Assembly (NCBI RefSeq): GCF_003344625.1
Contig: NZ_QPKJ02000001.1
Location: 1-64,000, forward strand
DNA from: Solirubrobacter deserti
GTDB lineage: Bacteria; Actinomycetota; Thermoleophilia; Solirubrobacterales; Solirubrobacteraceae
Direction: 5' to 3'
Length of the DNA stretch: 64,000 nt
The translations under genes and the position numbers were made by a program. How positions within the stretch are numbered: position 1 is the stretch's first letter; each line of letters opens with the position of its first letter. Of this stretch, positions 1-64,000 are shown in pieces. The notes beneath the pieces were generated by a model. That model was not told where the DNA came from and searched no databases. It was given only the letters and a program-made list of their open reading frames with translations.

Positions 1-275
1 GTCATGTGCGGATACAGCGCGTAGTTCTGAAAGACCATCGCGATGTCGCGATCCCGCGGCGCCAACTCGTTGACCCGCTCGCCACCGATGACGAGGTCGC
101 CCTCGCTGATCTCCTCGAGCCCCGCGACCATCCGCAGCGCCGTCGACTTCCCGCACCCGGACGGGCCGACGAGGATCATGAACTCCCCGTCCGCGATCTC
201 CAGCGACAGGTCCTTGACGGCCTCGAACCCGTCCGGATAGCGCTTCCACACGTGCTCGAAGCGGATCTCCGCCAT
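1..275 (-). CDS. Sugar ABC transporter ATP-binding protein (MalK/UgpC type), partial
   Basis: This is the N-terminal 91 codons of an ABC ATPase; the C-terminus lies beyond the left edge. Translation from the ATG at 275 begins [16 protein letters not shown]. It shows a Walker A loop (GPSGCGKST), the MalK-type stretch [21 protein letters not shown] with a Q-loop glutamine, and the usual spacing between them. Its ATG overlaps the stop of the glycosidase gene upstream (TGATG), so it is the last gene seen of the sugar-transport operon. By family knowledge it should energise the two permeases at 1531-3374 at the inner face of the membrane. The regulatory C-terminal domain that separates MalK from simpler ATPases cannot be seen. 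Confidence 0.93.
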
Positions 276-1534
276 CAGGTGCCTCCTCGCAGGATGTCGA
301 TGACGGCGGCGGCGGTCCACGAGAAGTCGTGCGCGCCGAGGCCCTCGCCGGTCAACGGGTCGTAGTACTCGCGCATGCCGGAGCCCGCGACCAGGTCCAG
401 CGTCGTGCGCTCGAGCTCCGCGGCCGGCCCGTCGAAGCCCTGCGCCCGCAGCCCACGGCTGAGCAGCCAGTTCAGGTTCGCCCAGATCGGCCCGCGCCAG
501 TAGCGTCGCGCCTCGAACTCGGGCGCGGTCAGGTCGTAGGACGCCACGCCCAGCCCGGCCGCGCTGCGGAAGTGCGCCGACCCCAGCTCGGCCGCCACCG
601 CCACACCCACCTCGCCCGGCAACCCTGGGTCCAGCAGCGGCGCCAGCGAGAGCACCGTGCGCCGCTCCAGCCACGCTCCCGACACCAGGTCACGCGGCCG
701 GAAGCGCGACCCGTCCCACAGGCTCATGAGCCCGTCGTGGATGCGCGCGGCGGCCTCGCGGTGCGGGCCCGCGTCCTCGCCGACCCACTCCGCGATCTCC
801 ACCAGCGCGTGCGTCGACCACAGCCAGATGGCGTTGAACAGCGGGTCCTCGACCTGGAACTGCGAGCGGCCGTCGTCCGCGTAGCCGCTGTCGCGGTACG
901 CGCGCGCGAGGTGCACGAAGCGGTCGTAGTCGGCGTCGCTCGGGCGCTCGGCGGCGTCCACGTGCCGGCGATCCTGGCGCTCGTACGGCTCGACGCCGCC
1001 CGCCGGCAGGGACACCGCCGCCAGCGGCTCGTCCCACGCGGGGGAGTTGTCCAGCCCCGACTCCCACGGGTGCACGATCGCCGCCAGCCCGCGCCCGCCC
1101 GCGTCGCGCCGGCCCGCCAGGTACTCGTGCTGCGCGCACAACGGCCCGAAGACACGCCGCAGGAACTCCTCACCGGCGCCGCGCTGGGCGACCTCCAGCG
1201 CCGCGCGCGCGTGCAGCGGCGGTTGCGTGAGCCCCGACGTCGCGACGCCGTCGACGCCGCTGTCCCAGAACGCGGGCCCCGGGAAATACGCGTCCTCGGG
1301 CACCTCGGGGTGGAAGACGATGTGCGGCACGCGCCCGTCCGGCCACTGCCCGCGCAGCAGCGACTCCAGCTCCGCCGCCGCCCGCGCGCTGTCGACCCAC
1401 GACCAGCCGATCGCGATGTAGGCGGCGTCCCAGCCCCACTGGTGCGGGTACTGGCGCCGCGACGGCACGGTCGAGCCGCCCGTCCAGTTTGCGGACAGCA
1501 CCGCCTCCGCCGACTGCTCGAGCGCGGCGCTCAT
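275..1534 (-). CDS. GH63-like (MGH1-type) glycoside hydrolase
   Basis: A 419-residue protein with the (alpha/alpha)6-barrel signature of the GH63/mannosylglycerate-hydrolase-like group. Visible blocks are [16 protein letters not shown] near the N-terminus, [17 protein letters not shown] in the middle (the acidic residues are expected to lie in the active site), and [17 protein letters not shown] with [14 protein letters not shown] at the C-terminus. There is no signal peptide, so it should act in the cytoplasm on an imported glycoside. The ATG at 1534 is chosen because it overlaps the permease stop (ATGA); the longer open frame upstream is a shadow of the permease. Members of this group hydrolyse glucosides, mannosylglycerate or glucosylglycerate, and the substrate here cannot be told from sequence. 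Confidence 0.85.
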
Positions 1535-2406
1535 CCCTTCTCCGCCCCGCGCGTGAGGCCCTCCGTCATCAGCCGCTCCGCGAACAGGAACAGCACGATG
1601 ATCGGCACCGTGAGGATCACCGAGCCGGCCATCAGCGTCGTCGCGGGCGTCTCGATGTTGGTGAGCTGGGACACGCCCAGCGACACCGTCCAGTTCGGCC
1701 GCTCCTCGACCAGGAACAGCAGCGCGAACAGGAACTCGTTCCAGGCGATCATGAACACGAACAGCCCGGTCGCGGCGATCGCCGGGATCGCGAGCGGCAG
1801 CGTGATCTTGCGGATGATCTGCATGCGCGTCGCGCCGTCGACCTCGGCCGCCTCCTCCAGCGACACCGGCACGGTCTCGAAGTAGTTGCGCAGCATGTAG
1901 ACGCAGATCGGCAGCGTCTGGGCGACGTACACGATCACGAGCACCCACAGCTCGCCGCGCAGGCCCATCTTCGAGAACGCGACGAACAGCGGGATGGCCA
2001 GCAGGATCGCCGGGAACAGGTACACGCTCAAGAACAGGAAGTGGACGGCGCGCCGGCCGAAGAACTCCAGCCGGGATACGGCGTAGGCGCCGAGAATGGA
2101 CACCAGCAGCGTCACCACCACCGTCCCGGCGGCGAGCAGCAGCGAGTTCAGCAGGAAGCGCAAGAAGCCCTCGCCGCCCTCGCTGGTCGGCTTGAGCACG
2201 CGCTCATACGCATCGGTGGACAGCTCGCCGAGCCCGACGATGATCGACCCGGGCGACTCGATGATCTCCGAGATGTCCCGCACCGACAGCAGGACCATGT
2301 AGTAGAAGGGGAACACCGTGATGAGCACGAAGAACGCGATCCCGAGCGGGCGCAGCACGCGCAGCGCCGCCACCTCGATCGCGTAGCGGTTCCAGCGTCG
2401 TCTCAT
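1531..2406 (-). CDS. Sugar ABC transporter permease (MalG type)
   Basis: A 291-residue inner-membrane protein with about six hydrophobic segments, beginning MRRRWNRYAIEVAALRVL. It has the EAA loop characteristic of binding-protein-dependent permeases (SLEEAAEVDGATRMQIIRKI followed by a proline-rich LPLAIPAI segment) and a MalG-like ending. The start at 2406 overlaps the stop of the preceding permease by four bases, and its own stop overlaps the glycosidase start, so the genes are translationally coupled. It pairs with the MalF-type permease to form the transmembrane pore. Confidence 0.93.
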   Translation of the reverse strand: MRRRWNRYAIEVAALRVLRPLGIAFFVLITVFPFYYMVLLSVRDISEIIESPGSIIVGLGELSTDAYERVLKPTSEGGEGFLRFLLNSLLLAAGTVVVTLLVSILGAYAVSRLEFFGRRAVHFLFLSVYLFPAILLAIPLFVAFSKMGLRGELWVLVIVYVAQTLPICVYMLRNYFETVPVSLEEAAEVDGATRMQIIRKITLPLAIPAIAATGLFVFMIAWNEFLFALLFLVEERPNWTVSLGVSQLTNIETPATTLMAGSVILTVPIIVLFLFAERLMTEGLTRGAEKG

Positions 2407-3374
2407 GCCGGGCGGTCCCTTTCGGCGAAGAACTTCAGGTAGACGAGCAGCAGCACGGCGAGCACGGCGGCCATGAACATCGCCACCGCCGCCGAGGCGC
2501 CGACGTCGTTGCGCGCCGTCAGGAACGAGTACACCTGGGTCGCGAGCACCTCGGTGCCGGCGCCGCCGCCAGTGAGCAGGTAGATCTCGTCGAAGGCGTT
2601 GAAGGTGAAGATGAAGCGCAGCACCGCGATCAGCGCGATCACGCCCGCGAGCTGCGGCAGCAGGATGTGGCGGAAGACCTGCGTCGGCGTCGCGCCGTCC
2701 ATCTTCGCCGCCTCCTCCAGCTCTCCGGGCACGGCCTGCAGCCGCGCGAGGATGAACAGGAACGCGAACGGGAACGACTTCCAGCTCTCGAAGAAGATCA
2801 CCATCAGCAGCGCCGTCGGCACGCCGAAGCTGAGGCCGAAGAGCGTGATCTCGCCGCGCTCCTGCGACAGGAACGGGATCGGGGAGTCCCAGCCGAGCAC
2901 GTCTGTCCCGACGGCGTTGACGAACCCGAGCTGCGGGGAGAGCAGCACGCGCCAGATGAACGCGATCGCCACCACCGGCGCGACATAGGGCAGCAGCATC
3001 ACTCCGCGCACGGCCGCGCGGCCCTTGAACGGCCGGCGCACGAGCAGTGCCGCGATCAACCCGAGCGCGATCGCGCCGAAGGTCCCGAGCACCGAGTACA
3101 TGAGCGTGACCCGGATCGCCGCGAGGAAGTCCGACGAGCCGAACAGCAGGTCGTAGTTGCGCAGCGTGTACTCGCTGCCGAGGATGTCCATCCGGCGGAT
3201 CTGGATCAGCCGGATGCGCTGGAAGGACAGCAGCAGCGCCCACAGCACCGGCAGCACCACCATGACCACGACGACGATCACGGTGGGGGAGACGAGCGCG
3301 AGGCCTGCGCGCGCGTCGCGTTGCGCGCGGGTGCCCCGCGCGCGACGCTTCGGCTTCGCCTGAACGGCGGTCAC
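2403..3374 (-). CDS. Sugar ABC transporter permease (MalF type)
   Basis: A 323-residue permease from the GTG at 3374 (VTAVQAKPKRRARGTR). The basic N-terminal tail is followed by a strongly hydrophobic first segment (VSPTVIVVVVMVVLPVLWALLL). The EAA loop is present (ELEEAAKMDGATPTQVFRHI). The GTG lies four bases after the stop of the binding-protein gene. A longer in-frame start reaches back into that gene and is less likely. Together with the MalG-type partner it should form the channel for the sugar bound by the 3379-4779 lipoprotein. Confidence 0.92.
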   Translation of the reverse strand: MTAVQAKPKRRARGTRAQRDARAGLALVSPTVIVVVVMVVLPVLWALLLSFQRIRLIQIRRMDILGSEYTLRNYDLLFGSSDFLAAIRVTLMYSVLGTFGAIALGLIAALLVRRPFKGRAAVRGVMLLPYVAPVVAIAFIWRVLLSPQLGFVNAVGTDVLGWDSPIPFLSQERGEITLFGLSFGVPTALLMVIFFESWKSFPFAFLFILARLQAVPGELEEAAKMDGATPTQVFRHILLPQLAGVIALIAVLRFIFTFNAFDEIYLLTGGGAGTEVLATQVYSFLTARNDVGASAAVAMFMAAVLAVLLLVYLKFFAERDRPA

Positions 3375-3378
3375 AGGA

Positions 3379-4779
3379 CTACTCGAGCCCGGACTGGATC
3401 TCCTCGACGGTGGACTGGACTTCCTTGGCCGCCTCGGCCGGGTCCTTGCCACCGATGACGTCCGCGACCGCCGAGGCGATCGGCTGCTCGCCGCGCAGCG
3501 CGCCCATCAACGCGCCCTGGCCCTGGGCGAAGCCCCAGCGCTGGAAGTTCGCGACGCCGTCGGCCAGGGAGGCGACGGAGTCCTCGCTGTAGAACTCGGT
3601 CAGCGGCGCCTTGGTGTCCACGCCGCTCTCGAGCCCGGCCCACGCCGTCTGGAACTTCTTCGGGTCCGAGCTGTCGCCGGCGCGCACGGGGTACTTGCCC
3701 TGCGGCGAGAGCCCGAGCCAGCGCACGTAGCCGTCGCTGAGCATGAACTCGGCGAGCTTCTGCGCGTCCTCGGTCGGGGCGTCGACGGAGATGTTCACCG
3801 TCGAGACCGAGCCGAACTGGCTGGGCGTGCCGCCCGCGCCGGTCAGCGGCCCGACGAGCCCGCTGTTCTTGGCCAGGAACGCCGGATCGTCCTTGCACTC
3901 CTCGCACGACGGCTTGGTGTCGGCGCGCAGGCCGGCCATGCCGTCGAGCAGGAACGGCGACCAGAACATCATCGCGGCCTTGCCGGCGAAGTAGGTGCCG
4001 CGCGTGGACTCGACGTCCTGCGCGCCCGAGACGGAGTAGTTGGAGGCGATGTCGCCGTACCAGCGCAACGCCTCCACGCACGGCGGCGAGTCGAAGGTGA
4101 CCTTGCCGCCGTCGTCGACGATCTGGCAGCCCTGGGCGAGCGCGACGTGCTCGAACGTCTCGCTCGTGAAGCCGTCGCCGGGCTTGGTCGCGAGCGTGAT
4201 GCCGGCCATGCCGTCGCCGTTGAGCTCCTCGGCGGCGGCGCGCACGTCGTCGAGCGACTGCGGCGCCTCCAGCCCGGCCTTCTCGAACAGGTCCTTGCGG
4301 TAGATCAGCAGCTGCCCCCAGCCGTCGCTCGGCACGCCGGTGGCCTTGCCGTCCGCGCTGACGAGATCGAGCGCCTTCTTGGAGAACGTGTCCACCCCGA
4401 GCTTGTCGACGACGGCCTGCGCCGCGTCGGCGTCGAAGATCCCCTCCAGCGCGTACTGCTGGGACTGGTCGAGCGGGGTGGCGAGCACCACGTCGGGCAG
4501 CTCGCCGGCGGCCGCGGCGTTGGTCATCAGCGTCGCCAGCTGGTCCTCGGGGACCGGCACGAGCTTGGTCTTGATGCCGGTCTTCTGGGTGAAGTCGTCG
4601 AGGATGGCCTGCGTAGCGGTCATGCGGTCGGGCTGGGACTCGTTGTTCCAGACCGTCAGGGTCTCGCCGCTCGGCCCGCCCGCGCTGTCGCCGCCGCCGT
4701 CATCGTCGCCGCCGCCGCACCCGACCGCGAACGCGGCCAGCCCGGCGAGGCAGAACATCGCTGCACGTCGCATCCTCAT
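3379..4779 (-). CDS. Sugar ABC transporter substrate-binding lipoprotein
   Basis: A 466-residue solute-binding protein of the MalE/UgpB cluster. The N-terminus is a lipoprotein signal peptide with a lipobox ending AVGC at about residue 21, followed by a Gly/Asp/Ser-rich linker. The mature part starts ETLTVWNNESQPDRM, typical of carbohydrate-binding members, and it ends TVEEIQSGLE. A GGAGGAG Shine-Dalgarno precedes the ATG at 4779, which itself overlaps the stop of the upstream dehydrogenase gene. It should sit outside the membrane, tethered by lipid, and deliver its sugar to the two permeases. Confidence 0.94.
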   Translation of the reverse strand: MRMRRAAMFCLAGLAAFAVGCGGGDDDGGGDSAGGPSGETLTVWNNESQPDRMTATQAILDDFTQKTGIKTKLVPVPEDQLATLMTNAAAAGELPDVVLATPLDQSQQYALEGIFDADAAQAVVDKLGVDTFSKKALDLVSADGKATGVPSDGWGQLLIYRKDLFEKAGLEAPQSLDDVRAAAEELNGDGMAGITLATKPGDGFTSETFEHVALAQGCQIVDDGGKVTFDSPPCVEALRWYGDIASNYSVSGAQDVESTRGTYFAGKAAMMFWSPFLLDGMAGLRADTKPSCEECKDDPAFLAKNSGLVGPLTGAGGTPSQFGSVSTVNISVDAPTEDAQKLAEFMLSDGYVRWLGLSPQGKYPVRAGDSSDPKKFQTAWAGLESGVDTKAPLTEFYSEDSVASLADGVANFQRWGFAQGQGALMGALRGEQPIASAVADVIGGKDPAEAAKEVQSTVEEIQSGLE

Positions 4780-5849
4780 CGCTCTCCTCCGTCATAGGTG
4801 AAGGCCACCTTCACGGCCTCGTTCGGGTTCTCGTCGAGCCAGCCGTAGGCGTCCACGGCGTCGGCAAAGGGGAAGTGGCGGACGGGCAGCCCGTCGGTGC
4901 GGACGGCGCCCGAGGCCAGGAGGTCGACCACGGTCTGCATCACGCGCGGGCGGTTCCACGCCGGGTACGCGCGGTGCGGCGCGCCCCAGGCGCCCATGCT
5001 GGAGACCATGTCGAGCCGGTTGTGGTGCCACTCCTCGCCAAGGCGCAGCTCGGGTGCGCCGCCCTGGTAGAAGCCGACGGTGACGACGCGGCCGCCGAGC
5101 CCGGGCGCCGAGACCGCGGCCTGCAGCCCGGCGGTCGCCCCCGAGGTCTCGACGGCCACGTCCACTCCGTGCCCGGCGGAGCGCTTGAGCGCGGCGCCCG
5201 GACCGTCGGGCGCCGCGGTCGGGTCGAGGGCGTCGTCGGCGCCGAGCTTGAGCGAGAGCTCCCGCCGCGACTGGACCGGGTCGATCGCGACGACGCGCGC
5301 CGCGCCGGCGAGCTTGGCCATCTGCACCAGCAGCAGACCGATCGCGCCGAGCCCGATCACGGCCACGTGGTCGCCGAGTTTGATCTGCGCGTCGTGCACC
5401 GCGACGAGCGCGACGGCACCGACGCTGACGAACAGCCAGCGCTCGAGCGGAGCGTCCTGGGGCAGCCGCACCGGCGGGTAGGTCGCGGCGGCGGCGACGT
5501 CGAGATCCAGGGTCGCCTCCTCGCGGTGCGGCGCGCCGACGTGCACCAAGTCGCCGGGCGCGAGCTCGGTGACCTGCTCGCCCACCTCGGCGACCCGGCC
5601 GACGAGCTCGTATCCGAGTGGGGCGGGGTAGGTCGCGGTCGGCGTGTCCGGCGTGATGAACGCGCGCAGCGCGCGGTCGAACACGCGCTCGTCGAACGCC
5701 GAGGTCCCGCGGTACAGGCTCAGCTCGGTGCCGTGGCTGACGCCGCTGAGCAGCGCCTTGACCCGGATCGAACGGGGCGCAAGCGCCTCCGCCGGTACGT
5801 CAGACAGCCGCAGTGAGCGTGGACCGTCGAGCTCAAGTGCTCGCGCCAC
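4776..5849 (-). CDS. Zinc-type medium-chain dehydrogenase
   Basis: A 357-residue medium-chain dehydrogenase/reductase. It has an N-terminal GroES-like domain (GVSHGTELSLYRG, then PLGYELVGRVAEVG) and a Rossmann domain with the nucleotide loop VIGLGAIGLLLVQ near residue 165. The usual catalytic Cys and the GHE motif of classical alcohol dehydrogenases are not obvious, as in the subgroup that oxidises sugars or large cyclic alcohols. It is the first gene of the operon and its stop overlaps the binding-protein ATG (ATGA). A role in oxidising the imported sugar or its aglycone is inference from context. Confidence 0.85.
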   Translation of the reverse strand: MARALELDGPRSLRLSDVPAEALAPRSIRVKALLSGVSHGTELSLYRGTSAFDERVFDRALRAFITPDTPTATYPAPLGYELVGRVAEVGEQVTELAPGDLVHVGAPHREEATLDLDVAAAATYPPVRLPQDAPLERWLFVSVGAVALVAVHDAQIKLGDHVAVIGLGAIGLLLVQMAKLAGAARVVAIDPVQSRRELSLKLGADDALDPTAAPDGPGAALKRSAGHGVDVAVETSGATAGLQAAVSAPGLGGRVVTVGFYQGGAPELRLGEEWHHNRLDMVSSMGAWGAPHRAYPAWNRPRVMQTVVDLLASGAVRTDGLPVRHFPFADAVDAYGWLDENPNEAVKVAFTYDGGER

Positions 5850-5871
5850 TCGTCTCCTCCCTGGATCTTCC

Positions 5872-5940
5872 GCGTAGTGGTTCTTCGAGCGTAAAGCACT
5901 TTCATGTAGCTGGCAAGCAGATTTGGTTTAGCCACTACGC
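5872..5940. promoter_or_regulatory. Candidate ROK operator: widely spaced inverted repeat in the divergent promoter region
   Basis: Within the 137-base gap between the divergent dehydrogenase and ROK genes, GCGTAGTGG (5872-5880) is repeated exactly as its reverse complement CCACTACGC (5932-5940). The arms are 52 to 60 bases apart. The spacer is AT-richer than the surroundings (GTAAAGCACTTT, GATTTGGTTTA) and probably holds both promoters. Two half-sites flanking both promoters suit repression by the adjacent ROK protein. The ROK gene has a good AAGGTGG Shine-Dalgarno at about 5974-5980. Confidence 0.45.
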
Positions 5941-5986
5941 AGAAGTCGCTCGACAGTGCTGAATCGCGGCGATAAGGTGGCGCACA

Positions 5987-7159
5987 ATGCACGACGGTTC
6001 ACTCGGTGGCGTTCTCCGGCTCATCCGTGAGGGCCGCGCGCTCACCCGCACCGACGTGATGGACGTCACCGGTCTGTCGCGCTCGACCGTCATGCAGCGG
6101 CTCGGCGTGCTGCTCGATGCGGGCCTGCTGGTCGAGCAGCCCGAGGCCGGCCCGTCCAGCGGCGGCCGCCGGCCGGCCGCGCTCACGTTCAACGAGCGCG
6201 TCGGCATCGTGCTCGCGGCCGACCTCGGCGCCGAGCACGGGCGGCTCGCGGTCTACGACCTCGCGGGCGTCGTGCTGATCGAGGAGCAGGCGCCGCTGCG
6301 GATCGCCGACGGCCCTGAGCCGGTGCTGGACTGGGTCGAGCGCCGCTTCGACGCGCTGCTGGCGGAGGTGAAGCGCGAGCCGGGGGACGTGCTGGCGATC
6401 GCGATCGGCCTGCCCGGGCCCGTGGAGGACGGACGGCCGGTGAAACCGCCGATCATGCCGGGCTGGGACGACCATCCCGTCGCCGAGCGGCTGTCCGAGC
6501 GCTTCGGCGCGCCCGCGCTGGTCGAGCGCGACGTCAACGCGATGGCGCTCGGTGAGCACCGGCACAACTGGCCGGACGTCGCCAACCTCGTGTTCGTGAA
6601 GATCGCCACCGGGATCGGCGCGGGGATCATCACCGGCGGGGAGCTGATGCGCGGCCATCACGGCCGCGCGGGCGACATCGGCCACATCCGTGCCTACCGC
6701 GAGTCCGACGAGCTGTGCACGTGCGGCAACCGCGGGTGCGTCGCCGTGCTGGCCAGCGGCTCCGCGCTCGTGCGCCAGCTGCACGAGGCGGGGGTCGACG
6801 TCGCCACGACGGCCGACGTGGCCGCGCTCGTGCAGTCCGGCGACACCCTGGCCACGCACCTGGCGCGGGAGGCGGGGCGGGTGCTGGGCGCGGCGCTGGC
6901 GGCGGTGGTCAGCGTGGTCGCGCCGAGCCTGATCGTGGTCGGCGGCGAGATGGGCGACGCGTCCGAGCCGATGATCGCGGGCGTGCGCGAGGGCGTCTAC
7001 CAGCAGGCCTCGACGCTCGCCACGCGGCACCTGCGGGTGCTCGGGACGCGCCTGGGCCAGCGCGTCGGCGTCGTGGGCGTGGCGACGGTCGCGCTCGAGC
7101 ACGTGCTCGACCCGGCGAACGTGGACGCGCTGCTCGCCCGGCGCGGGATCGCGGCGTGA
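5987..7159 (+). CDS. ROK-family transcriptional repressor (NagC/XylR type)
   Basis: A 390-residue regulator with an N-terminal winged helix-turn-helix (residues about 5-60; LTRTDVMDVTGLSRSTVMQR) and a ROK sugar-kinase-like domain. The zinc-binding segment is visible as GHIRAYRESDELCTCGNRGC. The usual Glu two residues after the last Cys of that segment is Ala here. It is divergent from the sugar operon and is followed, with a GTGA overlap, by a sugar isomerase. By family precedent it represses the operon until a sugar or sugar phosphate binds the ROK domain. The DNA-binding domain marks it as a regulator rather than a free sugar kinase. Confidence 0.93.
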   Translation: MHDGSLGGVLRLIREGRALTRTDVMDVTGLSRSTVMQRLGVLLDAGLLVEQPEAGPSSGGRRPAALTFNERVGIVLAADLGAEHGRLAVYDLAGVVLIEEQAPLRIADGPEPVLDWVERRFDALLAEVKREPGDVLAIAIGLPGPVEDGRPVKPPIMPGWDDHPVAERLSERFGAPALVERDVNAMALGEHRHNWPDVANLVFVKIATGIGAGIITGGELMRGHHGRAGDIGHIRAYRESDELCTCGNRGCVAVLASGSALVRQLHEAGVDVATTADVAALVQSGDTLATHLAREAGRVLGAALAAVVSVVAPSLIVVGGEMGDASEPMIAGVREGVYQQASTLATRHLRVLGTRLGQRVGVVGVATVALEHVLDPANVDALLARRGIAA

Positions 7160-7920
7160 TCCTCGCCATCCAGGAGAACCTGGTCGAGGCCGACTCGGTG
7201 GCCGCGAAGCTCGCCGCGGCCCAGGAGGCGGGCTTCGACGCGCTGGAGTTGCGCGACGCCGCCCGGCCCGGCCTGGAGGGCATCCGCGCGCACACCGTGT
7301 GCCCGGAGCTGAGTGGGTGGCTGGGCGACTTCGACGCGGGCCGCCGAGCGCGGGCGCTCGACGAGCTCCGCCGCCAGCTGGACGGGATCGTCGCCCTCGG
7401 CGGCCACGGTGTGATCACGCCCGCGGCGTGGGGCATGTTCACGCGCCGGTTGCCGCCGTTCGACGAGCCGCCGCGCACGCCCGAGCAGGACCGCGAGGTG
7501 CTGCTCGAGGGCCTCGCCGAGCTGGGTGCGCACGCCGAGGCGGCCGGCGGTGTGCTGCTGCTCGAACCGCTCAACCGCTACGAGGACCACATGCTCAACA
7601 CGGTCGCGCAGGCGGCCGAGCTGATCGCCGCGGCCGGCTCGCCCGGCGTGAAGATCCTCGCCGACACCTACCACATGAACATCGAGGAGGACGACGTCTG
7701 CGACGCCCTGCGGTCGATCGCGGACGTCCTCGGCGCGGTGCACGCGAGCGACTCCAACCGCCACCAGCCCGGCGCGGGGCACGTCGACTTCGCCGCGGTG
7801 GCGGGGACGCTGCGCGAGCTCGGCTTCGACGGCGTCCTGTCGGTCGAGTGCCGGCTGCGCGGCGAGCCCGCGGACGCCGTGCGCTCATGCGGGGCGCTGC
7901 TGCGCTCGCTCGTCGACTAG
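7156..7920 (+). CDS. Sugar phosphate isomerase/epimerase, xylose-isomerase-like TIM barrel
   Basis: A 254-residue protein from the GTG at 7156, whose last bases overlap the ROK stop (GTGA). Barrel landmarks with likely metal ligands are LLLEPLNRYEDHMLNT, ILADTYHMNIEEDD, GAVHASDSNRHQPGAGHVDF and LSVECRL, giving Glu, Asp, His and Glu in the order seen in this AP_endonuc_2 family. It probably isomerises or epimerises the sugar released by the glycosidase, in step with the dehydrogenase across the divergent promoter. Its TAG overlaps the stop of the convergent gene at 7917 by two bases. Confidence 0.86.
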   Translation: MILAIQENLVEADSVAAKLAAAQEAGFDALELRDAARPGLEGIRAHTVCPELSGWLGDFDAGRRARALDELRRQLDGIVALGGHGVITPAAWGMFTRRLPPFDEPPRTPEQDREVLLEGLAELGAHAEAAGGVLLLEPLNRYEDHMLNTVAQAAELIAAAGSPGVKILADTYHMNIEEDDVCDALRSIADVLGAVHASDSNRHQPGAGHVDFAAVAGTLRELGFDGVLSVECRLRGEPADAVRSCGALLRSLVD

Positions 7921-8636
7921 AACCGGTGGGTCGCGACGATCTCGCCCCGCGGGTCGAGCCAGCGGACCGTGGCGACCGGCGCGCGCGCGTCGAGCGCCAT
8001 GAACGCGACGTTGTCGCGCACGGGCGCGGCGGCGCGTGTGCCGTCGTCGAGCGTGACGCGCACGGAGGCGACGCCGTCGGGCACGAGCACGGTCATCAGC
8101 CGCTCGCCGTGGACGCCCCAGGCCACACCGCGGCGGACGTCCTCCAGCGGGTAGGGACCCTCGCTGCCGAGCCCGTCGACCACGACCGCGACGCCCTCGA
8201 TCCGGTCCGGCAGCCCGCCATCCATGCGCGCGTAGAGCAGGTACGCGGCGTCGCCGAGCGGGGTGGTGCCGACGGCGCGGATCGAGGACGGCTCGACCAC
8301 GTACGGCGCGCCGAGCCGGTCGCTGACGACCGTCCGCACCGCCGTCGAGCGCTCAGCCGGGCTGGCCGGCCGGCGCAGGGCGCCGAACAGCTGGGTCGCG
8401 TCCGCCGGGACGCTCGCCTCCACCACCCGCGCGGGCGGCCGCGGGCCGGAGGTGTCGGCGATCAGCGCCGTCGCGAGCGTCGAGGTCCCCGCGACCAGCA
8501 CCAGCGCGAGCGCTAGCGCCTTGCGCAGCGACCGGCGCCGTCGCACGTTCGCGGCACGCAGCCGGGCGGCCTGGGCGGGCGACGGCTCCAGCTCGCGCAG
8601 CGAGACGAGATGGTCGATGACGCGCTCGTCGTTCAT
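7917..8636 (-). CDS. Single-pass membrane protein, probable anti-sigma factor
   Basis: A 239-residue protein. An N-terminal cytoplasmic part of about 40 residues (MNDERVIDHLVSLRELEPSP) is followed by an Arg-rich stretch, one membrane segment (residues about 40-58, ALALALVLVAGTSTLATAL) and an extracytoplasmic domain of about 180 residues with no recognised motif. The ATG at 8636 overlaps the stop of the ECF sigma gene by four bases, the arrangement usual for sigma/anti-sigma pairs. The short cytoplasmic part lacks the HxxxCxxC zinc motif of the ZAS class, so the assignment rests on position and topology. Confidence 0.62.
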   Translation of the reverse strand: MNDERVIDHLVSLRELEPSPAQAARLRAANVRRRRSLRKALALALVLVAGTSTLATALIADTSGPRPPARVVEASVPADATQLFGALRRPASPAERSTAVRTVVSDRLGAPYVVEPSSIRAVGTTPLGDAAYLLYARMDGGLPDRIEGVAVVVDGLGSEGPYPLEDVRRGVAWGVHGERLMTVLVPDGVASVRVTLDDGTRAAAPVRDNVAFMALDARAPVATVRWLDPRGEIVATHRF

Positions 8637-9142
8637 CGCGCGCCTCCTTCCTGGGTGGCGATCGGCATCGCGCGCATCCGGTCCCGTGCGCGCGACAGCA
8701 GGGAGTTGACGGTGCCGCGGCGGCAGTCGAGGATCGCGGCGATCTGGCTGTCGGGCAGGTCGTGCACGTAGCGCAGCACGAGCACCAATCGCTCGCGCTC
8801 GCCGAGCCGGCTCAGCGCCTCGCGCGCGAACGCGGCCGCGTCGAGCTGGCCGTCGAGGTCGATCGCGGCGGCCGCGAGCGCCTCGGACGTCTCGTCCAGC
8901 GGCGCTTCCGCGCGCCGCCGATGCGTCCGCTTGCGCTGCGCGCGCAGCGTCTCGCGGACCGCGATCCGGTGCACCCACGCGTCGAACTTCTCGGGGTCGC
9001 GGAGCTGGCGTCGGCGCTCGAGCACGCGCAGGGCGACCTCCTGCGCGACGTCGTGGGCCTCGTCGCCGGGCCCGAGCATCGCGACGGCGGTCCGGGTGGC
9101 GAGCGTCAGCGCCCGCAACGCTGGGTCGGTCTGGGAAGCCAT
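8633..9142 (-). CDS. ECF RNA polymerase sigma factor (SigE/SigM-like)
   Basis: A 169-residue sigma factor. Region 2 is at residues about 10-75 (GDEAHDVAQEVALRVLERR, then FDAWVHRIAVRETLRAQRK). Region 4 is at about 115-160, with a helix-turn-helix (LPDSQIAAILDCRRGTVNSLLSRARDRM). The start at 9142 (MASQTDPALR) is preferred over the in-frame ATG at 9199, because family members begin just before region 2; no strong Shine-Dalgarno supports either. It is coupled to the membrane protein downstream, which probably holds it inactive until an envelope signal. Confidence 0.88.
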   Translation of the reverse strand: MASQTDPALRALTLATRTAVAMLGPGDEAHDVAQEVALRVLERRRQLRDPEKFDAWVHRIAVRETLRAQRKRTHRRRAEAPLDETSEALAAAAIDLDGQLDAAAFAREALSRLGERERLVLVLRYVHDLPDSQIAAILDCRRGTVNSLLSRARDRMRAMPIATQEGGAR

Positions 9143-9316
9143 CTGCTGCTTAAGAGCACGAGGGACGTCGAATGCTTGCGGCCACGTGCAGGGTGGCACC
9201 CTGATGGCGGGGCGCGCACCATCCGTGTCGTGCCCGGGTCCGCCTGCTTGTGCGGCTGCGGTCGACCTGCTCGCGCTCGCGCACGGTCCTGTACGACGAC
9301 GCGTGCGCCCGCGACG

Positions 9317-10228
9317 TCACACCCCGCTCGAACGAGGCTGCACCAGTGACCGGAGGACCGCTTCGGCGAAGCGGTCGTTCGACCGCGCGAGCGCGATCGG
9401 GTCCGAGTCCAGCGACCCGGGCACGACGATCAGCCGCTCGACCCCGGCGTCGGCGATCGCCGCCAGCCGTTCCGCCACCTCCTCCGGCGGGCCGGCGACG
9501 GCGAAGTGATCGATCAGCGCGTCGTCGAGTCCGCGCGCGAGCGGGGCGGAGGCGCGGCCGTGCCGGGCGGGGTCGTAGTGGCCGGTGCGGCCCTGGAAGC
9601 GGGCGAACGTCGCGGTGCTGCCGCGCACGAGCTCGCGCGCCCGGGCCCGGTCGTCGTCGACCGCCACGTTGAGGTAGGCGCCGACGGACGCGTCGCCCAC
9701 GCGCTCGACGGCGTCACGGAGCCGGTCCGGATCGGCGCCGAGCGTCAGGTCGACGCCCTCGGCCTGCCGCGCCGCCGCGGCGAGCACGCGCGGCCCGGAC
9801 GCCGCGACGTGCACGGGCACCTTCGGCGCGTCGCTCTGTGCGAGCCACTGGAGCCCACCGTTCAGCAGCCGCTGGAGCTCATCGAGGTCGTCTTGGAACT
9901 CCGCCACGGACGGCGCCCGCAGCCCCGCGCTGTGCACGGCGGAGCCGCCGCGGGCGACCCCGAGCACGACGCGCCCGCCCGACTCGGCGTGCAGCGTCGC
10001 GGCCGCCGAGGCGGTCACGCCGAGTGCGCGCGTGCGCGGATTCGTGGCGCCTGGGCCGAGCCGGTAGCGGGTGGTGGCGACCGCGGCGAGCGTGAGCTCC
10101 ACCCACAGCTCGGCGGTCAGGCTGTGGCTGTCGGCGACGAGCAGGCCGGTGAACCCGGCCTGCTCGGGCCAGCGCGCCGTCTCCGCCACGCGCCCCGGCA
10201 CGGCGAAGGTGTGGAGCCAGAGCTCCAC
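9317..10228 (-). CDS. LLM-class flavin/F420-dependent oxidoreductase
   Basis: A 303-residue bacterial-luciferase-fold protein from the GTG at 10228 (MELWLHTFAVPGR). Family landmarks are RYRLGPGATNPRTR, GGRVVLGVARGGSA and VHVAASGPRVLAAAARQAEG, plus a C-terminal GPPEEVAERLAAIADAGVERL segment that closes the barrel. Members use F420 or FMN to oxidise or reduce small molecules, and cofactor and substrate cannot be read from the sequence. It begins four bases after the stop of the small secreted-protein gene upstream, so the two may share a transcript although no functional link is evident. Confidence 0.87.
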   Translation of the reverse strand: MELWLHTFAVPGRVAETARWPEQAGFTGLLVADSHSLTAELWVELTLAAVATTRYRLGPGATNPRTRALGVTASAAATLHAESGGRVVLGVARGGSAVHSAGLRAPSVAEFQDDLDELQRLLNGGLQWLAQSDAPKVPVHVAASGPRVLAAAARQAEGVDLTLGADPDRLRDAVERVGDASVGAYLNVAVDDDRARARELVRGSTATFARFQGRTGHYDPARHGRASAPLARGLDDALIDHFAVAGPPEEVAERLAAIADAGVERLIVVPGSLDSDPIALARSNDRFAEAVLRSLVQPRSSGV

Positions 10229-10232
10229 CGCG

Positions 10233-10658
10233 TCAGCTTCGGCCGGTGACGACCGGGTTGGTGATCGTCACGCCCGCCGTGGGGCTCGAGAACGTGATCT
10301 TGAGCTGCTTCTTGACCTGCGCCATCGATGCGTTGTTGAACGCGATCTGGAAGCCCCGGGTCTCGTTGCCCTTGAGGGCGAGGGTGCCGGTCTGCCCGCG
10401 GAAGGGGCCGATCTCCGAGTGCGGATTGAAGGTCTTCAGGTTGGACTTGTACCGGAGCTTGACCGCCTGGCCGGCGGTCGCGCCGGAGACGCTGACCTCG
10501 CACTGGGCGTAGGTGAACGGCTTGCCGGTGTCGCGGCTGTAGCGGACTTTGCAGTTGCTGGTCGAGACCTGCGGACCGGTGGTCTGGGCCTGGGCGGGGA
10601 CGGCGATCGCGGCGGTGGCGGCGATGGCGGTGAGGCCGGCGAGGAACGTGCGCTGCAT
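10233..10658 (-). CDS. Small secreted protein of unknown function
   Basis: A 141-residue protein starting MQRTFLAGLTAIAATAAI, with a signal peptide and a cleavage site after AQA at about residue 24. AGGAG precedes the ATG at 10658, which makes this start better than the longer open frame at 10697. The mature part has two cysteines (SNCKVRY and YAQCEVSV), suggesting one disulfide, and many beta-prone segments. It resembles the one-domain exported beta-sandwich proteins common in such genomes, but I do not recognise a named family. Confidence 0.75.
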   Translation of the reverse strand: MQRTFLAGLTAIAATAAIAVPAQAQTTGPQVSTSNCKVRYSRDTGKPFTYAQCEVSVSGATAGQAVKLRYKSNLKTFNPHSEIGPFRGQTGTLALKGNETRGFQIAFNNASMAQVKKQLKITFSSPTAGVTITNPVVTGRS

Positions 10659-10974
10659 GGGAGGTCTCCTGCGGAGGATGGGAGTGGACGCCTCCAAGCT
10701 TGCGGGCGGACCCGCCGCCGGTCGTCAGTACCGAGCTACTGCACTTTCCGGCGCGCGCTACGTCGGTGCGGTCATCCGCCCGTAGAGCTGCGCGCTTTGG
10801 GGGTGGGGACGACGGCCCCGGAGCACATTTCCAGGACATGCACTCGACCCTTCGACGGCTGGAATGCCTTGCGCGACTGCAGCGACCACCACAAGTCGCT
10901 GCCAGGGCCGTAAGGGAGTGAATCAGGGAAGTCACTGATGGCACCGGCGCAGTTCTCGACGAGCATCGCGGCCC
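10659..10974. other. Intergenic region between divergent secreted-protein genes
   Basis: A gap of 316 bases with no convincing gene. It must carry the divergent promoters for 10233-10658 (minus) and 10975-13818 (plus), but I see no clear -10/-35 pair. Open frames on both strands here are short and Arg-rich, as expected of GC-rich non-coding sequence. No repeat or RNA structure stands out. Confidence 0.5.
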
Positions 10975-13818
10975 ATGACCCTGAGATTGCTGTTGACCAC
11001 GGCGGCGTTGAGCCTCGCAGCGGCGGCGCCCGCGTTCGCGCAGGTGCCGCTGAAGGCCTCCTTCACGGCCACTCCGGAGCAGCCCGAGCGCGGGCAGCTC
11101 GTGACCTTCGTGGCCACGAGCGACGGCTCGAGCCTGAAGCCGATCGTCCATACGTGGGACCTGGACGGCGACGGCGAGTTCGACGACGCCCAGGGTCGCA
11201 CCGCCGAGCGGGCGTTCGCCGCCGACGGGACGCACGTCGTGCGGTTGAAGGCCGTCCAGGGCGACGCAGCGAGCATCGCGGAGAAGACGTTCGTGATCGG
11301 CGGCCCGACGCCCACGCCGACGCCCACGCCGACGCCGACGCCGACGCCTACACCCGAGGCCACGCCGGACGCGACGCCGACTCCCGCCACACCGCCCGCG
11401 CCGGCGCCCACGGCGCCCGAGGCGAAGTTCGATCGCCAGTGCACGCGCCACGGCCAGTACACGTTCTGCGCGCTGGGCATCGCCTACCAGGGCGAGAAGA
11501 AGCGCATCAGCGCGGCGCCCTCCACCGGCCAGATCGTCGCCTACGAGTGGGACCTCGACGGCAACGGCACGTTTGAGCAGAGCACGGGCGCGACGCCGTT
11601 CGTCGAGCAGGTCTTCGAGCCGCGCAGCGCGGGCGTACAGGCCGTGCGCGAGTGGACGGTGTCCGTGCGCGTGACCGACGCGAGCGGTGCGACGTCCACG
11701 GCTGGCTTCCAGATCAACGTCAAGCCGCCCAAGTGCGAGCGCGAGGCCGAGTTCGGCGCCTTCACTGCAACCGGCGCGTGCCTGCGCGACTGGGGCGACC
11801 ACTACCGCTCGACGGAGCCGATCACGCTCAACGGCATCGCGATCGAGCCGCGTGACGGGCACTTCGTCCGCCTGTCGGCGTCGGAGATCAGCTCGCGCCG
11901 CGCGACGGTGTCCATGAACGCGGGCGGCACCTTCGCTGTCCTCTCCTCCGGCAAGTTCGAGTGGCGGCCGTCCGGGGACGAGCTGCGCGGCTTCGCCGTC
12001 GACGCCGGCGCCAGGATCAACGGACTGAAGGTGACCGGGCTGCAGGGGCGCCCGGTGCTGGCCGGCGGCGCGCTGCGCGCCAAGGTCTTCCTCGCGCTGC
12101 CGGAGCAGTTCGGCGGCGCGACGTCCGGCACGCCGGTCACGGTCGGCGGCGGCGCGCAGGCCGCCGACGGCGCGTTCTCGTTCAGCGTGCCGAGCGCGGC
12201 GCTGGGCCCGATCGGGCTCGACAAGCTCAACGTCCGTTACGACGGTGTGGACCTGTGGGAGATCGAGGCCGGCGTCGTGCTCCCGCCGCCCGCCTTCGTG
12301 AACGTCAACGGCAAAGCCGGCATCCGCAACGACGGCCGCTTCGCCTACGCGCAGGGCGAGACGCAGTTCCCCGGCGGCATCGCGCTCGGCTCCACCGGCG
12401 TGTTCCTGGAGCGCATCAAGTTCCGCATCGAGGTCGACCCGCCCGAGAGCGAGTGCGTCCCGCAGGTGGGCGTCAAGCCGCTGTACTGGCCCGAGCACAT
12501 CCTCGGCCCGCGGCCGTCCAACGTGCCCGCGACCGCCGACTTCGGCGTCCCGACCTTCGCCATGTGCGGCGAGGTGTCGCTCACGGCCGGCCCGTCGATC
12601 GGGGACGTCGCCGCCGCCCGCCTCACGGCCGGGCTCGGCTGGGCGACCTACGCCGACCGCCCGTGGGTGCTGCGCGCGTTCGGCGACCTGTACCTGATGA
12701 ACAACAAGATGGCCGAGGCCAGGCTGGCCGTGCACGGCGACGGCTACATCAGCGCGCTCGGCCGCTTCTACGTCGGCTGGTCGGGCGTCGCGTCGCTCAG
12801 CGGCGGCATCCGGCTCGAGATGCTCGGCTCCAAGTTCAATGCCAGCGGGCGCGTCGACGCGTGCCTGGAGTTCGTCGACTGGTGCGCCGGCGCCCGCGCG
12901 ATCGTCTCCACCAAGGGCATCGCCGCGTGCCTGAAGATCGACGTGCTGATCGGCGACTGGACGCCCGGCATCGGCTACGAGTGGGGCGACGCGCTGCCGA
13001 CGCCGTACCTGCAGGGCTGCGACATCGGCGACTACAAGGTCCGAATCACGCGCCCGCAGGCGGCGGCCGCGCAGTTCACGGGCGCGGCGCGCACGGTCGA
13101 CGTGAAGGGCGGGCTGCCCGGCGCGTCGTTCGTCATCCAGGGAGCGGGCGGGGCGCCCAAGGTCACCGTCACGGGGCCGGGAGGGCAGGCGCCGGCGCTC
13201 ACGCTCGAGAACGCGGGCGCGAACCTCACCCAGGTGCTGATCTCCAAGCCGGCCGCCGGGCGCTGGACGATCACGCCGCAGCCCGGGTCCGTGGCGATCA
13301 CCGAGGTGCTCGCGGCGGACGGCCTCGCTGAGCCGAAGGTGTCGGCCCGCGTGCTGCGGCCGGGCGTGCTGCGCTACGCGGTGGAGCCGGTCGCCGGTCA
13401 GACGGTGCGCCTCGTCGAGCGCGGCGGGAGCGCGGGCGGCGACATCGGCGTCGCTCGAGGTGAGGGAACGTTGCGCTGGACGCCCGCCGAGGGCGCGGCC
13501 GAGCAGCGCCAGATCGTCGCGCTCGTCGAGCAGGACGGGATGCCGCGCGACGAGCTCGTCGTCGCCACCTACCGCGCGCCGAAGGCCGCGCGGCCGTCGA
13601 AGGTGCGGGGCGTGAAGGTCACGCGTGGCGGCGTGAAGTGGACCCGTGTGCGCGGCGCCGGCAGCTACGTGGTCGAGGCGCGGCTGCCCGGCGGGCGCAC
13701 CGTGGTGCGCAGCGTAAGGGCGCCGCGGCTCGCGGTGCGCGGCGCCGTGCGCGTCAATGTGCGGGCCGTCAGCCCGAGCGGCATCACGGGGCCCCGAACA
13801 GCGGCGCGACGTCCATGA
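10975..13818 (+). CDS. Large secreted PKD-domain protein; member of the window's paralogous family
   Basis: A 947-residue protein with a Sec signal peptide (cleavage after AFA, about residue 22). A PKD domain (residues about 28-106, VHTWDLDGDGEFDD) is followed by a Thr-Pro repeat linker (about 111-130) and a second PKD-like domain (about 150-245, YEWDLDGNGTFEQ). Next comes a Cys-containing core starting FGAFTATGACLRDWG and including ITLNGIAIEPRDG and VSTKGIAACLKI. The C-terminal module contains SKPAAGRWTITPQPGS and a final FN3-like domain. Core and C-terminal module recur in the proteins at 35093-38365, 38362-41637 and 41642-44674. The protein should be exported or cell-wall associated, and its function is unknown. 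The 3' end overlaps the convergent SnoaL-like gene by 35 bases. Confidence 0.85.
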   Translation: MTLRLLLTTAALSLAAAAPAFAQVPLKASFTATPEQPERGQLVTFVATSDGSSLKPIVHTWDLDGDGEFDDAQGRTAERAFAADGTHVVRLKAVQGDAASIAEKTFVIGGPTPTPTPTPTPTPTPTPEATPDATPTPATPPAPAPTAPEAKFDRQCTRHGQYTFCALGIAYQGEKKRISAAPSTGQIVAYEWDLDGNGTFEQSTGATPFVEQVFEPRSAGVQAVREWTVSVRVTDASGATSTAGFQINVKPPKCEREAEFGAFTATGACLRDWGDHYRSTEPITLNGIAIEPRDGHFVRLSASEISSRRATVSMNAGGTFAVLSSGKFEWRPSGDELRGFAVDAGARINGLKVTGLQGRPVLAGGALRAKVFLALPEQFGGATSGTPVTVGGGAQAADGAFSFSVPSAALGPIGLDKLNVRYDGVDLWEIEAGVVLPPPAFVNVNGKAGIRNDGRFAYAQGETQFPGGIALGSTGVFLERIKFRIEVDPPESECVPQVGVKPLYWPEHILGPRPSNVPATADFGVPTFAMCGEVSLTAGPSIGDVAAARLTAGLGWATYADRPWVLRAFGDLYLMNNKMAEARLAVHGDGYISALGRFYVGWSGVASLSGGIRLEMLGSKFNASGRVDACLEFVDWCAGARAIVSTKGIAACLKIDVLIGDWTPGIGYEWGDALPTPYLQGCDIGDYKVRITRPQAAAAQFTGAARTVDVKGGLPGASFVIQGAGGAPKVTVTGPGGQAPALTLENAGANLTQVLISKPAAGRWTITPQPGSVAITEVLAADGLAEPKVSARVLRPGVLRYAVEPVAGQTVRLVERGGSAGGDIGVARGEGTLRWTPAEGAAEQRQIVALVEQDGMPRDELVVATYRAPKAARPSKVRGVKVTRGGVKWTRVRGAGSYVVEARLPGGRTVVRSVRAPRLAVRGAVRVNVRAVSPSGITGPRTAARRP
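11305..11355 (+). repeat. Hexameric repeat encoding a Thr-Pro linker
   Basis: About eight tandem copies of a six-base unit (CCGACG/CCCACG variants) encode consecutive Thr-Pro pairs between the two PKD domains. Such linkers are extended and often O-glycosylated in exported actinobacterial proteins. The DNA repeat could vary in copy number between strains by slippage in steps of two residues. Confidence 0.8.
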
Positions 13819-14140
13819 AGATCCGGTAGTCGTCGATCAGCTCGCCCTCTCCGCGGTAGATCGTGACCACGGGGAGGGCGATCGTCGTCCCGTCCTTGCG
13901 CGTGTAGGTCACGGTCGACTCGACGATCGTGGCCGAGCCCTGCTCGAACTCCTCGATCACGTCGTGCTTGACGCCCGCGATGCCGTCGCAGAACCCGGCC
14001 CACACGTCCCGCACGTTGTCGCGGCCGACCACGGTCTCGCTGTTGCCGAACGTGAAGCGCACGTCGTCGGAGAGATGACGCGCGAACGCATCCGGCTCCA
14101 TCGAGTCGATGTCTTTGAAAAGGTCTGCGTGCCTGGACAT
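13784..14140 (-). CDS. SnoaL-like / nuclear transport factor 2-fold protein
   Basis: A 118-residue cone-shaped NTF2-fold protein. MSRHADLFKDIDSMEPDAFA is followed by the typical SnoaL-like pattern DVRFTFGNSETVVGRDNVRDVW and later TYTRKDGTTIALPVVTIYR and IDDYRIFMDVAPLF. Family members are isomerases, dehydratases, cyclases or plain ligand-binding proteins, so no reaction can be assigned. The last 35 bases overlap the end of the convergent secreted-protein gene. It is divergent from the VOC dioxygenase at 14170 with only 29 bases between the two starts. Confidence 0.82.
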   Translation of the reverse strand: MSRHADLFKDIDSMEPDAFARHLSDDVRFTFGNSETVVGRDNVRDVWAGFCDGIAGVKHDVIEEFEQGSATIVESTVTYTRKDGTTIALPVVTIYRGEGELIDDYRIFMDVAPLFGAP

Positions 14141-14169
14141 TGGCGAAGACTACGGAGGAGAACGCGGCC

Positions 14170-15144
14170 ATGCCCAACCCGGGAACGATCAACGGCACGC
14201 ACCACCTGACGTTCTGCGTCGGCGGCGCGCAGGAGGACTACGACTTCCACGTGCGCACGCTGGGCCTCAAGAGCGTCAAGAAGACGGTGCTCTTCGACGG
14301 CGAGATCCCGATCTACCACCTCTACTACGCGAACCGCGTCGGCGACGCGAGCACGATCCTCACCTCGTTCCCCTACCGCCAGGCCGGCTGGATGGGCAAG
14401 CGCGGAACCAACCAGGCGAAGTCGATCAACGTCGCCGTGCCGGCGGAGTCGATCGGCTACTGGGCCGACCGCCTCAAGGGCGCCGGGATCGAGGCGCGGC
14501 AGGTCGAGCGCTTCGGCACCGAGCGGCTCGAGTTCGCGCACCCGTGCGGCATCCCGTACCAGATCGTGGGAGAGAAGCGCGAGGACACGCGTGAGCCCTA
14601 CGGCGGCGGTGACGTGCCCGCCGAGCACGCGATCCGCGGCGCCTACGGCACGACCACCTCGGTGCGCGAGCCGGACCTGATGGACGAGTTCCTACGCGAG
14701 GCGTTCAACTGCACGCCCGTCGCGAGCGAGGGCGCCGACCACCAGTACGAGATCGCCGGCGACGGCCACGGGCGCATGCTCGAGTTGGTCGAGGAACCGG
14801 ACAAGCCACAGGGCACGTGGCGCTTCGGCGAGGGGACCATCCACCACCACGCCTTCGACGTCGGCTCCTCCGAGAACCAGCTCGTGGTCAAGGACTACAT
14901 CGTCGGCCTCGGCTACACGGACGTGTCCGACGTCAAGGACCGCGGCTACTTCTTCAGCGTCTACCTGCGCACGCCGGGCGGCGCGCTGTTCGAGCTCGCG
15001 TACTCGACGCCGCAGGGCTTCACGATCGACGAGTCCGAGGACGAGCTCGGCACCCACATGTGCATCCCGCCCCACTGGGAGGACCGGCGCGCGGAGATCT
15101 CCACGCTCGAACCGATCGACACGATCGAGGAGGTGAAGGGCTAG
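14170..15144 (+). CDS. VOC-family ring-cleaving dioxygenase (MhqO/LinE-like)
   Basis: A 324-residue two-module glyoxalase-fold protein. Each half starts with a beta-alpha-beta-beta-beta unit. The likely Fe(II) ligands are His in INGTHHLTFCVGG, His in GTIHHHAFDVGS and Glu in GALFELAYSTPQGF, the arrangement of hydroquinone and extradiol dioxygenases of this family. The ATG at 14170 has a GGAGGA Shine-Dalgarno at 14154-14159, and the in-frame TTG at 14140 is unlikely. It probably cleaves a (hydro)quinone-type aromatic ring or detoxifies quinones in the cytoplasm. The adjacent NTF2-fold gene could belong to the same pathway. Confidence 0.87.
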   Translation: MPNPGTINGTHHLTFCVGGAQEDYDFHVRTLGLKSVKKTVLFDGEIPIYHLYYANRVGDASTILTSFPYRQAGWMGKRGTNQAKSINVAVPAESIGYWADRLKGAGIEARQVERFGTERLEFAHPCGIPYQIVGEKREDTREPYGGGDVPAEHAIRGAYGTTTSVREPDLMDEFLREAFNCTPVASEGADHQYEIAGDGHGRMLELVEEPDKPQGTWRFGEGTIHHHAFDVGSSENQLVVKDYIVGLGYTDVSDVKDRGYFFSVYLRTPGGALFELAYSTPQGFTIDESEDELGTHMCIPPHWEDRRAEISTLEPIDTIEEVKG

Positions 15145-15656
15145 CAGCGCTTGCCGAAGTGCTGCACCCACAGCTCGACGCGGTCGGCGCCGGGGAGCGA
15201 GGCGACCCGGCGCGCGACGCCCGTGTCCCGGTAGCGCCCGCTGAGCAGCGTCGCGCGGTGGTCGGGTGAGTCGAGCCAGGCCTGCAGGACGTCGCGCGGC
15301 GTGGCGCCCCGCTCGACGTAGGCCAGGTTCTCGGCCACGGTGAAGCAGCCGCGGGCGTAGCCGACGGCGCGCATCGGCGCTTCGAAGGCGGTGCCGCACG
15401 GCGTGTGCGAGAACTGCTCGCAGGAGGCGATGCGGCTGGCCTTCAGCTGCGCGGAGCGGCCGAGCGAGGCGGTGGCGCGCAGCGGTGCGCGCCCCGCCTG
15501 AGCGCGGACCTGGCCTACCAGGCAGCGGACGGCGGAGGCGCGCGTTGCAGCGCTGCCGGCGGAGGAATCGGCACCGGAGCAGGCGTGGGCCTGGGCGGCG
15601 GGGACGACGACGAGCATGGCGGCGGCGAGCAGCGCCGCGCGGAGCAGAAGCGACAT
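15141..15656 (-). CDS. Secreted CAP/SCP-domain protein
   Basis: A 171-residue protein with a signal peptide (MSLLLRAALLAAAMLVVV, cleavage near AQA at residue about 23). The CAP domain runs to the C-terminus and shows LKASRIASCEQFSHTPCG, where the His is a usual cavity residue, AENLAY, and VLQAWLDSPDHRATLLSG, the standard NxxxSxxHR-like block. Cysteines are spaced for disulfides. Bacterial CAP proteins are exported and of unclear biochemical role. The stop overlaps that of the convergent dioxygenase gene. Confidence 0.88.
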   Translation of the reverse strand: MSLLLRAALLAAAMLVVVPAAQAHACSGADSSAGSAATRASAVRCLVGQVRAQAGRAPLRATASLGRSAQLKASRIASCEQFSHTPCGTAFEAPMRAVGYARGCFTVAENLAYVERGATPRDVLQAWLDSPDHRATLLSGRYRDTGVARRVASLPGADRVELWVQHFGKRC

Positions 15657-15736
15657 AGGCGAGGGACCGGTCGGAGGGACGGGACGGCGGCGTCCAGTTT
15701 GCTGCGGAAAGCTCGTCCTTCTAGACCCGCTCCCCG

Positions 15737-15791
15737 GTGCGGGGGAGACGCTCCCACGTGCGGGGGAGGGACGCGTTGCCCCACAACGCGT
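15737..15791. promoter_or_regulatory. Tandem direct repeats plus inverted repeat upstream of the glutamine synthetase-like gene
   Basis: GTGCGGGGGAG occurs at 15737-15747 and again at 15758-15768, exactly 21 bases apart (two helical turns). A perfect 8-base inverted repeat follows, ACGCGTTG (15771-15778) and CAACGCGT (15784-15791), with a 5-base loop. All lie 55-110 bases before the GTG at 15847. Same-face tandem sites suit a dimeric regulator such as a NarL-type protein, two of whose relatives are encoded next door. GGGGGAG by itself is common in this GC-rich DNA, so only the spacing and the inverted repeat are notable. Confidence 0.4.
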
Positions 15792-15846
15792 AGGTCACGT
15801 ATACCGGTCAAGTTCCCCCCTTCCGCCCGCCCTCCGGAGCCGCCCC

Positions 15847-17484
15847 GTGAACCGTCCGTTCGACCTTGACGCCGCCCGCCGGCGATCCCGCTGTGTGATC
15901 GCCGAACCGGCGTCGTACGCCTTCACGACCGCCGCGCAGCGCGAATGGCTGACTCCTCGCGGGTTCTCGCTGCTGCAGTCGGCGATCGTGGACGGCCACG
16001 GGCTCGGCGAGGACCTGGCGCACGAGGTGGCCCGCGCGCTGCGCGGCTGGGCGGCGAGCCGCGGCGCGACCCAGGTCGCGTTCCGGGTCCACGCGCTCGC
16101 CGGTGAGCCGGCCGAGTACCGGCTCGAGCTCCCCCGCCTGACCGGTCAGGACCTGGTGGGCGGCGCCCACGCCACGCCCGCCCGCGGCCGGCTCACCTGG
16201 GACCCGGCCAGCGCGGCGTTCATCCGCGTCGACGGGCGCGGCGCGACGCTGTGCCTGCCGTCCGTGCTGGCTTCGGCCGACGGGGAGGCGCTCGATCACC
16301 GGCTGCCGCTGATGCGCTCCGAGGACGCGCTGGCCGCGGTCGCCGCCCGGGCGCTGCGCCTGCTCGGCGGCGGCGCGCGTGAACGCGTGCTGCCGACCGT
16401 GGCGCTCTCGCGCGCGTTCGAGCTCGTCGACGCGCAGCCCGGGGAGCCGCGCGGCGTCGCCGAGCGCGTATCGGGGTGCATGATCGAGGCCGAACGCGCG
16501 CTCGACCGCGTCGCCGCGGGCGTGCGGATCGGCGGCCAGGTGCTCACGGTGCTGCCGGCCGCGACCGGGCTCGCCGCCGACCGGCTGACGCTCGCGCTCG
16601 AGGTGCTGGCCGACGTCGCGCCGCGGTACGGGCTCACGCTGCGCGCCGGCGCCGCCGGGCCCGACGCGTGGTCGCTGATGGCGGGCGCGCACGGCAACCT
16701 GCTCGCGCCCGGCTCGACACCGCGCGCGCACCTGCGCTTCGCGTTCTTCGCCGCCGCCGTGGTCCGCGCATTCGCCGCGCACCCGGGCCTCGTCGGCCGG
16801 CTCGACCTCGGCCCGGACCTCGACGCCGTCCTGGCCGCCCTCGCGCGCGGCGAGCTGTTCGCCGGCAGCGACGAGGAGCGCGGCTGCGGCGCGCCGCCGC
16901 TCCCGCGCGTCGCCGGCCGCGCGACCGCCTACGGCTTCAGCGGCGCCGGTTTCGCGCTCGGCGCCCTGGACCCGTTCACCAGCACCGTCGTGAACACCAT
17001 CGTCGCCGACGCGATCATCGAGCAGGTCCGCTCGGTGCAGGCCTGGCTGACCGCGGGCGAGGACTTCGAGCCGGCCGTCCGCGAGGTCATCGCGGACGCC
17101 TACCGCCGCCATCGCCACGCCGGCCGCACGCTCGTTCCCGACACGGCGACGCGCGTGTTCGCCGAGCACTCCGTGATGTCCGCGCGTGAGCTGGAGGCCC
17201 GCCGCGCCGCGCGCCTGCGCGACGAGGCGCGCGAGGCGGTCGAGCGCGCCCGTGCCTACGTGGCGCCCGCCGCGATCCTGCGCCGCGCGCGGCTGTCCCC
17301 GCCCCGCACCCGCGAGGCGTCCCGCCAGGCGGCCGAGATCGACGAGGCGCTGCGCACCGTCCAGGCCGCGTCACGGGCGCTGGACGCGATCGTCGCCGCC
17401 GGCGACACGAGCGCCGTGCCGCCGCTGCTGGCGGACCTGCGCGCCGCCGCGCAGCGCCTCACGCCGGCTCGAACAGAGAGTTGA
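15847..17484 (+). CDS. Degenerate type III glutamine synthetase-like protein (predicted pseudoenzyme)
   Basis: A 545-residue protein from the GTG at 15847; a longer open frame begins at 15616 but lacks family similarity. It follows GlnN/GSIII in order: LRGWAASRGAT (GSIII: MKDWAIEKGAT), WDPASAAFI, TLCLPS, GEALDHRLPLMRS, GNLLAPGSTPRAHLRFAFF, then SGAGFALGALDPFTST and NTIVADAI. The catalytic blocks of GSIII are lost or changed. GPEQEYF is ALSRAFEL, the RHNEVAPAQ and NDHRLGANEAPPA segments are missing, HNNWS is PDAWS, and KFEFR is GFALG. Length is about 545 against about 700-730 for GSIII. I infer a non-catalytic sensor or scaffold. Its 3' end overlaps the convergent NarL-type regulator gene by 26 bases. 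Confidence 0.8.
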   Translation: MNRPFDLDAARRRSRCVIAEPASYAFTTAAQREWLTPRGFSLLQSAIVDGHGLGEDLAHEVARALRGWAASRGATQVAFRVHALAGEPAEYRLELPRLTGQDLVGGAHATPARGRLTWDPASAAFIRVDGRGATLCLPSVLASADGEALDHRLPLMRSEDALAAVAARALRLLGGGARERVLPTVALSRAFELVDAQPGEPRGVAERVSGCMIEAERALDRVAAGVRIGGQVLTVLPAATGLAADRLTLALEVLADVAPRYGLTLRAGAAGPDAWSLMAGAHGNLLAPGSTPRAHLRFAFFAAAVVRAFAAHPGLVGRLDLGPDLDAVLAALARGELFAGSDEERGCGAPPLPRVAGRATAYGFSGAGFALGALDPFTSTVVNTIVADAIIEQVRSVQAWLTAGEDFEPAVREVIADAYRRHRHAGRTLVPDTATRVFAEHSVMSARELEARRAARLRDEAREAVERARAYVAPAAILRRARLSPPRTREASRQAAEIDEALRTVQAASRALDAIVAAGDTSAVPPLLADLRAAAQRLTPARTES

Positions 17485-18094
17485 TCAGGCCGATCGCGAC
17501 GGCCTGGGCGGACGTGCGCGCGCCGAGCTTGCGGCGTACCTCGGTGGTGTGCGACTTCACGGTCTCCTCGCCGATCCCCATCTGCTCGGCGATCTCCTTG
17601 CGCTCCAGGCCTTGAGCGAGCAGCCGTAGCACGGTCAGCTGCTTGGGGGAGAGCTCCTGGAAGTCCCGGCCGTCCGCGCTGGCCGCGAACGCCGGTGATG
17701 TGAATGAGCGCCCGCGCGACGCGAGCAGCACCGCCTTGAGGAGGTCCCCGGGGGAGTCGCCCTTGGAGACGACACCCTGCGCGCCGGCCGCGAACGCCCG
17801 CTCGGCCACGCCGAGCTCGTCCAGGCCGGTGTAGAAGACGACGTCGACCGCCGGCAGGTCGGCCCGGATGCGCCGGCACAGCTCGAAGCCGTCGATCGCC
17901 GAGCCCTCTAGCGCCACGTCGAGCACCGCGACCCGCGGCGAGTGCTCGCGGCAGGCGGCGATCGCCTCCTCCGCGTCGTGGGCGTACGCCACCACGTCCA
18001 CCTCGGGACGATTGTGGAAGAGCGTGCGCAACCCGAGGACGACCATCCTGTGGTCGTCCACCAGGACAACGGGTACGGCAAGGGCGGAGGACAC
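17459..18094 (-). CDS. NarL/FixJ-family response regulator
   Basis: A 211-residue two-domain regulator. The receiver occupies residues about 7-125, with acidic pocket D13/D14, phospho-acceptor D59 (VAVLDVALEG) and conserved Lys in VVSKGDSP. A LuxR-type helix-turn-helix follows at about 145-205 (LSPKQLTVLRLLAQGLERKEIAEQMGIGEETVKSHTTEV, split here by eye into two helices). It is divergent from the stand-alone receiver at 18255 and close to the hybrid PAS kinase at 18610, so it is a candidate output partner of that kinase. It is also a candidate to bind the upstream region of the neighbouring 15847 gene. Confidence 0.92.
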   Translation of the reverse strand: MSSALAVPVVLVDDHRMVVLGLRTLFHNRPEVDVVAYAHDAEEAIAACREHSPRVAVLDVALEGSAIDGFELCRRIRADLPAVDVVFYTGLDELGVAERAFAAGAQGVVSKGDSPGDLLKAVLLASRGRSFTSPAFAASADGRDFQELSPKQLTVLRLLAQGLERKEIAEQMGIGEETVKSHTTEVRRKLGARTSAQAVAIGLINSLFEPA

Positions 18095-18254
18095 AGCGAC
18101 CTATCCGATGGTAAACCGGCGGCATCGAGCGCTGCTGGACGCTCGGTCCGCGTGCGGACATCCTGTCCAGTCGCCGAACGCCGTGGAAAGGCTCACCCGC
18201 ACGGGGGAGGCGCGTGATCCGGCCCGCGCAGCAGGGCGATACTCCGGATCGACG

Positions 18255-18638
18255 ATGACTGCGCCGACACGAGTGCTGGTGGCCGACGATGAGCCGCTGA
18301 TCCGATTGCTGCTACGGCACACGCTCGAGCGCCGGCCCGGCCTGGAAATCGTGGGCGAAGCGGCAGATGGCGCCGAAGCGCTCAGCCTGATCGAAGCCCT
18401 GCAGCCGGACATCGTGGTCCTGGACCTGTCGATGCCCGAGCCGGACGGGCTCGAGGTGACACGGCGGTTGCGCGCCGCCCGCAACGCCTGCGGGATCGTC
18501 GTGTTCTCGAGCACGACCGGCGCCGAGCCGGCCGTGCTGGCCTGCGGCGCGGACCGGTTCGTGGACAAGGCGGCGGGCGTCGAAGACGCGGTCGACGCGG
18601 TCGTCGCCCTCAGCGCGCTGCGGGGACCCGGAGGCTGA
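18255..18638 (+). CDS. Single-domain response regulator (receiver only)
   Basis: A 127-residue CheY-like protein, MTAPTRVLVADDEPLIRLLL, with acidic pair D11/D12, phospho-acceptor D57 (IVVLDLSMPEPDG), a conserved Ser/Thr region (VVFSSTTG) and Lys in RFVDKAAG. There is no output domain, since the stop comes right after the last helix. The last 29 bases overlap the end of the convergent histidine kinase gene. It may act as a phosphate sink, as a phosphorelay intermediate or by protein contact. Confidence 0.9.
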   Translation: MTAPTRVLVADDEPLIRLLLRHTLERRPGLEIVGEAADGAEALSLIEALQPDIVVLDLSMPEPDGLEVTRRLRAARNACGIVVFSSTTGAEPAVLACGADRFVDKAAGVEDAVDAVVALSALRGPGG

Positions 18639-20781
18639 ACACCGAGCCCCTGCCGGGGCCCGGCGAGGCGGCTTCCAGCCGGCCGCCCAGGCGCTCGAGC
18701 ATGCGGCGCGCCACGGCGAGGCCCATGCCGGTGCCCTCGGCCGCCGTCGGGCCGCGCTCGAAGAGCCCGAACACGCGCTCGAGGTCCTCGGCCGTGAGCC
18801 CGACGCCGTTGTCGGCGACGCGGATCTCGACGTCCTCCGCCGTCACGGTCGCGACCACCTCGACGCGCGGCACCACGTCGGGACGGCGGTACTTGATCGC
18901 GTTGGCGATCACGTTCTGCAGCACGAGCGCGACTTCGGTGCGCGGGACCAGGACCTCCGGGAGCGGCTCGTGGACGACCACCTCCGCGGACGCCTCGGCC
19001 GCGGCGGCGCGCAGCGCGTCGACGGCGTCGCGCACCGCCACCGCGACGGGGACGCGCTCCGCCGGGGCGCCCCCGAGCGCCACGCGCGCCACCTGCATCA
19101 GAGAGCGGATCTGCCCGCTGAGCCGGCTGGCGGCCGCGTCGATGTGGGTCATCAGCTCGCGCTCGTCGGGCTCCAACCGCTCGCCCGTGGTCGCGATCAA
19201 CGCCCCCGCGCTGAGCTGGATCGACTGCAGCGGCTCCTGCAGGTCGTGGCTGGCGGCGTACGCGAACCGCTCCAGCTCGGCGTTGGAGCGCTCCAGCTGC
19301 GCCGCGCGCTCCTCCAGCGTCCGCTCCGCCGCGTCGAGGTCGGTGATGTCGCGGATCAGCGCGAGCGACCCGCGCCAGTGGCCGTCGAGCAGCGTCAGCG
19401 GCGCCATCGAGACCTGCGCGGGGAAGTGCGAGCCGTCGTGACGCAGGCGGGACGACCGGACCGTCAGGGTGCGACCGCGGTGGACCTCGGCGAGCTGGGA
19501 CTCGAACAGGGCGCGTTCGTCCTCGGGCACGACCAGCTCCGCATAGCTGCGGCCGATCGCTTCCTCGGCGCGCAGACCGAACATGGCCTCGGCCCCGGGG
19601 TTCCAGGTCGCGATCCGGCCCTCCTCGTCGCGCGCCACGATCGCGTCCGGCGCGGCCTGCACGAGCGCGGCCAGCTGCGCCTGATCGGCTTCGGCGCGCC
19701 GCAGCTCGGACACGTCGGACGCGATCACGCCGATCGCCTCCGGCTGCCCGTCGGGCCCGGGCAGCGGGAAGCGCGTGACGACGAACGCGTAGTCGCGGCC
19801 GCTCGGGCCGGTGAAGTCGAGCGAGAACGTCATCGGGACCCCGGCGGCGAGCACCTCGCGCTCCTGCGCGCGGCTGAGCGCGGCGACGTCCGCCGGGAAC
19901 ATCTCCGAGTCGAGCCGGCCGATCATCTCCTCCGGTGTGCGGTCCCCACCGCCGCGGTTGGTCAGCAGGTAGCGGCCCTCGAGGTCCTTGAGCGCGATCG
20001 AGTTCGGCGCGTGCTCGATGATCCGGTCCAGCAGCCGCTGCGCACGGAGGCGGTCGCTGACGTCGAGCACGGTCATGGCGGCGCCCGTGATCGTGCCGCT
20101 CGGGTCCCGGATCGGGGCCGTGCTCACCTCCACCTCGAACCGTGTTCCGTCGCGGCGCTGCGCGACGGTTCCACGCCGCAGGATGCCCTTGGCCGCGACT
20201 GCCGCGAACAAGGCCTCGGCGCCCAGCCGGTGCTCGGGCACCACGAGCTCGTCGCCGCTGCGGCCGACGATCTCCTCCGCGGGCCATCCGAACAGGCGCT
20301 CGGCGGACGGGCTGAAGAACAGGATCGTGCCGTCCACGTCGACGCCCAGGATCGCCTCGGCGGCGGCGTCCACGATCGCACGTAGGCGGGCGGCCTGGGC
20401 CTCGGCCCGCACGCGGTCGCTCACGTCGCGCCCGACGGCCACGATCCCGGTCACGACGCCGTCATCGTCCATCAGCGGCGACAGCGTGACCTCGGCGGAG
20501 AAGACGGACCCGTCCCGGCGAAGCAGCTCCATGACGGCCGGCTCCGGCACCCGCTCGCCGGCCGCGAGCCGGGTGGCGAGCTCGCGCGAGCGCTCGCGCT
20601 CCGGCGGCGAGGAGAGCTCGCTGACGTGGCGGCCCGCGAGCTCGGCCGCCGCGCTGCCGAACAGCCGCTCCGCCGCCGGGTTGACGTAGCGCACGCACCC
20701 GTCCAGCCCGGACACCACGACCGCGTCGGGAACGCTCGCGGCCACGGCGGCGAGCATGGTGGTCAGGGCGGGCTCGGCCAC
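18610..20781 (-). CDS. Multi-PAS sensor histidine kinase
   Basis: A 723-residue soluble kinase with no membrane segment. Four PAS domains occupy residues about 8-125, 130-250, 255-365 and 370-490. Each begins with the usual pattern (VVVSGLDGCVRYVNPAAERLFG, ILGVDVDGTILFFSPSAERLFGW and so on, given in part). A short coiled coil (LEERAAQLERSNAELER) leads to the HisKA box FAYAASHDLQEPLQ, with phospho-acceptor H512. The HATPase domain follows with the N box (NVIANAIKYRR), DNGVGL and GTGMGLAVARRM. The stacked cytoplasmic PAS domains suggest sensing of light, redox or small ligands. Probable partners are the two receivers next to it. Confidence 0.93.
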   Translation of the reverse strand: MAEPALTTMLAAVAASVPDAVVVSGLDGCVRYVNPAAERLFGSAAAELAGRHVSELSSPPERERSRELATRLAAGERVPEPAVMELLRRDGSVFSAEVTLSPLMDDDGVVTGIVAVGRDVSDRVRAEAQAARLRAIVDAAAEAILGVDVDGTILFFSPSAERLFGWPAEEIVGRSGDELVVPEHRLGAEALFAAVAAKGILRRGTVAQRRDGTRFEVEVSTAPIRDPSGTITGAAMTVLDVSDRLRAQRLLDRIIEHAPNSIALKDLEGRYLLTNRGGGDRTPEEMIGRLDSEMFPADVAALSRAQEREVLAAGVPMTFSLDFTGPSGRDYAFVVTRFPLPGPDGQPEAIGVIASDVSELRRAEADQAQLAALVQAAPDAIVARDEEGRIATWNPGAEAMFGLRAEEAIGRSYAELVVPEDERALFESQLAEVHRGRTLTVRSSRLRHDGSHFPAQVSMAPLTLLDGHWRGSLALIRDITDLDAAERTLEERAAQLERSNAELERFAYAASHDLQEPLQSIQLSAGALIATTGERLEPDERELMTHIDAAASRLSGQIRSLMQVARVALGGAPAERVPVAVAVRDAVDALRAAAAEASAEVVVHEPLPEVLVPRTEVALVLQNVIANAIKYRRPDVVPRVEVVATVTAEDVEIRVADNGVGLTAEDLERVFGLFERGPTAAEGTGMGLAVARRMLERLGGRLEAASPGPGRGSVFSLRVPAAR

Positions 20782-20802
20782 TCGCCCAGGATACGAACGC
20801 CG

Positions 20803-21385
20803 TCAGGCGTCGTGGGCGAGCTCGTGGTCGCGCGGGAGCAGCGACGTGAGCAGCCGGAAGATCATGCTCGGCGTGCTCGGCCACAACTCGACGGCGTCGG
20901 GGAGCAGCCACACGCCGCCGTCGGTGTCCAGGACCTCGAGCCGGCGCACGGCCCGTGGACTCGGGCGCCGACGACCACACCGCTTGCACCAGCCAGTGCT
21001 CGCGCAGGCCCGCGATCAGCGCCCGTGCCCGCTCCGCGCCGGCGGCACGCACCGCCAGCACGCGCGCGTGGCCTGCTCGGCCGCGGCGAGGGCCTGCGCG
21101 CCGGCGTCGCACGCGGCGCCGCATCGCCTCCGCGTCCGTGCCGGTGTGGGCCGAAGCGGCGCCCCCGAGGCCGGCGGCGGACCCGGCGACCAGCGACAGC
21201 GAGGCCGCCCACGCGCCGCAGCACTCGGCGATCGCCGCCGCGGCCCCGGGCGCTCCGGCCGCTCCCGCGGCGGTACCGCCGGCGGCGTCGAGCCCGCCGC
21301 TCAACGCCGCCACCTGATCGGCGAGGGCCGTCTGACGCCCGCTCGCCGTCTGGAGTTGTCCTGGGTCTACTTCGATCCGGGGCAC
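20803..21385 (-). pseudogene. Frameshifted WXG100-like (type VII secretion target) remnant
   Basis: From the GTG at 21385 one frame reads VPRIEVDPGQLQTASGRQ and continues to GAASAHTGTDAEAMRR. The ALADQVAALSGGL and WAASLSLVAGSAAGLGG stretches are the helical pattern of WXG100/ESX-like proteins. After about 21118 that frame becomes Arg-rich. Plausible protein continues in another frame (CDAGAQALAAAEQATRA), returns to the first (RALIAGLREHWLVQAVWSS), and ends in the second (VLDTDGGVWLLPDAVELW to HELAHDA, stop at 20803). At least two or three indels are needed for one product. Alternatives are two small overlapping genes or sequencing errors. AGGAG lies just before the GTG. Confidence 0.45.
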
Positions 21386-21434
21386 GGCTCCTGAGCCTTG
21401 CACCGCGAGCTGCGGCCCCCCGAAACGCCGAGGT

Positions 21435-21728
21435 TCAGTCGACCATCGGCGCGTAGAACTCGCGCTTGCGCTCGAGCAGGCGCGGGATCGCGTCGCCGAA
21501 GCCGAGCCGCTGGAAGTGCTCGGTCTCGGTGTGGGCGGTGTATGCCGCCTCGTCGACGTACTGCTCGTAGATGAAGAACTTCGTCGGGTCCTCGGGGTCC
21601 CGGTTCGGGATGTAGACGAGCACACCCTCCTCGGCGCGCGAGGGCTCGACCAGCTCGGACAGGCAGCGTGCGACTTCGTCTTCCTCGCCGGGCTTGGCGA
21701 TCCAGGTCACCGCGACGGTGTAGGCCAT
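21435..21728 (-). CDS. Antibiotic biosynthesis monooxygenase (ABM) domain protein
   Basis: A 97-residue ferredoxin-like alpha+beta protein, MAYTVAVTWIAKPGEEDEVA, with the ABM signature FFIYEQYVDEAAYTAHTETEHFQR. Small dimeric members oxidise quinols or aromatic intermediates without a metal, and others only bind ligands. An AAGGGAAG Shine-Dalgarno precedes the ATG at 21728. The gene overlaps the end of xdhC by 22 bases and is the last gene of the molybdenum-hydroxylase operon, so it probably acts in the same catabolic route. Confidence 0.87.
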   Translation of the reverse strand: MAYTVAVTWIAKPGEEDEVARCLSELVEPSRAEEGVLVYIPNRDPEDPTKFFIYEQYVDEAAYTAHTETEHFQRLGFGDAIPRLLERKREFYAPMVD

Positions 21729-22861
21729 GCTTCCCTTTCGTTCTGAGTATCCGCGTGACGGATCGGCCCTTCGGCCTCCCGCAGCGGCATGCCGTGTCGC
21801 CCAGCTCGGTGGGCGATGATCTCGGCCAGGACGGCGACCGCCGTCTCCTCCACGGTGGAGGCGCCGATGTCCAGCCCGCAGGGCGCGAAGATGCGGTCGA
21901 TCTCCTCGTCGGTCACGCCGACGTCGCGCAGCCGCCGGTTGCGGTCCGCGGTCGTGTTGCGCGAGCCGAGCGCGCCGATGTAGCCGGCCCCCGTCTTCAG
22001 GGCGGCCTGCACGGCGGGGACGTCGAGCTTCGGGTCGTGCGTGAAGATCAGCACCGCGTCGCGCGGGCCGAGCTCGACGCCGTCGAGCACCGCGTCGGGC
22101 CAGCCGACCTCGGTCTCCGCGGCGGCGCTGAAGCGGCGTGACTTCAGGAAGGCCGAGCGCGGGTCGGCGATCGTGACGCGGTAGCCGAGGCCCTTGGCCA
22201 GCGGCGCGAGCGCGCTCGAGAAGTCGATCGCGCCGAACACGACCATCCGCGGCGGCTCGGCCTGAATCGAGTTGTAGACACGCAGGCCGGAGCCCAGTGA
22301 GGCGCCGTCCGCGCCGAAGTCGCGCAGTGACGAGCGGCCCTCGGTGAGCAGACCCTGGGCCTCGCGCGCGGCGTTCTTGTCCAGCAGCTCGCCCTGGCCC
22401 AGCGACCCGATCACCCGCTCGCCGTCGACGAACAGCTTCGCGCCCGCGTGTTCGCCGTCGAGCAGCGTCACGAGCCCGGCCGGCGTGTGGTCGATCGTCG
22501 ACTGCAGGTCGGCGAGCACGGCCTCGTGGTGCTCGGGGCGCAGCTCGTGGATGAAGATGTGCACGATGCCGCCGCACATCAGCCCGACGGTGCCGGCGAG
22601 CTCGTCGCTGATCCCGTAGGTGACGAGCTGCGGGGCGGCATTGCTCTCCAGCATCTCCATGGCCGCCGCGGCCACGGCGCCCTCGACGCAGCCGCCGGTG
22701 ATCGAGCCCTCGATCCCGCCCTGGTCGTCGATGTACATGGACGCGCCGACGTCCAGCGGCGAGGAACCCTCGACCTCGACGAGCAGCCCAGCCGCGACCC
22801 GCCGGCCTTCCCGCAGCCACCCGGCGACGGCGTTCGCGGTGTGCTGGACTGGACGGGTCAT
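21707..22861 (-). CDS. xdhC: XdhC/CoxI family molybdenum cofactor insertion protein
   Basis: A 384-residue protein with the N-terminal CoxI domain (LVEVEGSSPLDVGASMYI, then GSITGGCVEGAVAAAAM) and a C-terminal Rossmann XdhC domain (FSSALAPLAKGLGYRVTIADPRSAF, ending with GAGYIGALGSRNTTADR, CGLDIGASTVEE). The GGCVE cysteine is conserved in the family. XdhC proteins bind and modify the molybdenum cofactor before insertion into xanthine-dehydrogenase-type enzymes. The ATG at 22861 follows the amidohydrolase stop by two bases. It serves the hydroxylase encoded at 25644-29117. Confidence 0.92.
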   Translation of the reverse strand: MTRPVQHTANAVAGWLREGRRVAAGLLVEVEGSSPLDVGASMYIDDQGGIEGSITGGCVEGAVAAAAMEMLESNAAPQLVTYGISDELAGTVGLMCGGIVHIFIHELRPEHHEAVLADLQSTIDHTPAGLVTLLDGEHAGAKLFVDGERVIGSLGQGELLDKNAAREAQGLLTEGRSSLRDFGADGASLGSGLRVYNSIQAEPPRMVVFGAIDFSSALAPLAKGLGYRVTIADPRSAFLKSRRFSAAAETEVGWPDAVLDGVELGPRDAVLIFTHDPKLDVPAVQAALKTGAGYIGALGSRNTTADRNRRLRDVGVTDEEIDRIFAPCGLDIGASTVEETAVAVLAEIIAHRAGRHGMPLREAEGPIRHADTQNEREAWPTPSR

Positions 22862-22863
22862 CT

Positions 22864-23748
22864 CTAAGCCTCCTCGAGCCGGTATACGCGGCGCGCGGTC
22901 CGGCCGAGCACGTCGTCCTGGACCTCCTGCGGGAAGCCGGCCAACACGCCGAACCACGCGTTCACCAGGCTAGAGAAGTCGGTCCAGAGGCTTTCCACGG
23001 GGAAGTTGGTGCCGAACATCGCGCGGTCGGAGCCGAACGCGTCGACGACCACCGTGGTGACGGTCTTGATCCAGTCCGGGTCGACGCGGTGGATGAACGT
23101 GCCCTGGCCGGACAGCTTCACGTTGACGTTGCGCAGCGTCGCCAGCTCGTGCAGGAACTCGCGCCACGGCTCGCCCTCGATCGGCATCCCCGCGTGGATG
23201 AGCACGAAGGTCACGTCCGGGTGCGCGCCGACCAGCTCGCGCACGTACGGCAGCTGGTTCGGGAACGCCTGCAGCTCGAACACCCAGCCGCGCTCGGCGA
23301 TCCGCTCGAGGTTCTCGCCGAGCACGGGGTCGAGCATCGCGTCGGCGGACTTGGCGAACCGGAACGCCTCGTGCTCGTGCCAGTGCAGCTGCAGCCGGCA
23401 GCCGCGCATCCGCGGCGAGGCGGCGATCTGGGCGTCGAAGGTCTCTTCCGCGCGCGGGTCGAACAGGTCCGCCGAGCCGACGATCGCGCTCGGCCAGCCC
23501 GTCTCGTCGGCCTGCGCCTGCACCCACTTGACCTCGTCCACCGAGCGGTCCAGCGGCCAGTTCGCCTGCGTGTAGACGGACTGCGTGAACCCCGCGGCCG
23601 CGGCGGCCTCGCCGTACTCGGCCGCGAGATAGTCGCGTTTCTGCAGCGCCTCGTAGGGCCCGAAGATGCGCGGGATCATCGGCCCGCTCAGCCACGGCAG
23701 GTCCTGGACCCGCCAGATGTGGTGATGGGCGTCGACGTATCCGCTCAC
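22864..23748 (-). CDS. Amidohydrolase family 2 TIM-barrel hydrolase
   Basis: A 294-residue metal-dependent hydrolase of the COG3618 type, starting from the GTG at 23748 (GTGA overlap with the VWA gene). It has the HxH motif YVDAHHHIW at the N-terminus, LHWHEHEAF, a later His in FVLIHAGMP, and AMFGTNFPVE near the C-terminus. Many relatives have Asp where FGTNFPVE has Asn, although an FGSNFPV form is also seen in the family. Members hydrolyse lactones or cyclic amides or decarboxylate acids, fitting ring opening after hydroxylation. The substrate is unknown. Confidence 0.88.
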   Translation of the reverse strand: MSGYVDAHHHIWRVQDLPWLSGPMIPRIFGPYEALQKRDYLAAEYGEAAAAAGFTQSVYTQANWPLDRSVDEVKWVQAQADETGWPSAIVGSADLFDPRAEETFDAQIAASPRMRGCRLQLHWHEHEAFRFAKSADAMLDPVLGENLERIAERGWVFELQAFPNQLPYVRELVGAHPDVTFVLIHAGMPIEGEPWREFLHELATLRNVNVKLSGQGTFIHRVDPDWIKTVTTVVVDAFGSDRAMFGTNFPVESLWTDFSSLVNAWFGVLAGFPQEVQDDVLGRTARRVYRLEEA

Positions 23749-24806
23749 AGCTCACGCACCCTTTCCATCAACGTCTGAATGTCTCGCGCGCCGGCCAGCT
23801 CGATGTCGCCGAGGATCGCGGCCATGCCGCGCGTGACCGGCTCGTACTCGGGGTGAAGCGCCAGCGGCGACCACCACAGCAGCCGGTGCGACAGCCGCGC
23901 GAGCCGGTGCACGGCCGCGGCCATCTGCGCGGGGTCGCCGCGCTCGAGCCCGTCCGAGAGCACGATGACGAGCGCGCCGCGCGCCCGGTCGGCGTAGCGC
24001 GGCGTGCTCACGAACTCGTGCAGCGCCGGGCCGATCCGCGTGCCTCCGTCAGCGTCCTCGACCACGGCGCTCACCTCGGCGAGCGCGCGGGCGACGTCCC
24101 GCTGGCGCAGCTGGCGCGTGACGCGCGTCAGGCGCGTGCCGAAGGTGAACGCCTCGCAGCGCGCCGCCCACGCGAAGCGCAGGTAGTCCGGCGTGTGCTC
24201 GCGCAGGGAGCCGGACACGTCGATGAGCACGAGCAGCGGCCGCGTGCGCAGCGGGCGTCCGCGGCGGGCCAGCGTCGTGATCTCACCCGTGCGCGTCGCG
24301 TGCCGGAGCGTGCGGCGCAGGTCCAGGTGCTGGCCGCGGCGGTCGGGACGGCGGCGGCGCGACCGGATCTTCGGCAGGTGGCGATCCAGCGCGCGGCGCA
24401 GCTCGGCGAGGTCGTCGGGCGCGCCGCCGTACGCGCGCCGGTGGCGCAGCTCGTGGATCGACGCGCTCTTGCCCGTGCCCTCGCTCATCACCATCGGGGC
24501 CGCTTCGTGCTCGCCCTGCGGCTCTGGCGCCTCGGATTCGCCCTCCTCGGCCGGTGCCGGCTGCGGCGGGGCGCCGAGGAAGAACGAGGCGAACACCGCA
24601 TCGAAGACCGGGATGGCCTCCAGGCGGTCGACGAGGGTCACGCGCGCGAGCCAGTAGAGCCGCTGGATGTCGTGCGGCGGGTTGTCGCGCAGGGCCGTGA
24701 GGAAGTCGACACGCCGCTCCATGCCCACATGGAGCGCCGTCACGAACTCGTCGAGTACGTGCTGGGTTTTCCACCGCTGCGGTGGAAAAGTCGCCTCGCG
24801 ACTCAC
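23745..24806 (-). CDS. VWA domain protein, CoxE-like
   Basis: A 353-residue protein from the GTG at 24806, which overlaps the ATPase stop (GTGA). The N-terminal half is rich in charged residues. The C-terminal von Willebrand A domain has the MIDAS loop LVLIDVSGSLREH (DxSxS), a Thr in GGTRIGPAL and the acidic VIVLSDGLERGD. CoxE-type VWA proteins work with a MoxR/CoxD ATPase to mature molybdenum hydroxylases, for example sulfuration of the Mo site in CO dehydrogenase. The pairing here, directly after the ATPase and the hydroxylase subunits, supports that role. Confidence 0.9.
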   Translation of the reverse strand: MSREATFPPQRWKTQHVLDEFVTALHVGMERRVDFLTALRDNPPHDIQRLYWLARVTLVDRLEAIPVFDAVFASFFLGAPPQPAPAEEGESEAPEPQGEHEAAPMVMSEGTGKSASIHELRHRRAYGGAPDDLAELRRALDRHLPKIRSRRRRPDRRGQHLDLRRTLRHATRTGEITTLARRGRPLRTRPLLVLIDVSGSLREHTPDYLRFAWAARCEAFTFGTRLTRVTRQLRQRDVARALAEVSAVVEDADGGTRIGPALHEFVSTPRYADRARGALVIVLSDGLERGDPAQMAAAVHRLARLSHRLLWWSPLALHPEYEPVTRGMAAILGDIELAGARDIQTLMERVREL

Positions 24807-25651
24807 AGACCCAGGCTCTCGGCGTGCACGAGCACGGTCTCGGTGTCCTCGGCCTCTTTGACCAGCAGGCCGAGCGCCCGGCGCAGCGCGGTCGGCCACT
24901 CCGCGCCCTCGTCGGTGAGCAGCTTGGCCGCCTGGCCCCACTCGATCGTCTCGGCGATCCCGGGCGGCTTGATGAGCTCCAGCGACCGCACGCCGGTCAC
25001 GGCGGCGACCAACGACGCGGCCGCATCCGCCGACAACCCGGGCACCTTGGCCTCGATGATCCGCCGCTCGCGCGAGGAGTCCGGGAACGCGATCCAGTGG
25101 TACAGGCAGCGCCGCTTCAAAGCGTCGTGCAGCTCACGCGTGCGGTTGGACGTCATCACCACGATCGGCCGCGCAACCGCGCTGATCGTCCCCAGCTCCG
25201 GGATGGTGATCTGGAAGTCGGAAAGGAACTCGAGCAGGAACGCCTCGAACTCCGAGTCCGCCCGGTCGATCTCGTCGATCAGCAGCACGCACGGCGTCCG
25301 CAGCGCCCGAAGCAGCGGCCGCTCCATCAGGTACGCCTCGTCGTAGAGCTCACCCACAGGCCGGCCCTCGGCCTCGCACGCGCGGATCGCGAGCAGCTGC
25401 TTCGGGTGATCCCACTCGTACAGCGCCTGCGCCGCGTCCAACCCCTCGTAGCACTGCAGGCGGATCAGCTCGCGGCCGCGCACGCGCGCGAGCACCTTCG
25501 CGATCTCCGTCTTGCCGACGCCCGGCTCGCCCTCCAGCAGCAGCGGACGGCCGAGCGTCAGCGACAGATGCGCCGCGGTGAGCAGGCCCTCGTCGGCGAA
25601 GTACTGCTCCGCCGCGAGGTCCTGCCCCAGCTGAGCGATCGGGTCAGGCAC
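24803..25651 (-). CDS. MoxR-type AAA+ ATPase, CoxD-like
   Basis: A 282-residue ATPase from the GTG at 25651, overlapping the end of the hydroxylase gene by 8 bases. It has Walker A GEPGVGKTEIAK, Walker B VLLIDEIDRAD, a sensor-1 Asn in VVMTSNRTRELHD, and an arginine-finger region LKRRCLYHWIAFPD. This MoxR subgroup acts as a chaperone for metal-cofactor enzymes, and the CoxE-like partner follows immediately. It is predicted to act on the split molybdenum hydroxylase of the same operon. Confidence 0.93.
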   Translation of the reverse strand: MPDPIAQLGQDLAAEQYFADEGLLTAAHLSLTLGRPLLLEGEPGVGKTEIAKVLARVRGRELIRLQCYEGLDAAQALYEWDHPKQLLAIRACEAEGRPVGELYDEAYLMERPLLRALRTPCVLLIDEIDRADSEFEAFLLEFLSDFQITIPELGTISAVARPIVVMTSNRTRELHDALKRRCLYHWIAFPDSSRERRIIEAKVPGLSADAAASLVAAVTGVRSLELIKPPGIAETIEWGQAAKLLTDEGAEWPTALRRALGLLVKEAEDTETVLVHAESLGL

Positions 25652-26651
25652 GCGCTCGCAGCTCGTCCAGCCCGCGCAGGATCGACTCCGGCGTGAACGG
25701 CATCTCGGTCAGCCGCACGCCGCAGGCGTCGTAGATCGCGTTGGCGATCGCCGGGATCGGCGCGTTGGCCGTCATCTCGCCGATGCCCTTGGCCCCGTAC
25801 GGGCCGTTGGCGGCCGGGAACTCGATGATCTCCGACGTCATCTGCGCATTGTCGGCCGGCCCGGGCATGAGGTACTCCTCGAAATCCCGCGGGCCGTGCT
25901 CGCGCACGGGGTAGTAGGGCTCGGTCGTCTCGTACAGCGCGTGCGAGACGCCCATCCACGCGCCGCCCTCGATCTGCTGCCTGGCCATCGCCGGGTTGAT
26001 CGCCCGGCCGACCTCGTACACGTTGTACATGTGCAGCACCTCGACGACGCCGGTCTCGTCGTCGACGGTGACCTCGGCCACCGTGCACGCGTGCGCCTGC
26101 GCCGAGTCCGGGTCCATCTTGCCCGTCTCGGGCTCCGGGTAGGAGCGCTCCTTGAGGAAGATGCCCCGGCCCGCGATCGTGCGGCCGAGCTTGAAGTGCG
26201 CGGCCAGCGCGAGGTCCACGACGTGGATCTTCTTCTCCTCGGAGCCCTTGAGCTTGATGAAGCCCGTGCCGTCGGTCTCGAGGTCCGCGGCGTCGACCTC
26301 GAGCTCCTCGGCGGCCGCCTCGAGCATCGCCTCGCGCGCCTCCTGCGCGGCCATGATCACGGCGTTGCCGACCCGGTGCGTGCCGCGGGACGCGAACGTG
26401 CCCATGCAGTGCGGCCCCGTGTCGGTGTCGGCGGTGTCGACGATGATGTTCTCGTAGGGAAGACCCAGCGTCTCCGCGGCCACCTGCGCCGCCACGGTCT
26501 TCAGGCCCTGGCCGAGATCGACCGAGGACAGCGACACGACGAAGTTGCCCGTCGTGGTCGCGTGCACGAGCGCCTGGGTCGGGTCACCGCCCAGGTTCAT
26601 GCCCGTCGGGTAGTTGACGGCGGCGTAGCCCCGTCCCCGCAAAATGGCCAT
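25644..26651 (-). CDS. Molybdenum hydroxylase large subunit, C-terminal half (separate polypeptide)
   Basis: A 335-residue protein matching the second molybdopterin-binding domain of xanthine-dehydrogenase-type large subunits. Landmarks are SSVDLGQGLKTVAAQVAAE, GTFASRGTHRVGNAV, NPAMARQQIEGGAWMG, and near the C-terminus GPYGAKGIGEMTANAP, whose Glu is the catalytic base in this family. It begins with an ATG directly after the TAG of the N-terminal half, in the same reading frame. GGAGG, eight bases upstream of the ATG, gives it its own ribosome binding site. Together the halves (448 and 335) match an undivided large subunit. Nicotinate dehydrogenase NdhL/NdhM of Eubacterium barkeri is a known precedent for such a split. 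Confidence 0.92.
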   Translation of the reverse strand: MAILRGRGYAAVNYPTGMNLGGDPTQALVHATTTGNFVVSLSSVDLGQGLKTVAAQVAAETLGLPYENIIVDTADTDTGPHCMGTFASRGTHRVGNAVIMAAQEAREAMLEAAAEELEVDAADLETDGTGFIKLKGSEEKKIHVVDLALAAHFKLGRTIAGRGIFLKERSYPEPETGKMDPDSAQAHACTVAEVTVDDETGVVEVLHMYNVYEVGRAINPAMARQQIEGGAWMGVSHALYETTEPYYPVREHGPRDFEEYLMPGPADNAQMTSEIIEFPAANGPYGAKGIGEMTANAPIPAIANAIYDACGVRLTEMPFTPESILRGLDELRARA

Positions 26652-27998
26652 CTAGCGACCCTCCCTCGACGACAGCGCCCGCAGCTCGCCGGGCAACTCG
26701 TGGCCGACCAGGTCGGCGGCCTTCTGGATGACCTCGATCAGCGCCGTGCCCTCCGCGACCTTGTGGTGGGCCTTCATGTCGCCGTCGCGGTAGGCGTTGA
26801 TGAGCCGCAGCGCGAGCGGGTCCATGTCCAGCTCGCGCGCGATCCGGTCCATCTGGGTCTCCAGCGCGAAGTCGCCGATCGTCACGCCGAACCCGCGCAT
26901 GGCGGACGACGGCGTGCGGTTGGTGTACACGCACCAGGAGTCGATGTGGACGTTCGGGATCGTGTACGGGCCCGGCATGTGCGCCGCCGCCTTGGTCGCC
27001 GCGTACGGCGAGTGGCGTGAGTAGGCGCCGGCGTCCGCGTACAGCGTGCACTGGCGGGCGATGATGCGCCCGTCGTTCATCACGCCGTCCTTGATGTAGA
27101 TGCGCTCGGCCGCGCGCGGGGAGGAGATCTGCATCTCCTCGTAGCGGTCGTAGACGTACTTGACCGGCTTGCCCGTCTGCATCGCGGCGATGCAGGAAAT
27201 CGGCTCGACGGTGACGTCCACCTTGCCGCCGAAGCCGCCGCCGACGGTCCCGCCGACGACCTGCAGCTTGCCGAACGGCACGTCCAGGATCAGCGCCGTG
27301 TTGTCGAGCGTGAAGAAGCACGCCTGCGTGTCGGAGTAGATCTTCAGGCGCCCGTTGTGCTGGGGCTCGACGATGCAGCCCGTCGTCTCCGTCGGTGCCT
27401 GCTCGATCGGCCGCGACTGGTACTTGAACTCGAAGATGTGGTCGGCCTCGGCGAAGCCCTGCTCCACGTCGCCGAGGCGCACGCGCCGGCAGTGGTGTCC
27501 CTCGTACTCGAAGTAGTTGGTGCCGTGCGGCTTGAGCGGGAAGGCGTCGGGCTTGATCGCCTCCTCGACGTCGAAGATCGGCTCGAGGTCCTCGTAGGTG
27601 ACCTTCACGGCCGCGGCGCCCTCCAGCGCCGCGCGCTCGCTCGTCGCCACCACGGCGACGATCGGCTCGCCCATCCACAGCACCTTCTTCTCGGCCAGCA
27701 CCACCTCTTCGGGGTAGCCGACGTTGATGAGCGTGAGGATCGTGTACCAGTTCTTCGGGACGTCCTTGTAGGTCAGGACCTTCACGACGCCCTTGACCTT
27801 CTCGGCCTCGGACGTGTCCACCTCGACCAGGTTCGCGTGGTGGCGCTCGGAGCGGTGCATCTTCAGATGCAGCATCCCGGCGGGGTTGTAGTCCTCGAAG
27901 TACTGCGTACGGCCGGTGACGTGGCCCATCGCGTCCAGGCGCTGGACGGGCTTGCCGACGACGTCGAAGCCGCCGGCCTCCGTGGTGGGGGCGCTCAC
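26652..27998 (-). CDS. Molybdenum hydroxylase large subunit, N-terminal half
   Basis: A 448-residue protein from the GTG at 27998, which overlaps the stop of the 2Fe-2S subunit gene (GTGA). It contains the aldehyde oxidase/xanthine dehydrogenase a/b hammerhead domain (GKPVQRLDAMGHVTGRTQYF onward) and the first molybdopterin-binding domain (GGTVGGGFGGKVDVTVE, TNRTPSSAMRGFGVT). The CO-dehydrogenase loop AYxCSFR is absent, so it is a xanthine-dehydrogenase-like hydroxylase rather than a form I CODH. It ends ALSSREGR with a TAG that is in frame with the next gene. Confidence 0.92.
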   Translation of the reverse strand: MSAPTTEAGGFDVVGKPVQRLDAMGHVTGRTQYFEDYNPAGMLHLKMHRSERHHANLVEVDTSEAEKVKGVVKVLTYKDVPKNWYTILTLINVGYPEEVVLAEKKVLWMGEPIVAVVATSERAALEGAAAVKVTYEDLEPIFDVEEAIKPDAFPLKPHGTNYFEYEGHHCRRVRLGDVEQGFAEADHIFEFKYQSRPIEQAPTETTGCIVEPQHNGRLKIYSDTQACFFTLDNTALILDVPFGKLQVVGGTVGGGFGGKVDVTVEPISCIAAMQTGKPVKYVYDRYEEMQISSPRAAERIYIKDGVMNDGRIIARQCTLYADAGAYSRHSPYAATKAAAHMPGPYTIPNVHIDSWCVYTNRTPSSAMRGFGVTIGDFALETQMDRIARELDMDPLALRLINAYRDGDMKAHHKVAEGTALIEVIQKAADLVGHELPGELRALSSREGR

Positions 27999-28456
27999 TT
28001 GCCCACCGCCAGGATCGCCTCGATGATGGACTCGTAGCCCGTGCAGCGGCAGACGTTGCCGGAGATCGCGGTCACCACGTCCTCCCGGGTCGGGCTGGGG
28101 TTCTGCGCCAGCAGCGCCTCCGCGGCCATGATCATGCCCGGCGTGCAGAAGCCGCACTGGGTCGCGAAGTTGTCCAGGAACGACTGCTGGAGCGGCGAGA
28201 GGCCCTCGGGCGGCGTGGTGCCCTCGAGCGTCTTCACGTCCGAGCCGTTGATCGTCTCGACGGGGACGAGGCAGCTCATCACGGCCTCGCCGTCGACGTG
28301 GCACGTGCAGGTCCCGCACGTGCCGACGCCACAACCGCGCTTGGCCGCGGTCAATCCCAGCGTGTCGCGCAGGGCGCTCAGCAGGGTCGTGCCCGGCTTG
28401 GCGATGAACTCCTCTTCGGAGCCGTTGACGGTGATCTCGATGACGCTAGACGGCAT
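27995..28456 (-). CDS. Molybdenum hydroxylase 2Fe-2S subunit
   Basis: A 153-residue electron-transfer subunit with both clusters. The plant-ferredoxin-type site is RGCGVGTCGTCTCHVDG (residues about 41-57, four Cys). The alpha-helical site is TQCGFCTPGMIM with NVCRCTGYESI. Length and motif order are those of CoxS/XdhC-type small subunits. It passes electrons from the molybdenum site to the FAD subunit. The ATG at 28456 overlaps the end of the FAD-subunit gene by 11 bases. Confidence 0.95.
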   Translation of the reverse strand: MPSSVIEITVNGSEEEFIAKPGTTLLSALRDTLGLTAAKRGCGVGTCGTCTCHVDGEAVMSCLVPVETINGSDVKTLEGTTPPEGLSPLQQSFLDNFATQCGFCTPGMIMAAEALLAQNPSPTREDVVTAISGNVCRCTGYESIIEAILAVGK

Positions 28457-29117
28457 TGGTCAGAGCCCTACGGACGTGGACGGGCAGGACGCGACGGCGG
28501 TACCACGCGCTGGCGTACGCGTCGTCGAACGGGTCGGCGGCCTCGAGGGCGGCCTCGGCCGCGCCGTCGATGTCGCCCTCCGCGAGCTTGGCCTCCGCGG
28601 CGAGTGCGCGCACGGGCTCGCGCGCGACGCCGCCGAGCGCGATCCGCGTGCCGTCGCTCGCCACCGTGACGATCGACGCGCTGTTCTGCTTGCGGCGCAT
28701 CGCCTTGGTGTAGAACCACTGCTCGGGGACCTTGAAGCTGACGCCGGTCACCAGGTCTCCGTTGCGCTCGATCTCCGCGTCCAGCGCGAGCAGGCAGACG
28801 GCCAGGTCGCCGTGCGGCTGGGGCGCGAACAGGTTCCCGCCGACCGTCGCCATGTTGCGGATGGTGGGGGAGGCGATCGACGCGATCGCCTCGCGCAGGA
28901 ACGGCACTTCGCGCGCGAGCTGCGTGAGCGTCGTGGTGGCGCCGACGCGGACGGTGTCGCCTTCGGTCTCGACGCCGGAGAGGCCGGCCTTGCGCAGGCT
29001 GATGATCGACTCGGTCGGCGCGAGGTGGGGGAAGATGCCGGTGCAGCCGGCGACGATCGTGCCCTGGCCCATCAGGCCGAGGACCTCGTCGATGGAGGTG
29101 GGGACGTGGACCTGCAT
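28446..29117 (-). CDS. Molybdenum hydroxylase FAD-binding subunit
   Basis: A 223-residue protein of the CoxM type, rather short (about 280 is usual). The FAD pyrophosphate loop is TIVAGCTGIFPHL, where most members have AGGTDL, and the second FAD motif is intact as SPTIRNMATVGGNLFAPQPHGDL. The C-terminal CO-dehydrogenase flavoprotein domain is present (RIALGGVAREPVRA, ASAWYRRRVLPVHVRRAL). The start at 29117 follows the FAH-family stop by two bases. It should reoxidise the enzyme by passing electrons to an acceptor. Confidence 0.9.
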   Translation of the reverse strand: MQVHVPTSIDEVLGLMGQGTIVAGCTGIFPHLAPTESIISLRKAGLSGVETEGDTVRVGATTTLTQLAREVPFLREAIASIASPTIRNMATVGGNLFAPQPHGDLAVCLLALDAEIERNGDLVTGVSFKVPEQWFYTKAMRRKQNSASIVTVASDGTRIALGGVAREPVRALAAEAKLAEGDIDGAAEAALEAADPFDDAYASAWYRRRVLPVHVRRALTNAV

Positions 29118-29119
29118 GG

Positions 29120-29758
29120 CTAGATCTCCACCACCGGGTTGCGCAGCACGCCGATGCCCTCGATCTCGCACTCGACGACGTCGCCGTCCTTCAACGACTG
29201 CTTCGGGTCCATGAACTCGCCGCAGCCCCACGGGGTGCCGGTGAGGATGATGTCGCCGGGCTCGAGCGTGAACGAGTGCGAGCAGAAGCTGATCAGCTCC
29301 GCGACGCCGAAGATCATCTCGCTCGTGTTGGAGTCCTGCTTGACCTCGCCGTTCACGCGCGTGATCAGCTTCAGGTTCTGCGGATCGTCGAGCTCGACCA
29401 CCTGCGGGCCGAGCGGGCAGAACGTGTCCAGGCTCTTGGCCCGCACCCACTGCACGTCGGCGAACTGCAGGTCGCGCGCCGAGACGTCGTTGGCGACGGT
29501 GTAGCCGCTCACGTACGACAGCGCTTCGGCCTCGGAGACGTTGCGCGCCTCCTTGCCGATGATCGCCGCGAGCTCGACCTCCCAGTCGACGCGCTCGGTC
29601 AGCCCCCGGGGGATCTTGATCTGGTCGCCGTCGCCGATGATCGACGTCGTGAACTTGCAGAACACGAGCGGCTTGGCCGGCGGCTCAGCGCCCGACTCGC
29701 GCACGTGATCCATGTAGTTGAGCCCGATGGCCACGATCTTGCCCGGCCGCTGAATCAT
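29120..29758 (-). CDS. Fumarylacetoacetate hydrolase (FAH) family protein
   Basis: A 212-residue compact FAH-fold enzyme, the short bacterial form. The metal-binding acidic residues lie in VDWEVELAAIIGKEARNV and the usual VANDVSARDLQ follows. GDIILTGTPWGCGEF and GDVVECEIEGIGVLRNPV end the fold. Members hydrolyse or isomerise 2-oxo acids from aromatic and heterocyclic degradation (for example 2-hydroxyhepta-2,4-dienedioate isomerase, acylpyruvase). The ATG at 29758 overlaps the stop of the regulator gene (ATGA). Confidence 0.92.
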   Translation of the reverse strand: MIQRPGKIVAIGLNYMDHVRESGAEPPAKPLVFCKFTTSIIGDGDQIKIPRGLTERVDWEVELAAIIGKEARNVSEAEALSYVSGYTVANDVSARDLQFADVQWVRAKSLDTFCPLGPQVVELDDPQNLKLITRVNGEVKQDSNTSEMIFGVAELISFCSHSFTLEPGDIILTGTPWGCGEFMDPKQSLKDGDVVECEIEGIGVLRNPVVEI

Positions 29759-30453
29759 CCGCTCACCGCTCTTTCGACGTTCTCCAGATGCCGCAACATC
29801 GCTGCTCTGGCCTCCTCCGCATCACCCGCCGCGATGGCCGCGGCGATCTCCACATGGTCCTGGGCGCTCTGCAGGCGCACCCGCGCCAGCCGGCCCGTGC
29901 GGCGCCGGCTGGCGATGCCCATCGCGGCCACCGAGTCCAGCAGCCGGCTGAGCACCGCGTTGTCGGCCGCCCGCGCGATCAGCGCGTGCAACTCGATGTC
30001 GTTCCACATGAACGCCTCGGCGTCCTCGGAGACCGCCGGGGACGCCTCGGCGCAGCGCACCAACTCCGCCGCAGCGCTCTCGTCGATCCGCTCGGCGGCG
30101 AGCGCCGCCAGGCCGGGCTCGACGAGCTTGCGCGCCTCGAACAGCTCGGCCAGCCCCGCATCGCTGAGGGACAGCACGAGCCCAACGGGCCGCAGCAGCT
30201 TGTCGGGCTCCAGCGAGGACACGTACGTGCCGTCGCCCTGGCGCATCTCGGCCACGCCGAGCATGGCCAGCGCCCGCAGCGCCTCCCGCAGCGACGAGCG
30301 GGACACGCCCATGGTCGCGGCGAGCTCCCGTTCCGGCGGCAGGCGGTCTCCCGGCTGCAGGCGCCGCTCGGTGATCAAACCGATCAAACGGGTGGCTATC
30401 TGATCGGGCAGGCCCTCGCGAGTAACTGTGCCGAAGGCAATTGGCCCGACCAT
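29755..30453 (-). CDS. FadR-subfamily GntR transcriptional regulator
   Basis: A 232-residue regulator. The N-terminal winged helix-turn-helix (LQPGDRLPPERELAATMGVSRSSLREALRAL, here quoted as two joined helices) is followed by an all-helical FCD effector domain with His residues at the expected metal-site positions (ELHALIARA, AQDHVEIAAAI). It is the first gene of the catabolic operon and divergent from the ABC transporter, so it probably controls both and responds to an organic-acid intermediate. A long upstream extension of the open frame has no family similarity, and the ATG at 30453 lies inside a palindrome that may be its own operator. Confidence 0.92.
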   Translation of the reverse strand: MVGPIAFGTVTREGLPDQIATRLIGLITERRLQPGDRLPPERELAATMGVSRSSLREALRALAMLGVAEMRQGDGTYVSSLEPDKLLRPVGLVLSLSDAGLAELFEARKLVEPGLAALAAERIDESAAAELVRCAEASPAVSEDAEAFMWNDIELHALIARAADNAVLSRLLDSVAAMGIASRRRTGRLARVRLQSAQDHVEIAAAIAAGDAEEARAAMLRHLENVERAVSG

Positions 30454-30460
30454 TGGGCCA
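30441..30460. promoter_or_regulatory. Candidate FadR-type operator
   Basis: TTGGCCCGACCATTGGGCCA contains the inverted repeat TGGCCC/GGGCCA (30442-30447 and 30455-30460) and, within it, TGGCCCGACCA, close to the TGGTnnnACCA theme of FadR-type sites. It spans the start codon of the regulator gene and lies 67 bases before the divergent transporter gene, so binding could repress both. The downstream segment holds TATAGG (about 30497) and the GAGGGG Shine-Dalgarno of the ATPase gene. Confidence 0.45.
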
Positions 30461-30526
30461 GAGGCTAGCACCCCAGGTGACTGCCGCCGTACTTCCGTAT
30501 AGGGTTGAAAACAGGGTGAGGGGTAA

Positions 30527-31267
30527 ATGAGTGACCAGAATCTGGTCGAACTTCGGGGCATCCACAAAGCGTTCGGCGACAACGTCGTCCTAGCCGGCGT
30601 CGACCTCTCGGTCGCGCGTGGCGAGGTGATCGTGATCGCCGGGCCTTCGGGCTCCGGAAAATCGACGATGTTGCGCTGCGTCAACGGTCTGGAGACAGCA
30701 GACCGTGGCGAGATCACGTTCGACGGCCGTCCCGTGAAGCCGGGCAAGGGCTTGGCGTCGCTGCGGGCGGAGATCGGCTTCGTGTTCCAGCAGTTCCACC
30801 TCTGGCCGCATATGTCCGTCTTGGACAACATCGCCCTGGCACCGGTGAAGGTGAAAGGCGTCGCTCGGGACGCGGCGCGTCAACGCGCGGAGGAGTTGCT
30901 CACCCGCGTGGGGATCGCCGAGAAGGCGCATCAGTTCCCGGCCGAGCTCTCGGGCGGACAGCAGCAGCGGGTGGCGATCGCGCGAGCGCTCGCCATGGAC
31001 CCGAAGCTGATGCTGTTCGACGAGCCGACCTCGGCGCTGGACCCGGAGATGATCCGGGAAGTGCTCGACGTCATGCGCGACCTCGCACGCGAGGGCATGA
31101 CGATGCTGGTCGTCACGCACGAGATGGGCTTCGCCCGCGAGGTGTGCGACCGGCTGGTGTTCATCGACGGTGGCCTGATCGTGGAGGAGGGGCCACCCGC
31201 GGAGTTCTTTGCCAATGCGCAATCCGAACGCGCGCGGGAGTTCGTCGACAAGATCATCCACCACTAG
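30527..31267 (+). CDS. Polar amino acid ABC transporter ATP-binding protein (GlnQ type)
   Basis: A 246-residue ATPase with Walker [13 protein letters not shown]-loop [11 protein letters not shown], signature [15 protein letters not shown], Walker [16 protein letters not shown] and H-loop VVTHEMGFA. FQQFxLxPHxxVLxN and DPExxxEVLxVM are typical of the GlnQ/HisP group. It is the first gene of a four-gene plus-strand transport operon, with the binding protein following after 15 bases. It is divergent from the FadR-type regulator. Confidence 0.95.
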
Positions 31268-31282
31268 GGGGAAGGGCTCAGC

Positions 31283-32197
31283 ATGCAGGGTTTGCGTTGG
31301 TTGGGCGTCGCGCTCACGGTAGGTGCGCTGGCGTTTGCGGGATGTGGGGACGACGAGGAGCCCGCGGGGGGCGGGGCCTCAGGGGAGTCGACCCCGGCGG
31401 CGACCGAGACGGCCGCGGCCGAGAAGTTCGATCCGGCTTCGACCCTGGGCAAGATCCAGGAGAAGGGCGAGATCACGATCGGCGTCAAGTTCGACGTGCC
31501 GCCGTTCGGGGTCAAGAACCCGCAGTCGGGTGAGGTCGAGGGCTTCGACATCGAGATGGGCAAGGCCGTCGCCGCCAAGCTCGGCGTCGAGCCGAAGTTC
31601 ATCGAGGCGATCTCCGACAACCGGATCCCGTTCCTCGAGGACGGCACGGCGGACCTGATCCTCTCCACGATGACCATCAACGAGGAGCGGGTGCAGCAGA
31701 TCGAGTTCTCGGACCCGTACTTCATCGCGCGCGGCCGCGTGCTCGTGCCGGGTGACTCGGACATCACCGGCGTCGAGTCCCTCGCGGGCAAGAACGTCTG
31801 CACCGCGCTCGGCTCGACCTACGAGGCGAACCTGGAGAAGCAGGCGCCCGAGGCCAAGCTCAAGCTCGTCGACTCCTACTCGGAGTGCCTCGAGCTCGTG
31901 CAGAACGGCGCCGTCGACGCGGTCTCGACCGACGACGTGATCCTCACCGGCATGATCATCCAGGACGACACGCTCAAGCTCGTCGGCGAGCCGCTCACGC
32001 AGGAGCCGTACGGCGCCGGCATCAAGAAGGGCGAGACCGAGATGGTCGAGTTCGTCAACGGCGTCTTCCAGGAGCTCAAGGACAACGGTAAGTGGGCCGA
32101 GCTCCACCAGGAGTGGATCGGCAAGTACACCGGCGAGTCCGCCGAGCCGCCCACGATGACCGTCGACGAGGCCGTCGAGACGGTCAAGAACAACTAG
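31283..32197 (+). CDS. Polar amino acid ABC transporter substrate-binding lipoprotein
   Basis: A 304-residue family 3 solute-binding protein. The lipoprotein signal peptide ends with lipobox AFAGC (Cys about residue 21), followed by an acidic/Gly/Ser linker. The mature domain shows GEITIGVKFDVPPFGVKN, VEGFDIEMGKAVAAKLG, LILSTMTINEERVQQIEFSDPY and the closing lobe ILTGMIIQDDTLKLVGEPL. It probably binds an amino-acid-like or related polar compound outside the membrane. Given the linked catabolic operon, the ligand may be that operon's substrate. Confidence 0.94.
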   Translation: MQGLRWLGVALTVGALAFAGCGDDEEPAGGGASGESTPAATETAAAEKFDPASTLGKIQEKGEITIGVKFDVPPFGVKNPQSGEVEGFDIEMGKAVAAKLGVEPKFIEAISDNRIPFLEDGTADLILSTMTINEERVQQIEFSDPYFIARGRVLVPGDSDITGVESLAGKNVCTALGSTYEANLEKQAPEAKLKLVDSYSECLELVQNGAVDAVSTDDVILTGMIIQDDTLKLVGEPLTQEPYGAGIKKGETEMVEFVNGVFQELKDNGKWAELHQEWIGKYTGESAEPPTMTVDEAVETVKNN

Positions 32198-32209
32198 CCC
32201 GGACCTCGT

Positions 32210-32863
32210 TTGTTCGACGTCCTCACCGAGTACTGGCCCGAGTTCCGCTCGGGCTTCTGGGTGACCTGCCGGCTGATCGTGGCGTCGTTCCTCGTCGCGA
32301 TGGTGGTGGGCACCCTGGTGGCGGCGTTCCGGATCGCGCCCAACAAGTGGCTGCAGCGCCTCGGCGGCCTCTACGTCGAGGTGTTCCGGAACGTCCCACT
32401 GCTCGTGCTGCTGTTCATCTCGTACGCCGGCCTGCGCCGCGCCGACGTGGACATCGGCCCGTGGACCGCCGGGATCGCCTCGCTGGGGCTCTACACCGCG
32501 GCCTACGTGGCCGAGGCGCTGCGCTCCGGCGTGTTCTCGGTCGGCAAGGGCCAGATCGAGGCGTCGCTGTCGCTCGGCTTCTCCTACGCGGAGACGTTGC
32601 GCCGGATCGTGCTCCCCCAGGCGTTCCGGACCGTCATCCCCCCGCTCGGCTCGCTGACGATCGCCATGATCAAGAACTCGGCGATCATCGGCGTGTCGCT
32701 GCTCGCGCTGCCTGACATCCTCAAGCAGGCGCGCATCGTGCAGGCGCGGACGTTCGAGACCGACGTGACGTTCTTCTGGGCCGCCGTCGGCTACCTGATC
32801 CTGACCGGGGCGGCGACGCTCGCGTTCCGGTTCCTCGAAAAGCGGTTCTCGATCGCGCGATGA
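32210..32863 (+). CDS. Polar amino acid ABC transporter permease
   Basis: A 217-residue HisM-type permease. The start appears to be a TTG at 32210 (MFDVLTEYWPEFRSGFWVT), 12 bases after the binding-protein stop. An ATG further in would remove the first membrane segment. The family motif EVFRNVPLLVLLF and the EAA loop region GQIEASLSLGFSYAETLRRIVLPQAFR are present, with about five membrane segments. Its stop overlaps the next permease start (ATGA). Confidence 0.92.
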   Translation: MFDVLTEYWPEFRSGFWVTCRLIVASFLVAMVVGTLVAAFRIAPNKWLQRLGGLYVEVFRNVPLLVLLFISYAGLRRADVDIGPWTAGIASLGLYTAAYVAEALRSGVFSVGKGQIEASLSLGFSYAETLRRIVLPQAFRTVIPPLGSLTIAMIKNSAIIGVSLLALPDILKQARIVQARTFETDVTFFWAAVGYLILTGAATLAFRFLEKRFSIAR

Positions 32864-33654
32864 ACTACCTCTTCAGTCCCGACAACTGGGAGTGGCTCTG
32901 GACCGGCAACAACGCCCGGTTCATCCTCGAGGGCTTCCTGATCAATCTCGAGATCGCGGTCGTGTCGATCATCTTCGCGCTGATCGTCGGCCTGATCCTC
33001 GCGCTGCTGCGGTTGTCCCCGATCAAGCCCGTGAGCTTCATCGCGGGCGCGTGGGTCGACGTCTTCCGCAACCTGCCGCTGATCTTCCTGATCCTGTACT
33101 TCGCGCTGGGCCTCCCGTCCTCGTGGAAACAGGCATGGGAGGACGCGATGCCAGGCTGGGCGCCCGAGGCGTTCCAGTCCGGGTTGGTGCTCGGCGCCTT
33201 CCTCGGGCTCGTGCTCTACAACAGCGCCGTGCTGGCGGAGATCATGCGCGCCGGCATCCTCTCGCTGCCCCGCGGGCAGGGCGAGGCGGCGGCCGCGCTG
33301 GGCATGACCCGCGCGCAGTCGCTGCGCTACGTGATCCTGCCGCAGGGTCTGCGCCGGATGGTGCCGGCCACGGTCTCGCAGCTGATCACGCTCAACAAGG
33401 ACACGACGCTGGTGTCCATCATCGCCATCACGGAGGTGATGCGCCGCGGCCGGATCGTGACCTCCTCGGGCTTCTTCGTCGAGGTCCAGGCCCCGATCCT
33501 GCAGGTGTTCATCTTCATCGGCCTGCTGTTCGTGATCGTCAACTACGCGCTCTCACGGCTCTCGCGCCGGTTGGAGATCCGCGAGCGCAAGATCACGGGC
33601 ACGAAGATGAAGCGCGTGAGCGGCGTCGAGGACGTCGCCGTCGAAACGGCCTGA
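32860..33654 (+). CDS. Polar amino acid ABC transporter permease
   Basis: A 264-residue second permease of the importer, beginning MNYLFSPDNWEWLWTG. DVFRNLPLIFLILY and the loop GQGEAAAALGMTRAQSLRYV mark the HisM/GlnP family. The cytoplasmic C-terminus is longer than usual and basic (RRLEIRERKITGTKMKR). It is coupled to the previous gene by a four-base overlap and closes the operon, followed by a strong hairpin. Confidence 0.93.
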   Translation: MNYLFSPDNWEWLWTGNNARFILEGFLINLEIAVVSIIFALIVGLILALLRLSPIKPVSFIAGAWVDVFRNLPLIFLILYFALGLPSSWKQAWEDAMPGWAPEAFQSGLVLGAFLGLVLYNSAVLAEIMRAGILSLPRGQGEAAAALGMTRAQSLRYVILPQGLRRMVPATVSQLITLNKDTTLVSIIAITEVMRRGRIVTSSGFFVEVQAPILQVFIFIGLLFVIVNYALSRLSRRLEIRERKITGTKMKRVSGVEDVAVETA

Positions 33655-33661
33655 ACCTTCT

Positions 33662-33689
33662 CGGCGCGGCTCCGTGTGGGGCCGCGCCG
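33662..33689 (+). terminator. Hairpin after the amino acid transporter operon
   Basis: CGGCGCGGC (33662-33670) pairs perfectly with GCCGCGCCG (33681-33689). Three further inner pairs (one G-T) leave a four-base loop GTGT at 33674-33677. It starts eight bases after the permease stop. There is no T-run, as is common for terminators in GC-rich actinobacteria. Confidence 0.65.
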
Positions 33690-33748
33690 CGATGCGGTTT
33701 GCGCATCAATCGTGACTGCGCAGGGATGCGCGAGTAGGTTCGCCCGCC

Positions 33749-35047
33749 ATGAGAGCCCTGATGGTGTCCGCGCTCGTCCTCCTCGTCTGTGCGGCTCCGG
33801 CCGCGGCGGACATCACGCGTCTGGCCACGGTCCCCGGCACGATTGTGGACGCCGCGCCGGATCGGGTGCTCTATCTCGAACGCCCGACGCAGCGGCTGAT
33901 GGTGCAGGAGGTCGCGGGCGGCGCGCCCACGGCGGTCCCACTGCGCCCCGGAGGGTTCGCGACCGCCAACGCGAAGCTGATCGACGGCGGCGTCGTCTAC
34001 GTCGCGCGGGATGGCGAGGCGCGCCTGTGGCTGGACTGGTGGCGCGGCGACGTGCTGCGGACAGCGGGCGCGTTCGGGCACACCCCGTTCTCGGTCGCGG
34101 GCGACTTCCTGCTGTGGAGCTCGGGCTCAGGGCTCGCCCGCACCCGCCTGTCCAGCGGACGCACCGACTACCTCACCCACAACTACCGCGCGAGCGGCGG
34201 CAACGCCGTCGCCGCGAACGGCGACGCCGTGTTCGCGACGCTGGACGGCGCACTGCACTGGCTGCGGGACGGCCGCATCTCGCGGATCGGGCGCGTCGGT
34301 TGGACATGGGCGTCGCAGCCCGTCTTCGACGGTACGGCCGTCGCCTTCCGCCGCACTGCGCCGTGCTGTGAATCCCCGAGCTTCATCGCCTACGGGGACG
34401 GCCCGGGCGAGATCATCCAGGACACGTTCCGGGAGGGCCCGGCGCCGCAGCCCGGCGTCGACTACATGGTCAACAACGGTTGGATCGCCTTCACGCGCCC
34501 GGCCGACCGGACGCGGCCGACGAGCCCGCTGCGCGTGTGGACGCGCGATCCGCAGGGGCGGCTCGACCTCGTGCACCCGGAGGCCGCGCGCCTGCAGGGC
34601 ATCAGCCGCACCGGGCAGGTGCTCTACCGGGTCGGCAGCGAGTCCCAGCTGGTGGCGCGCGGCGAGCGGCCGTTTCGGCTGCCGCATGCGGTGGACCGCG
34701 CGTTCTGGGCGGATGGTCGTTGGCATCTGATCACGGGCGCGACGGTCTCGCGGCTCGACGTCTCGACCGAGCTTGTCCGCGGCCCCGACCGCGTGACGCC
34801 CAACGCGATAGCGCTGTTCGAGCTCGCATCCTCGGTGCAGGGCGCACGGTACGAGTGCCGGCTCGACGACCGGCCCGCCGCGCCGTGCTCCGCCGATCCG
34901 CGCTTCGACGATCTCGCCTTCGGCACCCACACCGTCACGGTCACGGCGATCGATCCGGAGACGGGGGAGCGTGACGCCACCCCGGCGACCTACACCTGGG
35001 TCGTCACGCCGCCGTCCGTCGGGCCGGAAGAGCCGTGCTGCACGTGA
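33749..35047 (+). CDS. Secreted propeller-like protein with a C-terminal Cys-containing Ig-like module
   Basis: A 432-residue exported protein with a signal peptide cleaved after AAA at about residue 20. The central part has repeated short strands with alternating display phrases (VVYVARDGEARLWLDWW, FLLWSSGSGLARTRL, LHWLRDGRISRIG), consistent with a beta-propeller. The C-terminus (residues about 355-425) carries one module of the form YECRLDDRPAAPCSAD, GTHTVTVTAID, TYTWVV. The same module is repeated in the proteins of the convergent 35093-50820 operon. Function is unknown, and extracellular display or binding is inferred. Confidence 0.8.
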   Translation: MRALMVSALVLLVCAAPAAADITRLATVPGTIVDAAPDRVLYLERPTQRLMVQEVAGGAPTAVPLRPGGFATANAKLIDGGVVYVARDGEARLWLDWWRGDVLRTAGAFGHTPFSVAGDFLLWSSGSGLARTRLSSGRTDYLTHNYRASGGNAVAANGDAVFATLDGALHWLRDGRISRIGRVGWTWASQPVFDGTAVAFRRTAPCCESPSFIAYGDGPGEIIQDTFREGPAPQPGVDYMVNNGWIAFTRPADRTRPTSPLRVWTRDPQGRLDLVHPEAARLQGISRTGQVLYRVGSESQLVARGERPFRLPHAVDRAFWADGRWHLITGATVSRLDVSTELVRGPDRVTPNAIALFELASSVQGARYECRLDDRPAAPCSADPRFDDLAFGTHTVTVTAIDPETGERDATPATYTWVVTPPSVGPEEPCCT

Positions 35048-35051
35048 CGGG

Positions 35052-35080
35052 CGGCCCGCCGGCGCGTGGCCGGCGGGCCG
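35052..35080. terminator. Bidirectional terminator between convergent secreted-protein genes
   Basis: CGGCCCGCCGGC (35052-35063) pairs perfectly over 12 bases with GCCGGCGGGCCG (35069-35080), with a 5-base loop. It lies between the stop of the plus-strand gene (35047) and the stop of the minus-strand gene (35093), so it can end transcription from both sides. Confidence 0.75.
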
Positions 35081-35092
35081 TGACGCCTCATC

Positions 35093-38000
35093 TCACGGCT
35101 TGAGCGTCTTGGCCCGGCCCGGCGCGCCGTCGGCGCGCACGGCGCGGACCACGACGCGCTCGAGCGTGTGGCCCGCAAGGCGCTTGACGGTGACACGCCG
35201 GGCCTTGCCGGGATCGACGTCGTACGTCAGCTCGCGACCGTCGCCGGTCCAGACGCCGACGGTGTAGCCGACAGCGCCGGGCACCGCGCTCCACTTGACC
35301 GTGCCGCCGCGGGTCGCGGTGACCCGCTTGGGCGCGGCGAGCGTGCGCAGCTTCGGCGCCGTGTAGCGCGCGACGGTCAGCGACGTCCGCGGCGCGCCGT
35401 TCTGCAGCACGTCCGCCACGATGCGGCGCGTGCCGCCGCGCCCGAACGCCGGCTTGAAGCGCAGCGTGCCCTTCCGGCCCCGCGCGGTGCCGATCGTGAA
35501 CGCCCCGCCGTCCGCGCGCAGCTCACGCAGCCGGACGGTCTGCCCCTTCAGCGGCGCGACCTCGTAGTCGGCGACGTACTTCCCGCGCACCCGCCGCACC
35601 TTCACCGCCACCGACGGCTCGGGCAGCGCCGCTGCGCTCGCGAGCGAGCGGACCGGCGCCGAGCCCGGCTGCGGCTCGACCGTCCAGCGCCCGGCCGCGG
35701 GCTTGGCCAGCACGACGTAGGTCGTGTTGTCGCCGGGGGAGTGGATGAACATGTGCCGCTCGCCCTTGACGATGCCGGCGGCGGACGCCGGCGCCGCGGC
35801 GGCGGCCGCACCCGGGCCCGCGAGCGCCACGTGCGGCGGCGCGCCCTCACCGCGCACGGCGATCACGGTCGCATCCAGCCCGGAGCCGAGGGACACGCTG
35901 GGCGCCCCGGCCTGCGCCGCCGACGCCGGCGTGTGCCAGCTGTCGAAGTCGCAGGAGTCGGCGACCCGCTCGCTCTTGCTGCCGGGACGGCCGTTGATGA
36001 TGCCCATCTGCTTGACGTAGCCGATCGAGCCCGACCAGACCTTGAGGTCGATCTGGCCGCAGGCGCTGACCGTCAGCGCCTTGCTGTTGGAGGTCAGACG
36101 GGCCTCCGCGGCGGCCAGGCAGCTCGACTCGATCTCCGTGGAGATCACGCCGAACGAGAGCTTGCCCGCGAAGCACAGCCCGGCCTTGGCGCGGAAGTCC
36201 ACCGAGCCGCTCGCGAACGCGCCCGTGAACGTGCCCTTGAGCTCGGTCTTGAGCTCGTTCTCGCCGTCCTTGCTCTTGAGCTTCCAGTCCTTGCCGAGCT
36301 CGGCGACCGCGGTGACGCCGCCTTCCTTGTACTCGATCGAGCCCTTGCCCCACTGCTCGCCGACGAACGACAGCGACCCGGAGAGCTTGAAGCCCTTGGC
36401 GTTGAACGTCAGGTCGCCGTCCGCGTCGACGAGCGAGAGCGGACCCTCGGAGGTGTAGATGCGCGGGCCCCAGGACAGGCCCAGGCCGACGGTGGCCTCC
36501 CAGTTGGGCTGGAAGACGTAGCCGATCTTGATCCGCTGCCAGTAGAGGCCGCCGAGGAACGGGCCCAGCCCGATGTTCGACACCTCGCCGGAGAGGTGCT
36601 TGAGCGTGCCCTCCTTGACGCCCACGCCGACCTTCACGTCGGGCGCGCGCGGGATCGGGATGGCGGCCGACAGCGTCGCCTCCCACTCGTTCTCGGCCGC
36701 CGAGTACCAGAACGACGCGCCGCCGATCCGCAGCCGGCCGAGGCCGATGTTGCCCTCCACCGTGCCGCCGAGCTTGTCGACCTTGAGCCCGTCGCGGTTG
36801 TCCGTGCGCACGGAGCCGATGAAGCCCGGGCCGTCCGCGGCGCTCTCGTAGTTGTCGTTGGGCGTCTTGCACTCTTCGTCGGCGGAGTCGACGAGCCCGT
36901 CGCGGTCGTCGTCGGTGCCGTTGGAGCACTGCGAGCGCCCGCTGCTGCTGTAGGCCTCGCCGGTCGGCGCAGTCCCGCTGAAGATGCCCGGGATGCCGAT
37001 GTTGACCTCCAGGGACGTCGAGCCCTGCCCGAGCGAGAGCTTGTGCAGGCCCTTGAACGGCAGCCCGAAGAGCTTCACCGAGCCCGCGGCGCCGAACCCG
37101 TCGATGTCGGTCGGCCGCAGCGTGCCCGCCTCCTTGGGCAGGGTCCAGTTGAGCTCCTTGTGCTGCGCGAGCGGGATCGGGAGGCGGTCGAAGTACGTGG
37201 ACGGGATCGACATCGACATCGACTCGGACCGCACGGTGCGCGACTTGACGTCGATCCGCACCCACTTGCCGGCGCCGGGCGTGATGTCGAGGCCGTTGAG
37301 CCGCACGGTGCCGGTCGTCGCGTAGAGGTTGGCGTCGAGCTTGGCGAAGCACTCCGCGTAGGCCTCGAGGATGCCGGTGCGGATGAACGAGATCCGCCGC
37401 TTGGTGCCCTTCCACTGCGCCAGCCCCGGGTCCTCGACCATCACGGGCCCACCGGCGTCGTTGTAGCCGGTGCAGCGGCTGTCTTCGGCGTTGCCGGACT
37501 CGCTCGTGCTCTCAGCGGCGCCCAGGACGAGGTCATTGCCGATCCGCTCGGCCGGCCACGGAGCCTTGCGCCACTCGAAGACCTCGGTCCCCCGGTGCGA
37601 GTAGGTGATCTTGGCCGTGTGGCCCTCGGTCGTGTTGGTCAGCAGCGACGTGTGCGTGAGGAACTGCTTCGGATAGTCCTTGAGGTAGACCGTCTTGTGC
37701 TCGGCGTCCATCGCGGTCGCCGACTCGCCGCTGACGAGCGCGTCCGCCGCCGACCCGATGACGGTCCAGTCCGTGCCCTTCGCGCCCTGCGGGTTCATCC
37801 AGCGGTTCAGCCGGTGGGCGAGGAAGGCCTTGCCCATCTCGTGGTCGGCGTCGAGCTCGCCGCAGACCCGTCGCGCACAGTCCGACGAGAGCTCCTTCCC
37901 GCCCGCGTGCGGCGCGTTGAGCGTGATCGCGTCCTCGAGCGCCAGCGACGGCTCGAGCGCCAGCGCGGCCCGCAGGACCACGCCGCCCGTCCCGGCCGCG

Positions 38001-38365
38001 ACGGCGTCGAACGGCTGGGCGCCGTAGCGGTTCTTGAGGTAGTCCGCCAGCGCGCGGCCGTGTGCCTCCACGCCCGCGCTGTCGGCGACGCCCACGTTCC
38101 AGTCGCAGTTGGTGTCGCCCGCGTGCGTCGAGACGGTCACGAACGGCGTCGTCTTGAAGCGGTGGAAGCGCTCGTCGGCGAGGATCCGTTGCTGGCGCAG
38201 CTGCCCCTGCAGCGGCTTCCACGTCGCCTTGCAGTCCACGGCCGTGCCGGTCTCGCCACCCGAGACGAACACGACCGGCTTGACCGTGTCGTCCGAGCGC
38301 TCCGCGGCGCCCGCCGGGGCGGCCGCGCCGAGCGCGACCGCCAGGGCCAACACGAGCCGCCTCAT
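35093..38365 (-). CDS. Large secreted protein with an N-terminal lipase-like domain lacking the nucleophile
   Basis: A 1090-residue protein with a signal peptide (cleavage after AGA, about residue 20). Residues about 28-270 resemble an alpha/beta-hydrolase (KPVVFVSGGETG, TLNAPHAGGKEL, HTSLLTN). The elbow, usually GHSMGG, reads AAGTGG, so the catalytic Ser is missing. Next come the family core (ILEAYAECFAKLDANLYATTG, VRLNGLDI), a Ca-site-like CSNGTDDDRDGLVDSADEEC, long beta-rich repeats, and a C-terminal module (TTYVVLAKPAAGRWTVEPQP) with an FN3-like end. Core and C-terminus are shared with the two genes upstream and with 10975-13818. The start overlaps the upstream stop (ATGA). Binding or scaffolding seems likelier than catalysis. 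Confidence 0.82.
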   Translation of the reverse strand: MRRLVLALAVALGAAAPAGAAERSDDTVKPVVFVSGGETGTAVDCKATWKPLQGQLRQQRILADERFHRFKTTPFVTVSTHAGDTNCDWNVGVADSAGVEAHGRALADYLKNRYGAQPFDAVAAGTGGVVLRAALALEPSLALEDAITLNAPHAGGKELSSDCARRVCGELDADHEMGKAFLAHRLNRWMNPQGAKGTDWTVIGSAADALVSGESATAMDAEHKTVYLKDYPKQFLTHTSLLTNTTEGHTAKITYSHRGTEVFEWRKAPWPAERIGNDLVLGAAESTSESGNAEDSRCTGYNDAGGPVMVEDPGLAQWKGTKRRISFIRTGILEAYAECFAKLDANLYATTGTVRLNGLDITPGAGKWVRIDVKSRTVRSESMSMSIPSTYFDRLPIPLAQHKELNWTLPKEAGTLRPTDIDGFGAAGSVKLFGLPFKGLHKLSLGQGSTSLEVNIGIPGIFSGTAPTGEAYSSSGRSQCSNGTDDDRDGLVDSADEECKTPNDNYESAADGPGFIGSVRTDNRDGLKVDKLGGTVEGNIGLGRLRIGGASFWYSAAENEWEATLSAAIPIPRAPDVKVGVGVKEGTLKHLSGEVSNIGLGPFLGGLYWQRIKIGYVFQPNWEATVGLGLSWGPRIYTSEGPLSLVDADGDLTFNAKGFKLSGSLSFVGEQWGKGSIEYKEGGVTAVAELGKDWKLKSKDGENELKTELKGTFTGAFASGSVDFRAKAGLCFAGKLSFGVISTEIESSCLAAAEARLTSNSKALTVSACGQIDLKVWSGSIGYVKQMGIINGRPGSKSERVADSCDFDSWHTPASAAQAGAPSVSLGSGLDATVIAVRGEGAPPHVALAGPGAAAAAAPASAAGIVKGERHMFIHSPGDNTTYVVLAKPAAGRWTVEPQPGSAPVRSLASAAALPEPSVAVKVRRVRGKYVADYEVAPLKGQTVRLRELRADGGAFTIGTARGRKGTLRFKPAFGRGGTRRIVADVLQNGAPRTSLTVARYTAPKLRTLAAPKRVTATRGGTVKWSAVPGAVGYTVGVWTGDGRELTYDVDPGKARRVTVKRLAGHTLERVVVRAVRADGAPGRAKTLKP

Positions 38366-41300
38366 CGCCGGCCACCCTTCTTCTTCGTGGAGACGCGCTT
38401 GAGCGGCTTGCTCTTGTGCGGGGCGACGTTCGCCTTGCGCGTCGCCTTGATGCGCACGCGCGCGGCCTTGCTGACCTTGCCGTCCAGGCGCACCGTGCGC
38501 AGCGCCACGCGCACGGTCACGTCACGGCCCACACCCGCCACGCGGATCGGCCGCTTGGCGTCGTCCGGCGCGAACGAGAGCTTGCGCCCGTCCGAGGTCG
38601 TGACGACGGCGTTGTAGCTCACGGCGTTCGGCACCGCCGCCCAGCGCACGAGCACGGCCGAACCCGTGCGGCGCGCGCGCAGCAAGCCCGGCTTGGCCGG
38701 CGTGCGCTCCTTCGGCGCCTTGTAGGAGGCGACCTTGATCTCCTCGCCCGGACGGCCGTCCTGCTCGATCTGGGCGACGATGTCACGCTTGCCCGCGGGA
38801 CCGGCGCCCGGGGCGAAGCGCAGCTGGCCGCAGGCCGTCTTGCGCTCGGTGTCGACGCCGCCTGCCGCCTCGCGGCAGCGGCCGGGCTTGGCCACGCCGA
38901 TGACGCGCTTGGTCCGCGGGCCCTTCTCGACGAACGTGATCTTCTGGCCGGGGGTGGGGGAGTAGCTGTAGGCCAGCGTGCGCTTGTGGCCCTTGCCGCC
39001 CACGCCGCCGACCAGCGTCGGCTGCGGGGTCGCGAACGCCTTGTCGACGGACGTCACCTCGACGCCCGCGTGCGGCTCGATCCGCCACTCACCGGCCGCC
39101 GGCCCGGTGACGAGGATCGACGTCGCCTTCTTGTGCGGGTCCGAGGCGATCATGTGCGAGCCCTCGACGAGCTCGCCGCCGTCCTCGGGCACCGTGATCC
39201 GGCGCCCGTCGGGGCCGACGAGGTCCACGCGCGGCGCCGCGTCCTTGCCGTGCACGCGCGCCGTGAAGGCCGGCATGTCGGCCGGGACGTCGATCGTCGG
39301 GATCGCGCCGACCTGCGACGGCCGCGCGAGGATCCACTTGCCGATCGAGCACGACGAGAGCATCAGGTCGAGGTCGTGGTTCTTCCACGTGTAGCCCGCG
39401 CCGCCCTTGACGGTGATCGGCTGCATCTCCCAGTGCACGCGCCAGGGCGCCCAGATCTTCCAGTTCTTGTTCTTGACCAGCACGGGGACCTCGAGCAGCG
39501 TCACCTTGATGCAGCCCGCGGCGCCGACCGAGGAGGCGACCGCGCGCCCGTCCAGGCAGCCGACCTTGTAGACGCACACGCTGACCCAGCCCTCGACGTT
39601 GAAGCGCGAGGGCGAGCGCGTCTCGATCCAGCCGGTGACGCCGCCGTTGATCTGCGCGAGGCCGAAGTCGAGCTCGCCGCGGAAGTTGAAGTCGATCATC
39701 CCGGAGCCCCAGTAGGTGAAGTCCGAGGTCGCGACCTGCTTGCCGAACAGCGACAGCGAGCCGTTGGCCTTGATGAACCACGGCGTGCCGTTCCAGGCGT
39801 CGGAGTAGTGCAGGTCACCGTCGATGCGCACCGCGGACTTGCCGTCCACGGACGGGCCGAACGACACGGCCGCGCCGCCCTTGACCTGGAAGGGCGGCGG
39901 CTCCAGGCACACGCCCAGCCGCACGCTCTCCAGGAACACGCCCGGCGCCAGCGGCACCATCGTGCCGAGGCCGTCGACGTACGCGCCCGCATGGCTGAGC
40001 TTGCCGTTGCGCAGGCCGCCCCACATGCCGAGCTGGGTCTTGGAGGCGGTGGGCAGGACGATCGCCAGCGCGCCGTCCCAGCGGTCGGCGTTGTTGTCGG
40101 AGCGGCACTCCATGTACGGCTTCGGCTTGCCCGGGCCGATCGCCGGCGCCTGGCACGGCTCGACCGCGCTCGACCCGGCGCTCGCGAAGCTCAGGCACAC
40201 GAGCTTGACGCCGAGCTTGCCGATGTAGGCGTTCTCGACCTTGATCTTGAGCCCGTCGAGGTGGACGCCGTCGTTGTCGATGTTGATCGCGACGTCGCCC
40301 GTGACCGAGCCCGAGCCGCTGTCCGGGCCGGACTTGAACGCCTCGGGCAGCGCGATGTGCAGCGCCAGGACCGACTTGTACTTGCCGCCCGGCTGGGCCG
40401 GGGCGCGCAGACGCAGCGCGACGTGGCCCTCGACCTTCATGCCGAACAGCTTCTGGCCGGCCTTGGAGAGGTCGATCTTCTTGAACTCCTTCTCCTCGCC
40501 GAGCTTGCCCTCGGGGAGATCCCAGGACATGCCGCCCTCGTAGAGCTTGATGCCGGCCAGCTCGATCTTCACGTTCTGGATCGCGATCGAGCCGCCCTTC
40601 TTGTCGGGTGTCGGCGCGGTCAGGACGGTCTTGCTGCCGCCGATCGACGGCAGCGGGATGCCGTTGACCTTGACCGTGTCCTTGGACTCGTAGACGGGCT
40701 GGGCCTCGGTGCCGACGTTCTGCAGGCAGGGCGCGGTCGCCTCGATCACGCCGAAGCGCACGACGGGCTGGCAGTCGTCGACCGTGAACGAGCGCTTGGC
40801 GGGTGTCTCGTCCGTGTTGCCGGCGCGGTCGGTCGCGCGCACCTCGACGGTGTGCTGGCCGCCCGCGAGCCGCGGCGTCGTGAACTGGCCGTGCGGCGCG
40901 CACGGCTCCCACGTCTTGGTGTCGACGCCCTCCTGGCTGACGTTGTCGATCCGGCACTCGTACGTGGAGCCCGACTCGGAGGAGCCGAACTCGAACGTCT
41001 GCACCGTGCCGGTCCGTGCGCCCTCGGCCGGGCCGCTGACGATCGTCGTGTCCGGCGCGTCGGCGTCGATCGTGAACGCGCGCTGCGCCGGGGTCGTGTC
41101 GAGCTTGCCCTGCGGCGACTTCGCGCGTACGTTGAGCGTGTAGGCCCCGGAGCGCAGCTTCGGCGCCTCGAACGGCGACGAGCAGGCCGCCCACGCCGGC
41201 ACCGAGGAGTTCGCGCCGTCGATCTTGCACTCGAACGTCGCGCCCGTGGTCTCGGTGGCGAACGTGAACGACGGCGTCGGGTCGTTGGTGACGTCGCCCG

Positions 41301-41637
41301 GGCCGCCCTCGATCGTGGTGTCCACGGTGGAGGTGTCGACCGTGAACGCCCAGCGCGGCGGGTTCGGCTCGACGTTGCCGGCGCCGTCGGTGGCGCGCAC
41401 GGAGAACACGTACTCGCCGTCGGGCAGCTGCACGCTGTAGGGCGAGGCGCACGACTTCCACGTGCCGGTCGGCTCGATCAGGCACTCGAACGTCGAGCCC
41501 GGTTCACCGCTGAAGGTGAACGTGGGCGTCGCGTCGGTGGTGATCTTCGCCGGACCCTCGTTGATCGTCTGGGCGGAGGCCGGGCCGGCGAGCGCCAGCA
41601 TGGCGGTCACCGCCGCCGAGATGATGCGTCCGTGCAT
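38362..41637 (-). CDS. Large secreted paralogue with three Cys-containing Ig-like repeats
   Basis: A 1091-residue protein starting MHGRIISAAVTAML, with a signal peptide cleaved after ASA. Three N-terminal repeats of about 90-100 residues each carry the pattern FECxID..W..C.SPF...L..G.yT..VRA.D..GN.D.TPA...FTVD. The family core follows (VRFGVIEATAPCLQNVG, YESKDTVKVNGI), then a long beta-rich part with paired Cys and GAGYTWKNHDLDL. The C-terminal module contains TGPAAGEWRIEPHAG and an FN3-like domain with a Lys/Arg-rich tail. AAGGA precedes the ATG. It is third in the four-gene operon and has no catalytic motif that I can see. Confidence 0.82.
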   Translation of the reverse strand: MHGRIISAAVTAMLALAGPASAQTINEGPAKITTDATPTFTFSGEPGSTFECLIEPTGTWKSCASPYSVQLPDGEYVFSVRATDGAGNVEPNPPRWAFTVDTSTVDTTIEGGPGDVTNDPTPSFTFATETTGATFECKIDGANSSVPAWAACSSPFEAPKLRSGAYTLNVRAKSPQGKLDTTPAQRAFTIDADAPDTTIVSGPAEGARTGTVQTFEFGSSESGSTYECRIDNVSQEGVDTKTWEPCAPHGQFTTPRLAGGQHTVEVRATDRAGNTDETPAKRSFTVDDCQPVVRFGVIEATAPCLQNVGTEAQPVYESKDTVKVNGIPLPSIGGSKTVLTAPTPDKKGGSIAIQNVKIELAGIKLYEGGMSWDLPEGKLGEEKEFKKIDLSKAGQKLFGMKVEGHVALRLRAPAQPGGKYKSVLALHIALPEAFKSGPDSGSGSVTGDVAINIDNDGVHLDGLKIKVENAYIGKLGVKLVCLSFASAGSSAVEPCQAPAIGPGKPKPYMECRSDNNADRWDGALAIVLPTASKTQLGMWGGLRNGKLSHAGAYVDGLGTMVPLAPGVFLESVRLGVCLEPPPFQVKGGAAVSFGPSVDGKSAVRIDGDLHYSDAWNGTPWFIKANGSLSLFGKQVATSDFTYWGSGMIDFNFRGELDFGLAQINGGVTGWIETRSPSRFNVEGWVSVCVYKVGCLDGRAVASSVGAAGCIKVTLLEVPVLVKNKNWKIWAPWRVHWEMQPITVKGGAGYTWKNHDLDLMLSSCSIGKWILARPSQVGAIPTIDVPADMPAFTARVHGKDAAPRVDLVGPDGRRITVPEDGGELVEGSHMIASDPHKKATSILVTGPAAGEWRIEPHAGVEVTSVDKAFATPQPTLVGGVGGKGHKRTLAYSYSPTPGQKITFVEKGPRTKRVIGVAKPGRCREAAGGVDTERKTACGQLRFAPGAGPAGKRDIVAQIEQDGRPGEEIKVASYKAPKERTPAKPGLLRARRTGSAVLVRWAAVPNAVSYNAVVTTSDGRKLSFAPDDAKRPIRVAGVGRDVTVRVALRTVRLDGKVSKAARVRIKATRKANVAPHKSKPLKRVSTKKKGGRR

Positions 41638-41641
41638 CGGG

Positions 41642-44600
41642 TCAGTCCTTTCGGGTCCAGGTGGCGGCGCGACCCGTGCCGTTGTCGGCACGCATCGCCA
41701 CGACACGGACGCTGACGGCGTCCGCGATCTTCACGACGCGCGTGTCCGCGTCGACCAGCTTGAGCACGACGCGGCCGTCCGGCAGCGTGACGCGCACGGA
41801 GTAGCGATCCGCGTTCGCGGCCGGACGCCACGCGATCGTCGTCGGCGCGGTGCCGGACGCCGCGGACGCGCGGCGCGTGACCTTCAGCGCCCTCGGGATG
41901 CCCGGCTTCACGCGCGCCGGCGCGATGTAGGACGCGACGGTCAGGCGCTTGCGCGGGAGCCCGTCCTGCTCGACGACGGCGACGATCGTGCGCTTGCCGC
42001 CGCGGCCGTCGGCCGGGCGGAAGCGCAGAGTGCCCTTGCCGCCGCCGCGGACCGTGCCGAGCACGTGGTCGGCGGCCGTGCCCCGTTCCTCGAAGCGCAC
42101 GGTCTGGCCCGCCTGGCGCGCGACGCTGTACTTCAGCGTCCGCGTGCGGCCGGAGCCGCCGACCCGCGCGCGCACCTTCACGGCGGGACGCAGCTCGGCG
42201 CTGCTGACGGCGGCGATCGTCGCGCCGCCGGCCGGCGTGATCGTCCAGCGGCCGCCGCGCGGACGCGACAGCACGACGTAGGTGGTCTGGGTGCCGCTGT
42301 TGGTGAACGCGAGCGAGCGCTCGGTCTTGCCCGGCGCCGCGATCTTCGTGCCGCCCGGACCGCGCAGCTGCACCTGCGGCGCAGCGCCGGCGCCGCGCAC
42401 GGCGACCATGATCGCGCGCTTGCCCTTCGGCAGCACGATCGTCTTCTCACCGGGCGAGGCCGCGCTGGCCTTGGCCTTCTCCACGCGCCAGTCCTTGAGA
42501 TCGCACGTGCCGGCCATGAACTTCAGCGAGCCGCCCCACGTGTAGCCGGCGCCGACCCCGCCGATGTTGTCGTTGCCGACCTTCAGCTGGCCGCAGAGCG
42601 CGATGCCCTTGCTGGAGACCAGGCCCTCGACGCGTGGGCACAGGTTCGGGATCGGCACCGGGACGGTGTCGGCGACCTTGTAGGTGCCGGAGAAGCAGCC
42701 CTGGGCCGAGATCTCCGCGTTGAACTTGGAGTCCTCGATGAAGCCGTCGACGGACGCGTCGATGGTCACGGCGGCGTCGATCGAACCGAGCGGCACCGGG
42801 CCCTTGAGCCCGAGCGAGAAGTTCAGCTTGCCGCCGAAGTCGACCGCGCCGTTGGAGGCGTAGCCGAGGTGCAGGTCCTTGAACGTGTAGTCGCGGTCAC
42901 GGGTGAGCGTGGCCAGCGGCGCCTCGGCGCGCAGCGACCATGGGTCGCCGGCCTTGAAGATCAGCCCGGCGTCCGGGATCTTGAGGTTCGCCTCGCCCTT
43001 GTCGATGCCGAGCGCCGTCAGGCCGATGCGGCCCTCGACGGTCACCGGCGAGCCGGCGCAGACCTTGATCGCGATCTTCTGCACGCGGATGCCGGCGCCG
43101 ATGTTCAGGCCCGGCTCGTGGTTGAGCGTCCCGACCGCGTGGTTGAAGCCGCCGTCGGCGAAGCCCATGCCGACGTTGTCGATGCGGAGCTTGTTGGGCG
43201 TGGGGAGGACGATCGCCTCGGCGCCGCCCTCCCACTTCAGGCCCGGGGAGTCGTGGTTGCAGGTCGGCTTGGCGTCGCCGTTGTGCTCACCCGAGAACGT
43301 GAGGTGCAGGTTGTGGATCTCGACCTTGCCGACGAACACGAGCGGCGCGTTGATCTTCAGGCCGGAGAGGTGGATGCCGCGGACGTTGTCGGACTTGACC
43401 TCGACGGCGCCGGTGAGCCCGTTGCCCTCGGCGTCCTGGAAGACCTTCGGCAGCTCGACGTTGCCGCTGAGCACCGCGATCCCGCCCTTGAGCAGCTCGA
43501 GCTTGGCCTCGCCCACGAGCTCGAAGCCCTGGACGTTGGCGCCGTCGTCGCCCTTGAGGTCGAGCGCCTTCTCGGAGTCCTTGGGCTTGGAGCCGAGCTT
43601 GGTCTTCGAGCCCACGTTGAACTTCGCCAGGGTGACCTTGTCGCCCTCGGGCACGGTCCACTCGAGGTCGCCCTCGTAGAGCACGATGCCCTTGATGCGC
43701 AGCTGGATCTGGCCGAGCGAGAGCTTGCGCTTGTCGGTGTCGAAGCGCAGCTTGCGGCCGTCGATCTTGTTGAACGTGATGCCGTTGACCTTCACCGAGT
43801 CCTCGGCCACCCACAGGCCGTCCTCGCGGTAGAAGCAGTCCGCGACGGCCTCGACGACGCCGATCGTCAGCTTCTCCGTGCAGTCGCGGACCTGCAGCAC
43901 GCGGGCGGCGGGCGTCGGGTCGACGTTGCCGGCCGCGTCGGTGGCGCGCGCGTACACGGTGTGCTCGCCCGGCGTCAGCTCGGCCGTCGTGTACGACGCG
44001 TCGCACTTGGCCCACGCGGCGTCGTCGACCTTGCACTGGAACGTCGAGCTCGGGCGCGTGGACGCGAGCGCGAACGTCGGCGTGCGCTCCTTCGTGGAGC
44101 CCTCGACGCCGTCGATCGTCGTGTCCGGCCCGGTCGCGGCGAACGTGAGCACACGCGAGGCCACGGTCTGGTTGTTCGCCGCGTCGGCCGCGATCACGTT
44201 CACGGAGTGCGTGCCGTTGGCCAGCACCGGGGTCGTGAACGGCGACGTGCACGGCGCCGCTTCGCCCGAGTCGATCGCGCACCGGAACTCCACGCCCTCC
44301 TCCGGGGAGGAGAAGGTGAGCGTCGCGGTGACGTCGTTGATCGTGTCAGGGCCGGGATCGAGCGTGAGCGCGGGCGCGACCGAGTCGACGGTGAACGAGT
44401 GGAAGGCGCTCGTGCCGTCGGCCGTGCTGCGCACGCGGAACACGTGGCTGCCGTCGGTCAGCCTGGGCGCCTTGTAGACGCCGTCCGCGCACGGCTGCCA
44501 GGCCAGCTGGTCCATCCGGCACTCGGCCGGCGCCGCGGCCGTGAACGAGAACACGGGCTCGGGGTCGTTGGTCAGACGGACGGGCCCGTCGTCGATCCGG

Positions 44601-44674
44601 GTCTGCGCGTGCGCGGTCCCGGCGAGGACGCCGGCGAACGCCAGCGTCACCACCATCAGGCGGAACAGGTTCAT
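41642..44674 (-). CDS. Large secreted paralogue, 1010 aa
   Basis: The signal peptide MNLFRLMVVTLAFAGVLAG is cleaved after AHA. Three Ig-like repeats with one Cys pair each follow (ECRMDQLAWQPCADGVY; FRCAIDSGEAAPCTSPF; FQCKVDDAAWAKCDASY). Then come the core (LTIGVVEAVADCFYREDG, EDSVKVNGITF), a beta-rich body with LVSSKGIALCGQL and GVGAGYTWGGSL, and the C-terminal module (TTYVVLSRPRGGRWTITPAGG) with an FN3-like end. AAAGGAGG lies seven bases before the ATG at 44674, which overlaps the upstream stop. It aligns along its whole length with the proteins at 38362 and 10975. Confidence 0.83.
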   Translation of the reverse strand: MNLFRLMVVTLAFAGVLAGTAHAQTRIDDGPVRLTNDPEPVFSFTAAAPAECRMDQLAWQPCADGVYKAPRLTDGSHVFRVRSTADGTSAFHSFTVDSVAPALTLDPGPDTINDVTATLTFSSPEEGVEFRCAIDSGEAAPCTSPFTTPVLANGTHSVNVIAADAANNQTVASRVLTFAATGPDTTIDGVEGSTKERTPTFALASTRPSSTFQCKVDDAAWAKCDASYTTAELTPGEHTVYARATDAAGNVDPTPAARVLQVRDCTEKLTIGVVEAVADCFYREDGLWVAEDSVKVNGITFNKIDGRKLRFDTDKRKLSLGQIQLRIKGIVLYEGDLEWTVPEGDKVTLAKFNVGSKTKLGSKPKDSEKALDLKGDDGANVQGFELVGEAKLELLKGGIAVLSGNVELPKVFQDAEGNGLTGAVEVKSDNVRGIHLSGLKINAPLVFVGKVEIHNLHLTFSGEHNGDAKPTCNHDSPGLKWEGGAEAIVLPTPNKLRIDNVGMGFADGGFNHAVGTLNHEPGLNIGAGIRVQKIAIKVCAGSPVTVEGRIGLTALGIDKGEANLKIPDAGLIFKAGDPWSLRAEAPLATLTRDRDYTFKDLHLGYASNGAVDFGGKLNFSLGLKGPVPLGSIDAAVTIDASVDGFIEDSKFNAEISAQGCFSGTYKVADTVPVPIPNLCPRVEGLVSSKGIALCGQLKVGNDNIGGVGAGYTWGGSLKFMAGTCDLKDWRVEKAKASAASPGEKTIVLPKGKRAIMVAVRGAGAAPQVQLRGPGGTKIAAPGKTERSLAFTNSGTQTTYVVLSRPRGGRWTITPAGGATIAAVSSAELRPAVKVRARVGGSGRTRTLKYSVARQAGQTVRFEERGTAADHVLGTVRGGGKGTLRFRPADGRGGKRTIVAVVEQDGLPRKRLTVASYIAPARVKPGIPRALKVTRRASAASGTAPTTIAWRPAANADRYSVRVTLPDGRVVLKLVDADTRVVKIADAVSVRVVAMRADNGTGRAATWTRKD

Positions 44675-47600
44675 CGACGGGCCTCCTTTGCCCTCAGGGT
44701 CACGGTGAGCCGCTTGGCGACGGTGCCGCCGGCCGCGCGGGTCTTGACGAGCACGGACAGCTGCTGTCCGCGCTTGGCCTTGACGGAGACCGTCTTGGTC
44801 TTGCCGGCCTTGATGGTGAACTTCGTGGCGTTGACGGTGCCGCGGCACGCGCCGGCGTGGCCCTTCGGGCACAGCACGCGCAGCTTGGCCCGCTGCTTGG
44901 CCACCTTGACCTCGCGGCCGGCGTCGAGGAGGCGGACGGTGCGCGCATCGGGCGTGAGCAGGAGGTCGTCGCCACGGACGGCCTCGCTGCGGCCCAGCTG
45001 GACCGTGGCGAACACGGCGACCCGGCCGAAGCGGTCGACCTGGTTGCGCGTGCTCATCGGCAGCGTCAGGCGGACCGTGACGGTCTCACCCGGCGCGGCG
45101 GAGAACGTCTCGCGCGCCAGCGTCACCGCGTTGGACGGGATCGACTTGCCTGCACGCGCGGCGCCCGCGCGTGGGCGGCCGTCGCCGGCCGCGCGCGCCG
45201 CGCCGGCGCGGGCCGCGCGGGCCCCGCCGGACTCGGACGCCAGCCCCACGGTGCCGTCGCACGGCCCGCCGTTGTCGGCCGGGCACGCGACGCGCAGGCC
45301 CGCGGAGCCGTCCGGGCCGAGCGCGAGCTTGGAACCGGTCGCCGATGACGCGCTGGGCGGCGCGCCCGGGCGCACGGCCCGGACGCCCTTGCCGTCGATC
45401 GCGCTGATGACGGTGATCGGCGAGGTCGTGTCGACGCGGAACGTCCACACGGCGGGCGTCTCGTCCACGTTCCCCGCCTTGTCGGAGGCGCGCGCCTCGA
45501 AGCGGTGCTCGCCGTCGGCCAGATCGGGGGAGCGGAAGCTGGCGTCGCAGGGCGCGAACGGCGCGTCGCCGAAGCGGCACTCGAACGTCGCGCCCGGCTC
45601 GTTGGCGCGCAGCTGGAACTGCGGACGCGTGTCGGTGGTGAGCTTGGCCGGACCGGACGCGATCACCGTGGTCGGCGCGAGCGTGTCGATCGCGAACGAG
45701 CGCGTGGCCGGCGTTTGGTCGGTGCCGAACTGGTCCTTGGCGCGCACCTCGAGCTCGTAGGCGCCGTCGGCCAGCGGGCCGGGACGATAGTCGCTCTCGC
45801 ACGCGGTCCACTCGCCCGGAGCGAAGCGGCACTCGTAGCTGATGCCCTCGTCCTTGGACGCGACCAGCTCGAAGCGCGGCTCCGGGTTCGTGCCGAGCCC
45901 GTTGGGGCCGCCGTAGATCGCCGTGTTCGGGATCGAGCCGGCGATCGAGCGCACCTCGACGGACGCCTTGGAGGTGGCGATGTCGGCGATGCCGGTCGAC
46001 GTCAGGCCCGCGAACTGCGTGGCGTCGTGCGCGGCGGAGGCGGTGGAGACCGCGGTCCGCTGGCCGTTGCGGTGGGTGACGGCGAAGTGCTGCTCGCCGA
46101 ACCCGTGGCCGGCGACCGTGAACGGGCCGGTCCAGGTGTGCACGCCGTCGGCGATCGCCGGGCTGGCCGTCGAGAGCCCGCTGCTCGTGCCCGGCGTGTA
46201 GTCCCACGCGCCGTCGCTGTCCACCGCGATCGAGCCGACGGGCAGCGCGGTCGCGTTCGGGTTGCGGACGGTGAGCACGAACGCGTTGTCGTCGAGCGGC
46301 TGCACCTGCGTCTTCGCGGGAGCGAGCGCCACCGTCATCGGGACCACGCCGTCGGGCCCGAAGGCGCCGACCGACGCGCGCGACGTCTCGCCCTGGGCGG
46401 GTGCGGTCACGCTCCAGGCGATGCCCACGCCGTGCGCGGCGACCGTGCCTTCGCACGCGCAGCCGTTGCTGAGCTCCGCGCCGGCCTTCACGCGCGCGAA
46501 CAGGCCGGGGCCGCTCTCGTGGCGGGCGTCGGGCGTGAGCGGCAGCAGCGCGGCCAGCGTGCGGCCCGTGGCCAGCTCGCCCTCGCACGCGGCCATGCCG
46601 GTGGCGACGTCGCGCAGCGAGCGGCGCTGCTCCTCCGGCCCGATCGCGCATTCCGCGGCGCGGTAGACCGTCGCCGTGCGGGCGCTGCCGGTGTCGTTGA
46701 CGAGCGCGGTGTCCGTGCGGTACCAGCCGCGGCCGGCCTGGTAGGCGTCCGTCTGGCGGAGCTTGACGCCGGTGGCGCCGAGCGCGACCGTCGTCACGAG
46801 CTTGGCCACCGCGCCGTCCACGGTCGCGACCTGGCTCACGGGCGTGAACGCGGTCGTGCCGGGGAGAACGTCGGCCGGGCCGTAGACCGTCCCGCCGAGC
46901 GCGACGAACGTGCCGCACGCGCCGCCGGTCTCGGCGAACAGCGGGATCTCCCGCACCGCGCTGCAGCGCAGCGTCTTGTCGACGCCGAGGAAGTCCAGCG
47001 GCACGCTGTTGGCGGTCAGCACGCCCTTGATGGCGATGACCTCGAACTCGAACGTGACCGCGTTGGAGCCGTCGTCCTCGACGATCAGCTTGACGGTGTA
47101 GGTGCCGTCGTCGGGGTAGGTGTGCGAGAGCTTGGGCTCACCGACCGTCGTCTGGCCGTCGCCCCACTCCCAGCGGTACTCGACGATGCGGCCGTCGGTG
47201 TCGGCCGAGAGCGAGCCGTCGAACGCGAGCGTCAGCGGACCCGTGATCTTGGCGTCGGCGTTGGCCGTCGGCGGCACGTCGAACCACGTGAACACGTCCG
47301 CGCCCTGCGCGCCGTTGCCGTCGGCGAAGTCGTCGATCATGGCGGCGGCCGCGGTCGAGAGGATCGCGCGGCGGCCGTCGGCGCTGAGCGCGATCCGCTC
47401 GAACGGCGCGGTCGCGCCCGAGGCCACATGCGACGTGCGGTCCTTCGCCAGGTCGCGGCGGAACAGGTCGCCGTCCGTGGTCGCGTACAACAGGAAGCGG
47501 CCGTCGTCGGAGAGCCCGTGCAGCGTTGCCTCCGCGATCGTCGTCGTGCCCACCTTGACGTCGGCGCCGGCCTGGTAGGCGACCGTGCTGCCCGCCAGGC

Positions 47601-50600
47601 GCGGGTTGGTGCCCTCGCCGATCTGGATCTCGGCGCCGTCGCCGCGCCGGTAGATCACGCCTTCGCGCTCGTACGCGACGACGGTGCCGTCCGCGCTGAG
47701 CTGGGCGTTCGTCCCGGTGCCGACCAGCTTGTCGTCGAGGCGGAGCTGCTCGCCCTCGGAGAACAGCACGTGCCCGTTCTGAACCGCCACCGGCGCGCCG
47801 CCACCGACGCGGTCGAGCGCGCCGGTCGCGACGTCGTACGTGTACGTGCCGTGCTTGCTCGGGTCAGCCGCCTCCTCGGAGCGGAACGCGACCGTCTTGC
47901 CGTCGTCGCTCAGGAACGCCGGGCCCGCCGGCCCGACGCGCTTCGTCGTGCTCGACTGCACGTCGCGCAGGTACAGCTGGTCGGCGGCCGTGAACAGCGT
48001 GAAGCGGCCGTCGTCGCTCAGGCCCAGCGCCTGCGCGCCCTCGGCGTCGGTGATGGCCACGAGCGCGCCGCTCACCAGGTTGCGGCGGAAGATGGTGCCC
48101 GGCGCGCCGAGGTCGGAAGCGGCGGACTCGAAGAGCGCGTACTCGCCCGCGATCGGGCCGGCGGCGCTGGTGGCGTTGGCGCCGGTGGTCTCGGTCCCGG
48201 CCGCGCGGCTGGCCAGCGTCAGCTGGTGGTTGACCGGCACGACGCGGTAGTCGACGCTGCGGGTCGTGGTGTTCCCGGCGCCGTCGGTGGCGGTGACGGT
48301 GAACGTCTTCTCGCCGGGCGTCTCGGTGTCGAACGGCTCGCCCGAGGCGACGTCGCCCTGGCACTGCTTGACGCCCGAGCCGCCGAAGTCGCGGCAGCTG
48401 TAGTCGGCCAGGTAGAAGCGGTCGGCGCGGTAGATGCCGCCGTCGACGGGCGTGTCGATGGCGATGTCGGGCGCGATCGAGTCCTCCCCGGAGACCGCCG
48501 GGGCGATCCAGGCGTAGCCGTCGGCGCTCTCGGCGTTGCGGTCCGAGAAGCCCGCGAGCACGTTGGAGGCGGTCGTGACGTAGGCGGCGGTCTGGCCGGC
48601 GCTGCTCAGCGCCGCGCCGGTGATCGCGCCGTTCGGGCCCTGGTCGTCGAGATCGGTGAGCGCGGAGTACAGATGCGTGCGCAGGTCGACGCGGTAGACG
48701 GCGCGCTGGCCGTCCTGGATGGCGAGCGCGTGCGTGAGGTCCGTCGCCGTGGACGCGATCAAGGCGTGCTTGCCGTCGGCCGACAGGGCCAGCACGTCGC
48801 TGTCGGCGTTGCCGCCGTACCGGAGGTCGTCGCCGACGGTGATCAGCTCGGGCGGCGCCTCGTCGTCGGCGGGGTGGCGCCGCACGTACGCGTCCAGGCG
48901 GTTGACCCGGCCGAACCCGCCACGGTGGGCCACCGCGGCGAACGCGACCGTCCGGCCGTCGGCGCTGAGCTCGGCGTTGCCGGTCGGCCCGTCGGCGCCG
49001 TTGGTATCGCTGGCGGTGAGGTGGGAGGCGAGCGTCGGCGCGGCCGCGTCGAGCGAGCGGCGGTAGACGTCGGCCTCCGCGGGGCCGTTGCGGTCCCTGA
49101 ACTCGTCCATCACGTCCGTGGCCGCGGAGCTGAACAGCACGACGCGGCCGTCATGGCTCACGCCGCGCAGCCGCACGGACATCTCGGCCTCGCCCGTGGT
49201 CTCCGTCGCGCTGCCCAGTCGGCCGTCGACGAGCTTGGTCGTCGCGGTCTGCGCGTCGTGCACGAAGACGCTCGGCTGCTCGCCGTTGCGGTCGATGAAG
49301 CCCGGAACGAGGTCGGTCGCGCGCGACTCGAACGCGACGTGGCGGCCGTCGGGCGTCATCCGCGCCGCGAGCGCCTCGTCGCCGATCTCGCCGCTCTCGC
49401 CGGTGGTGCGATCGAAGCGGAAGAGGGTGTCGGCGTCGTCGGCGACGAGCACGTAGCGGCCGTCGTCGGAGACGGCGACCGGGGTCCCCGCGCGCACGGC
49501 GATCGTGCGGCGGTTCTGCATGTCGCGCAGCCGGACGGAGGACCCGGCGCGGAACGCGACCCAGCGGCCGTCGGCGCTCGCGACCGGCGTGACCGCGTCG
49601 CCGTCCTCGTCGACGGACACGAGCTCGATCTCGCCGGCGATCAGGTCGCGCCGGAACACGTCGGCCCGGCCGTCGGTGTCGGCCGTGTCGGTGATGTCCG
49701 TCGCGCGGGAGCTGAAGACGGCGTAGCGGCCGTTGCGCGCGAGCGCGACCTCGCCCAGCTCGCCGTCCGCGCCCTCCGTGCCCTTGCCGTGCGCGGCGCT
49801 GATCAGCGTCGTAGTGCCACGGTCGGGGCGGCGCGCCCAGTCGATGAACTCGGGAACCTCGTACGGGTTGCAGGCGACGCGCCGCGCGGCGCCGCCGTCG
49901 GCGTCCACCACGGCCACCTCGCCGTTGCAGGTGTGCTGGTCGCCGCCGACGCCCGTGAGGCCGAACGCGATCCGCGTGCCGTCCGGCGACCACGCCGGCT
50001 CACCGCCGGCGACGCCGGGGGACGTGTACAGGACGGAACCGCTGCCGCCGCCCGCGCCGATCTTGCGCAGCTCCGGCGGCCCGGGGTCGTCGTCGTCCTC
50101 GAGCGGCGTATGGATGTAGGCGATCTCGGACCCGTCGGGCGACCAAGCGGGCGACGACTGGCTGTAGCCGCCGCTGGTCAGCCGCGTGGCGGCACCGCCG
50201 GTGACCGGGGCGCTGTAGATCCTCTCGCGCTCGTTGAAGTCGGGCTGCGCGGTGAACGCGACGCGGTCGCCGTTCGGCGACCACTTCGGGCGGTGCGGCT
50301 CGACCACCCCGCTGATCGCCAGCTTGCGCGGCGCGCCGCCCGCGACGTCGATGACGTAGAGCGCGCGGTCGCTGTCGAGGTCCTCGGCGCTGAAGATCAG
50401 CTGCGAGCCGTCCGGGGACCACGTCGGGTCCTGGACGTCGACGACGGTCGAACCCTCGTCGTCGAGATAGAGCACCGCGGGCTCGCCACCGTCGGCGGAC
50501 ACCACGGCAATCCGCGTCTGCTGGTACTCACAGCCCTCGCAGTAGGACTGCTGCCCGAACGCGACGCGGCGGCCGTCGGCCGAGACGGCGATGCCCGCCG

Positions 50601-50820
50601 GCACCCAGCCCCCGCCGATCCCCGCGAGCGTGCGGGAATTCGTGCCGTCGCGCTTGATCACGCGAAGGTCGTTGGCGCGGTCGACAAAGGCGATGCGGCC
50701 TTCCTGGCCTGGGTACGCGGCGTGGGCGGCGGTGCCGCCGGCGGCGCATCCCAGCGCCGCAAGCAAAGTGGCAAGGCCCGTTATGCGCGCGAGCCATCGC
50801 GAGATTCGTCCGTGAAGCAC
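44671..50820 (-). CDS. Giant secreted protein with TolB-like propeller, PKD and Ig-like domains
   Basis: About 2049 residues from the GTG at 50820 (LHGRISRWLARITGLATLL, signal peptide). A TTG at 50898 would add 26 residues. The first third has TolB/WD40-like repeats (WSPDGSQLIFSAED, WSPNGDRVAFTAQ, WSPDGSEIAYIH, WSPDGTRIAFG), followed by many LSADGRTVAFAA-type blades. A PKD domain (VEYRWEWGDGQTT) lies near residues 1180-1262. Two Ig-like Cys repeats (YECRFAPGEWTACESDY; FECRFGDAPFAPCDASF) lie at about 1640-1797. The tail is Ala/Gly/Arg-rich, then basic. It is the first gene of the four-gene operon and lacks the core of its partners. It looks like an extracellular display or binding protein. Confidence 0.85.
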   Translation of the reverse strand: MLHGRISRWLARITGLATLLAALGCAAGGTAAHAAYPGQEGRIAFVDRANDLRVIKRDGTNSRTLAGIGGGWVPAGIAVSADGRRVAFGQQSYCEGCEYQQTRIAVVSADGGEPAVLYLDDEGSTVVDVQDPTWSPDGSQLIFSAEDLDSDRALYVIDVAGGAPRKLAISGVVEPHRPKWSPNGDRVAFTAQPDFNERERIYSAPVTGGAATRLTSGGYSQSSPAWSPDGSEIAYIHTPLEDDDDPGPPELRKIGAGGGSGSVLYTSPGVAGGEPAWSPDGTRIAFGLTGVGGDQHTCNGEVAVVDADGGAARRVACNPYEVPEFIDWARRPDRGTTTLISAAHGKGTEGADGELGEVALARNGRYAVFSSRATDITDTADTDGRADVFRRDLIAGEIELVSVDEDGDAVTPVASADGRWVAFRAGSSVRLRDMQNRRTIAVRAGTPVAVSDDGRYVLVADDADTLFRFDRTTGESGEIGDEALAARMTPDGRHVAFESRATDLVPGFIDRNGEQPSVFVHDAQTATTKLVDGRLGSATETTGEAEMSVRLRGVSHDGRVVLFSSAATDVMDEFRDRNGPAEADVYRRSLDAAAPTLASHLTASDTNGADGPTGNAELSADGRTVAFAAVAHRGGFGRVNRLDAYVRRHPADDEAPPELITVGDDLRYGGNADSDVLALSADGKHALIASTATDLTHALAIQDGQRAVYRVDLRTHLYSALTDLDDQGPNGAITGAALSSAGQTAAYVTTASNVLAGFSDRNAESADGYAWIAPAVSGEDSIAPDIAIDTPVDGGIYRADRFYLADYSCRDFGGSGVKQCQGDVASGEPFDTETPGEKTFTVTATDGAGNTTTRSVDYRVVPVNHQLTLASRAAGTETTGANATSAAGPIAGEYALFESAASDLGAPGTIFRRNLVSGALVAITDAEGAQALGLSDDGRFTLFTAADQLYLRDVQSSTTKRVGPAGPAFLSDDGKTVAFRSEEAADPSKHGTYTYDVATGALDRVGGGAPVAVQNGHVLFSEGEQLRLDDKLVGTGTNAQLSADGTVVAYEREGVIYRRGDGAEIQIGEGTNPRLAGSTVAYQAGADVKVGTTTIAEATLHGLSDDGRFLLYATTDGDLFRRDLAKDRTSHVASGATAPFERIALSADGRRAILSTAAAAMIDDFADGNGAQGADVFTWFDVPPTANADAKITGPLTLAFDGSLSADTDGRIVEYRWEWGDGQTTVGEPKLSHTYPDDGTYTVKLIVEDDGSNAVTFEFEVIAIKGVLTANSVPLDFLGVDKTLRCSAVREIPLFAETGGACGTFVALGGTVYGPADVLPGTTAFTPVSQVATVDGAVAKLVTTVALGATGVKLRQTDAYQAGRGWYRTDTALVNDTGSARTATVYRAAECAIGPEEQRRSLRDVATGMAACEGELATGRTLAALLPLTPDARHESGPGLFARVKAGAELSNGCACEGTVAAHGVGIAWSVTAPAQGETSRASVGAFGPDGVVPMTVALAPAKTQVQPLDDNAFVLTVRNPNATALPVGSIAVDSDGAWDYTPGTSSGLSTASPAIADGVHTWTGPFTVAGHGFGEQHFAVTHRNGQRTAVSTASAAHDATQFAGLTSTGIADIATSKASVEVRSIAGSIPNTAIYGGPNGLGTNPEPRFELVASKDEGISYECRFAPGEWTACESDYRPGPLADGAYELEVRAKDQFGTDQTPATRSFAIDTLAPTTVIASGPAKLTTDTRPQFQLRANEPGATFECRFGDAPFAPCDASFRSPDLADGEHRFEARASDKAGNVDETPAVWTFRVDTTSPITVISAIDGKGVRAVRPGAPPSASSATGSKLALGPDGSAGLRVACPADNGGPCDGTVGLASESGGARAARAGAARAAGDGRPRAGAARAGKSIPSNAVTLARETFSAAPGETVTVRLTLPMSTRNQVDRFGRVAVFATVQLGRSEAVRGDDLLLTPDARTVRLLDAGREVKVAKQRAKLRVLCPKGHAGACRGTVNATKFTIKAGKTKTVSVKAKRGQQLSVLVKTRAAGGTVAKRLTVTLRAKEARR

Positions 50821-50854
50821 GGCGGCAGAGTGCGCCGAGCGCCTTGCCCGACGA

Positions 50855-50882
50855 TTGCCGCAACCTTGCCCGCAGCTAAACT
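50855..50882 (+). promoter_or_regulatory. Candidate promoter of the encapsulin operon
   Basis: TTGCCG (50855-50860) and TAAACT (50877-50882), with a 16-base spacer, lie about 60 bases before the cargo gene. The TAAACTCTAA stretch is the only AT-rich spot in the divergent gap. The opposite promoter for the giant secreted operon must overlap this region, but I cannot place it. Confidence 0.35.
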
Positions 50883-50943
50883 CTAAGGCTCGACTCAACG
50901 GTCAGGTACGTCGCTGCGCAGCGCGATGCGTATCGTCCCGCGC

Positions 50944-51327
50944 ATGGGCTTCGACCAGTACCACGAGCCGCCGGAGGAGCTGCCGGCGCGAACCAGAACC
51001 TTCGCCCGGTTGTGCGCCTCGCTCACGGAGGAGGCGGAAGCGATCGGGTGGTATGAGCAGCGTCTCGCGGTCGAGCAGGACCCGGAGGCGCTGGCGGTGA
51101 TGCGCAACGCGCAGACCGAGGAGTTCAAGCACTTCGCGATGGACCTCGAGTTCCTGCTGCGGCGCACGCCCGTGTGGCGAGAGATCGCGCGCGGAATCCT
51201 CTTTCAGGAGGGGGACATCGTGGAAGCGGGCGAGGAGGCCGAGGAGGGCGCCGGGCTCGGCGGGTCCGGTGGCGGCGGGCAGGTCGGCTCGCTGGGGATC
51301 GGGAGCTTGAGGGGAGCGGGGCTGTGA
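50944..51327 (+). CDS. Encapsulin-associated ferritin-like cargo (EncFtn)
   Basis: A 127-residue protein from the ATG at 50944 (MGFDQYHEPPEELPARTR); an in-frame ATG at 50926 adds six residues. It matches encapsulated ferritin in length and motifs. By alignment from memory with Rhodospirillum rubrum EncFtn (E32, W38, Y39, E62, H65), the iron-site residues are E30, W36, Y37, E60 and H63 (EEAEAIGWYEQR, TEEFKHFAM). After the two helices comes an acidic then Gly-rich linker and the cargo-loading peptide GSLGIGSLRG near the C-terminus, the consensus that docks inside encapsulin shells. It should oxidise Fe(II) and feed iron into the compartment. The stop overlaps the shell gene start (GTGA). Confidence 0.94.
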   Translation: MGFDQYHEPPEELPARTRTFARLCASLTEEAEAIGWYEQRLAVEQDPEALAVMRNAQTEEFKHFAMDLEFLLRRTPVWREIARGILFQEGDIVEAGEEAEEGAGLGGSGGGGQVGSLGIGSLRGAGL

Positions 51328-52133
51328 ACCATCTGCTGCGCGAGCGCGCGCCGATCACCGAAGAGGGCTGGGCCGAGCTCGACCAGAGCGCGCGCGAGCG
51401 GCTCGAGCCGGGGCTGGCGGCGCGCAAGGTCGTGGACTTCTCCGGTCCGCACGGGTGGGACTACAGCGCGACGAACCTGGGCCGCATCGAACCGCTGCCC
51501 GACGGGGGAGACGGCCTGACCGCCTCACGCCGGCGCGTGCTCCCGCTGGTCGAGATGCGCGTGGAGTTCGCGCTCTCGCGTTCCGAGCTCGACGACCTCG
51601 AACGCGGGGCCGAGGACATCGACCTCGAGCCGCTGGAGGTCGCCGCGCGGCGGATGGCGCGCGCCGAGAACCGCGCCGTCTTCCACGGCTGGGCGTCAGC
51701 CGGCTTCGAGGGGATCGCCGAGTCCTGCACGCACGACCCGGTGACGCTCTCGGACGACTTCAACGCCTACACCGGCCAGGTCGCCGCGGCGGTCGAGACG
51801 CTGCTGCGCAACGGCATCAAGGGGCCGTACGCGCTGGCGCTCGCCCCCGAGCAGTACACGGGCGTGGTGCAGGGCACCGAGCACGGCGGCTACCCGCTGT
51901 TCGACCACCTGCGCAAGATCCTCCAGGGCGGGCCGATCGTGTGGGCGCCCGGGATCAGCGGCGCGGTGGTGGTGTCCCTGCGCGGCGGCGACTTCCTGTT
52001 CGAGTCCGGCCAGGACCTCGCGCTCGGCTACAGCCACCACGACGCGCAGTCGGTCTACCTGTACCTGGAAGAGAGCTTCAGCTTCCGGGTGGCGACGCCG
52101 GAGGCGGCCTGCGCCTTGACGCCGCCGAAGTGA
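51324..52133 (+). CDS. enc: Encapsulin nanocompartment shell protein (family 1, HK97 fold)
   Basis: A 269-residue shell protein from the GTG at 51324. Signature segments align with Thermotoga maritima encapsulin: LLRERAPITEEGWAELDQ, RKVVDFSGPHGWDYSATNLG, LPLVEMRVEFALSRSELDD, NGIKGPYALALAPEQYTGV, GGDFLFESGQDLALGYSHHD and ESFSFRVATPEAA at the end. Length is that of family 1. It should assemble into an icosahedral shell around the EncFtn cargo. Its stop directly abuts the stop of the convergent gene at 52134, with no base between. Confidence 0.96.
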   Translation: MNHLLRERAPITEEGWAELDQSARERLEPGLAARKVVDFSGPHGWDYSATNLGRIEPLPDGGDGLTASRRRVLPLVEMRVEFALSRSELDDLERGAEDIDLEPLEVAARRMARAENRAVFHGWASAGFEGIAESCTHDPVTLSDDFNAYTGQVAAAVETLLRNGIKGPYALALAPEQYTGVVQGTEHGGYPLFDHLRKILQGGPIVWAPGISGAVVVSLRGGDFLFESGQDLALGYSHHDAQSVYLYLEESFSFRVATPEAACALTPPK

Positions 52134-52835
52134 TCACCAGCCGCTCGCGCCGCCGGCGCCGCTCGGCCCTTCCCCGCTCGACCCCTCGGCCCCGCCGCGC
52201 CCCTGCTCGCGCTCCTCGTCGGTCGGCGGGAAGAGCTTCGCGTCCCAGCCGACCGGCGACGGCACCGGGCTCACGCGCGGGATGCCGCACGTCGTCAGCA
52301 GGTGGCTGACCACCGTGTTGCTGTTGGGCCCGTACCACTCGTACTTGATCTCGGCGTCGCCGATCCGGATCAGCTCGTCGGCGAGGTGGTCGCCCTTGCC
52401 CATCGCCGCGCTGCCGCTCAACGCACGCACGCTGGCCGCCCGCGGGTCGTAGTCCTGGAACGTCTCGGCGGTGTAGAGCCCGTGGTCGATCTCGATGTAC
52501 GACAGCACGCCGCCCGCGAGGCGGCCGAGGTACTTGCCGCCGCCGTCCGGGCCGGCCCGGTACCCGTACTGCACGCCGCGCTCGTTCGTGTAGACGATGA
52601 ACAGGTGGTTGGCGCCGAGCCCGGTGGGGACCGCGCACACGTCCACCGCGCAGCGCTCGGGATCGGCCCCCGCTGCCTGCGCGGCCTCCGCCTCACGGGC
52701 CAGATAGCGCCCGAAGGCCTGGTTGCCCATCGCCCCGGCGAGCGCCCGGACGTCCGTGTGCGGCGTGCGCCGCACGTCGGGCGCCGCCTCATCCGGCCTT
52801 CGTCGCGGCAGCGTGTGCGGGCGTTCGAACGGCAT
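52134..52835 (-). CDS. Putative secreted-effector-like protein with an AGN-type leader and papain-like domain
   Basis: A 233-residue protein. GGGAGGT precedes the ATG at 52835 (MPFERPHTLPRRRPDE), and an in-frame start at 52859 is less likely. The Arg/Pro-rich N-terminus leads to VRALAGAMGNQAFGRYLA, similar to the LQRxAGNRAV leader found on many effectors associated with contractile injection systems and DUF4157 proteins. The second part has HLFIVYTNERGVQYGYRAG and YGPNSNTVVSHLLTTCG. The His, Asn-Ser-Asn and Cys features resemble permuted NlpC/P60 or papain-like enzymes. Catalysis is unproven, and no injection-system genes are in the window. The C-terminus is Gly/Ser-rich. Confidence 0.6.
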   Translation of the reverse strand: MPFERPHTLPRRRPDEAAPDVRRTPHTDVRALAGAMGNQAFGRYLAREAEAAQAAGADPERCAVDVCAVPTGLGANHLFIVYTNERGVQYGYRAGPDGGGKYLGRLAGGVLSYIEIDHGLYTAETFQDYDPRAASVRALSGSAAMGKGDHLADELIRIGDAEIKYEWYGPNSNTVVSHLLTTCGIPRVSPVPSPVGWDAKLFPPTDEEREQGRGGAEGSSGEGPSGAGGASGW

Positions 52836-52944
52836 TGGGCACCTCCCGTCAACTGACATGGCCTGTCGGTCCGCCAGACGGAACCCGGGCGCCCGCTATT
52901 CCCCGGGCGTGTAGCCGTGCGCGGCCGCGGCGGCGTGGTGCGCG

Positions 52945-54537
52945 TCAGACCGGGTCGTCGGCGCCGATCAGGCGCTCGAGCCGGACCGTCGGGTTGCGCT
53001 GCGCGAAGCGGTCGAGCACGAAGCGGTTCGGGAAGACGGCGACCTGCGTCCCGTCGGCACGGACGAAGACGTCGGTGTGGCCGCTGTCGGCGAGGACCTT
53101 GGCCGCGCCGTCGGCGTCCGTGCGCCGCGCGGCCTTCCACTCGAGCATCTGCAGGCTGACCTCGGCGCCGAACTCCGTGCGCAGGCGCTCGACCGCGACC
53201 TCGAACTGCATCGGGCCGACGCCGGCCAGCACCGGGACCGGGTCCTGCGTGTGCTCGCGCCGCAGCACGTGCACGACCCCCTCCTGGTCGAGCTGCTCGA
53301 GCCCGCGCCGGAACTGCTTGTGGCGGCTCACGTCCCGGTTGGAGACGGTCGCGAACGATTCGGGCGTGAGCGTCGGGATCGCCGGGAAGCGGACGTCGGC
53401 GCCGAGGTGGAGCGTGTCGCCGACGCGGACGTCGCCGCCGATCACGACGCCGACGACGTCCCCGGGGAATGCCTCGTCGAGCGAAGAGCGGTCCTGGCCG
53501 AAGACCTCGTGCGCGAAGCTCAGCGCCAGCGTGCGCCCGGTGCGCGCGTTCGTGACGCGCATGCCGCGCTCGAAGCGGCCGGAGCAGATGCGCACGAACG
53601 CGACGCGGTCGCGGTGGCGCGGGTCCATGTTGGCCTGGACCTTGAACACCAGCGCCGCGAACGGCGACTCCACCGCGCGCGGCGTGCCGTCCTCGAGCGC
53701 GCGCGGCTGGGCCGGCGGCGCGAGCTCGCGGACGGCGTCGAGCAGCAGGCCGACGCCGAAGTTCCACGCCGCCGAGCCGAACAGCAGCGGGATCAACTCC
53801 CCGCGCCCGTACGCGTCGGCGTCGAACGCGCTGTCGGTCGCGTCGATCAGCTCGAGCTCCTCCTGCGCTGTCGCCCAGGCCGGGTCGTCCTCCGGCCCGC
53901 GGTCGGTGACGATGTGCTCGAGCGCGATCCCGCTGCCGCCGGTCACGCGCGTGAACTCGTGGAAGGAGCCGTCGCGCCGGTTGATCACGCCGCGGAACTC
54001 GCCGGGCGCACCGACCGGCCACGTCAGCGGCGCGAGCGGCAGCTCGAGCTGCTCGGTCAGGTGGTCGACGATCTCCAGCGGCTCCATGCCCGGGCGGTCG
54101 TACTTGTTCACGAACGCCATCAGGGGGATTCCGCGCGCGCGGGCCACCTGGAACAGCTGCTCGGTCTGCGGCTCGACGCCGCGCGCCGCGTCGATCAGGA
54201 TCACGGCCGAGTCGACCGCCGCCAGCACCCGCAGCGTGTCCTCGGAGAAGTCCTTGTGGCCCGGGGTGTCGAGCAGGTTGAAGACGACGTCCGCGTACTC
54301 GAAGCGCAGCACGGTCGAGGTGACCGAGATGCCGCGGCGGCGCTCGACCTCCATCCAGTCCGAGGTCGCCGCGCGGCGGCCCTTGCGCGCCGTCACCGAG
54401 CCGGCCTCACCGACCGCGCCGGCGTACAGCAGCAGCTTCTCGGTCAGGGTCGTCTTGCCCGCGTCCGGGTGCGAGATGATGGCGAACGTGCGGCGGCGCG
54501 CCGCCTCGTGCACGACGCGTCGGCTGTCGGCATCCAC
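52945..54537 (-). CDS. prfC: Peptide chain release factor 3
   Basis: A 530-residue translational GTPase of usual RF3 length. G motifs: G1 SHPDAGKTTLTEK, G2/switch region KGRRAATSDWMEVERRRGISVTSTV (quoted as start of the domain), G3 DTPGHKDFSEDT and G4 NKYDRPG. The RF3-specific part continues with RFERGMRVTNARTGRTL, HLGADVRFPAIPTLTPE and QEGVVHVLRREH to the C-terminal domain GPMQFEVAVERLRTEFG. The start is a GTG at 54537 immediately after the TGA of the upstream hydrolase. RF3 recycles RF1/RF2 from ribosomes after termination. Confidence 0.96.
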   Translation of the reverse strand: MDADSRRVVHEAARRRTFAIISHPDAGKTTLTEKLLLYAGAVGEAGSVTARKGRRAATSDWMEVERRRGISVTSTVLRFEYADVVFNLLDTPGHKDFSEDTLRVLAAVDSAVILIDAARGVEPQTEQLFQVARARGIPLMAFVNKYDRPGMEPLEIVDHLTEQLELPLAPLTWPVGAPGEFRGVINRRDGSFHEFTRVTGGSGIALEHIVTDRGPEDDPAWATAQEELELIDATDSAFDADAYGRGELIPLLFGSAAWNFGVGLLLDAVRELAPPAQPRALEDGTPRAVESPFAALVFKVQANMDPRHRDRVAFVRICSGRFERGMRVTNARTGRTLALSFAHEVFGQDRSSLDEAFPGDVVGVVIGGDVRVGDTLHLGADVRFPAIPTLTPESFATVSNRDVSRHKQFRRGLEQLDQEGVVHVLRREHTQDPVPVLAGVGPMQFEVAVERLRTEFGAEVSLQMLEWKAARRTDADGAAKVLADSGHTDVFVRADGTQVAVFPNRFVLDRFAQRNPTVRLERLIGADDPV

Positions 54538-55191
54538 TCAGTGCAGATTACGAACCGCGCTCGGCGCCAGCGCGGCCACGATCGCTTCCGGCTGGCTGAG
54601 CGCCGCGAGATGCCCACCCGGCGTGGGCACGACGTCGAGGCCGAGGCGCTCGTGGGCGACGCGCGCCTGGAAGTCGTAGGGGAAGAAGCGATCCTCGCGG
54701 GACGCCAGCACGGTGGTCGGCACGTCCGGCCAGCGGTCGAACGCGCACGGCTGCGCGAACGCGATGTCGGCCTCGGGGCGCTGATGGGAGGCCCCGGCGG
54801 CACCGACCTCCGGCGGCACGTCGTGGAGCAAGTGCGCGTGCTCGTCGAAGTCGGCGGGGAACTCGTGGCCCGTGTTGTCCCACCACTGGCCCGGCGTCTC
54901 GCCCGGCGCGGGAACCATCGCGTTGAGGAGCACGAGCTGCTCGACGGGTAGCCGGTCGCACACGCCGAGCGCTGTGAAGGCCCCCATCGACTGGGCGACG
55001 AGTGTCACGCGATCGGCACCGGCCGCGGCGGCGAGCACGATCCGCTCGTACTCGCGCAGGCCCGCGGTCGGGTTCGCGCCGGGCAGGTCGACGGCGATCG
55101 CGGTGTGGCCGGCGGCGGTCAGCAGCGGGACGACGCGGTGCCAGTACCAGGCGGCGCCGCCGGCGCCGGGGATCAGGACGAAGGTGGTCAC
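54538..55191 (-). CDS. Alpha/beta hydrolase
   Basis: A 217-residue hydrolase from the GTG at 55191 (VTTFVLIPGAGGAAWYWHRV), which matches the usual family start; an ATG at 55224 would add 11 residues. The oxyanion region is IPGAGGAAWYW, the nucleophile elbow VTLVAQSMGAFTAL, the acid probably in LASREDRFFPYDFQ, and the His in TPGGHLAALSQPE. Size and motifs resemble the small esterase/hydroxynitrile-lyase-like group. It is divergent from the HxlR regulator, which may control it. Confidence 0.9.
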   Translation of the reverse strand: MTTFVLIPGAGGAAWYWHRVVPLLTAAGHTAIAVDLPGANPTAGLREYERIVLAAAAGADRVTLVAQSMGAFTALGVCDRLPVEQLVLLNAMVPAPGETPGQWWDNTGHEFPADFDEHAHLLHDVPPEVGAAGASHQRPEADIAFAQPCAFDRWPDVPTTVLASREDRFFPYDFQARVAHERLGLDVVPTPGGHLAALSQPEAIVAALAPSAVRNLH

Positions 55192-55293
55192 GCGGATAAG
55201 ACGCCGCGCGCCGCGCGAACTCATCGGACGCGCCGTGCCGCGCCGCGCCGCCGCTCCGTGTCTCCACGGCCTGCTGCCGCCCGCGGCTAGTTG

Positions 55294-55308
55294 CTTCGAT
55301 TTCCGAAG
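55294..55308. promoter_or_regulatory. Candidate HxlR operator
   Basis: CTTCGATTTCCGAAG is a short inverted repeat (CTTCG/CGAAG, 5-base spacer) in the 134-base divergent gap, 18 bases before the HxlR start codon and next to the only AT-rich patch (GCTAATATTTCG). It could hold the regulator's binding site and the promoter. Confidence 0.35.
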
Positions 55309-55325
55309 TCGCTAATATTTCGTGC

Positions 55326-55655
55326 GTGAAGCAGCTCACCCACCATGAGTGCGTCGCCGCCGACGTAGCGCTCAGCAAGGCGTTCGGCCTGCTCGGCAAG
55401 CGCTGGACCGCGGTCGTGCTCGGCACGCTCGGCGCCGGTGGCCCCACCGGCTTTCGTGAGCTGTCGCGGGCGGTGGGCGGGATCTCGGATTCCGTGCTGT
55501 CCGATCGCCTCACCGAGTTGACGCAGGCCGGCCTCGTCACCCGCACCGTCGACGAAGGTCCGCCCATCTCGGTCACCTACGCGCTCTCGGAGCGCGGCGC
55601 CGCGCTGATGCCGGCGTTCGATCAGATCTCCACTTGGGCCCAGGAGCACCTCTAG
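55326..55655 (+). CDS. HxlR-family transcriptional regulator
   Basis: A 109-residue winged helix-turn-helix protein from the GTG at 55326. It has the N-terminal Cys common in redox- or quinone-sensing members (HHECVAADVALSKAFGLLGKRWT, given in part: the Cys is residue 9) and the block GFRELSRAVGGISDSVLSDRL, then VTYALSERGAALMP. The oxidoreductase fusion follows two bases after its stop, and an alpha/beta hydrolase is divergent. It probably senses an electrophile or oxidant and controls both sides. Confidence 0.92.
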   Translation: MKQLTHHECVAADVALSKAFGLLGKRWTAVVLGTLGAGGPTGFRELSRAVGGISDSVLSDRLTELTQAGLVTRTVDEGPPISVTYALSERGAALMPAFDQISTWAQEHL

Positions 55656-55657
55656 CC

Positions 55658-57871
55658 ATGGCCGACTATGGACACGAACTGGTCTTCGGCACCTTTCTCA
55701 CGCCGCAGGCCGCCAACCCGGAGAGCGTCGTCGCGCTCGCGCAGCTGACCGAGCGCGCGGGACTCGAGCTCGCCACCTTCCAGGACCACCCGTACCAGTC
55801 CGCGTTCCTGGACACGTGGACGCTGATGACGTGGGTGGCCGCCAACACGGAGACGCTGAAGATCTCCCCGAACGTGCTCAACGTGCCGCTGCGGCTGCCG
55901 TCCGTGGTGGCCCGCAGCGCCGCCAGCCTCGATCTGCTGTCCAAGGGCCGCTTCGAGCTCGGCCTCGGCGCGGGCGGCTTCTGGGACCCGATCGTCGCCA
56001 TGGGCGGCCCGCGCCGCACTCCCGGCGAGGGGGTCACGGCGCTCAGCGAGGCGATCGACATCATCCGCCAGCTGTGGGACGTCACCACCCGGCGCGGCGT
56101 GCGCGTGGACGGCGAGCACTACAAGGTGATCGGCGCCAAGCGCGGGCCCGAGCCGGCGCACGAGATCCCGATCCACCTCGGCGCGTACAAGCCGCGCATG
56201 CTGCGGCTCACGGGGGAGAAGGCGGACGGCTGGCTGCCGTCGCAGGCCTACATGCAGCCGGGCGACTTCGCGCCCGCGAACGCGCGCATCGACGCCGCGG
56301 CGGAGGCCGTCGGCCGCGATCCGCGCGAGATCCGGCGCATGCTCAACGTCAACACCGACGACGTGGACCAGCTGGTGGAGCTGGCGCTCGAGCACGGCTT
56401 CTCCACGTTCATCCTCGGCAGCGACGACCCGTACGCGATCGAGCGCTTCGGCCAAGACGTCGCGCCGGCAGTGCGCGAGGCGGTCGCGACGGAGCGAGCC
56501 GCGCGGGGGACGGCCACCGGCCCTTTCGGTCGTAGCCCAGCCGTCCGCGCGCAGCGGCTGCCGGGCATCGACTACGACGCCGCCCCGGTCGCGGCCGTCG
56601 AGCCGGGGGACCGCGCCTACGGCAAGGTCCGCTCGTCGTACTCCTACAAGGGCTCGCCCGGGCTCGTCCTCCAGCCCAAGACCGCCGAGGAGGTCTCGCA
56701 GGCGCTCATCTACGCCCGCGAGCAGGACGTCCCGCTGGCCATCCGCAGTGGCGGCCACGGCATCTCCGGGCGCTCGACCAACGAGGGCGGCGTCGTCATC
56801 GATCTCGGGGCGCTGAACGGCATCCAGGTCGTGGGGGACAAGGCGCTGCTCGGCCCCGGCGCGCGCTGGGGCCACGTCGCAGCCGAGCTGGGCAAGCACG
56901 GGCTCGGGATGAGCTCGGGCGACTACGGCGACGTCGGCGTCGGTGGGCTCGCCACCACCGGCGGGGTCGGCTTCATGTCGCGCCTGCACGGGCTGACCAT
57001 CGACCACGTCACGGGCGCGCGGGTCGTGCTCGCGGACGGCCGCATCGTGGACGCCGACGAGGAGCTGCTGTGGGCGCTTCGCGGCGCGGGCGCGAACTTC
57101 GGCATCGTCACCGAGTTCGAGCTCGAGCCGTACCCGGTCGGCAACGTCGTCTTCTCCTCGATGGCGTTCGACGCGAGCCGGCCGGCCGAGGTGCTCACCC
57201 GCTGGGGGTACCGGGTCGAGAACGCGCCGCGCGAGCTGACGAGCTTCCTCAACCTGGTGACGCAGCAGGGCGGGCCGGTCGCGCAGCTGTACTCGGTCTA
57301 CGCGGGTGAGGACACGGACGCCGCGATCGAGGCGCTCACGCCGCTGCTGGACATCGCGCCCGTGCTCGACCAGCAGGCGCAGCTCGTCCCGTACCCGGCG
57401 GTCGTCGCACCGCGCGGCGGCCTGCACATGGGCGGCTCACCGACCGCGGTCCGCGCAGGGCTGGCCACGCACCTGTACGAGCCGACGGCGCAGGCGCTCG
57501 AGGATCTGCTTGCGACGCGCGAGTCCTCGTGGCTGCAGGTGCGGGCGGTCGGCGGCGCGGTCAACGACATGCCGGCCGACGCCACCGCCTATGCCCATCG
57601 CACGCAGAACTTCAGCGTCAACGCGGTCGGGCGCAGCTCGATCGAGCGCCTCAACGCGGCGTGGGACGAGCACGTGTATCCGCACATGGACGGGCTCTAT
57701 CTAAGCTTCGACACCGACCCGCGGCCCGAGCGGCTGCTGGACGCGTTCCCGGAGCCGACGCTCTCCCGGCTGCGTGAGTTGAAGGCGAAGTACGACCCGG
57801 ACAACGTCTTCCGCCAGAACTTCGCCATCGAGCCGGCGGGCTCTAGAATTGGTGTCAACGCGACCCCGTGA
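55658..57871 (+). CDS. Fusion of LLM luciferase-like and FAD-linked (berberine-bridge-type) oxidoreductases
   Basis: A 737-residue two-enzyme fusion. Residues about 1-290 are a luciferase-like monooxygenase (ELVFGTFLTPQAANPESV, GRFELGLGAGGFWDP, GWLPSQAYMQPGD). After a short linker, residues about 310-737 are a PCMH-type FAD oxidase (VLQPKTAEEVSQALIYARE, RSGGHGISGRSTNEGG, GDYGDVGVGGLATTGGVGF, ending YDPDNVFRQNF). The His near residue 367 is the usual covalent-FAD attachment. The second attachment site, Cys in bicovalent enzymes, is not Cys here. The ATG at 55658 is preferred (CAGGAG upstream). The pair may oxidise one substrate in two steps. Partner genes are the HxlR regulator and the divergent hydrolase. 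Confidence 0.9.
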   Translation: MADYGHELVFGTFLTPQAANPESVVALAQLTERAGLELATFQDHPYQSAFLDTWTLMTWVAANTETLKISPNVLNVPLRLPSVVARSAASLDLLSKGRFELGLGAGGFWDPIVAMGGPRRTPGEGVTALSEAIDIIRQLWDVTTRRGVRVDGEHYKVIGAKRGPEPAHEIPIHLGAYKPRMLRLTGEKADGWLPSQAYMQPGDFAPANARIDAAAEAVGRDPREIRRMLNVNTDDVDQLVELALEHGFSTFILGSDDPYAIERFGQDVAPAVREAVATERAARGTATGPFGRSPAVRAQRLPGIDYDAAPVAAVEPGDRAYGKVRSSYSYKGSPGLVLQPKTAEEVSQALIYAREQDVPLAIRSGGHGISGRSTNEGGVVIDLGALNGIQVVGDKALLGPGARWGHVAAELGKHGLGMSSGDYGDVGVGGLATTGGVGFMSRLHGLTIDHVTGARVVLADGRIVDADEELLWALRGAGANFGIVTEFELEPYPVGNVVFSSMAFDASRPAEVLTRWGYRVENAPRELTSFLNLVTQQGGPVAQLYSVYAGEDTDAAIEALTPLLDIAPVLDQQAQLVPYPAVVAPRGGLHMGGSPTAVRAGLATHLYEPTAQALEDLLATRESSWLQVRAVGGAVNDMPADATAYAHRTQNFSVNAVGRSSIERLNAAWDEHVYPHMDGLYLSFDTDPRPERLLDAFPEPTLSRLRELKAKYDPDNVFRQNFAIEPAGSRIGVNATP

Positions 57872-57880
57872 GGATTGACG

Positions 57881-58138
57881 ATGGCTGAGAAGAAGAAGAA
57901 CGCCAAGATGGCGAACCGCAACGTCGGCGTCGAGGTCATCAAGGATGACGGCGACAAGTACGTTGTGCTCCGCAATGGCGCGAAGGTCTACGGCGGCCGC
58001 GGCGTCGTGCTGGCCGAGGCCGTCCGCCTCGCCACGAGCCTCCAGGAGGGCGCCGGCATCGCCAAGATCGAGGGCGACAGCTGGACGCCGGGCAAGGTCG
58101 ACGACGCCGGCGAGTTCGTCGCCTTCCAGGCCGCATAG
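57881..58138 (+). CDS. Small basic protein, DUF2188-like
   Basis: An 85-residue protein, MAEKKKNAKMANRNVGVEVI. A basic N-terminus is followed by a compact region with DKYVVLRNGAKVYGGRGVVLAEAVRLATSL, resembling the small DUF2188 fold in which a short sheet precedes a helix. AGGA lies at 57871-57874, and the gene starts 9 bases after the oxidase fusion ends, so it may be co-transcribed. Function unknown. Confidence 0.72.
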   Translation: MAEKKKNAKMANRNVGVEVIKDDGDKYVVLRNGAKVYGGRGVVLAEAVRLATSLQEGAGIAKIEGDSWTPGKVDDAGEFVAFQAA

Positions 58139-58143
58139 ACATT

Positions 58144-58188
58144 GAAGGTGGGGCAGCCCTTCCGCCCCACCCCGATCATCCCACCTTC
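58144..58188. terminator. Hairpin between convergent genes
   Basis: GAAGGTGGG (58144-58152) can pair perfectly with CCCACCTTC (58180-58188). An alternative shorter stem pairs GGTGGGG with CCCCACC at 58165-58171. It lies between the stop of the small basic protein and the end of the convergent spo0M gene. Confidence 0.5.
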
Positions 58189-58212
58189 ACGAGCCGCGCG
58201 GCTGGCGAGCGT

Positions 58213-58977
58213 TTACCAGCCGCGCCGCTGGCCGAGCGCCTGCAGCTGCTGCTCGACGGTGCCACGCAGGTGGCCGCCGCCCGTCGGGATCGAGAACCAC
58301 GAGTACGCGTCCCGGCCCTCGCTGAACCAGCCGCCGCGCGTGTCGGCCTCGAAGATCACGCGCGTCTCGTGCGGCCCGCCCAGGAAGGTCACCTCGAGCT
58401 CGTTGAAGCGCCCGCGGTACTGGCCGCCCGCGTAGAACTCGATCTCCTGGAAGAACGGCAGCGTGCCGTTCGGCAGCTGGCCCTGCTCGACGTCCGCGCC
58501 CTTGAACTCGAACCCGAGCGACTCGAGCGCCTCGATCAGCGCCTGCTGACCCGGCGTCGCGTGGACCTGGATCGGGTCCAGGTCGCCGCGGTCGATGCCG
58601 CGCGCGACCTCGAGCTCGGTCCGCACGCCCATCGAGACCCCGCGCAGCGGGCGCCCGCCGATGTGCGTCAGCGGCGTCTCGTACGGCACCTGCAGCTGGA
58701 ACGGGAACTCGTGCTTGTCCCCGGGCCGCACCGTCAGCGCGCCTGTCACCTGGTTGGTCGCGAACGTCTGGTTCGAGCGCCATTCGCTGTCGCCGCTCTC
58801 GACCTCGACGACCGTCTCGAGTGCAACGGTGATGCGCTCGATCTCCTGCTCGACGTCGCCGCCGTCGACTTTCACGACTCCGGTCACTCCATCGCCGGGA
58901 CGCACGGCCTGGACGGTCAGGACCGCGTCGACCGTCGCCGCGCCGGCACCCATGGCTGCCTTGAGCTTCTTGAGCAT
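58213..58977 (-). CDS. spo0M: Spo0M-family protein (sporulation-control protein homologue)
   Basis: A 254-residue protein with an arrestin-like beta-sandwich, MLKKLKAAMGAGAATVDAVL, GDGVTGVVKVDGGDVEQEI, FPFQLQVPYETPLT and the C-terminal GGPHETRVIFEADTRGGW. The length and order are those of Bacillus Spo0M. In Bacillus it affects sporulation and cytoskeletal functions. In high-GC actinobacteria that do not form endospores its role is unknown. It stands alone, convergent with the small basic gene. Confidence 0.92.
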   Translation of the reverse strand: MLKKLKAAMGAGAATVDAVLTVQAVRPGDGVTGVVKVDGGDVEQEIERITVALETVVEVESGDSEWRSNQTFATNQVTGALTVRPGDKHEFPFQLQVPYETPLTHIGGRPLRGVSMGVRTELEVARGIDRGDLDPIQVHATPGQQALIEALESLGFEFKGADVEQGQLPNGTLPFFQEIEFYAGGQYRGRFNELEVTFLGGPHETRVIFEADTRGGWFSEGRDAYSWFSIPTGGGHLRGTVEQQLQALGQRRGW

Positions 58978-59191
58978 GGGCTGAGCCTACGTCACCGCAG
59001 GTCGAGATCGACCAGCTGTCGACGTGGGGCCCGACCGCCCGCGGAGTGAGACGACGCGCCCGGGTGAGCGCTCGGCCACCGGACTCGACCACGAACCCGC
59101 CCGCGGTCAGGACATGCGGGCGAGCCTAGGTTCAGGCACGCCACGTGCGGTTGTGGGAAACCGGCAGCAATCGCGCGGGATCTACGCGCCA

Positions 59192-59240
59192 CGCGAGCGT
59201 TCACCAACTCGGGAAAAGCCCGAGTTCGTGAACGCTCGCG
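59192..59240 (-). terminator. Long hairpin downstream of the FtsH-type protease gene
   Basis: CGCGAGCGTTCAC (59192-59204) pairs perfectly with GTGAACGCTCGCG (59228-59240). After one mismatch, eight more pairs (ACTCGGG region) close on the loop AAAAG, giving a stem of 21 paired bases. It lies 15 bases beyond the protease stop. It is longer than the other hairpins here and might also be a processed RNA element or repeat. Confidence 0.6.
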
Positions 59241-59254
59241 CGCGGCGTCAGCGG

Positions 59255-61186
59255 CTACGCGCCGGCGGTGCGGCGGTCGCGCTCGGCGCGGAATGCCGCG
59301 ATCGCGGCGCCGGCCCCCGCGGCGGGCCCCGGGACCCACAGCCGGCGGCGCGGCGTGGCGACGGGCTCCTCCTCGAGCTGCGGCTCGACCGGGTCGGGCA
59401 GCGGCGCCAGGTTCGGGCGGCGCGCGGCGACCGTCGAGCCCTCCATCGCCGCGGCGATCTCGAGGTGGTCGATGTCACCCGCGGCCAGCAGGGCCTGCGT
59501 GAGGCGCTCGAGCTGCTCGCGGTGCTCCTCGACCAGCGCGATGGCGTCGCGGTAGGCGTCCTCGACGATGCGGCGGACCTCGCTGTCGGCGGTCGCCATC
59601 GACGCGTCCGAGCGCACGCCGACGACCTGGCCGACGGCGGCCGACAGGCCGTACTCCTCGACGGCGCTGCGCGCGATCGAGTTGGCCTTCTCGAGGTCGT
59701 TCGCCGCGCCCGACGAGACCGTCCCGTTGATCACGTGCTCGGCGGCGCGGCCACCGAGGATGTAGATCAGCTGCTCGTGGATGTGCTGGGCGGTGTGCAG
59801 GGCGCGGTCGGAGCGGCCGATCACGGCGAAGCCGGCGGCGCGGCCGCGCGGGTTGATCGTCGCGTGCAGGGTCTTGTCGACCGTCGGGCACAGCTCGGCG
59901 CACAGCACGTGGCCGGCCTCGTGGTAGGCGACGGTCTCGCGCTCGCCGGCGGCCAGCATCGCGGACGCCTTGCGCGGCCCGGCGACGACGCGCAGGAAGC
60001 CTTCGAAGAGGTCCTCGTGGGTGATCGAGCCGCGCTCGGCGCGGGCGGCCATGATCGCGCCCTCGTTGAGCATCTCGGCCAGCTCGGCGCCGGACGCGCC
60101 CGCGGTGACCTTCGCCAGCAGCGGCAGGTCGACGTCCTCGGCCAGCGGCTTGCCCTTGGCGTGCACGCCGAGGATCGCCAGGCGGCCGTCTTCGGAGGGC
60201 GACGAAACGTGGATGTGGCGGGAGAATCGGCCCGGGCGCAGCAGCGCCGGGTCGAGGGTGTCCAGGCGGTTGGTGGCGGCGATGACCAGCAGCCGCTCGT
60301 TGCCGGTGAAACCGTCCATCTCCACCAGCAGCTGGTTGAGGGTCTGGTCGGCCTCGCGATTGCTCTGGCCGCCGTCGGCGCCGCCGCCGCGCTTGGCGCC
60401 GATCGCGTCGACCTCGTCGATGAAGATGATCGCGGGGGAGCTCTCGCGGGCCTTGGCGAACAGGTCACGCACGCGGCTCGCGCCCACGCCGACGTACATC
60501 TCGACGAAGTCCGAACCCGACATGGCGTAGAACGCCGCGCCCGCCTCGCCCGCGACGGCCTTGGCCAGCAGCGTCTTGCCCGTGCCGGGAGGCCCGTAGA
60601 GCATCAGGCCGCTCGGCATCTTCGCGCCGAGCCGGCGGTAGGCCTCGGGGCGGGAGAGGAACTCGACCAGCTCGGCCGCCTCGAACACGGCCTCGTCGCA
60701 GCCCGCGACGTCGGCGAAGCGCACGCTCGGCAGCGCGCCCTGCTGCTCGGCCTTCTTGGTGTGGGTGTTCATGGCGCCCGCGGCCTTGGCCTGCGCGCGC
60801 TGCAGGTACAACACGAGCCCGACGACGAGCAACAGGGCCACGATCAGCACGAGCGCGCTCCACGGGAAGCTCCCGCGGGAGCTCACGGACACCTGCGCGC
60901 CGGCGCTCGAGAGCCGCTCGGCGAGGCCCTCGTCGGTCGGGGAGTAGCCGACGACATGCCGCTTGCCGTCCTTGAGCTCGACCTCGACCTTGCCCAGCAC
61001 CGGCTTGAGCGTCGCGGTCTTGACCTCGCGCTCCTGGACCGACCTGCGCAGGTCCGAATAGGTGTACGGCTTCGGCGCGGTGGCGGGGCCCTTGGTGAGC
61101 GAGGCGATGCCGAACACCAGCGCCAGCAGCGCGAACCCGAGGACGACGGCGAGCACGACCGGGTTCCGACGGAGCTTGGAGGGCAT
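59255..61186 (-). CDS. ftsH: FtsH-type membrane AAA+ metalloprotease
   Basis: A 643-residue protease from the ATG at 61186 (MPSKLRRNPVVLAVVL). Two membrane segments flank a small exterior domain (about residues 11-30 and 108-128). The AAA domain has Walker A GPPGTGKTLLAK (about 197), Walker B IIFIDEVDAIGAKR and the second region of homology LLRPGRFSRHIHVS. The zinc motif HEAGH (about 421) and the third ligand Asp in GAANDLEKAN (about 495) are intact. The C-terminal tail is Pro/Arg-rich. It should degrade membrane and regulatory proteins. Actinobacteria often carry more than one copy, so this may not be the housekeeping enzyme. Confidence 0.93.
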   Translation of the reverse strand: MPSKLRRNPVVLAVVLGFALLALVFGIASLTKGPATAPKPYTYSDLRRSVQEREVKTATLKPVLGKVEVELKDGKRHVVGYSPTDEGLAERLSSAGAQVSVSSRGSFPWSALVLIVALLLVVGLVLYLQRAQAKAAGAMNTHTKKAEQQGALPSVRFADVAGCDEAVFEAAELVEFLSRPEAYRRLGAKMPSGLMLYGPPGTGKTLLAKAVAGEAGAAFYAMSGSDFVEMYVGVGASRVRDLFAKARESSPAIIFIDEVDAIGAKRGGGADGGQSNREADQTLNQLLVEMDGFTGNERLLVIAATNRLDTLDPALLRPGRFSRHIHVSSPSEDGRLAILGVHAKGKPLAEDVDLPLLAKVTAGASGAELAEMLNEGAIMAARAERGSITHEDLFEGFLRVVAGPRKASAMLAAGERETVAYHEAGHVLCAELCPTVDKTLHATINPRGRAAGFAVIGRSDRALHTAQHIHEQLIYILGGRAAEHVINGTVSSGAANDLEKANSIARSAVEEYGLSAAVGQVVGVRSDASMATADSEVRRIVEDAYRDAIALVEEHREQLERLTQALLAAGDIDHLEIAAAMEGSTVAARRPNLAPLPDPVEPQLEEEPVATPRRRLWVPGPAAGAGAAIAAFRAERDRRTAGA

Positions 61187-61251
61187 GACCCCATGGTCGG
61201 GCGTCCGAGCGGGAAGCTTGAGGGTGCCGCCCCCCAAACGGTTAGTTCGGA

Positions 61252-62055
61252 TCACCGCCGCGTCAGGGAATCGACCGCCAGGCGCGCGATGCGTCCGAGC
61301 AGCGCGTCGTCACCCGGCGCGGGGGGCGTTCCCTCGGGCGTGCGCACGCAGACGGCGACCGCGTGCCGGTGCCCGTCGCGCTCCACGACCCCGATGTCGT
61401 TTCGCAGCCCGGGCAGCGTGCCGCTCTTGGTCGCGACGCGCCAGCCCGGCTCGAGGAACCCGGCCGCGATCCGGGGCCGCAGCGCCTGCCGGTGCAGCAG
61501 CGCTCTCAGCTGCGCGCACGCGTCGGCGCTCGCGGCCTCGTCGCTCCAGACGAGGGCGAGGAGCCGCGTGAGGTCGCGCGGGGTGGCACGGCTGACGGGC
61601 CGCTCCGCCTCGCCGGCGATCGCGGCGAACAGGTCGCGGCAGCAGCCGTGCAGGGACGTGGCGCGCAGGCCGAGCGGCGCCAGCGGTTCGCGCAGCGCGG
61701 GCTCTCCACCGAGGGCGTCGAACAGCGCGTCGGCGGCGGCGACGTCGGAGACGGTGAGCGAGAGCACGGCCAGGTCGCGCAGGGAGATCTCGACCGGGTC
61801 GGACAGCATCGCCAGCCCCGGAGAACCCGGCGTGCGCTCGGCGCCCACGCGCACCCGCTCGGTCAGGTCGCGTCCGGCGTCGCCGGCGCGCAGGAGCGCC
61901 AGCACGAGGTGCACCTTGAACACGGACGACAGCACGACCGGCTCGTCGGCGCCGATCGCGACCTCGCGCGACGGGTCGTCGAGATCGAGGACGTGGACCT
62001 GGCCTTCGGCCCCGGCCGCCGCGAGCACGGACGCGATCGTGCGCTCGACGCTCAT
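61252..62055 (-). CDS. Class A beta-lactamase-like serine hydrolase
   Basis: A 267-residue protein with class A landmarks: SxxK in VLSSVFKVHLVLALL, SDV (for SDN) in LTVSDVAAADALFDALG, and KSG in VATKSGTLPG. The Glu-166 element (ExxLN) of true class A enzymes is not visible; the omega-loop region is short (HGCCRDLFAAIAGEAERP). No signal peptide is seen, so it would be cytoplasmic unless the start is wrong. It lies directly downstream of the LysR gene (overlap 4 bases). It may be a penicillin-binding-like esterase rather than an effective beta-lactamase. Confidence 0.8.
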   Translation of the reverse strand: MSVERTIASVLAAAGAEGQVHVLDLDDPSREVAIGADEPVVLSSVFKVHLVLALLRAGDAGRDLTERVRVGAERTPGSPGLAMLSDPVEISLRDLAVLSLTVSDVAAADALFDALGGEPALREPLAPLGLRATSLHGCCRDLFAAIAGEAERPVSRATPRDLTRLLALVWSDEAASADACAQLRALLHRQALRPRIAAGFLEPGWRVATKSGTLPGLRNDIGVVERDGHRHAVAVCVRTPEGTPPAPGDDALLGRIARLAVDSLTRR

Positions 62056-62978
62056 CCCAGCAACCCCTCCGGCGGCGGGTCCTCACGGCGCGCGGGTGGG
62101 ATCCAGCCGCCCGTGCCGACGAGCGCCGCGCGCGCGGCGCGCGTGAACTCGGCCGCGCCCGGCAGGTCGGGATCGGCGAGCAGGACGGAACAGCGCGCGG
62201 TGAGCGGCGCCGCCAGCGGTCGCCAGCGCAGGCCGGCGGCCTCGACGGGCGGGCGCTCGGTGAGCAGGACGGCGTCGCCGGCGAGCACGAGCGCGCGCGC
62301 CCACTCGGCGTCCGGGGCCGGCGTCGTCTGCGCCGGCGACCACCCGTGCGCGGCCAGCCCGGCGAGCAGGTCCTCCGTGCCCGCGGCGTCGACCGGCCGC
62401 ACGAGGGTCCGGAGCTCGAGCTCGGGCGGTGCGATGTCGGCCTGTGCTGCGAGCGGATCGTCCGCGCGCAGGAGCGCCCCGAGCCGCGCGGTGAGCGTGA
62501 GCGCAACCCCGCCGGTGAGCAGCGGTGCCGGCTGGCGCACGAGCGCCGCGTCCAGGTCGCCGGCGGCGAGCTCGCGCCGCACCTCGGCCGGGCCGCGCGG
62601 AGCGATCTCGAGGGTCACCGACGTGGCGCCCCGGAACGCGCGGTGGAGCGCGGCGACGATCTCCGCCGGAAAGTCCGGCGCGACGGCGGCGCGCAACGCG
62701 GGTCGCTCGGCCTCCGCGACGGCCTCGGCCACCAGGACGCCGAGACCGTCCGCGCGAGCGAGCAGGGCCCTGGCCTCCGGGAGCAGCGCGCGGCCGGCCG
62801 GCGTCAACGCGACGCGCCGGCTCGTGCGGTCCAGCAGGCGCGCGCCGAGCGCGGTCTCCAACGCGCGCACGCGCTGGGACAGGGGCGGTTGCGCCATGTG
62901 CAGGCGCGCCGCCGCCCGGCCGAAGTGCAGTTCCTCGGCGACCGCGACGAAGCAGCGGAGGTGACGCACGAGGTCCAT
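62052..62978 (-). CDS. LysR-family transcriptional regulator
   Basis: A 308-residue regulator with an N-terminal helix-turn-helix (LHFGRAAARLHMAQPPLSQRVRALE, given in part as the recognition segment) and a periplasmic-binding-fold effector domain (LGARLLDRTSRRVALTPAGRAL marks the linker). It lies between a class D beta-lactamase (divergent) and a class A-like hydrolase (same strand), the layout in which AmpR-type LysR proteins control beta-lactamase genes. Effector unknown. Confidence 0.92.
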   Translation of the reverse strand: MDLVRHLRCFVAVAEELHFGRAAARLHMAQPPLSQRVRALETALGARLLDRTSRRVALTPAGRALLPEARALLARADGLGVLVAEAVAEAERPALRAAVAPDFPAEIVAALHRAFRGATSVTLEIAPRGPAEVRRELAAGDLDAALVRQPAPLLTGGVALTLTARLGALLRADDPLAAQADIAPPELELRTLVRPVDAAGTEDLLAGLAAHGWSPAQTTPAPDAEWARALVLAGDAVLLTERPPVEAAGLRWRPLAAPLTARCSVLLADPDLPGAAEFTRAARAALVGTGGWIPPARREDPPPEGLLG

Positions 62979-62993
62979 CGAGACTCAAACGCT

Positions 62994-63018
62994 ATCGATC
63001 ACCGATACCGAAATCGAT
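62994..63018. promoter_or_regulatory. Candidate LysR operator between divergent regulator and beta-lactamase
   Basis: Two palindromic ATCGAT hexamers (62994-62999 and 63013-63018) are 19 bases apart in the 98-base divergent gap, flanking an ACCGATACCGAA stretch. Spacing and position suit a LysR-type regulatory site near its own gene. It is the only notable repeat in the gap. Confidence 0.35.
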
Positions 63019-63076
63019 CTTGGTGCGGTACGAACTTGGTGTTGCCGATCACGGGACCCGCTGATGGGGTGCGGCG

Positions 63077-63886
63077 ATGCATCGAGTTGTCCTGCTTCTG
63101 GCGGTGCTGCTGGCGTTCGCCTCGCCCGCCGCCGCCCACACCGACCTCGAACGCCACTTCCGCGAAGCCGGGACCACCGGCACGATGGTCGTCGAGCGCT
63201 CCGGCCCGCAGCCGCGCACGTGGATCGTCGGCGGCGCGCGCAGTGCGCAGCGCTTCATCCCGTCTTCGACGTTCAAGATCCCGAACGCCCTGCTCGCCGT
63301 CGACCTGCGGGTCGCGTCCGGTGCCGACCAGCCCTACCCGGGGCCGAACCCGAACTTCGAGGTCGACGGCGCGCCGTTCCTCCCGGCCGCCTGCGAAGGC
63401 GACCTGACGCTCGCCACCGCGCTGATGAACTCGTGCATCCCGATCTTCCAGCGCATCGCCCGCCGGATCGGCCTGCCCGCGTACCGCCGCGCGGTCGACC
63501 GCTTCCACTACGGCAACGAGGACCTGCGCGGCGCGGTCGAGGACCGCTTCTGGCTCGACGGACCGCTCGCCATCTCCGCCCGCGAGCAGGTCCGGTTCCT
63601 GCAGAGGCTGCAACGCGAGTCGCTGCCCGTCTCCCGCCACGCGCTGCGCGACGTGCGCGAGATGCTCGTCCTCCAGCGCGACCGCTGCGCAACCCTGCGC
63701 GGCAAGACCGGTTATGTCTTCACGACCGCGCCGCGCGTGGGCTGGTGGGTCGGTTGGGTCGAGCGCGGACCGAGGACATGGACGTTCGCGCTCAACCTCG
63801 ATATCACGCGCCCCGATCACGCTGCCGCGCGCGTGACGATCGGCAAGGCGATCCTGCACGAGCTCGGAGCCAAGACCACATGCTGA
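63077..63886 (+). CDS. Class D (OXA-type) beta-lactamase
   Basis: A 269-residue secreted protein with a signal peptide (MHRVVLLLAVLLAFASPAAA, cleavage near residue 20). The class D motifs are all present: STFK (residues 64-67, PSSTFKIPNALLAVD), SxV-like SCI in NSCIPIFQRIARRIGLP, YGN in HYGNEDL, the FWLDGPLAISAREQVRFL block and KTG in RGKTGYVF, then GWWVGWVE. In this family the STFK Lys is carboxylated and acts as the base. It should hydrolyse beta-lactams outside the membrane. It is divergent from a LysR gene, which may induce it. Confidence 0.93.
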   Translation: MHRVVLLLAVLLAFASPAAAHTDLERHFREAGTTGTMVVERSGPQPRTWIVGGARSAQRFIPSSTFKIPNALLAVDLRVASGADQPYPGPNPNFEVDGAPFLPAACEGDLTLATALMNSCIPIFQRIARRIGLPAYRRAVDRFHYGNEDLRGAVEDRFWLDGPLAISAREQVRFLQRLQRESLPVSRHALRDVREMLVLQRDRCATLRGKTGYVFTTAPRVGWWVGWVERGPRTWTFALNLDITRPDHAAARVTIGKAILHELGAKTTC

Positions 63887-64000
63887 GACGGACCCTTGTG
63901 ACCACCTTCGTCCTGGCGGCCATCGCGGCTCCCGCGCAGGCGGCGCCGCTCTCGCGCACCGACAAGGCGCAGGTCGAGCGCCTCGCGCGCTCGCTCGGCG
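63880..64000 (+). CDS. Secreted protein, partial (N-terminus only)
   Basis: An open frame starts at the ATG at 63880, overlapping the end of the beta-lactamase gene, and runs off the window. The first 40 residues are MLRRTLVTTFVLAAIAAPAQ, then AAPLSRTDKAQVERLARSLG. This is a clear signal peptide (cleavage after AQA) followed by a helical, charged mature start. The rest is not in the window, so no function can be given. Confidence 0.8.
   Translation, partial: MLRRTLVTTFVLAAIAAPAQAAPLSRTDKAQVERLARSLG

Follow-up and report, generated by a model that had tools for sequence, protein, structure and literature searches.

The window analysed here, a stretch of 64,000 nucleotides from the desert soil bacterium Solirubrobacter deserti, carries four genes at the coordinates that an earlier note on this DNA had assigned to them; with 947 to 1091 residues their products are large, not "giant" as they were called there. 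P0001 (947 aa, 10975..13818, + strand) comprises a signal peptide, a PKD head assigned by Pfam and a body, P0002 (1090 aa, 35093..38365, - strand) a hydrolase-like head and a body, P0003 (1091 aa, 38362..41637, - strand) three Big_13 repeats and a body, and P0004 (1010 aa, 41642..44674, - strand) Ig-like repeats and a body. A further gene encodes P0005 (2049 aa, 44671..50820, - strand, with the start taken as the GTG at 50820 and the end at 44671), a PD40/TolB-like propeller protein with PKD and Big_13 domains. The proposal that P0005, P0004, P0003 and P0002 form an operon agrees with their positions on one strand, where in this order the genes overlap by 4 bases, are separated by 4 bases and again overlap by 4 bases; P0001 is set apart on the opposite strand. 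Long opposite-strand reading frames over the operon (e.g. 41462-45760 and 45505-50886, + strand) were attributed to shadowing by the GC-rich coding strand, since the minus-strand frames have GC3 values of 0.95-0.97. P0001 to P0004 all begin with signal peptides, as recognized by reading and not by a predictor, and are probably secreted. Inspection by eye of the last 45 residues in the ten body proteins of this genome revealed neither a membrane anchor nor the LPXTG signal, hydrophobic stretch and basic tail of a sortase-anchored adhesin, which leaves surface display conjectural.

The four proteins had been proposed to share one body, and profile-profile analysis showed that they are homologous over about 670-700 columns in three comparisons (E = 2.9e-78 over 698 columns, 1.8e-49 over 667 and 1.5e-82 over 679). 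BLASTP gave E values of 4e-112 for P0003/P0004, 4e-53 for P0001/P0004 and 7e-37 for P0001/P0002. The body spans 38362..40776 (- strand) in P0003 and 35093..37420 (- strand) in P0002, where it includes an acidic double-disulfide insert (residues 478-501, NCBIfam NF033662, below cut-off). The Cys-block motifs quoted earlier (GACLRDWG, ECFAKLDA, APCLQNVG and ADCFYRED) were all found. The VNGI/LNGI strand and the GAGYTW-like turn hold except in P0002, which reads LNGL in place of LNGI and has no such turn, and the C-terminal motif KPAAGRWTIxPxPGS is exact in P0001 only, the remaining three proteins reading KPAAGRWTVEPQPGS, GPAAGEWRIEPHAGV and RPRGGRWTITPAGGA. Four copies had been noted earlier; the S. 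deserti genome holds ten bodies. Of 101 genomes sampled from the order Solirubrobacterales, 29 contain bodies, a range well beyond the genus Solirubrobacter.

That the core and the C-terminal module lie outside any named family was borne out by searches with 50 headless bodies. Pfam-A gave no match above cut-off in the core, the only family reached at E <= 0.01 being GBD_Hemicentin in two bodies, and NCBIfam gave no core match above cut-off, its single hit being acid_disulf_rpt in the acidic insert of one body. A looser Pfam scan of 11 bodies at E <= 5 yielded five families, each in one or two members, with a best E of 0.032; a scan of 42 members that included the heads and gave no positions was set aside for core membership. 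When the whole alignment, heads included, was searched against PDB sequences, 21 matches had an E of 1 or lower. Most of these were collagenase-PKD and FN3-type chains, and SraP (E = 0.015) and VgrG (0.24) were also among them; the P0002 head gave a single match (E = 0.96). No published description of the body family was found in the literature searched, which consisted mostly of sources outside subscription journals. Homologues that carry a name are labelled hypothetical protein, Ig-like, PKD or VWA domain-containing protein, PKD repeat protein or plastocyanin. A family of proteins, secreted to judge by their signal peptides, is real and shares a large beta-sheet domain that has no Pfam or NCBIfam name.

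The P0001 core domain (452 aa, 11731..13086, + strand) was modelled by AlphaFold2 with a pLDDT of 92.6 and a pTM of 0.81, and is predicted to form one long antiparallel beta meander. Secondary structure in this model and in that of P0004 (core of 479 aa, 42449..43885, - strand) agrees at 87% of 377 aligned residues, compared with 58 +/- 4% when shifted, a figure that covers two of the four bodies and comes from input alignments that share sequences and are not fully independent. The best-listed solved structures in a Foldseek search were membrane barrels that matched locally only: among the matches listed, rmsd was 7.5-12.4 Å except for one LptD at 5.8 Å, TM scores did not exceed 0.25 when normalized by query length or 0.29 by target length, and the best E was 1.2e-3. 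In a library of viral structures, the 50 matches listed were headed by tail and fibronectin-type proteins, with TM of at most 0.18 by query length.

The core strands alternate strongly between hydrophobic and polar faces (2.67 versus 1.14 +/- 0.19 in shuffled sequences, with none of 2000 shuffles as high). The hydrophobic face is also the more conserved one (entropy 2.07 versus 2.49; 1 of 5000 permutations as large), in a test that is biased in that the faces were chosen by hydrophobicity and was run with no control barrel family. In membrane barrels, the lipid-facing residues are usually less conserved. We therefore favour a soluble, inward-packed roll for the core. A membrane-embedded barrel acting as a pore, porin or export channel appears very improbable: the core resembles the FimD/PapC chaperone-usher pore, LptD and porins in its long antiparallel meander, but no global superposition was seen among the matches listed, its pattern of conservation points to a buried face, sandwich domains follow it, and the host is Gram-stain positive according to PMC10722151.

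A conserved hydrophobic face along long strands might instead serve to hold a hydrophobic ligand such as a lipid, wax or polyester chain inside the roll. LptD and apolipoprotein B among the Foldseek matches listed are in line with such a role, whereas the matches as a whole are local, with the low TM scores given above, and are mostly not lipid carriers. Beta-groove lipid-transfer proteins of the AsmA/TamB/VPS13 kind were absent among the VIA and Foldseek matches listed for the core, which excludes nothing.

Conserved Cys columns were also identified in the core, and two pairs would face each other across predicted tight hairpins. The near-invariant positions of the core are occupied by Gly, Cys, Pro, Asn, Trp and Phe and by a single Ser, and do not form an acid/base set. 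This Ser, together with the hydrolase-like gene described below, might suggest that the core is a new kind of enzyme with the heads as substrate-binding modules, and LamG, PKD and Ig-like domains are also found on secreted hydrolases. However, no conserved acid/base partner for the Ser occurs in the invariant or near-invariant columns of 42, 106 and 50 sequences, and we regard a catalytic core as improbable.

Downstream of the core, the C-terminal module of P0004 (41642..42448, - strand) is modelled as three beta-sandwiches, of which the first would be weakly GBD_Hemicentin-like and the other two FN3-like. For the corresponding P0001 module (13087..13818, + strand), a KPAAGRWTI domain with an FN3-like end, the model of P0004 serves as the guide to the fold. 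The likeness to GBD_Hemicentin (PF23560) stays below the Pfam cut-off of 27 bits, the full-length L117 protein scoring 23.6 bits and P0004 11.7-11.9; the better of the two body matches has an E of 2.7e-5, and in L117 the match was placed within the module.

Many head types occur N-terminal to this one body type, and those that profiles name are mostly binding-type domains: VWA, LamG_3, PKD, Big_13, PhoD_N and a delta-60/DUF5122 propeller were found above cut-off across the family. For the window proteins, Pfam agrees with the earlier assignments of a PKD head in P0001 and Ig-like (Big_13) heads in P0003 and P0004, with three stretches of P0003 and one of P0004 passing alone and the other P0004 repeats recognized by reading. 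The lipase-like head of P0002 (37421..38365, - strand), of alpha/beta hydrolase-like type, is sub-threshold alone (Palm_thioest, E = 0.0058), as is its S. phytolaccae counterpart (E = 2.4e-4), and reads VAAGTGG at the expected elbow. The head swapping suggested earlier is not supported as a frequent process by a tree of 50 bodies, on which 11 head labels require 12 changes (minimum 10). PKD (3 changes) and Big_13 (2) indicate that some heads were acquired more than once, and the delta-60 label (3 changes) is not clearly clustered, with 40 of 500 shuffles as low. Heads are diverse but mostly kept within body clades, a pattern that speaks against recognition having diversified rapidly. The tree was built by a quick method, with good support for 31 of its 47 inner branches, 12 left open and four rows on long branches. 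It covers 50 of 51 listed body stretches, L059 being omitted as a copy of L130; the list itself had been drawn up without L058, L060, L062 and those bodies whose ends are truncated. Head labels were checked against profiles for 17 of the 50, including no-match or below-cut-off heads (P0002, L130, L120, L023, L097, L099 and L117), and otherwise follow BLAST grouping, earlier BLASTP or reading. The commonest label (14 of the 50) stands for a head type that has no name; its single tested member has no Pfam match, and a binding role for this type would be putative at most. The "propA" and "propB" heads likewise gave no Pfam match where tested (L023, L099), "propeller" being a guess.

The arrangement propeller-body-body-hydrolase is conserved in the same order at six Solirubrobacter loci. 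These cassettes were defined by tblastn because simple gene calls were wrong in parts of L059/L130 and L021 and several starts were over-extended; two loci entered twice, S. phytolaccae (L059/L130) and S. soli (L060/L131), were counted once. At L021 and L095 the propeller genes are shorter, with 1166 and 1168 aa in the gene calls, and show only weak similarity to the propeller part of P0005. The first domain of the fourth gene matches the LCAT/palmitoyl-protein thioesterase families above cut-off, by whole-protein scores, in L131, L095 and L021; the matches of P0002, S. phytolaccae and L132 are sub-threshold. In contrast to those hydrolases, motif reading finds Gly at the place of the expected nucleophile Ser in all six first domains. 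P0002, whose sole hydrolase-like domain has this Gly, is disfavoured as an active lipase. Four of the six fourth genes carry a second, LCAT-like domain with an SHSYGG motif; aligning first to second domain pairs the Gly with the Ser in two of the four (L021, L132), while the alignment stops short of the site in L131 and in L095 is weak and pairs another residue. Since the SHSYGG domain is found in four of six cassettes, the ancestral cassette may have been enzymatic. It also speaks for the lipid-ligand role considered above, in which the family would bind or process extracellular lipids together with this hydrolase. In the 41 genomes searched, however, strong matches to the tandem hydrolase are confined to the genus Solirubrobacter, whereas bodies occur well beyond it, and overall we consider that role doubtful. 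Elsewhere in the neighbourhood, a LuxR/AAA regulator lies near 8 of 45 body loci, a count taken without a base rate for these genomes, and no further neighbour gene family is shared at more than 4 of the 45 loci in simple gene calls.

On balance, we lean slightly towards a family, as yet without a name, whose members are secreted, serve outside the cell as binding proteins and not as enzymes, and are built around a new scaffold domain. In such proteins, a core meander of ~450-480 residues would roll up with its conserved hydrophobic face inward, pinned by the conserved Cys pairs and followed by three beta-sandwich domains, and the body would act as a rigid scaffold presenting the N-terminal binding head, with different heads directing different paralogues to different targets. 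Modular adhesins and other secreted bacterial proteins with Big_13 or PKD domains are alike in their signal peptides, Ig-like/PKD arrays and binding-type heads; in contrast to them, this family carries the unnamed core and showed no terminal anchor in the ten proteins inspected. The four-gene cassette of a propeller, two Ig-headed bodies and a hydrolase-type protein would be a set shared at the level of the genus and secreted together, perhaps as a single complex located at the envelope or in the matrix. It is also conceivable, though rather unlikely, that a Gram-positive lineage has made a soluble secreted block with a hydrophobic inside from a very large barrel-like meander, a shape known otherwise from outer membranes. 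Throughout Solirubrobacterales this block would be the shared C-terminal carrier to which binding heads are joined, and in Solirubrobacter a co-secreted propeller-body-body-pseudohydrolase complex would be built on it.

A domain definition is gained for ten proteins of one genome and for the bodies in the sampled genomes of the order, whose current homologue names describe the head or nothing. Within S. deserti, the LCAT-like domain is kept in one cassette copy, while the scaffold stands at that position in the other, a natural comparison for the scaffold role. The core is small enough to express, its model is confident, and none of the solved structures listed as matches is a good counterpart; a single core structure would tell if soluble rolls of barrel-like shape are in extracellular use among monoderm bacteria.

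The earlier note had placed four related proteins in this region, and all four ORFs were found there: P0001 (10975..13818, + strand), P0002 (35093..38365, - strand), P0003 (38362..41637, - strand) and P0004 (41642..44674, - strand). Each joins a variable N-terminal head to a body made of a core and a C-terminal module. BLASTP of three pairs among them gave E values of 4e-112, 4e-53 and 7e-37. When profiles were built separately for each body type, the P0001-type profile matched the P0004-type (E 2.9e-78, 698 columns), P0002-type (E 1.8e-49, 667 columns) and P0003-type (E 1.5e-82, 679 columns) profiles end to end, indicating that the proposed homology of the bodies is real. The P0004 body has a 100% identical counterpart on NZ_JAPCID010000057.1 (Solirubrobacter deserti CPCC 204708). 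The operon was likewise borne out by gene position, since P0004, P0003 and P0002 form a tight set on one strand with the propeller protein P0005 (44671..50820, - strand), and P0001 stands apart. By reading, signal peptides are present at all four N-termini, and no LPXTG or membrane stretch was seen at the C-termini; the body proteins are probably secreted. A 432-aa ORF with a signal-peptide-like start (33749-35047, + strand) converges on the operon; its C-terminus weakly resembles Ig-like repeats and a Pfam search gave no match. Elsewhere in the window, a single 745-aa ORF (55634-57871, + strand) fuses a Bac_luciferase monooxygenase to a berberine-bridge-type FAD oxidase (FAD_binding_4, BBE), and a multi-PAS histidine kinase (17459-20781, - strand) adjoins a probable response regulator, recognised by reading.

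Core and module had been said to match no named domain, and scans of 50 bodies cut free of their heads against Pfam and NCBIfam yielded no covering family. At E <= 0.01, Pfam returned GBD_Hemicentin alone, in 2/50 bodies (best 2.7e-5), and NCBIfam an acidic disulfide repeat alone, in 1/50. The GBD_Hemicentin match at locus L117 covers residues 774-857, in the module region, and scores 23.6 bits, short of the 27-bit cut-off. At E <= 5, 11 bodies gave five families, every one of them matched by just one or two bodies (best E 0.032), and the Pfam matches of P0001-P0004 above cut-off were confined to the heads. No description of this body family was found in the literature searched, and the main text of the S. 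deserti description (PMC10722151) contains no occurrence of "adhesi", "Ig-like" or "secret". The P0002 core carries an inserted acidic double-disulfide repeat at residues 478-501 (window 35093-37420), scoring below the NCBIfam cut-off and with a counterpart in S. phytolaccae.

The heads matching above profile cut-off were of the Ig-like Big_13, PKD, VWA, Laminin_G_3, PhoD_N and delta-60/DUF5122 types; matches below cut-off came from a BNR head (L120) and from those of hydrolase type in P0002 and S. phytolaccae, and the remaining heads are of unnamed types. On a maximum-likelihood tree of the 50 bodies, the 11 head labels, checked against profiles in 17/50 rows, require 12 changes, against a minimum of 10 and a shuffled mean of 32.6. 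PKD and delta-60 change three times each, Big_13 twice and every other multi-row label once. So few changes indicate that the head-body boundary is rarely crossed, yet more than once. The head-swapping proposal thus stands as to diverse heads on a common body, but exchange itself is rare.

A body profile search found ten bodies in the organism's own genome; an additional eleventh match covers the FN3 end only. Of the six bodies outside the window, two lie beside a second propeller (L021), L022 and L024 hold one each with PKD-like heads, L023 one with an unnamed head, and L025 one headed by a delta-60 propeller plus Ig-like domain; the final FN3 domain is missing from the L024 body. The same genome encodes a 1899-aa protein (L026:4499-10198, + strand) in which 14 Big_13 stretches come after copper-binding domains of the plastocyanin type. 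In the order-level sample the profile matched 30/101 genomes, and in 29 the match extended past the FN3 end. In the phylum-level sample 18/396 genomes matched and only 11 have a body, the other seven being matched just within the module or FN3 end, over no more than 90 profile positions. These 11 are the own genome, five of the same family, one of the same order, two of the same class and two of other classes; two candidates were scored per genome, so copy numbers are lower bounds. Nocardioides sp. T2.26MG-1 is a named match outside the host's class. Protein searches, with ~7990 candidates scored in each, gave at least 34, 48 and 63 homologues, the named organisms being Solirubrobacter, Conexibacter and Solirubrobacteraceae. 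Two ~3460-aa proteins of one genome from another class (G337; L118:2069-12448 and L119:2556-12932) carry the body near the C-terminus, at residues 2700-3290, and one has a collagen repeat. A LuxR-type AAA/TPR regulator family occurs, as a raw count, in 8/45 body loci (L022, for which the profile was seen, L098, L101, L110, L112, L114, L120 and L134), and is divergent from the body gene at several.

The order propeller, P0004-type gene, P0003-type gene and gene with a P0002-type head is kept at six loci: the window, L021 in the same genome, L059 (S. phytolaccae), L060/L131 (S. soli), and L095 and L132 in the same genus. The L021 and L095 propellers are short and diverged. The hydrolase-like head of the fourth gene runs on into a body at two loci, the window and S. 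phytolaccae; in the other four cassettes it is followed by a second hydrolase domain, which matches Pfam LCAT above cut-off (E 1.7e-9 to 8.7e-8) and carries an SHSYGG motif. Where the nucleophile of the first domain would be expected, Gly is present in 6/6 cassettes (VAAGTGG, VAYGGGG, VAFGRGG, VAHGTGG, VGYGQGG and VAEGGGG), as located from a head alignment of four genes and by reading in the remaining two. Alignment of first and second domains paired this Gly with Ser in L021 and L132, missed the site in L131 and, weakly, paired a different residue in L095. In a search of 41 genomes, the tandem hydrolase was matched strongly only within the genus, and G007 gave a weaker match to the hydrolase-like head (E 2.4e-18). 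The cassette proteins may act jointly, and the window cassette may have lost or replaced its catalytic partner.

The P0001 core is predicted by AlphaFold2, with high confidence, as a long antiparallel beta meander. Hydrophobicity alternates along 18 long strands of this core (2.67 vs 1.14 +/- 0.19 in shuffles; 0/2000 as high), with charged residues making up 4% of the hydrophobic face and 28% of the polar face. The strongest rival to the scaffold role proposed below is that the core binds lipid. The hydrophobic face is the more conserved (entropy 2.07 vs 2.49; difference as large in 1/5000 permutations), also within a 20-sequence clade (1.28 vs 1.56; 131/5000), which favours its burial inside a soluble roll, in a test that lacks a control family and is biased because the faces were picked by hydrophobicity. 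Core Cys 2 and 17 are conserved in 99% of 70 and 94 ungapped rows, Cys 378 and 385 in 88% and 94%, and Cys 400 and 430 in 100% of 106; Cys 242 (100% of 56) and 279 (52%) are restricted to part of the family. Should the hairpins of the model prove tight, pairs 2/17 and 378/385 would lie opposite one another. We propose that the body would serve as a disulfide-stabilised scaffold that presents a binding head outside the cell.
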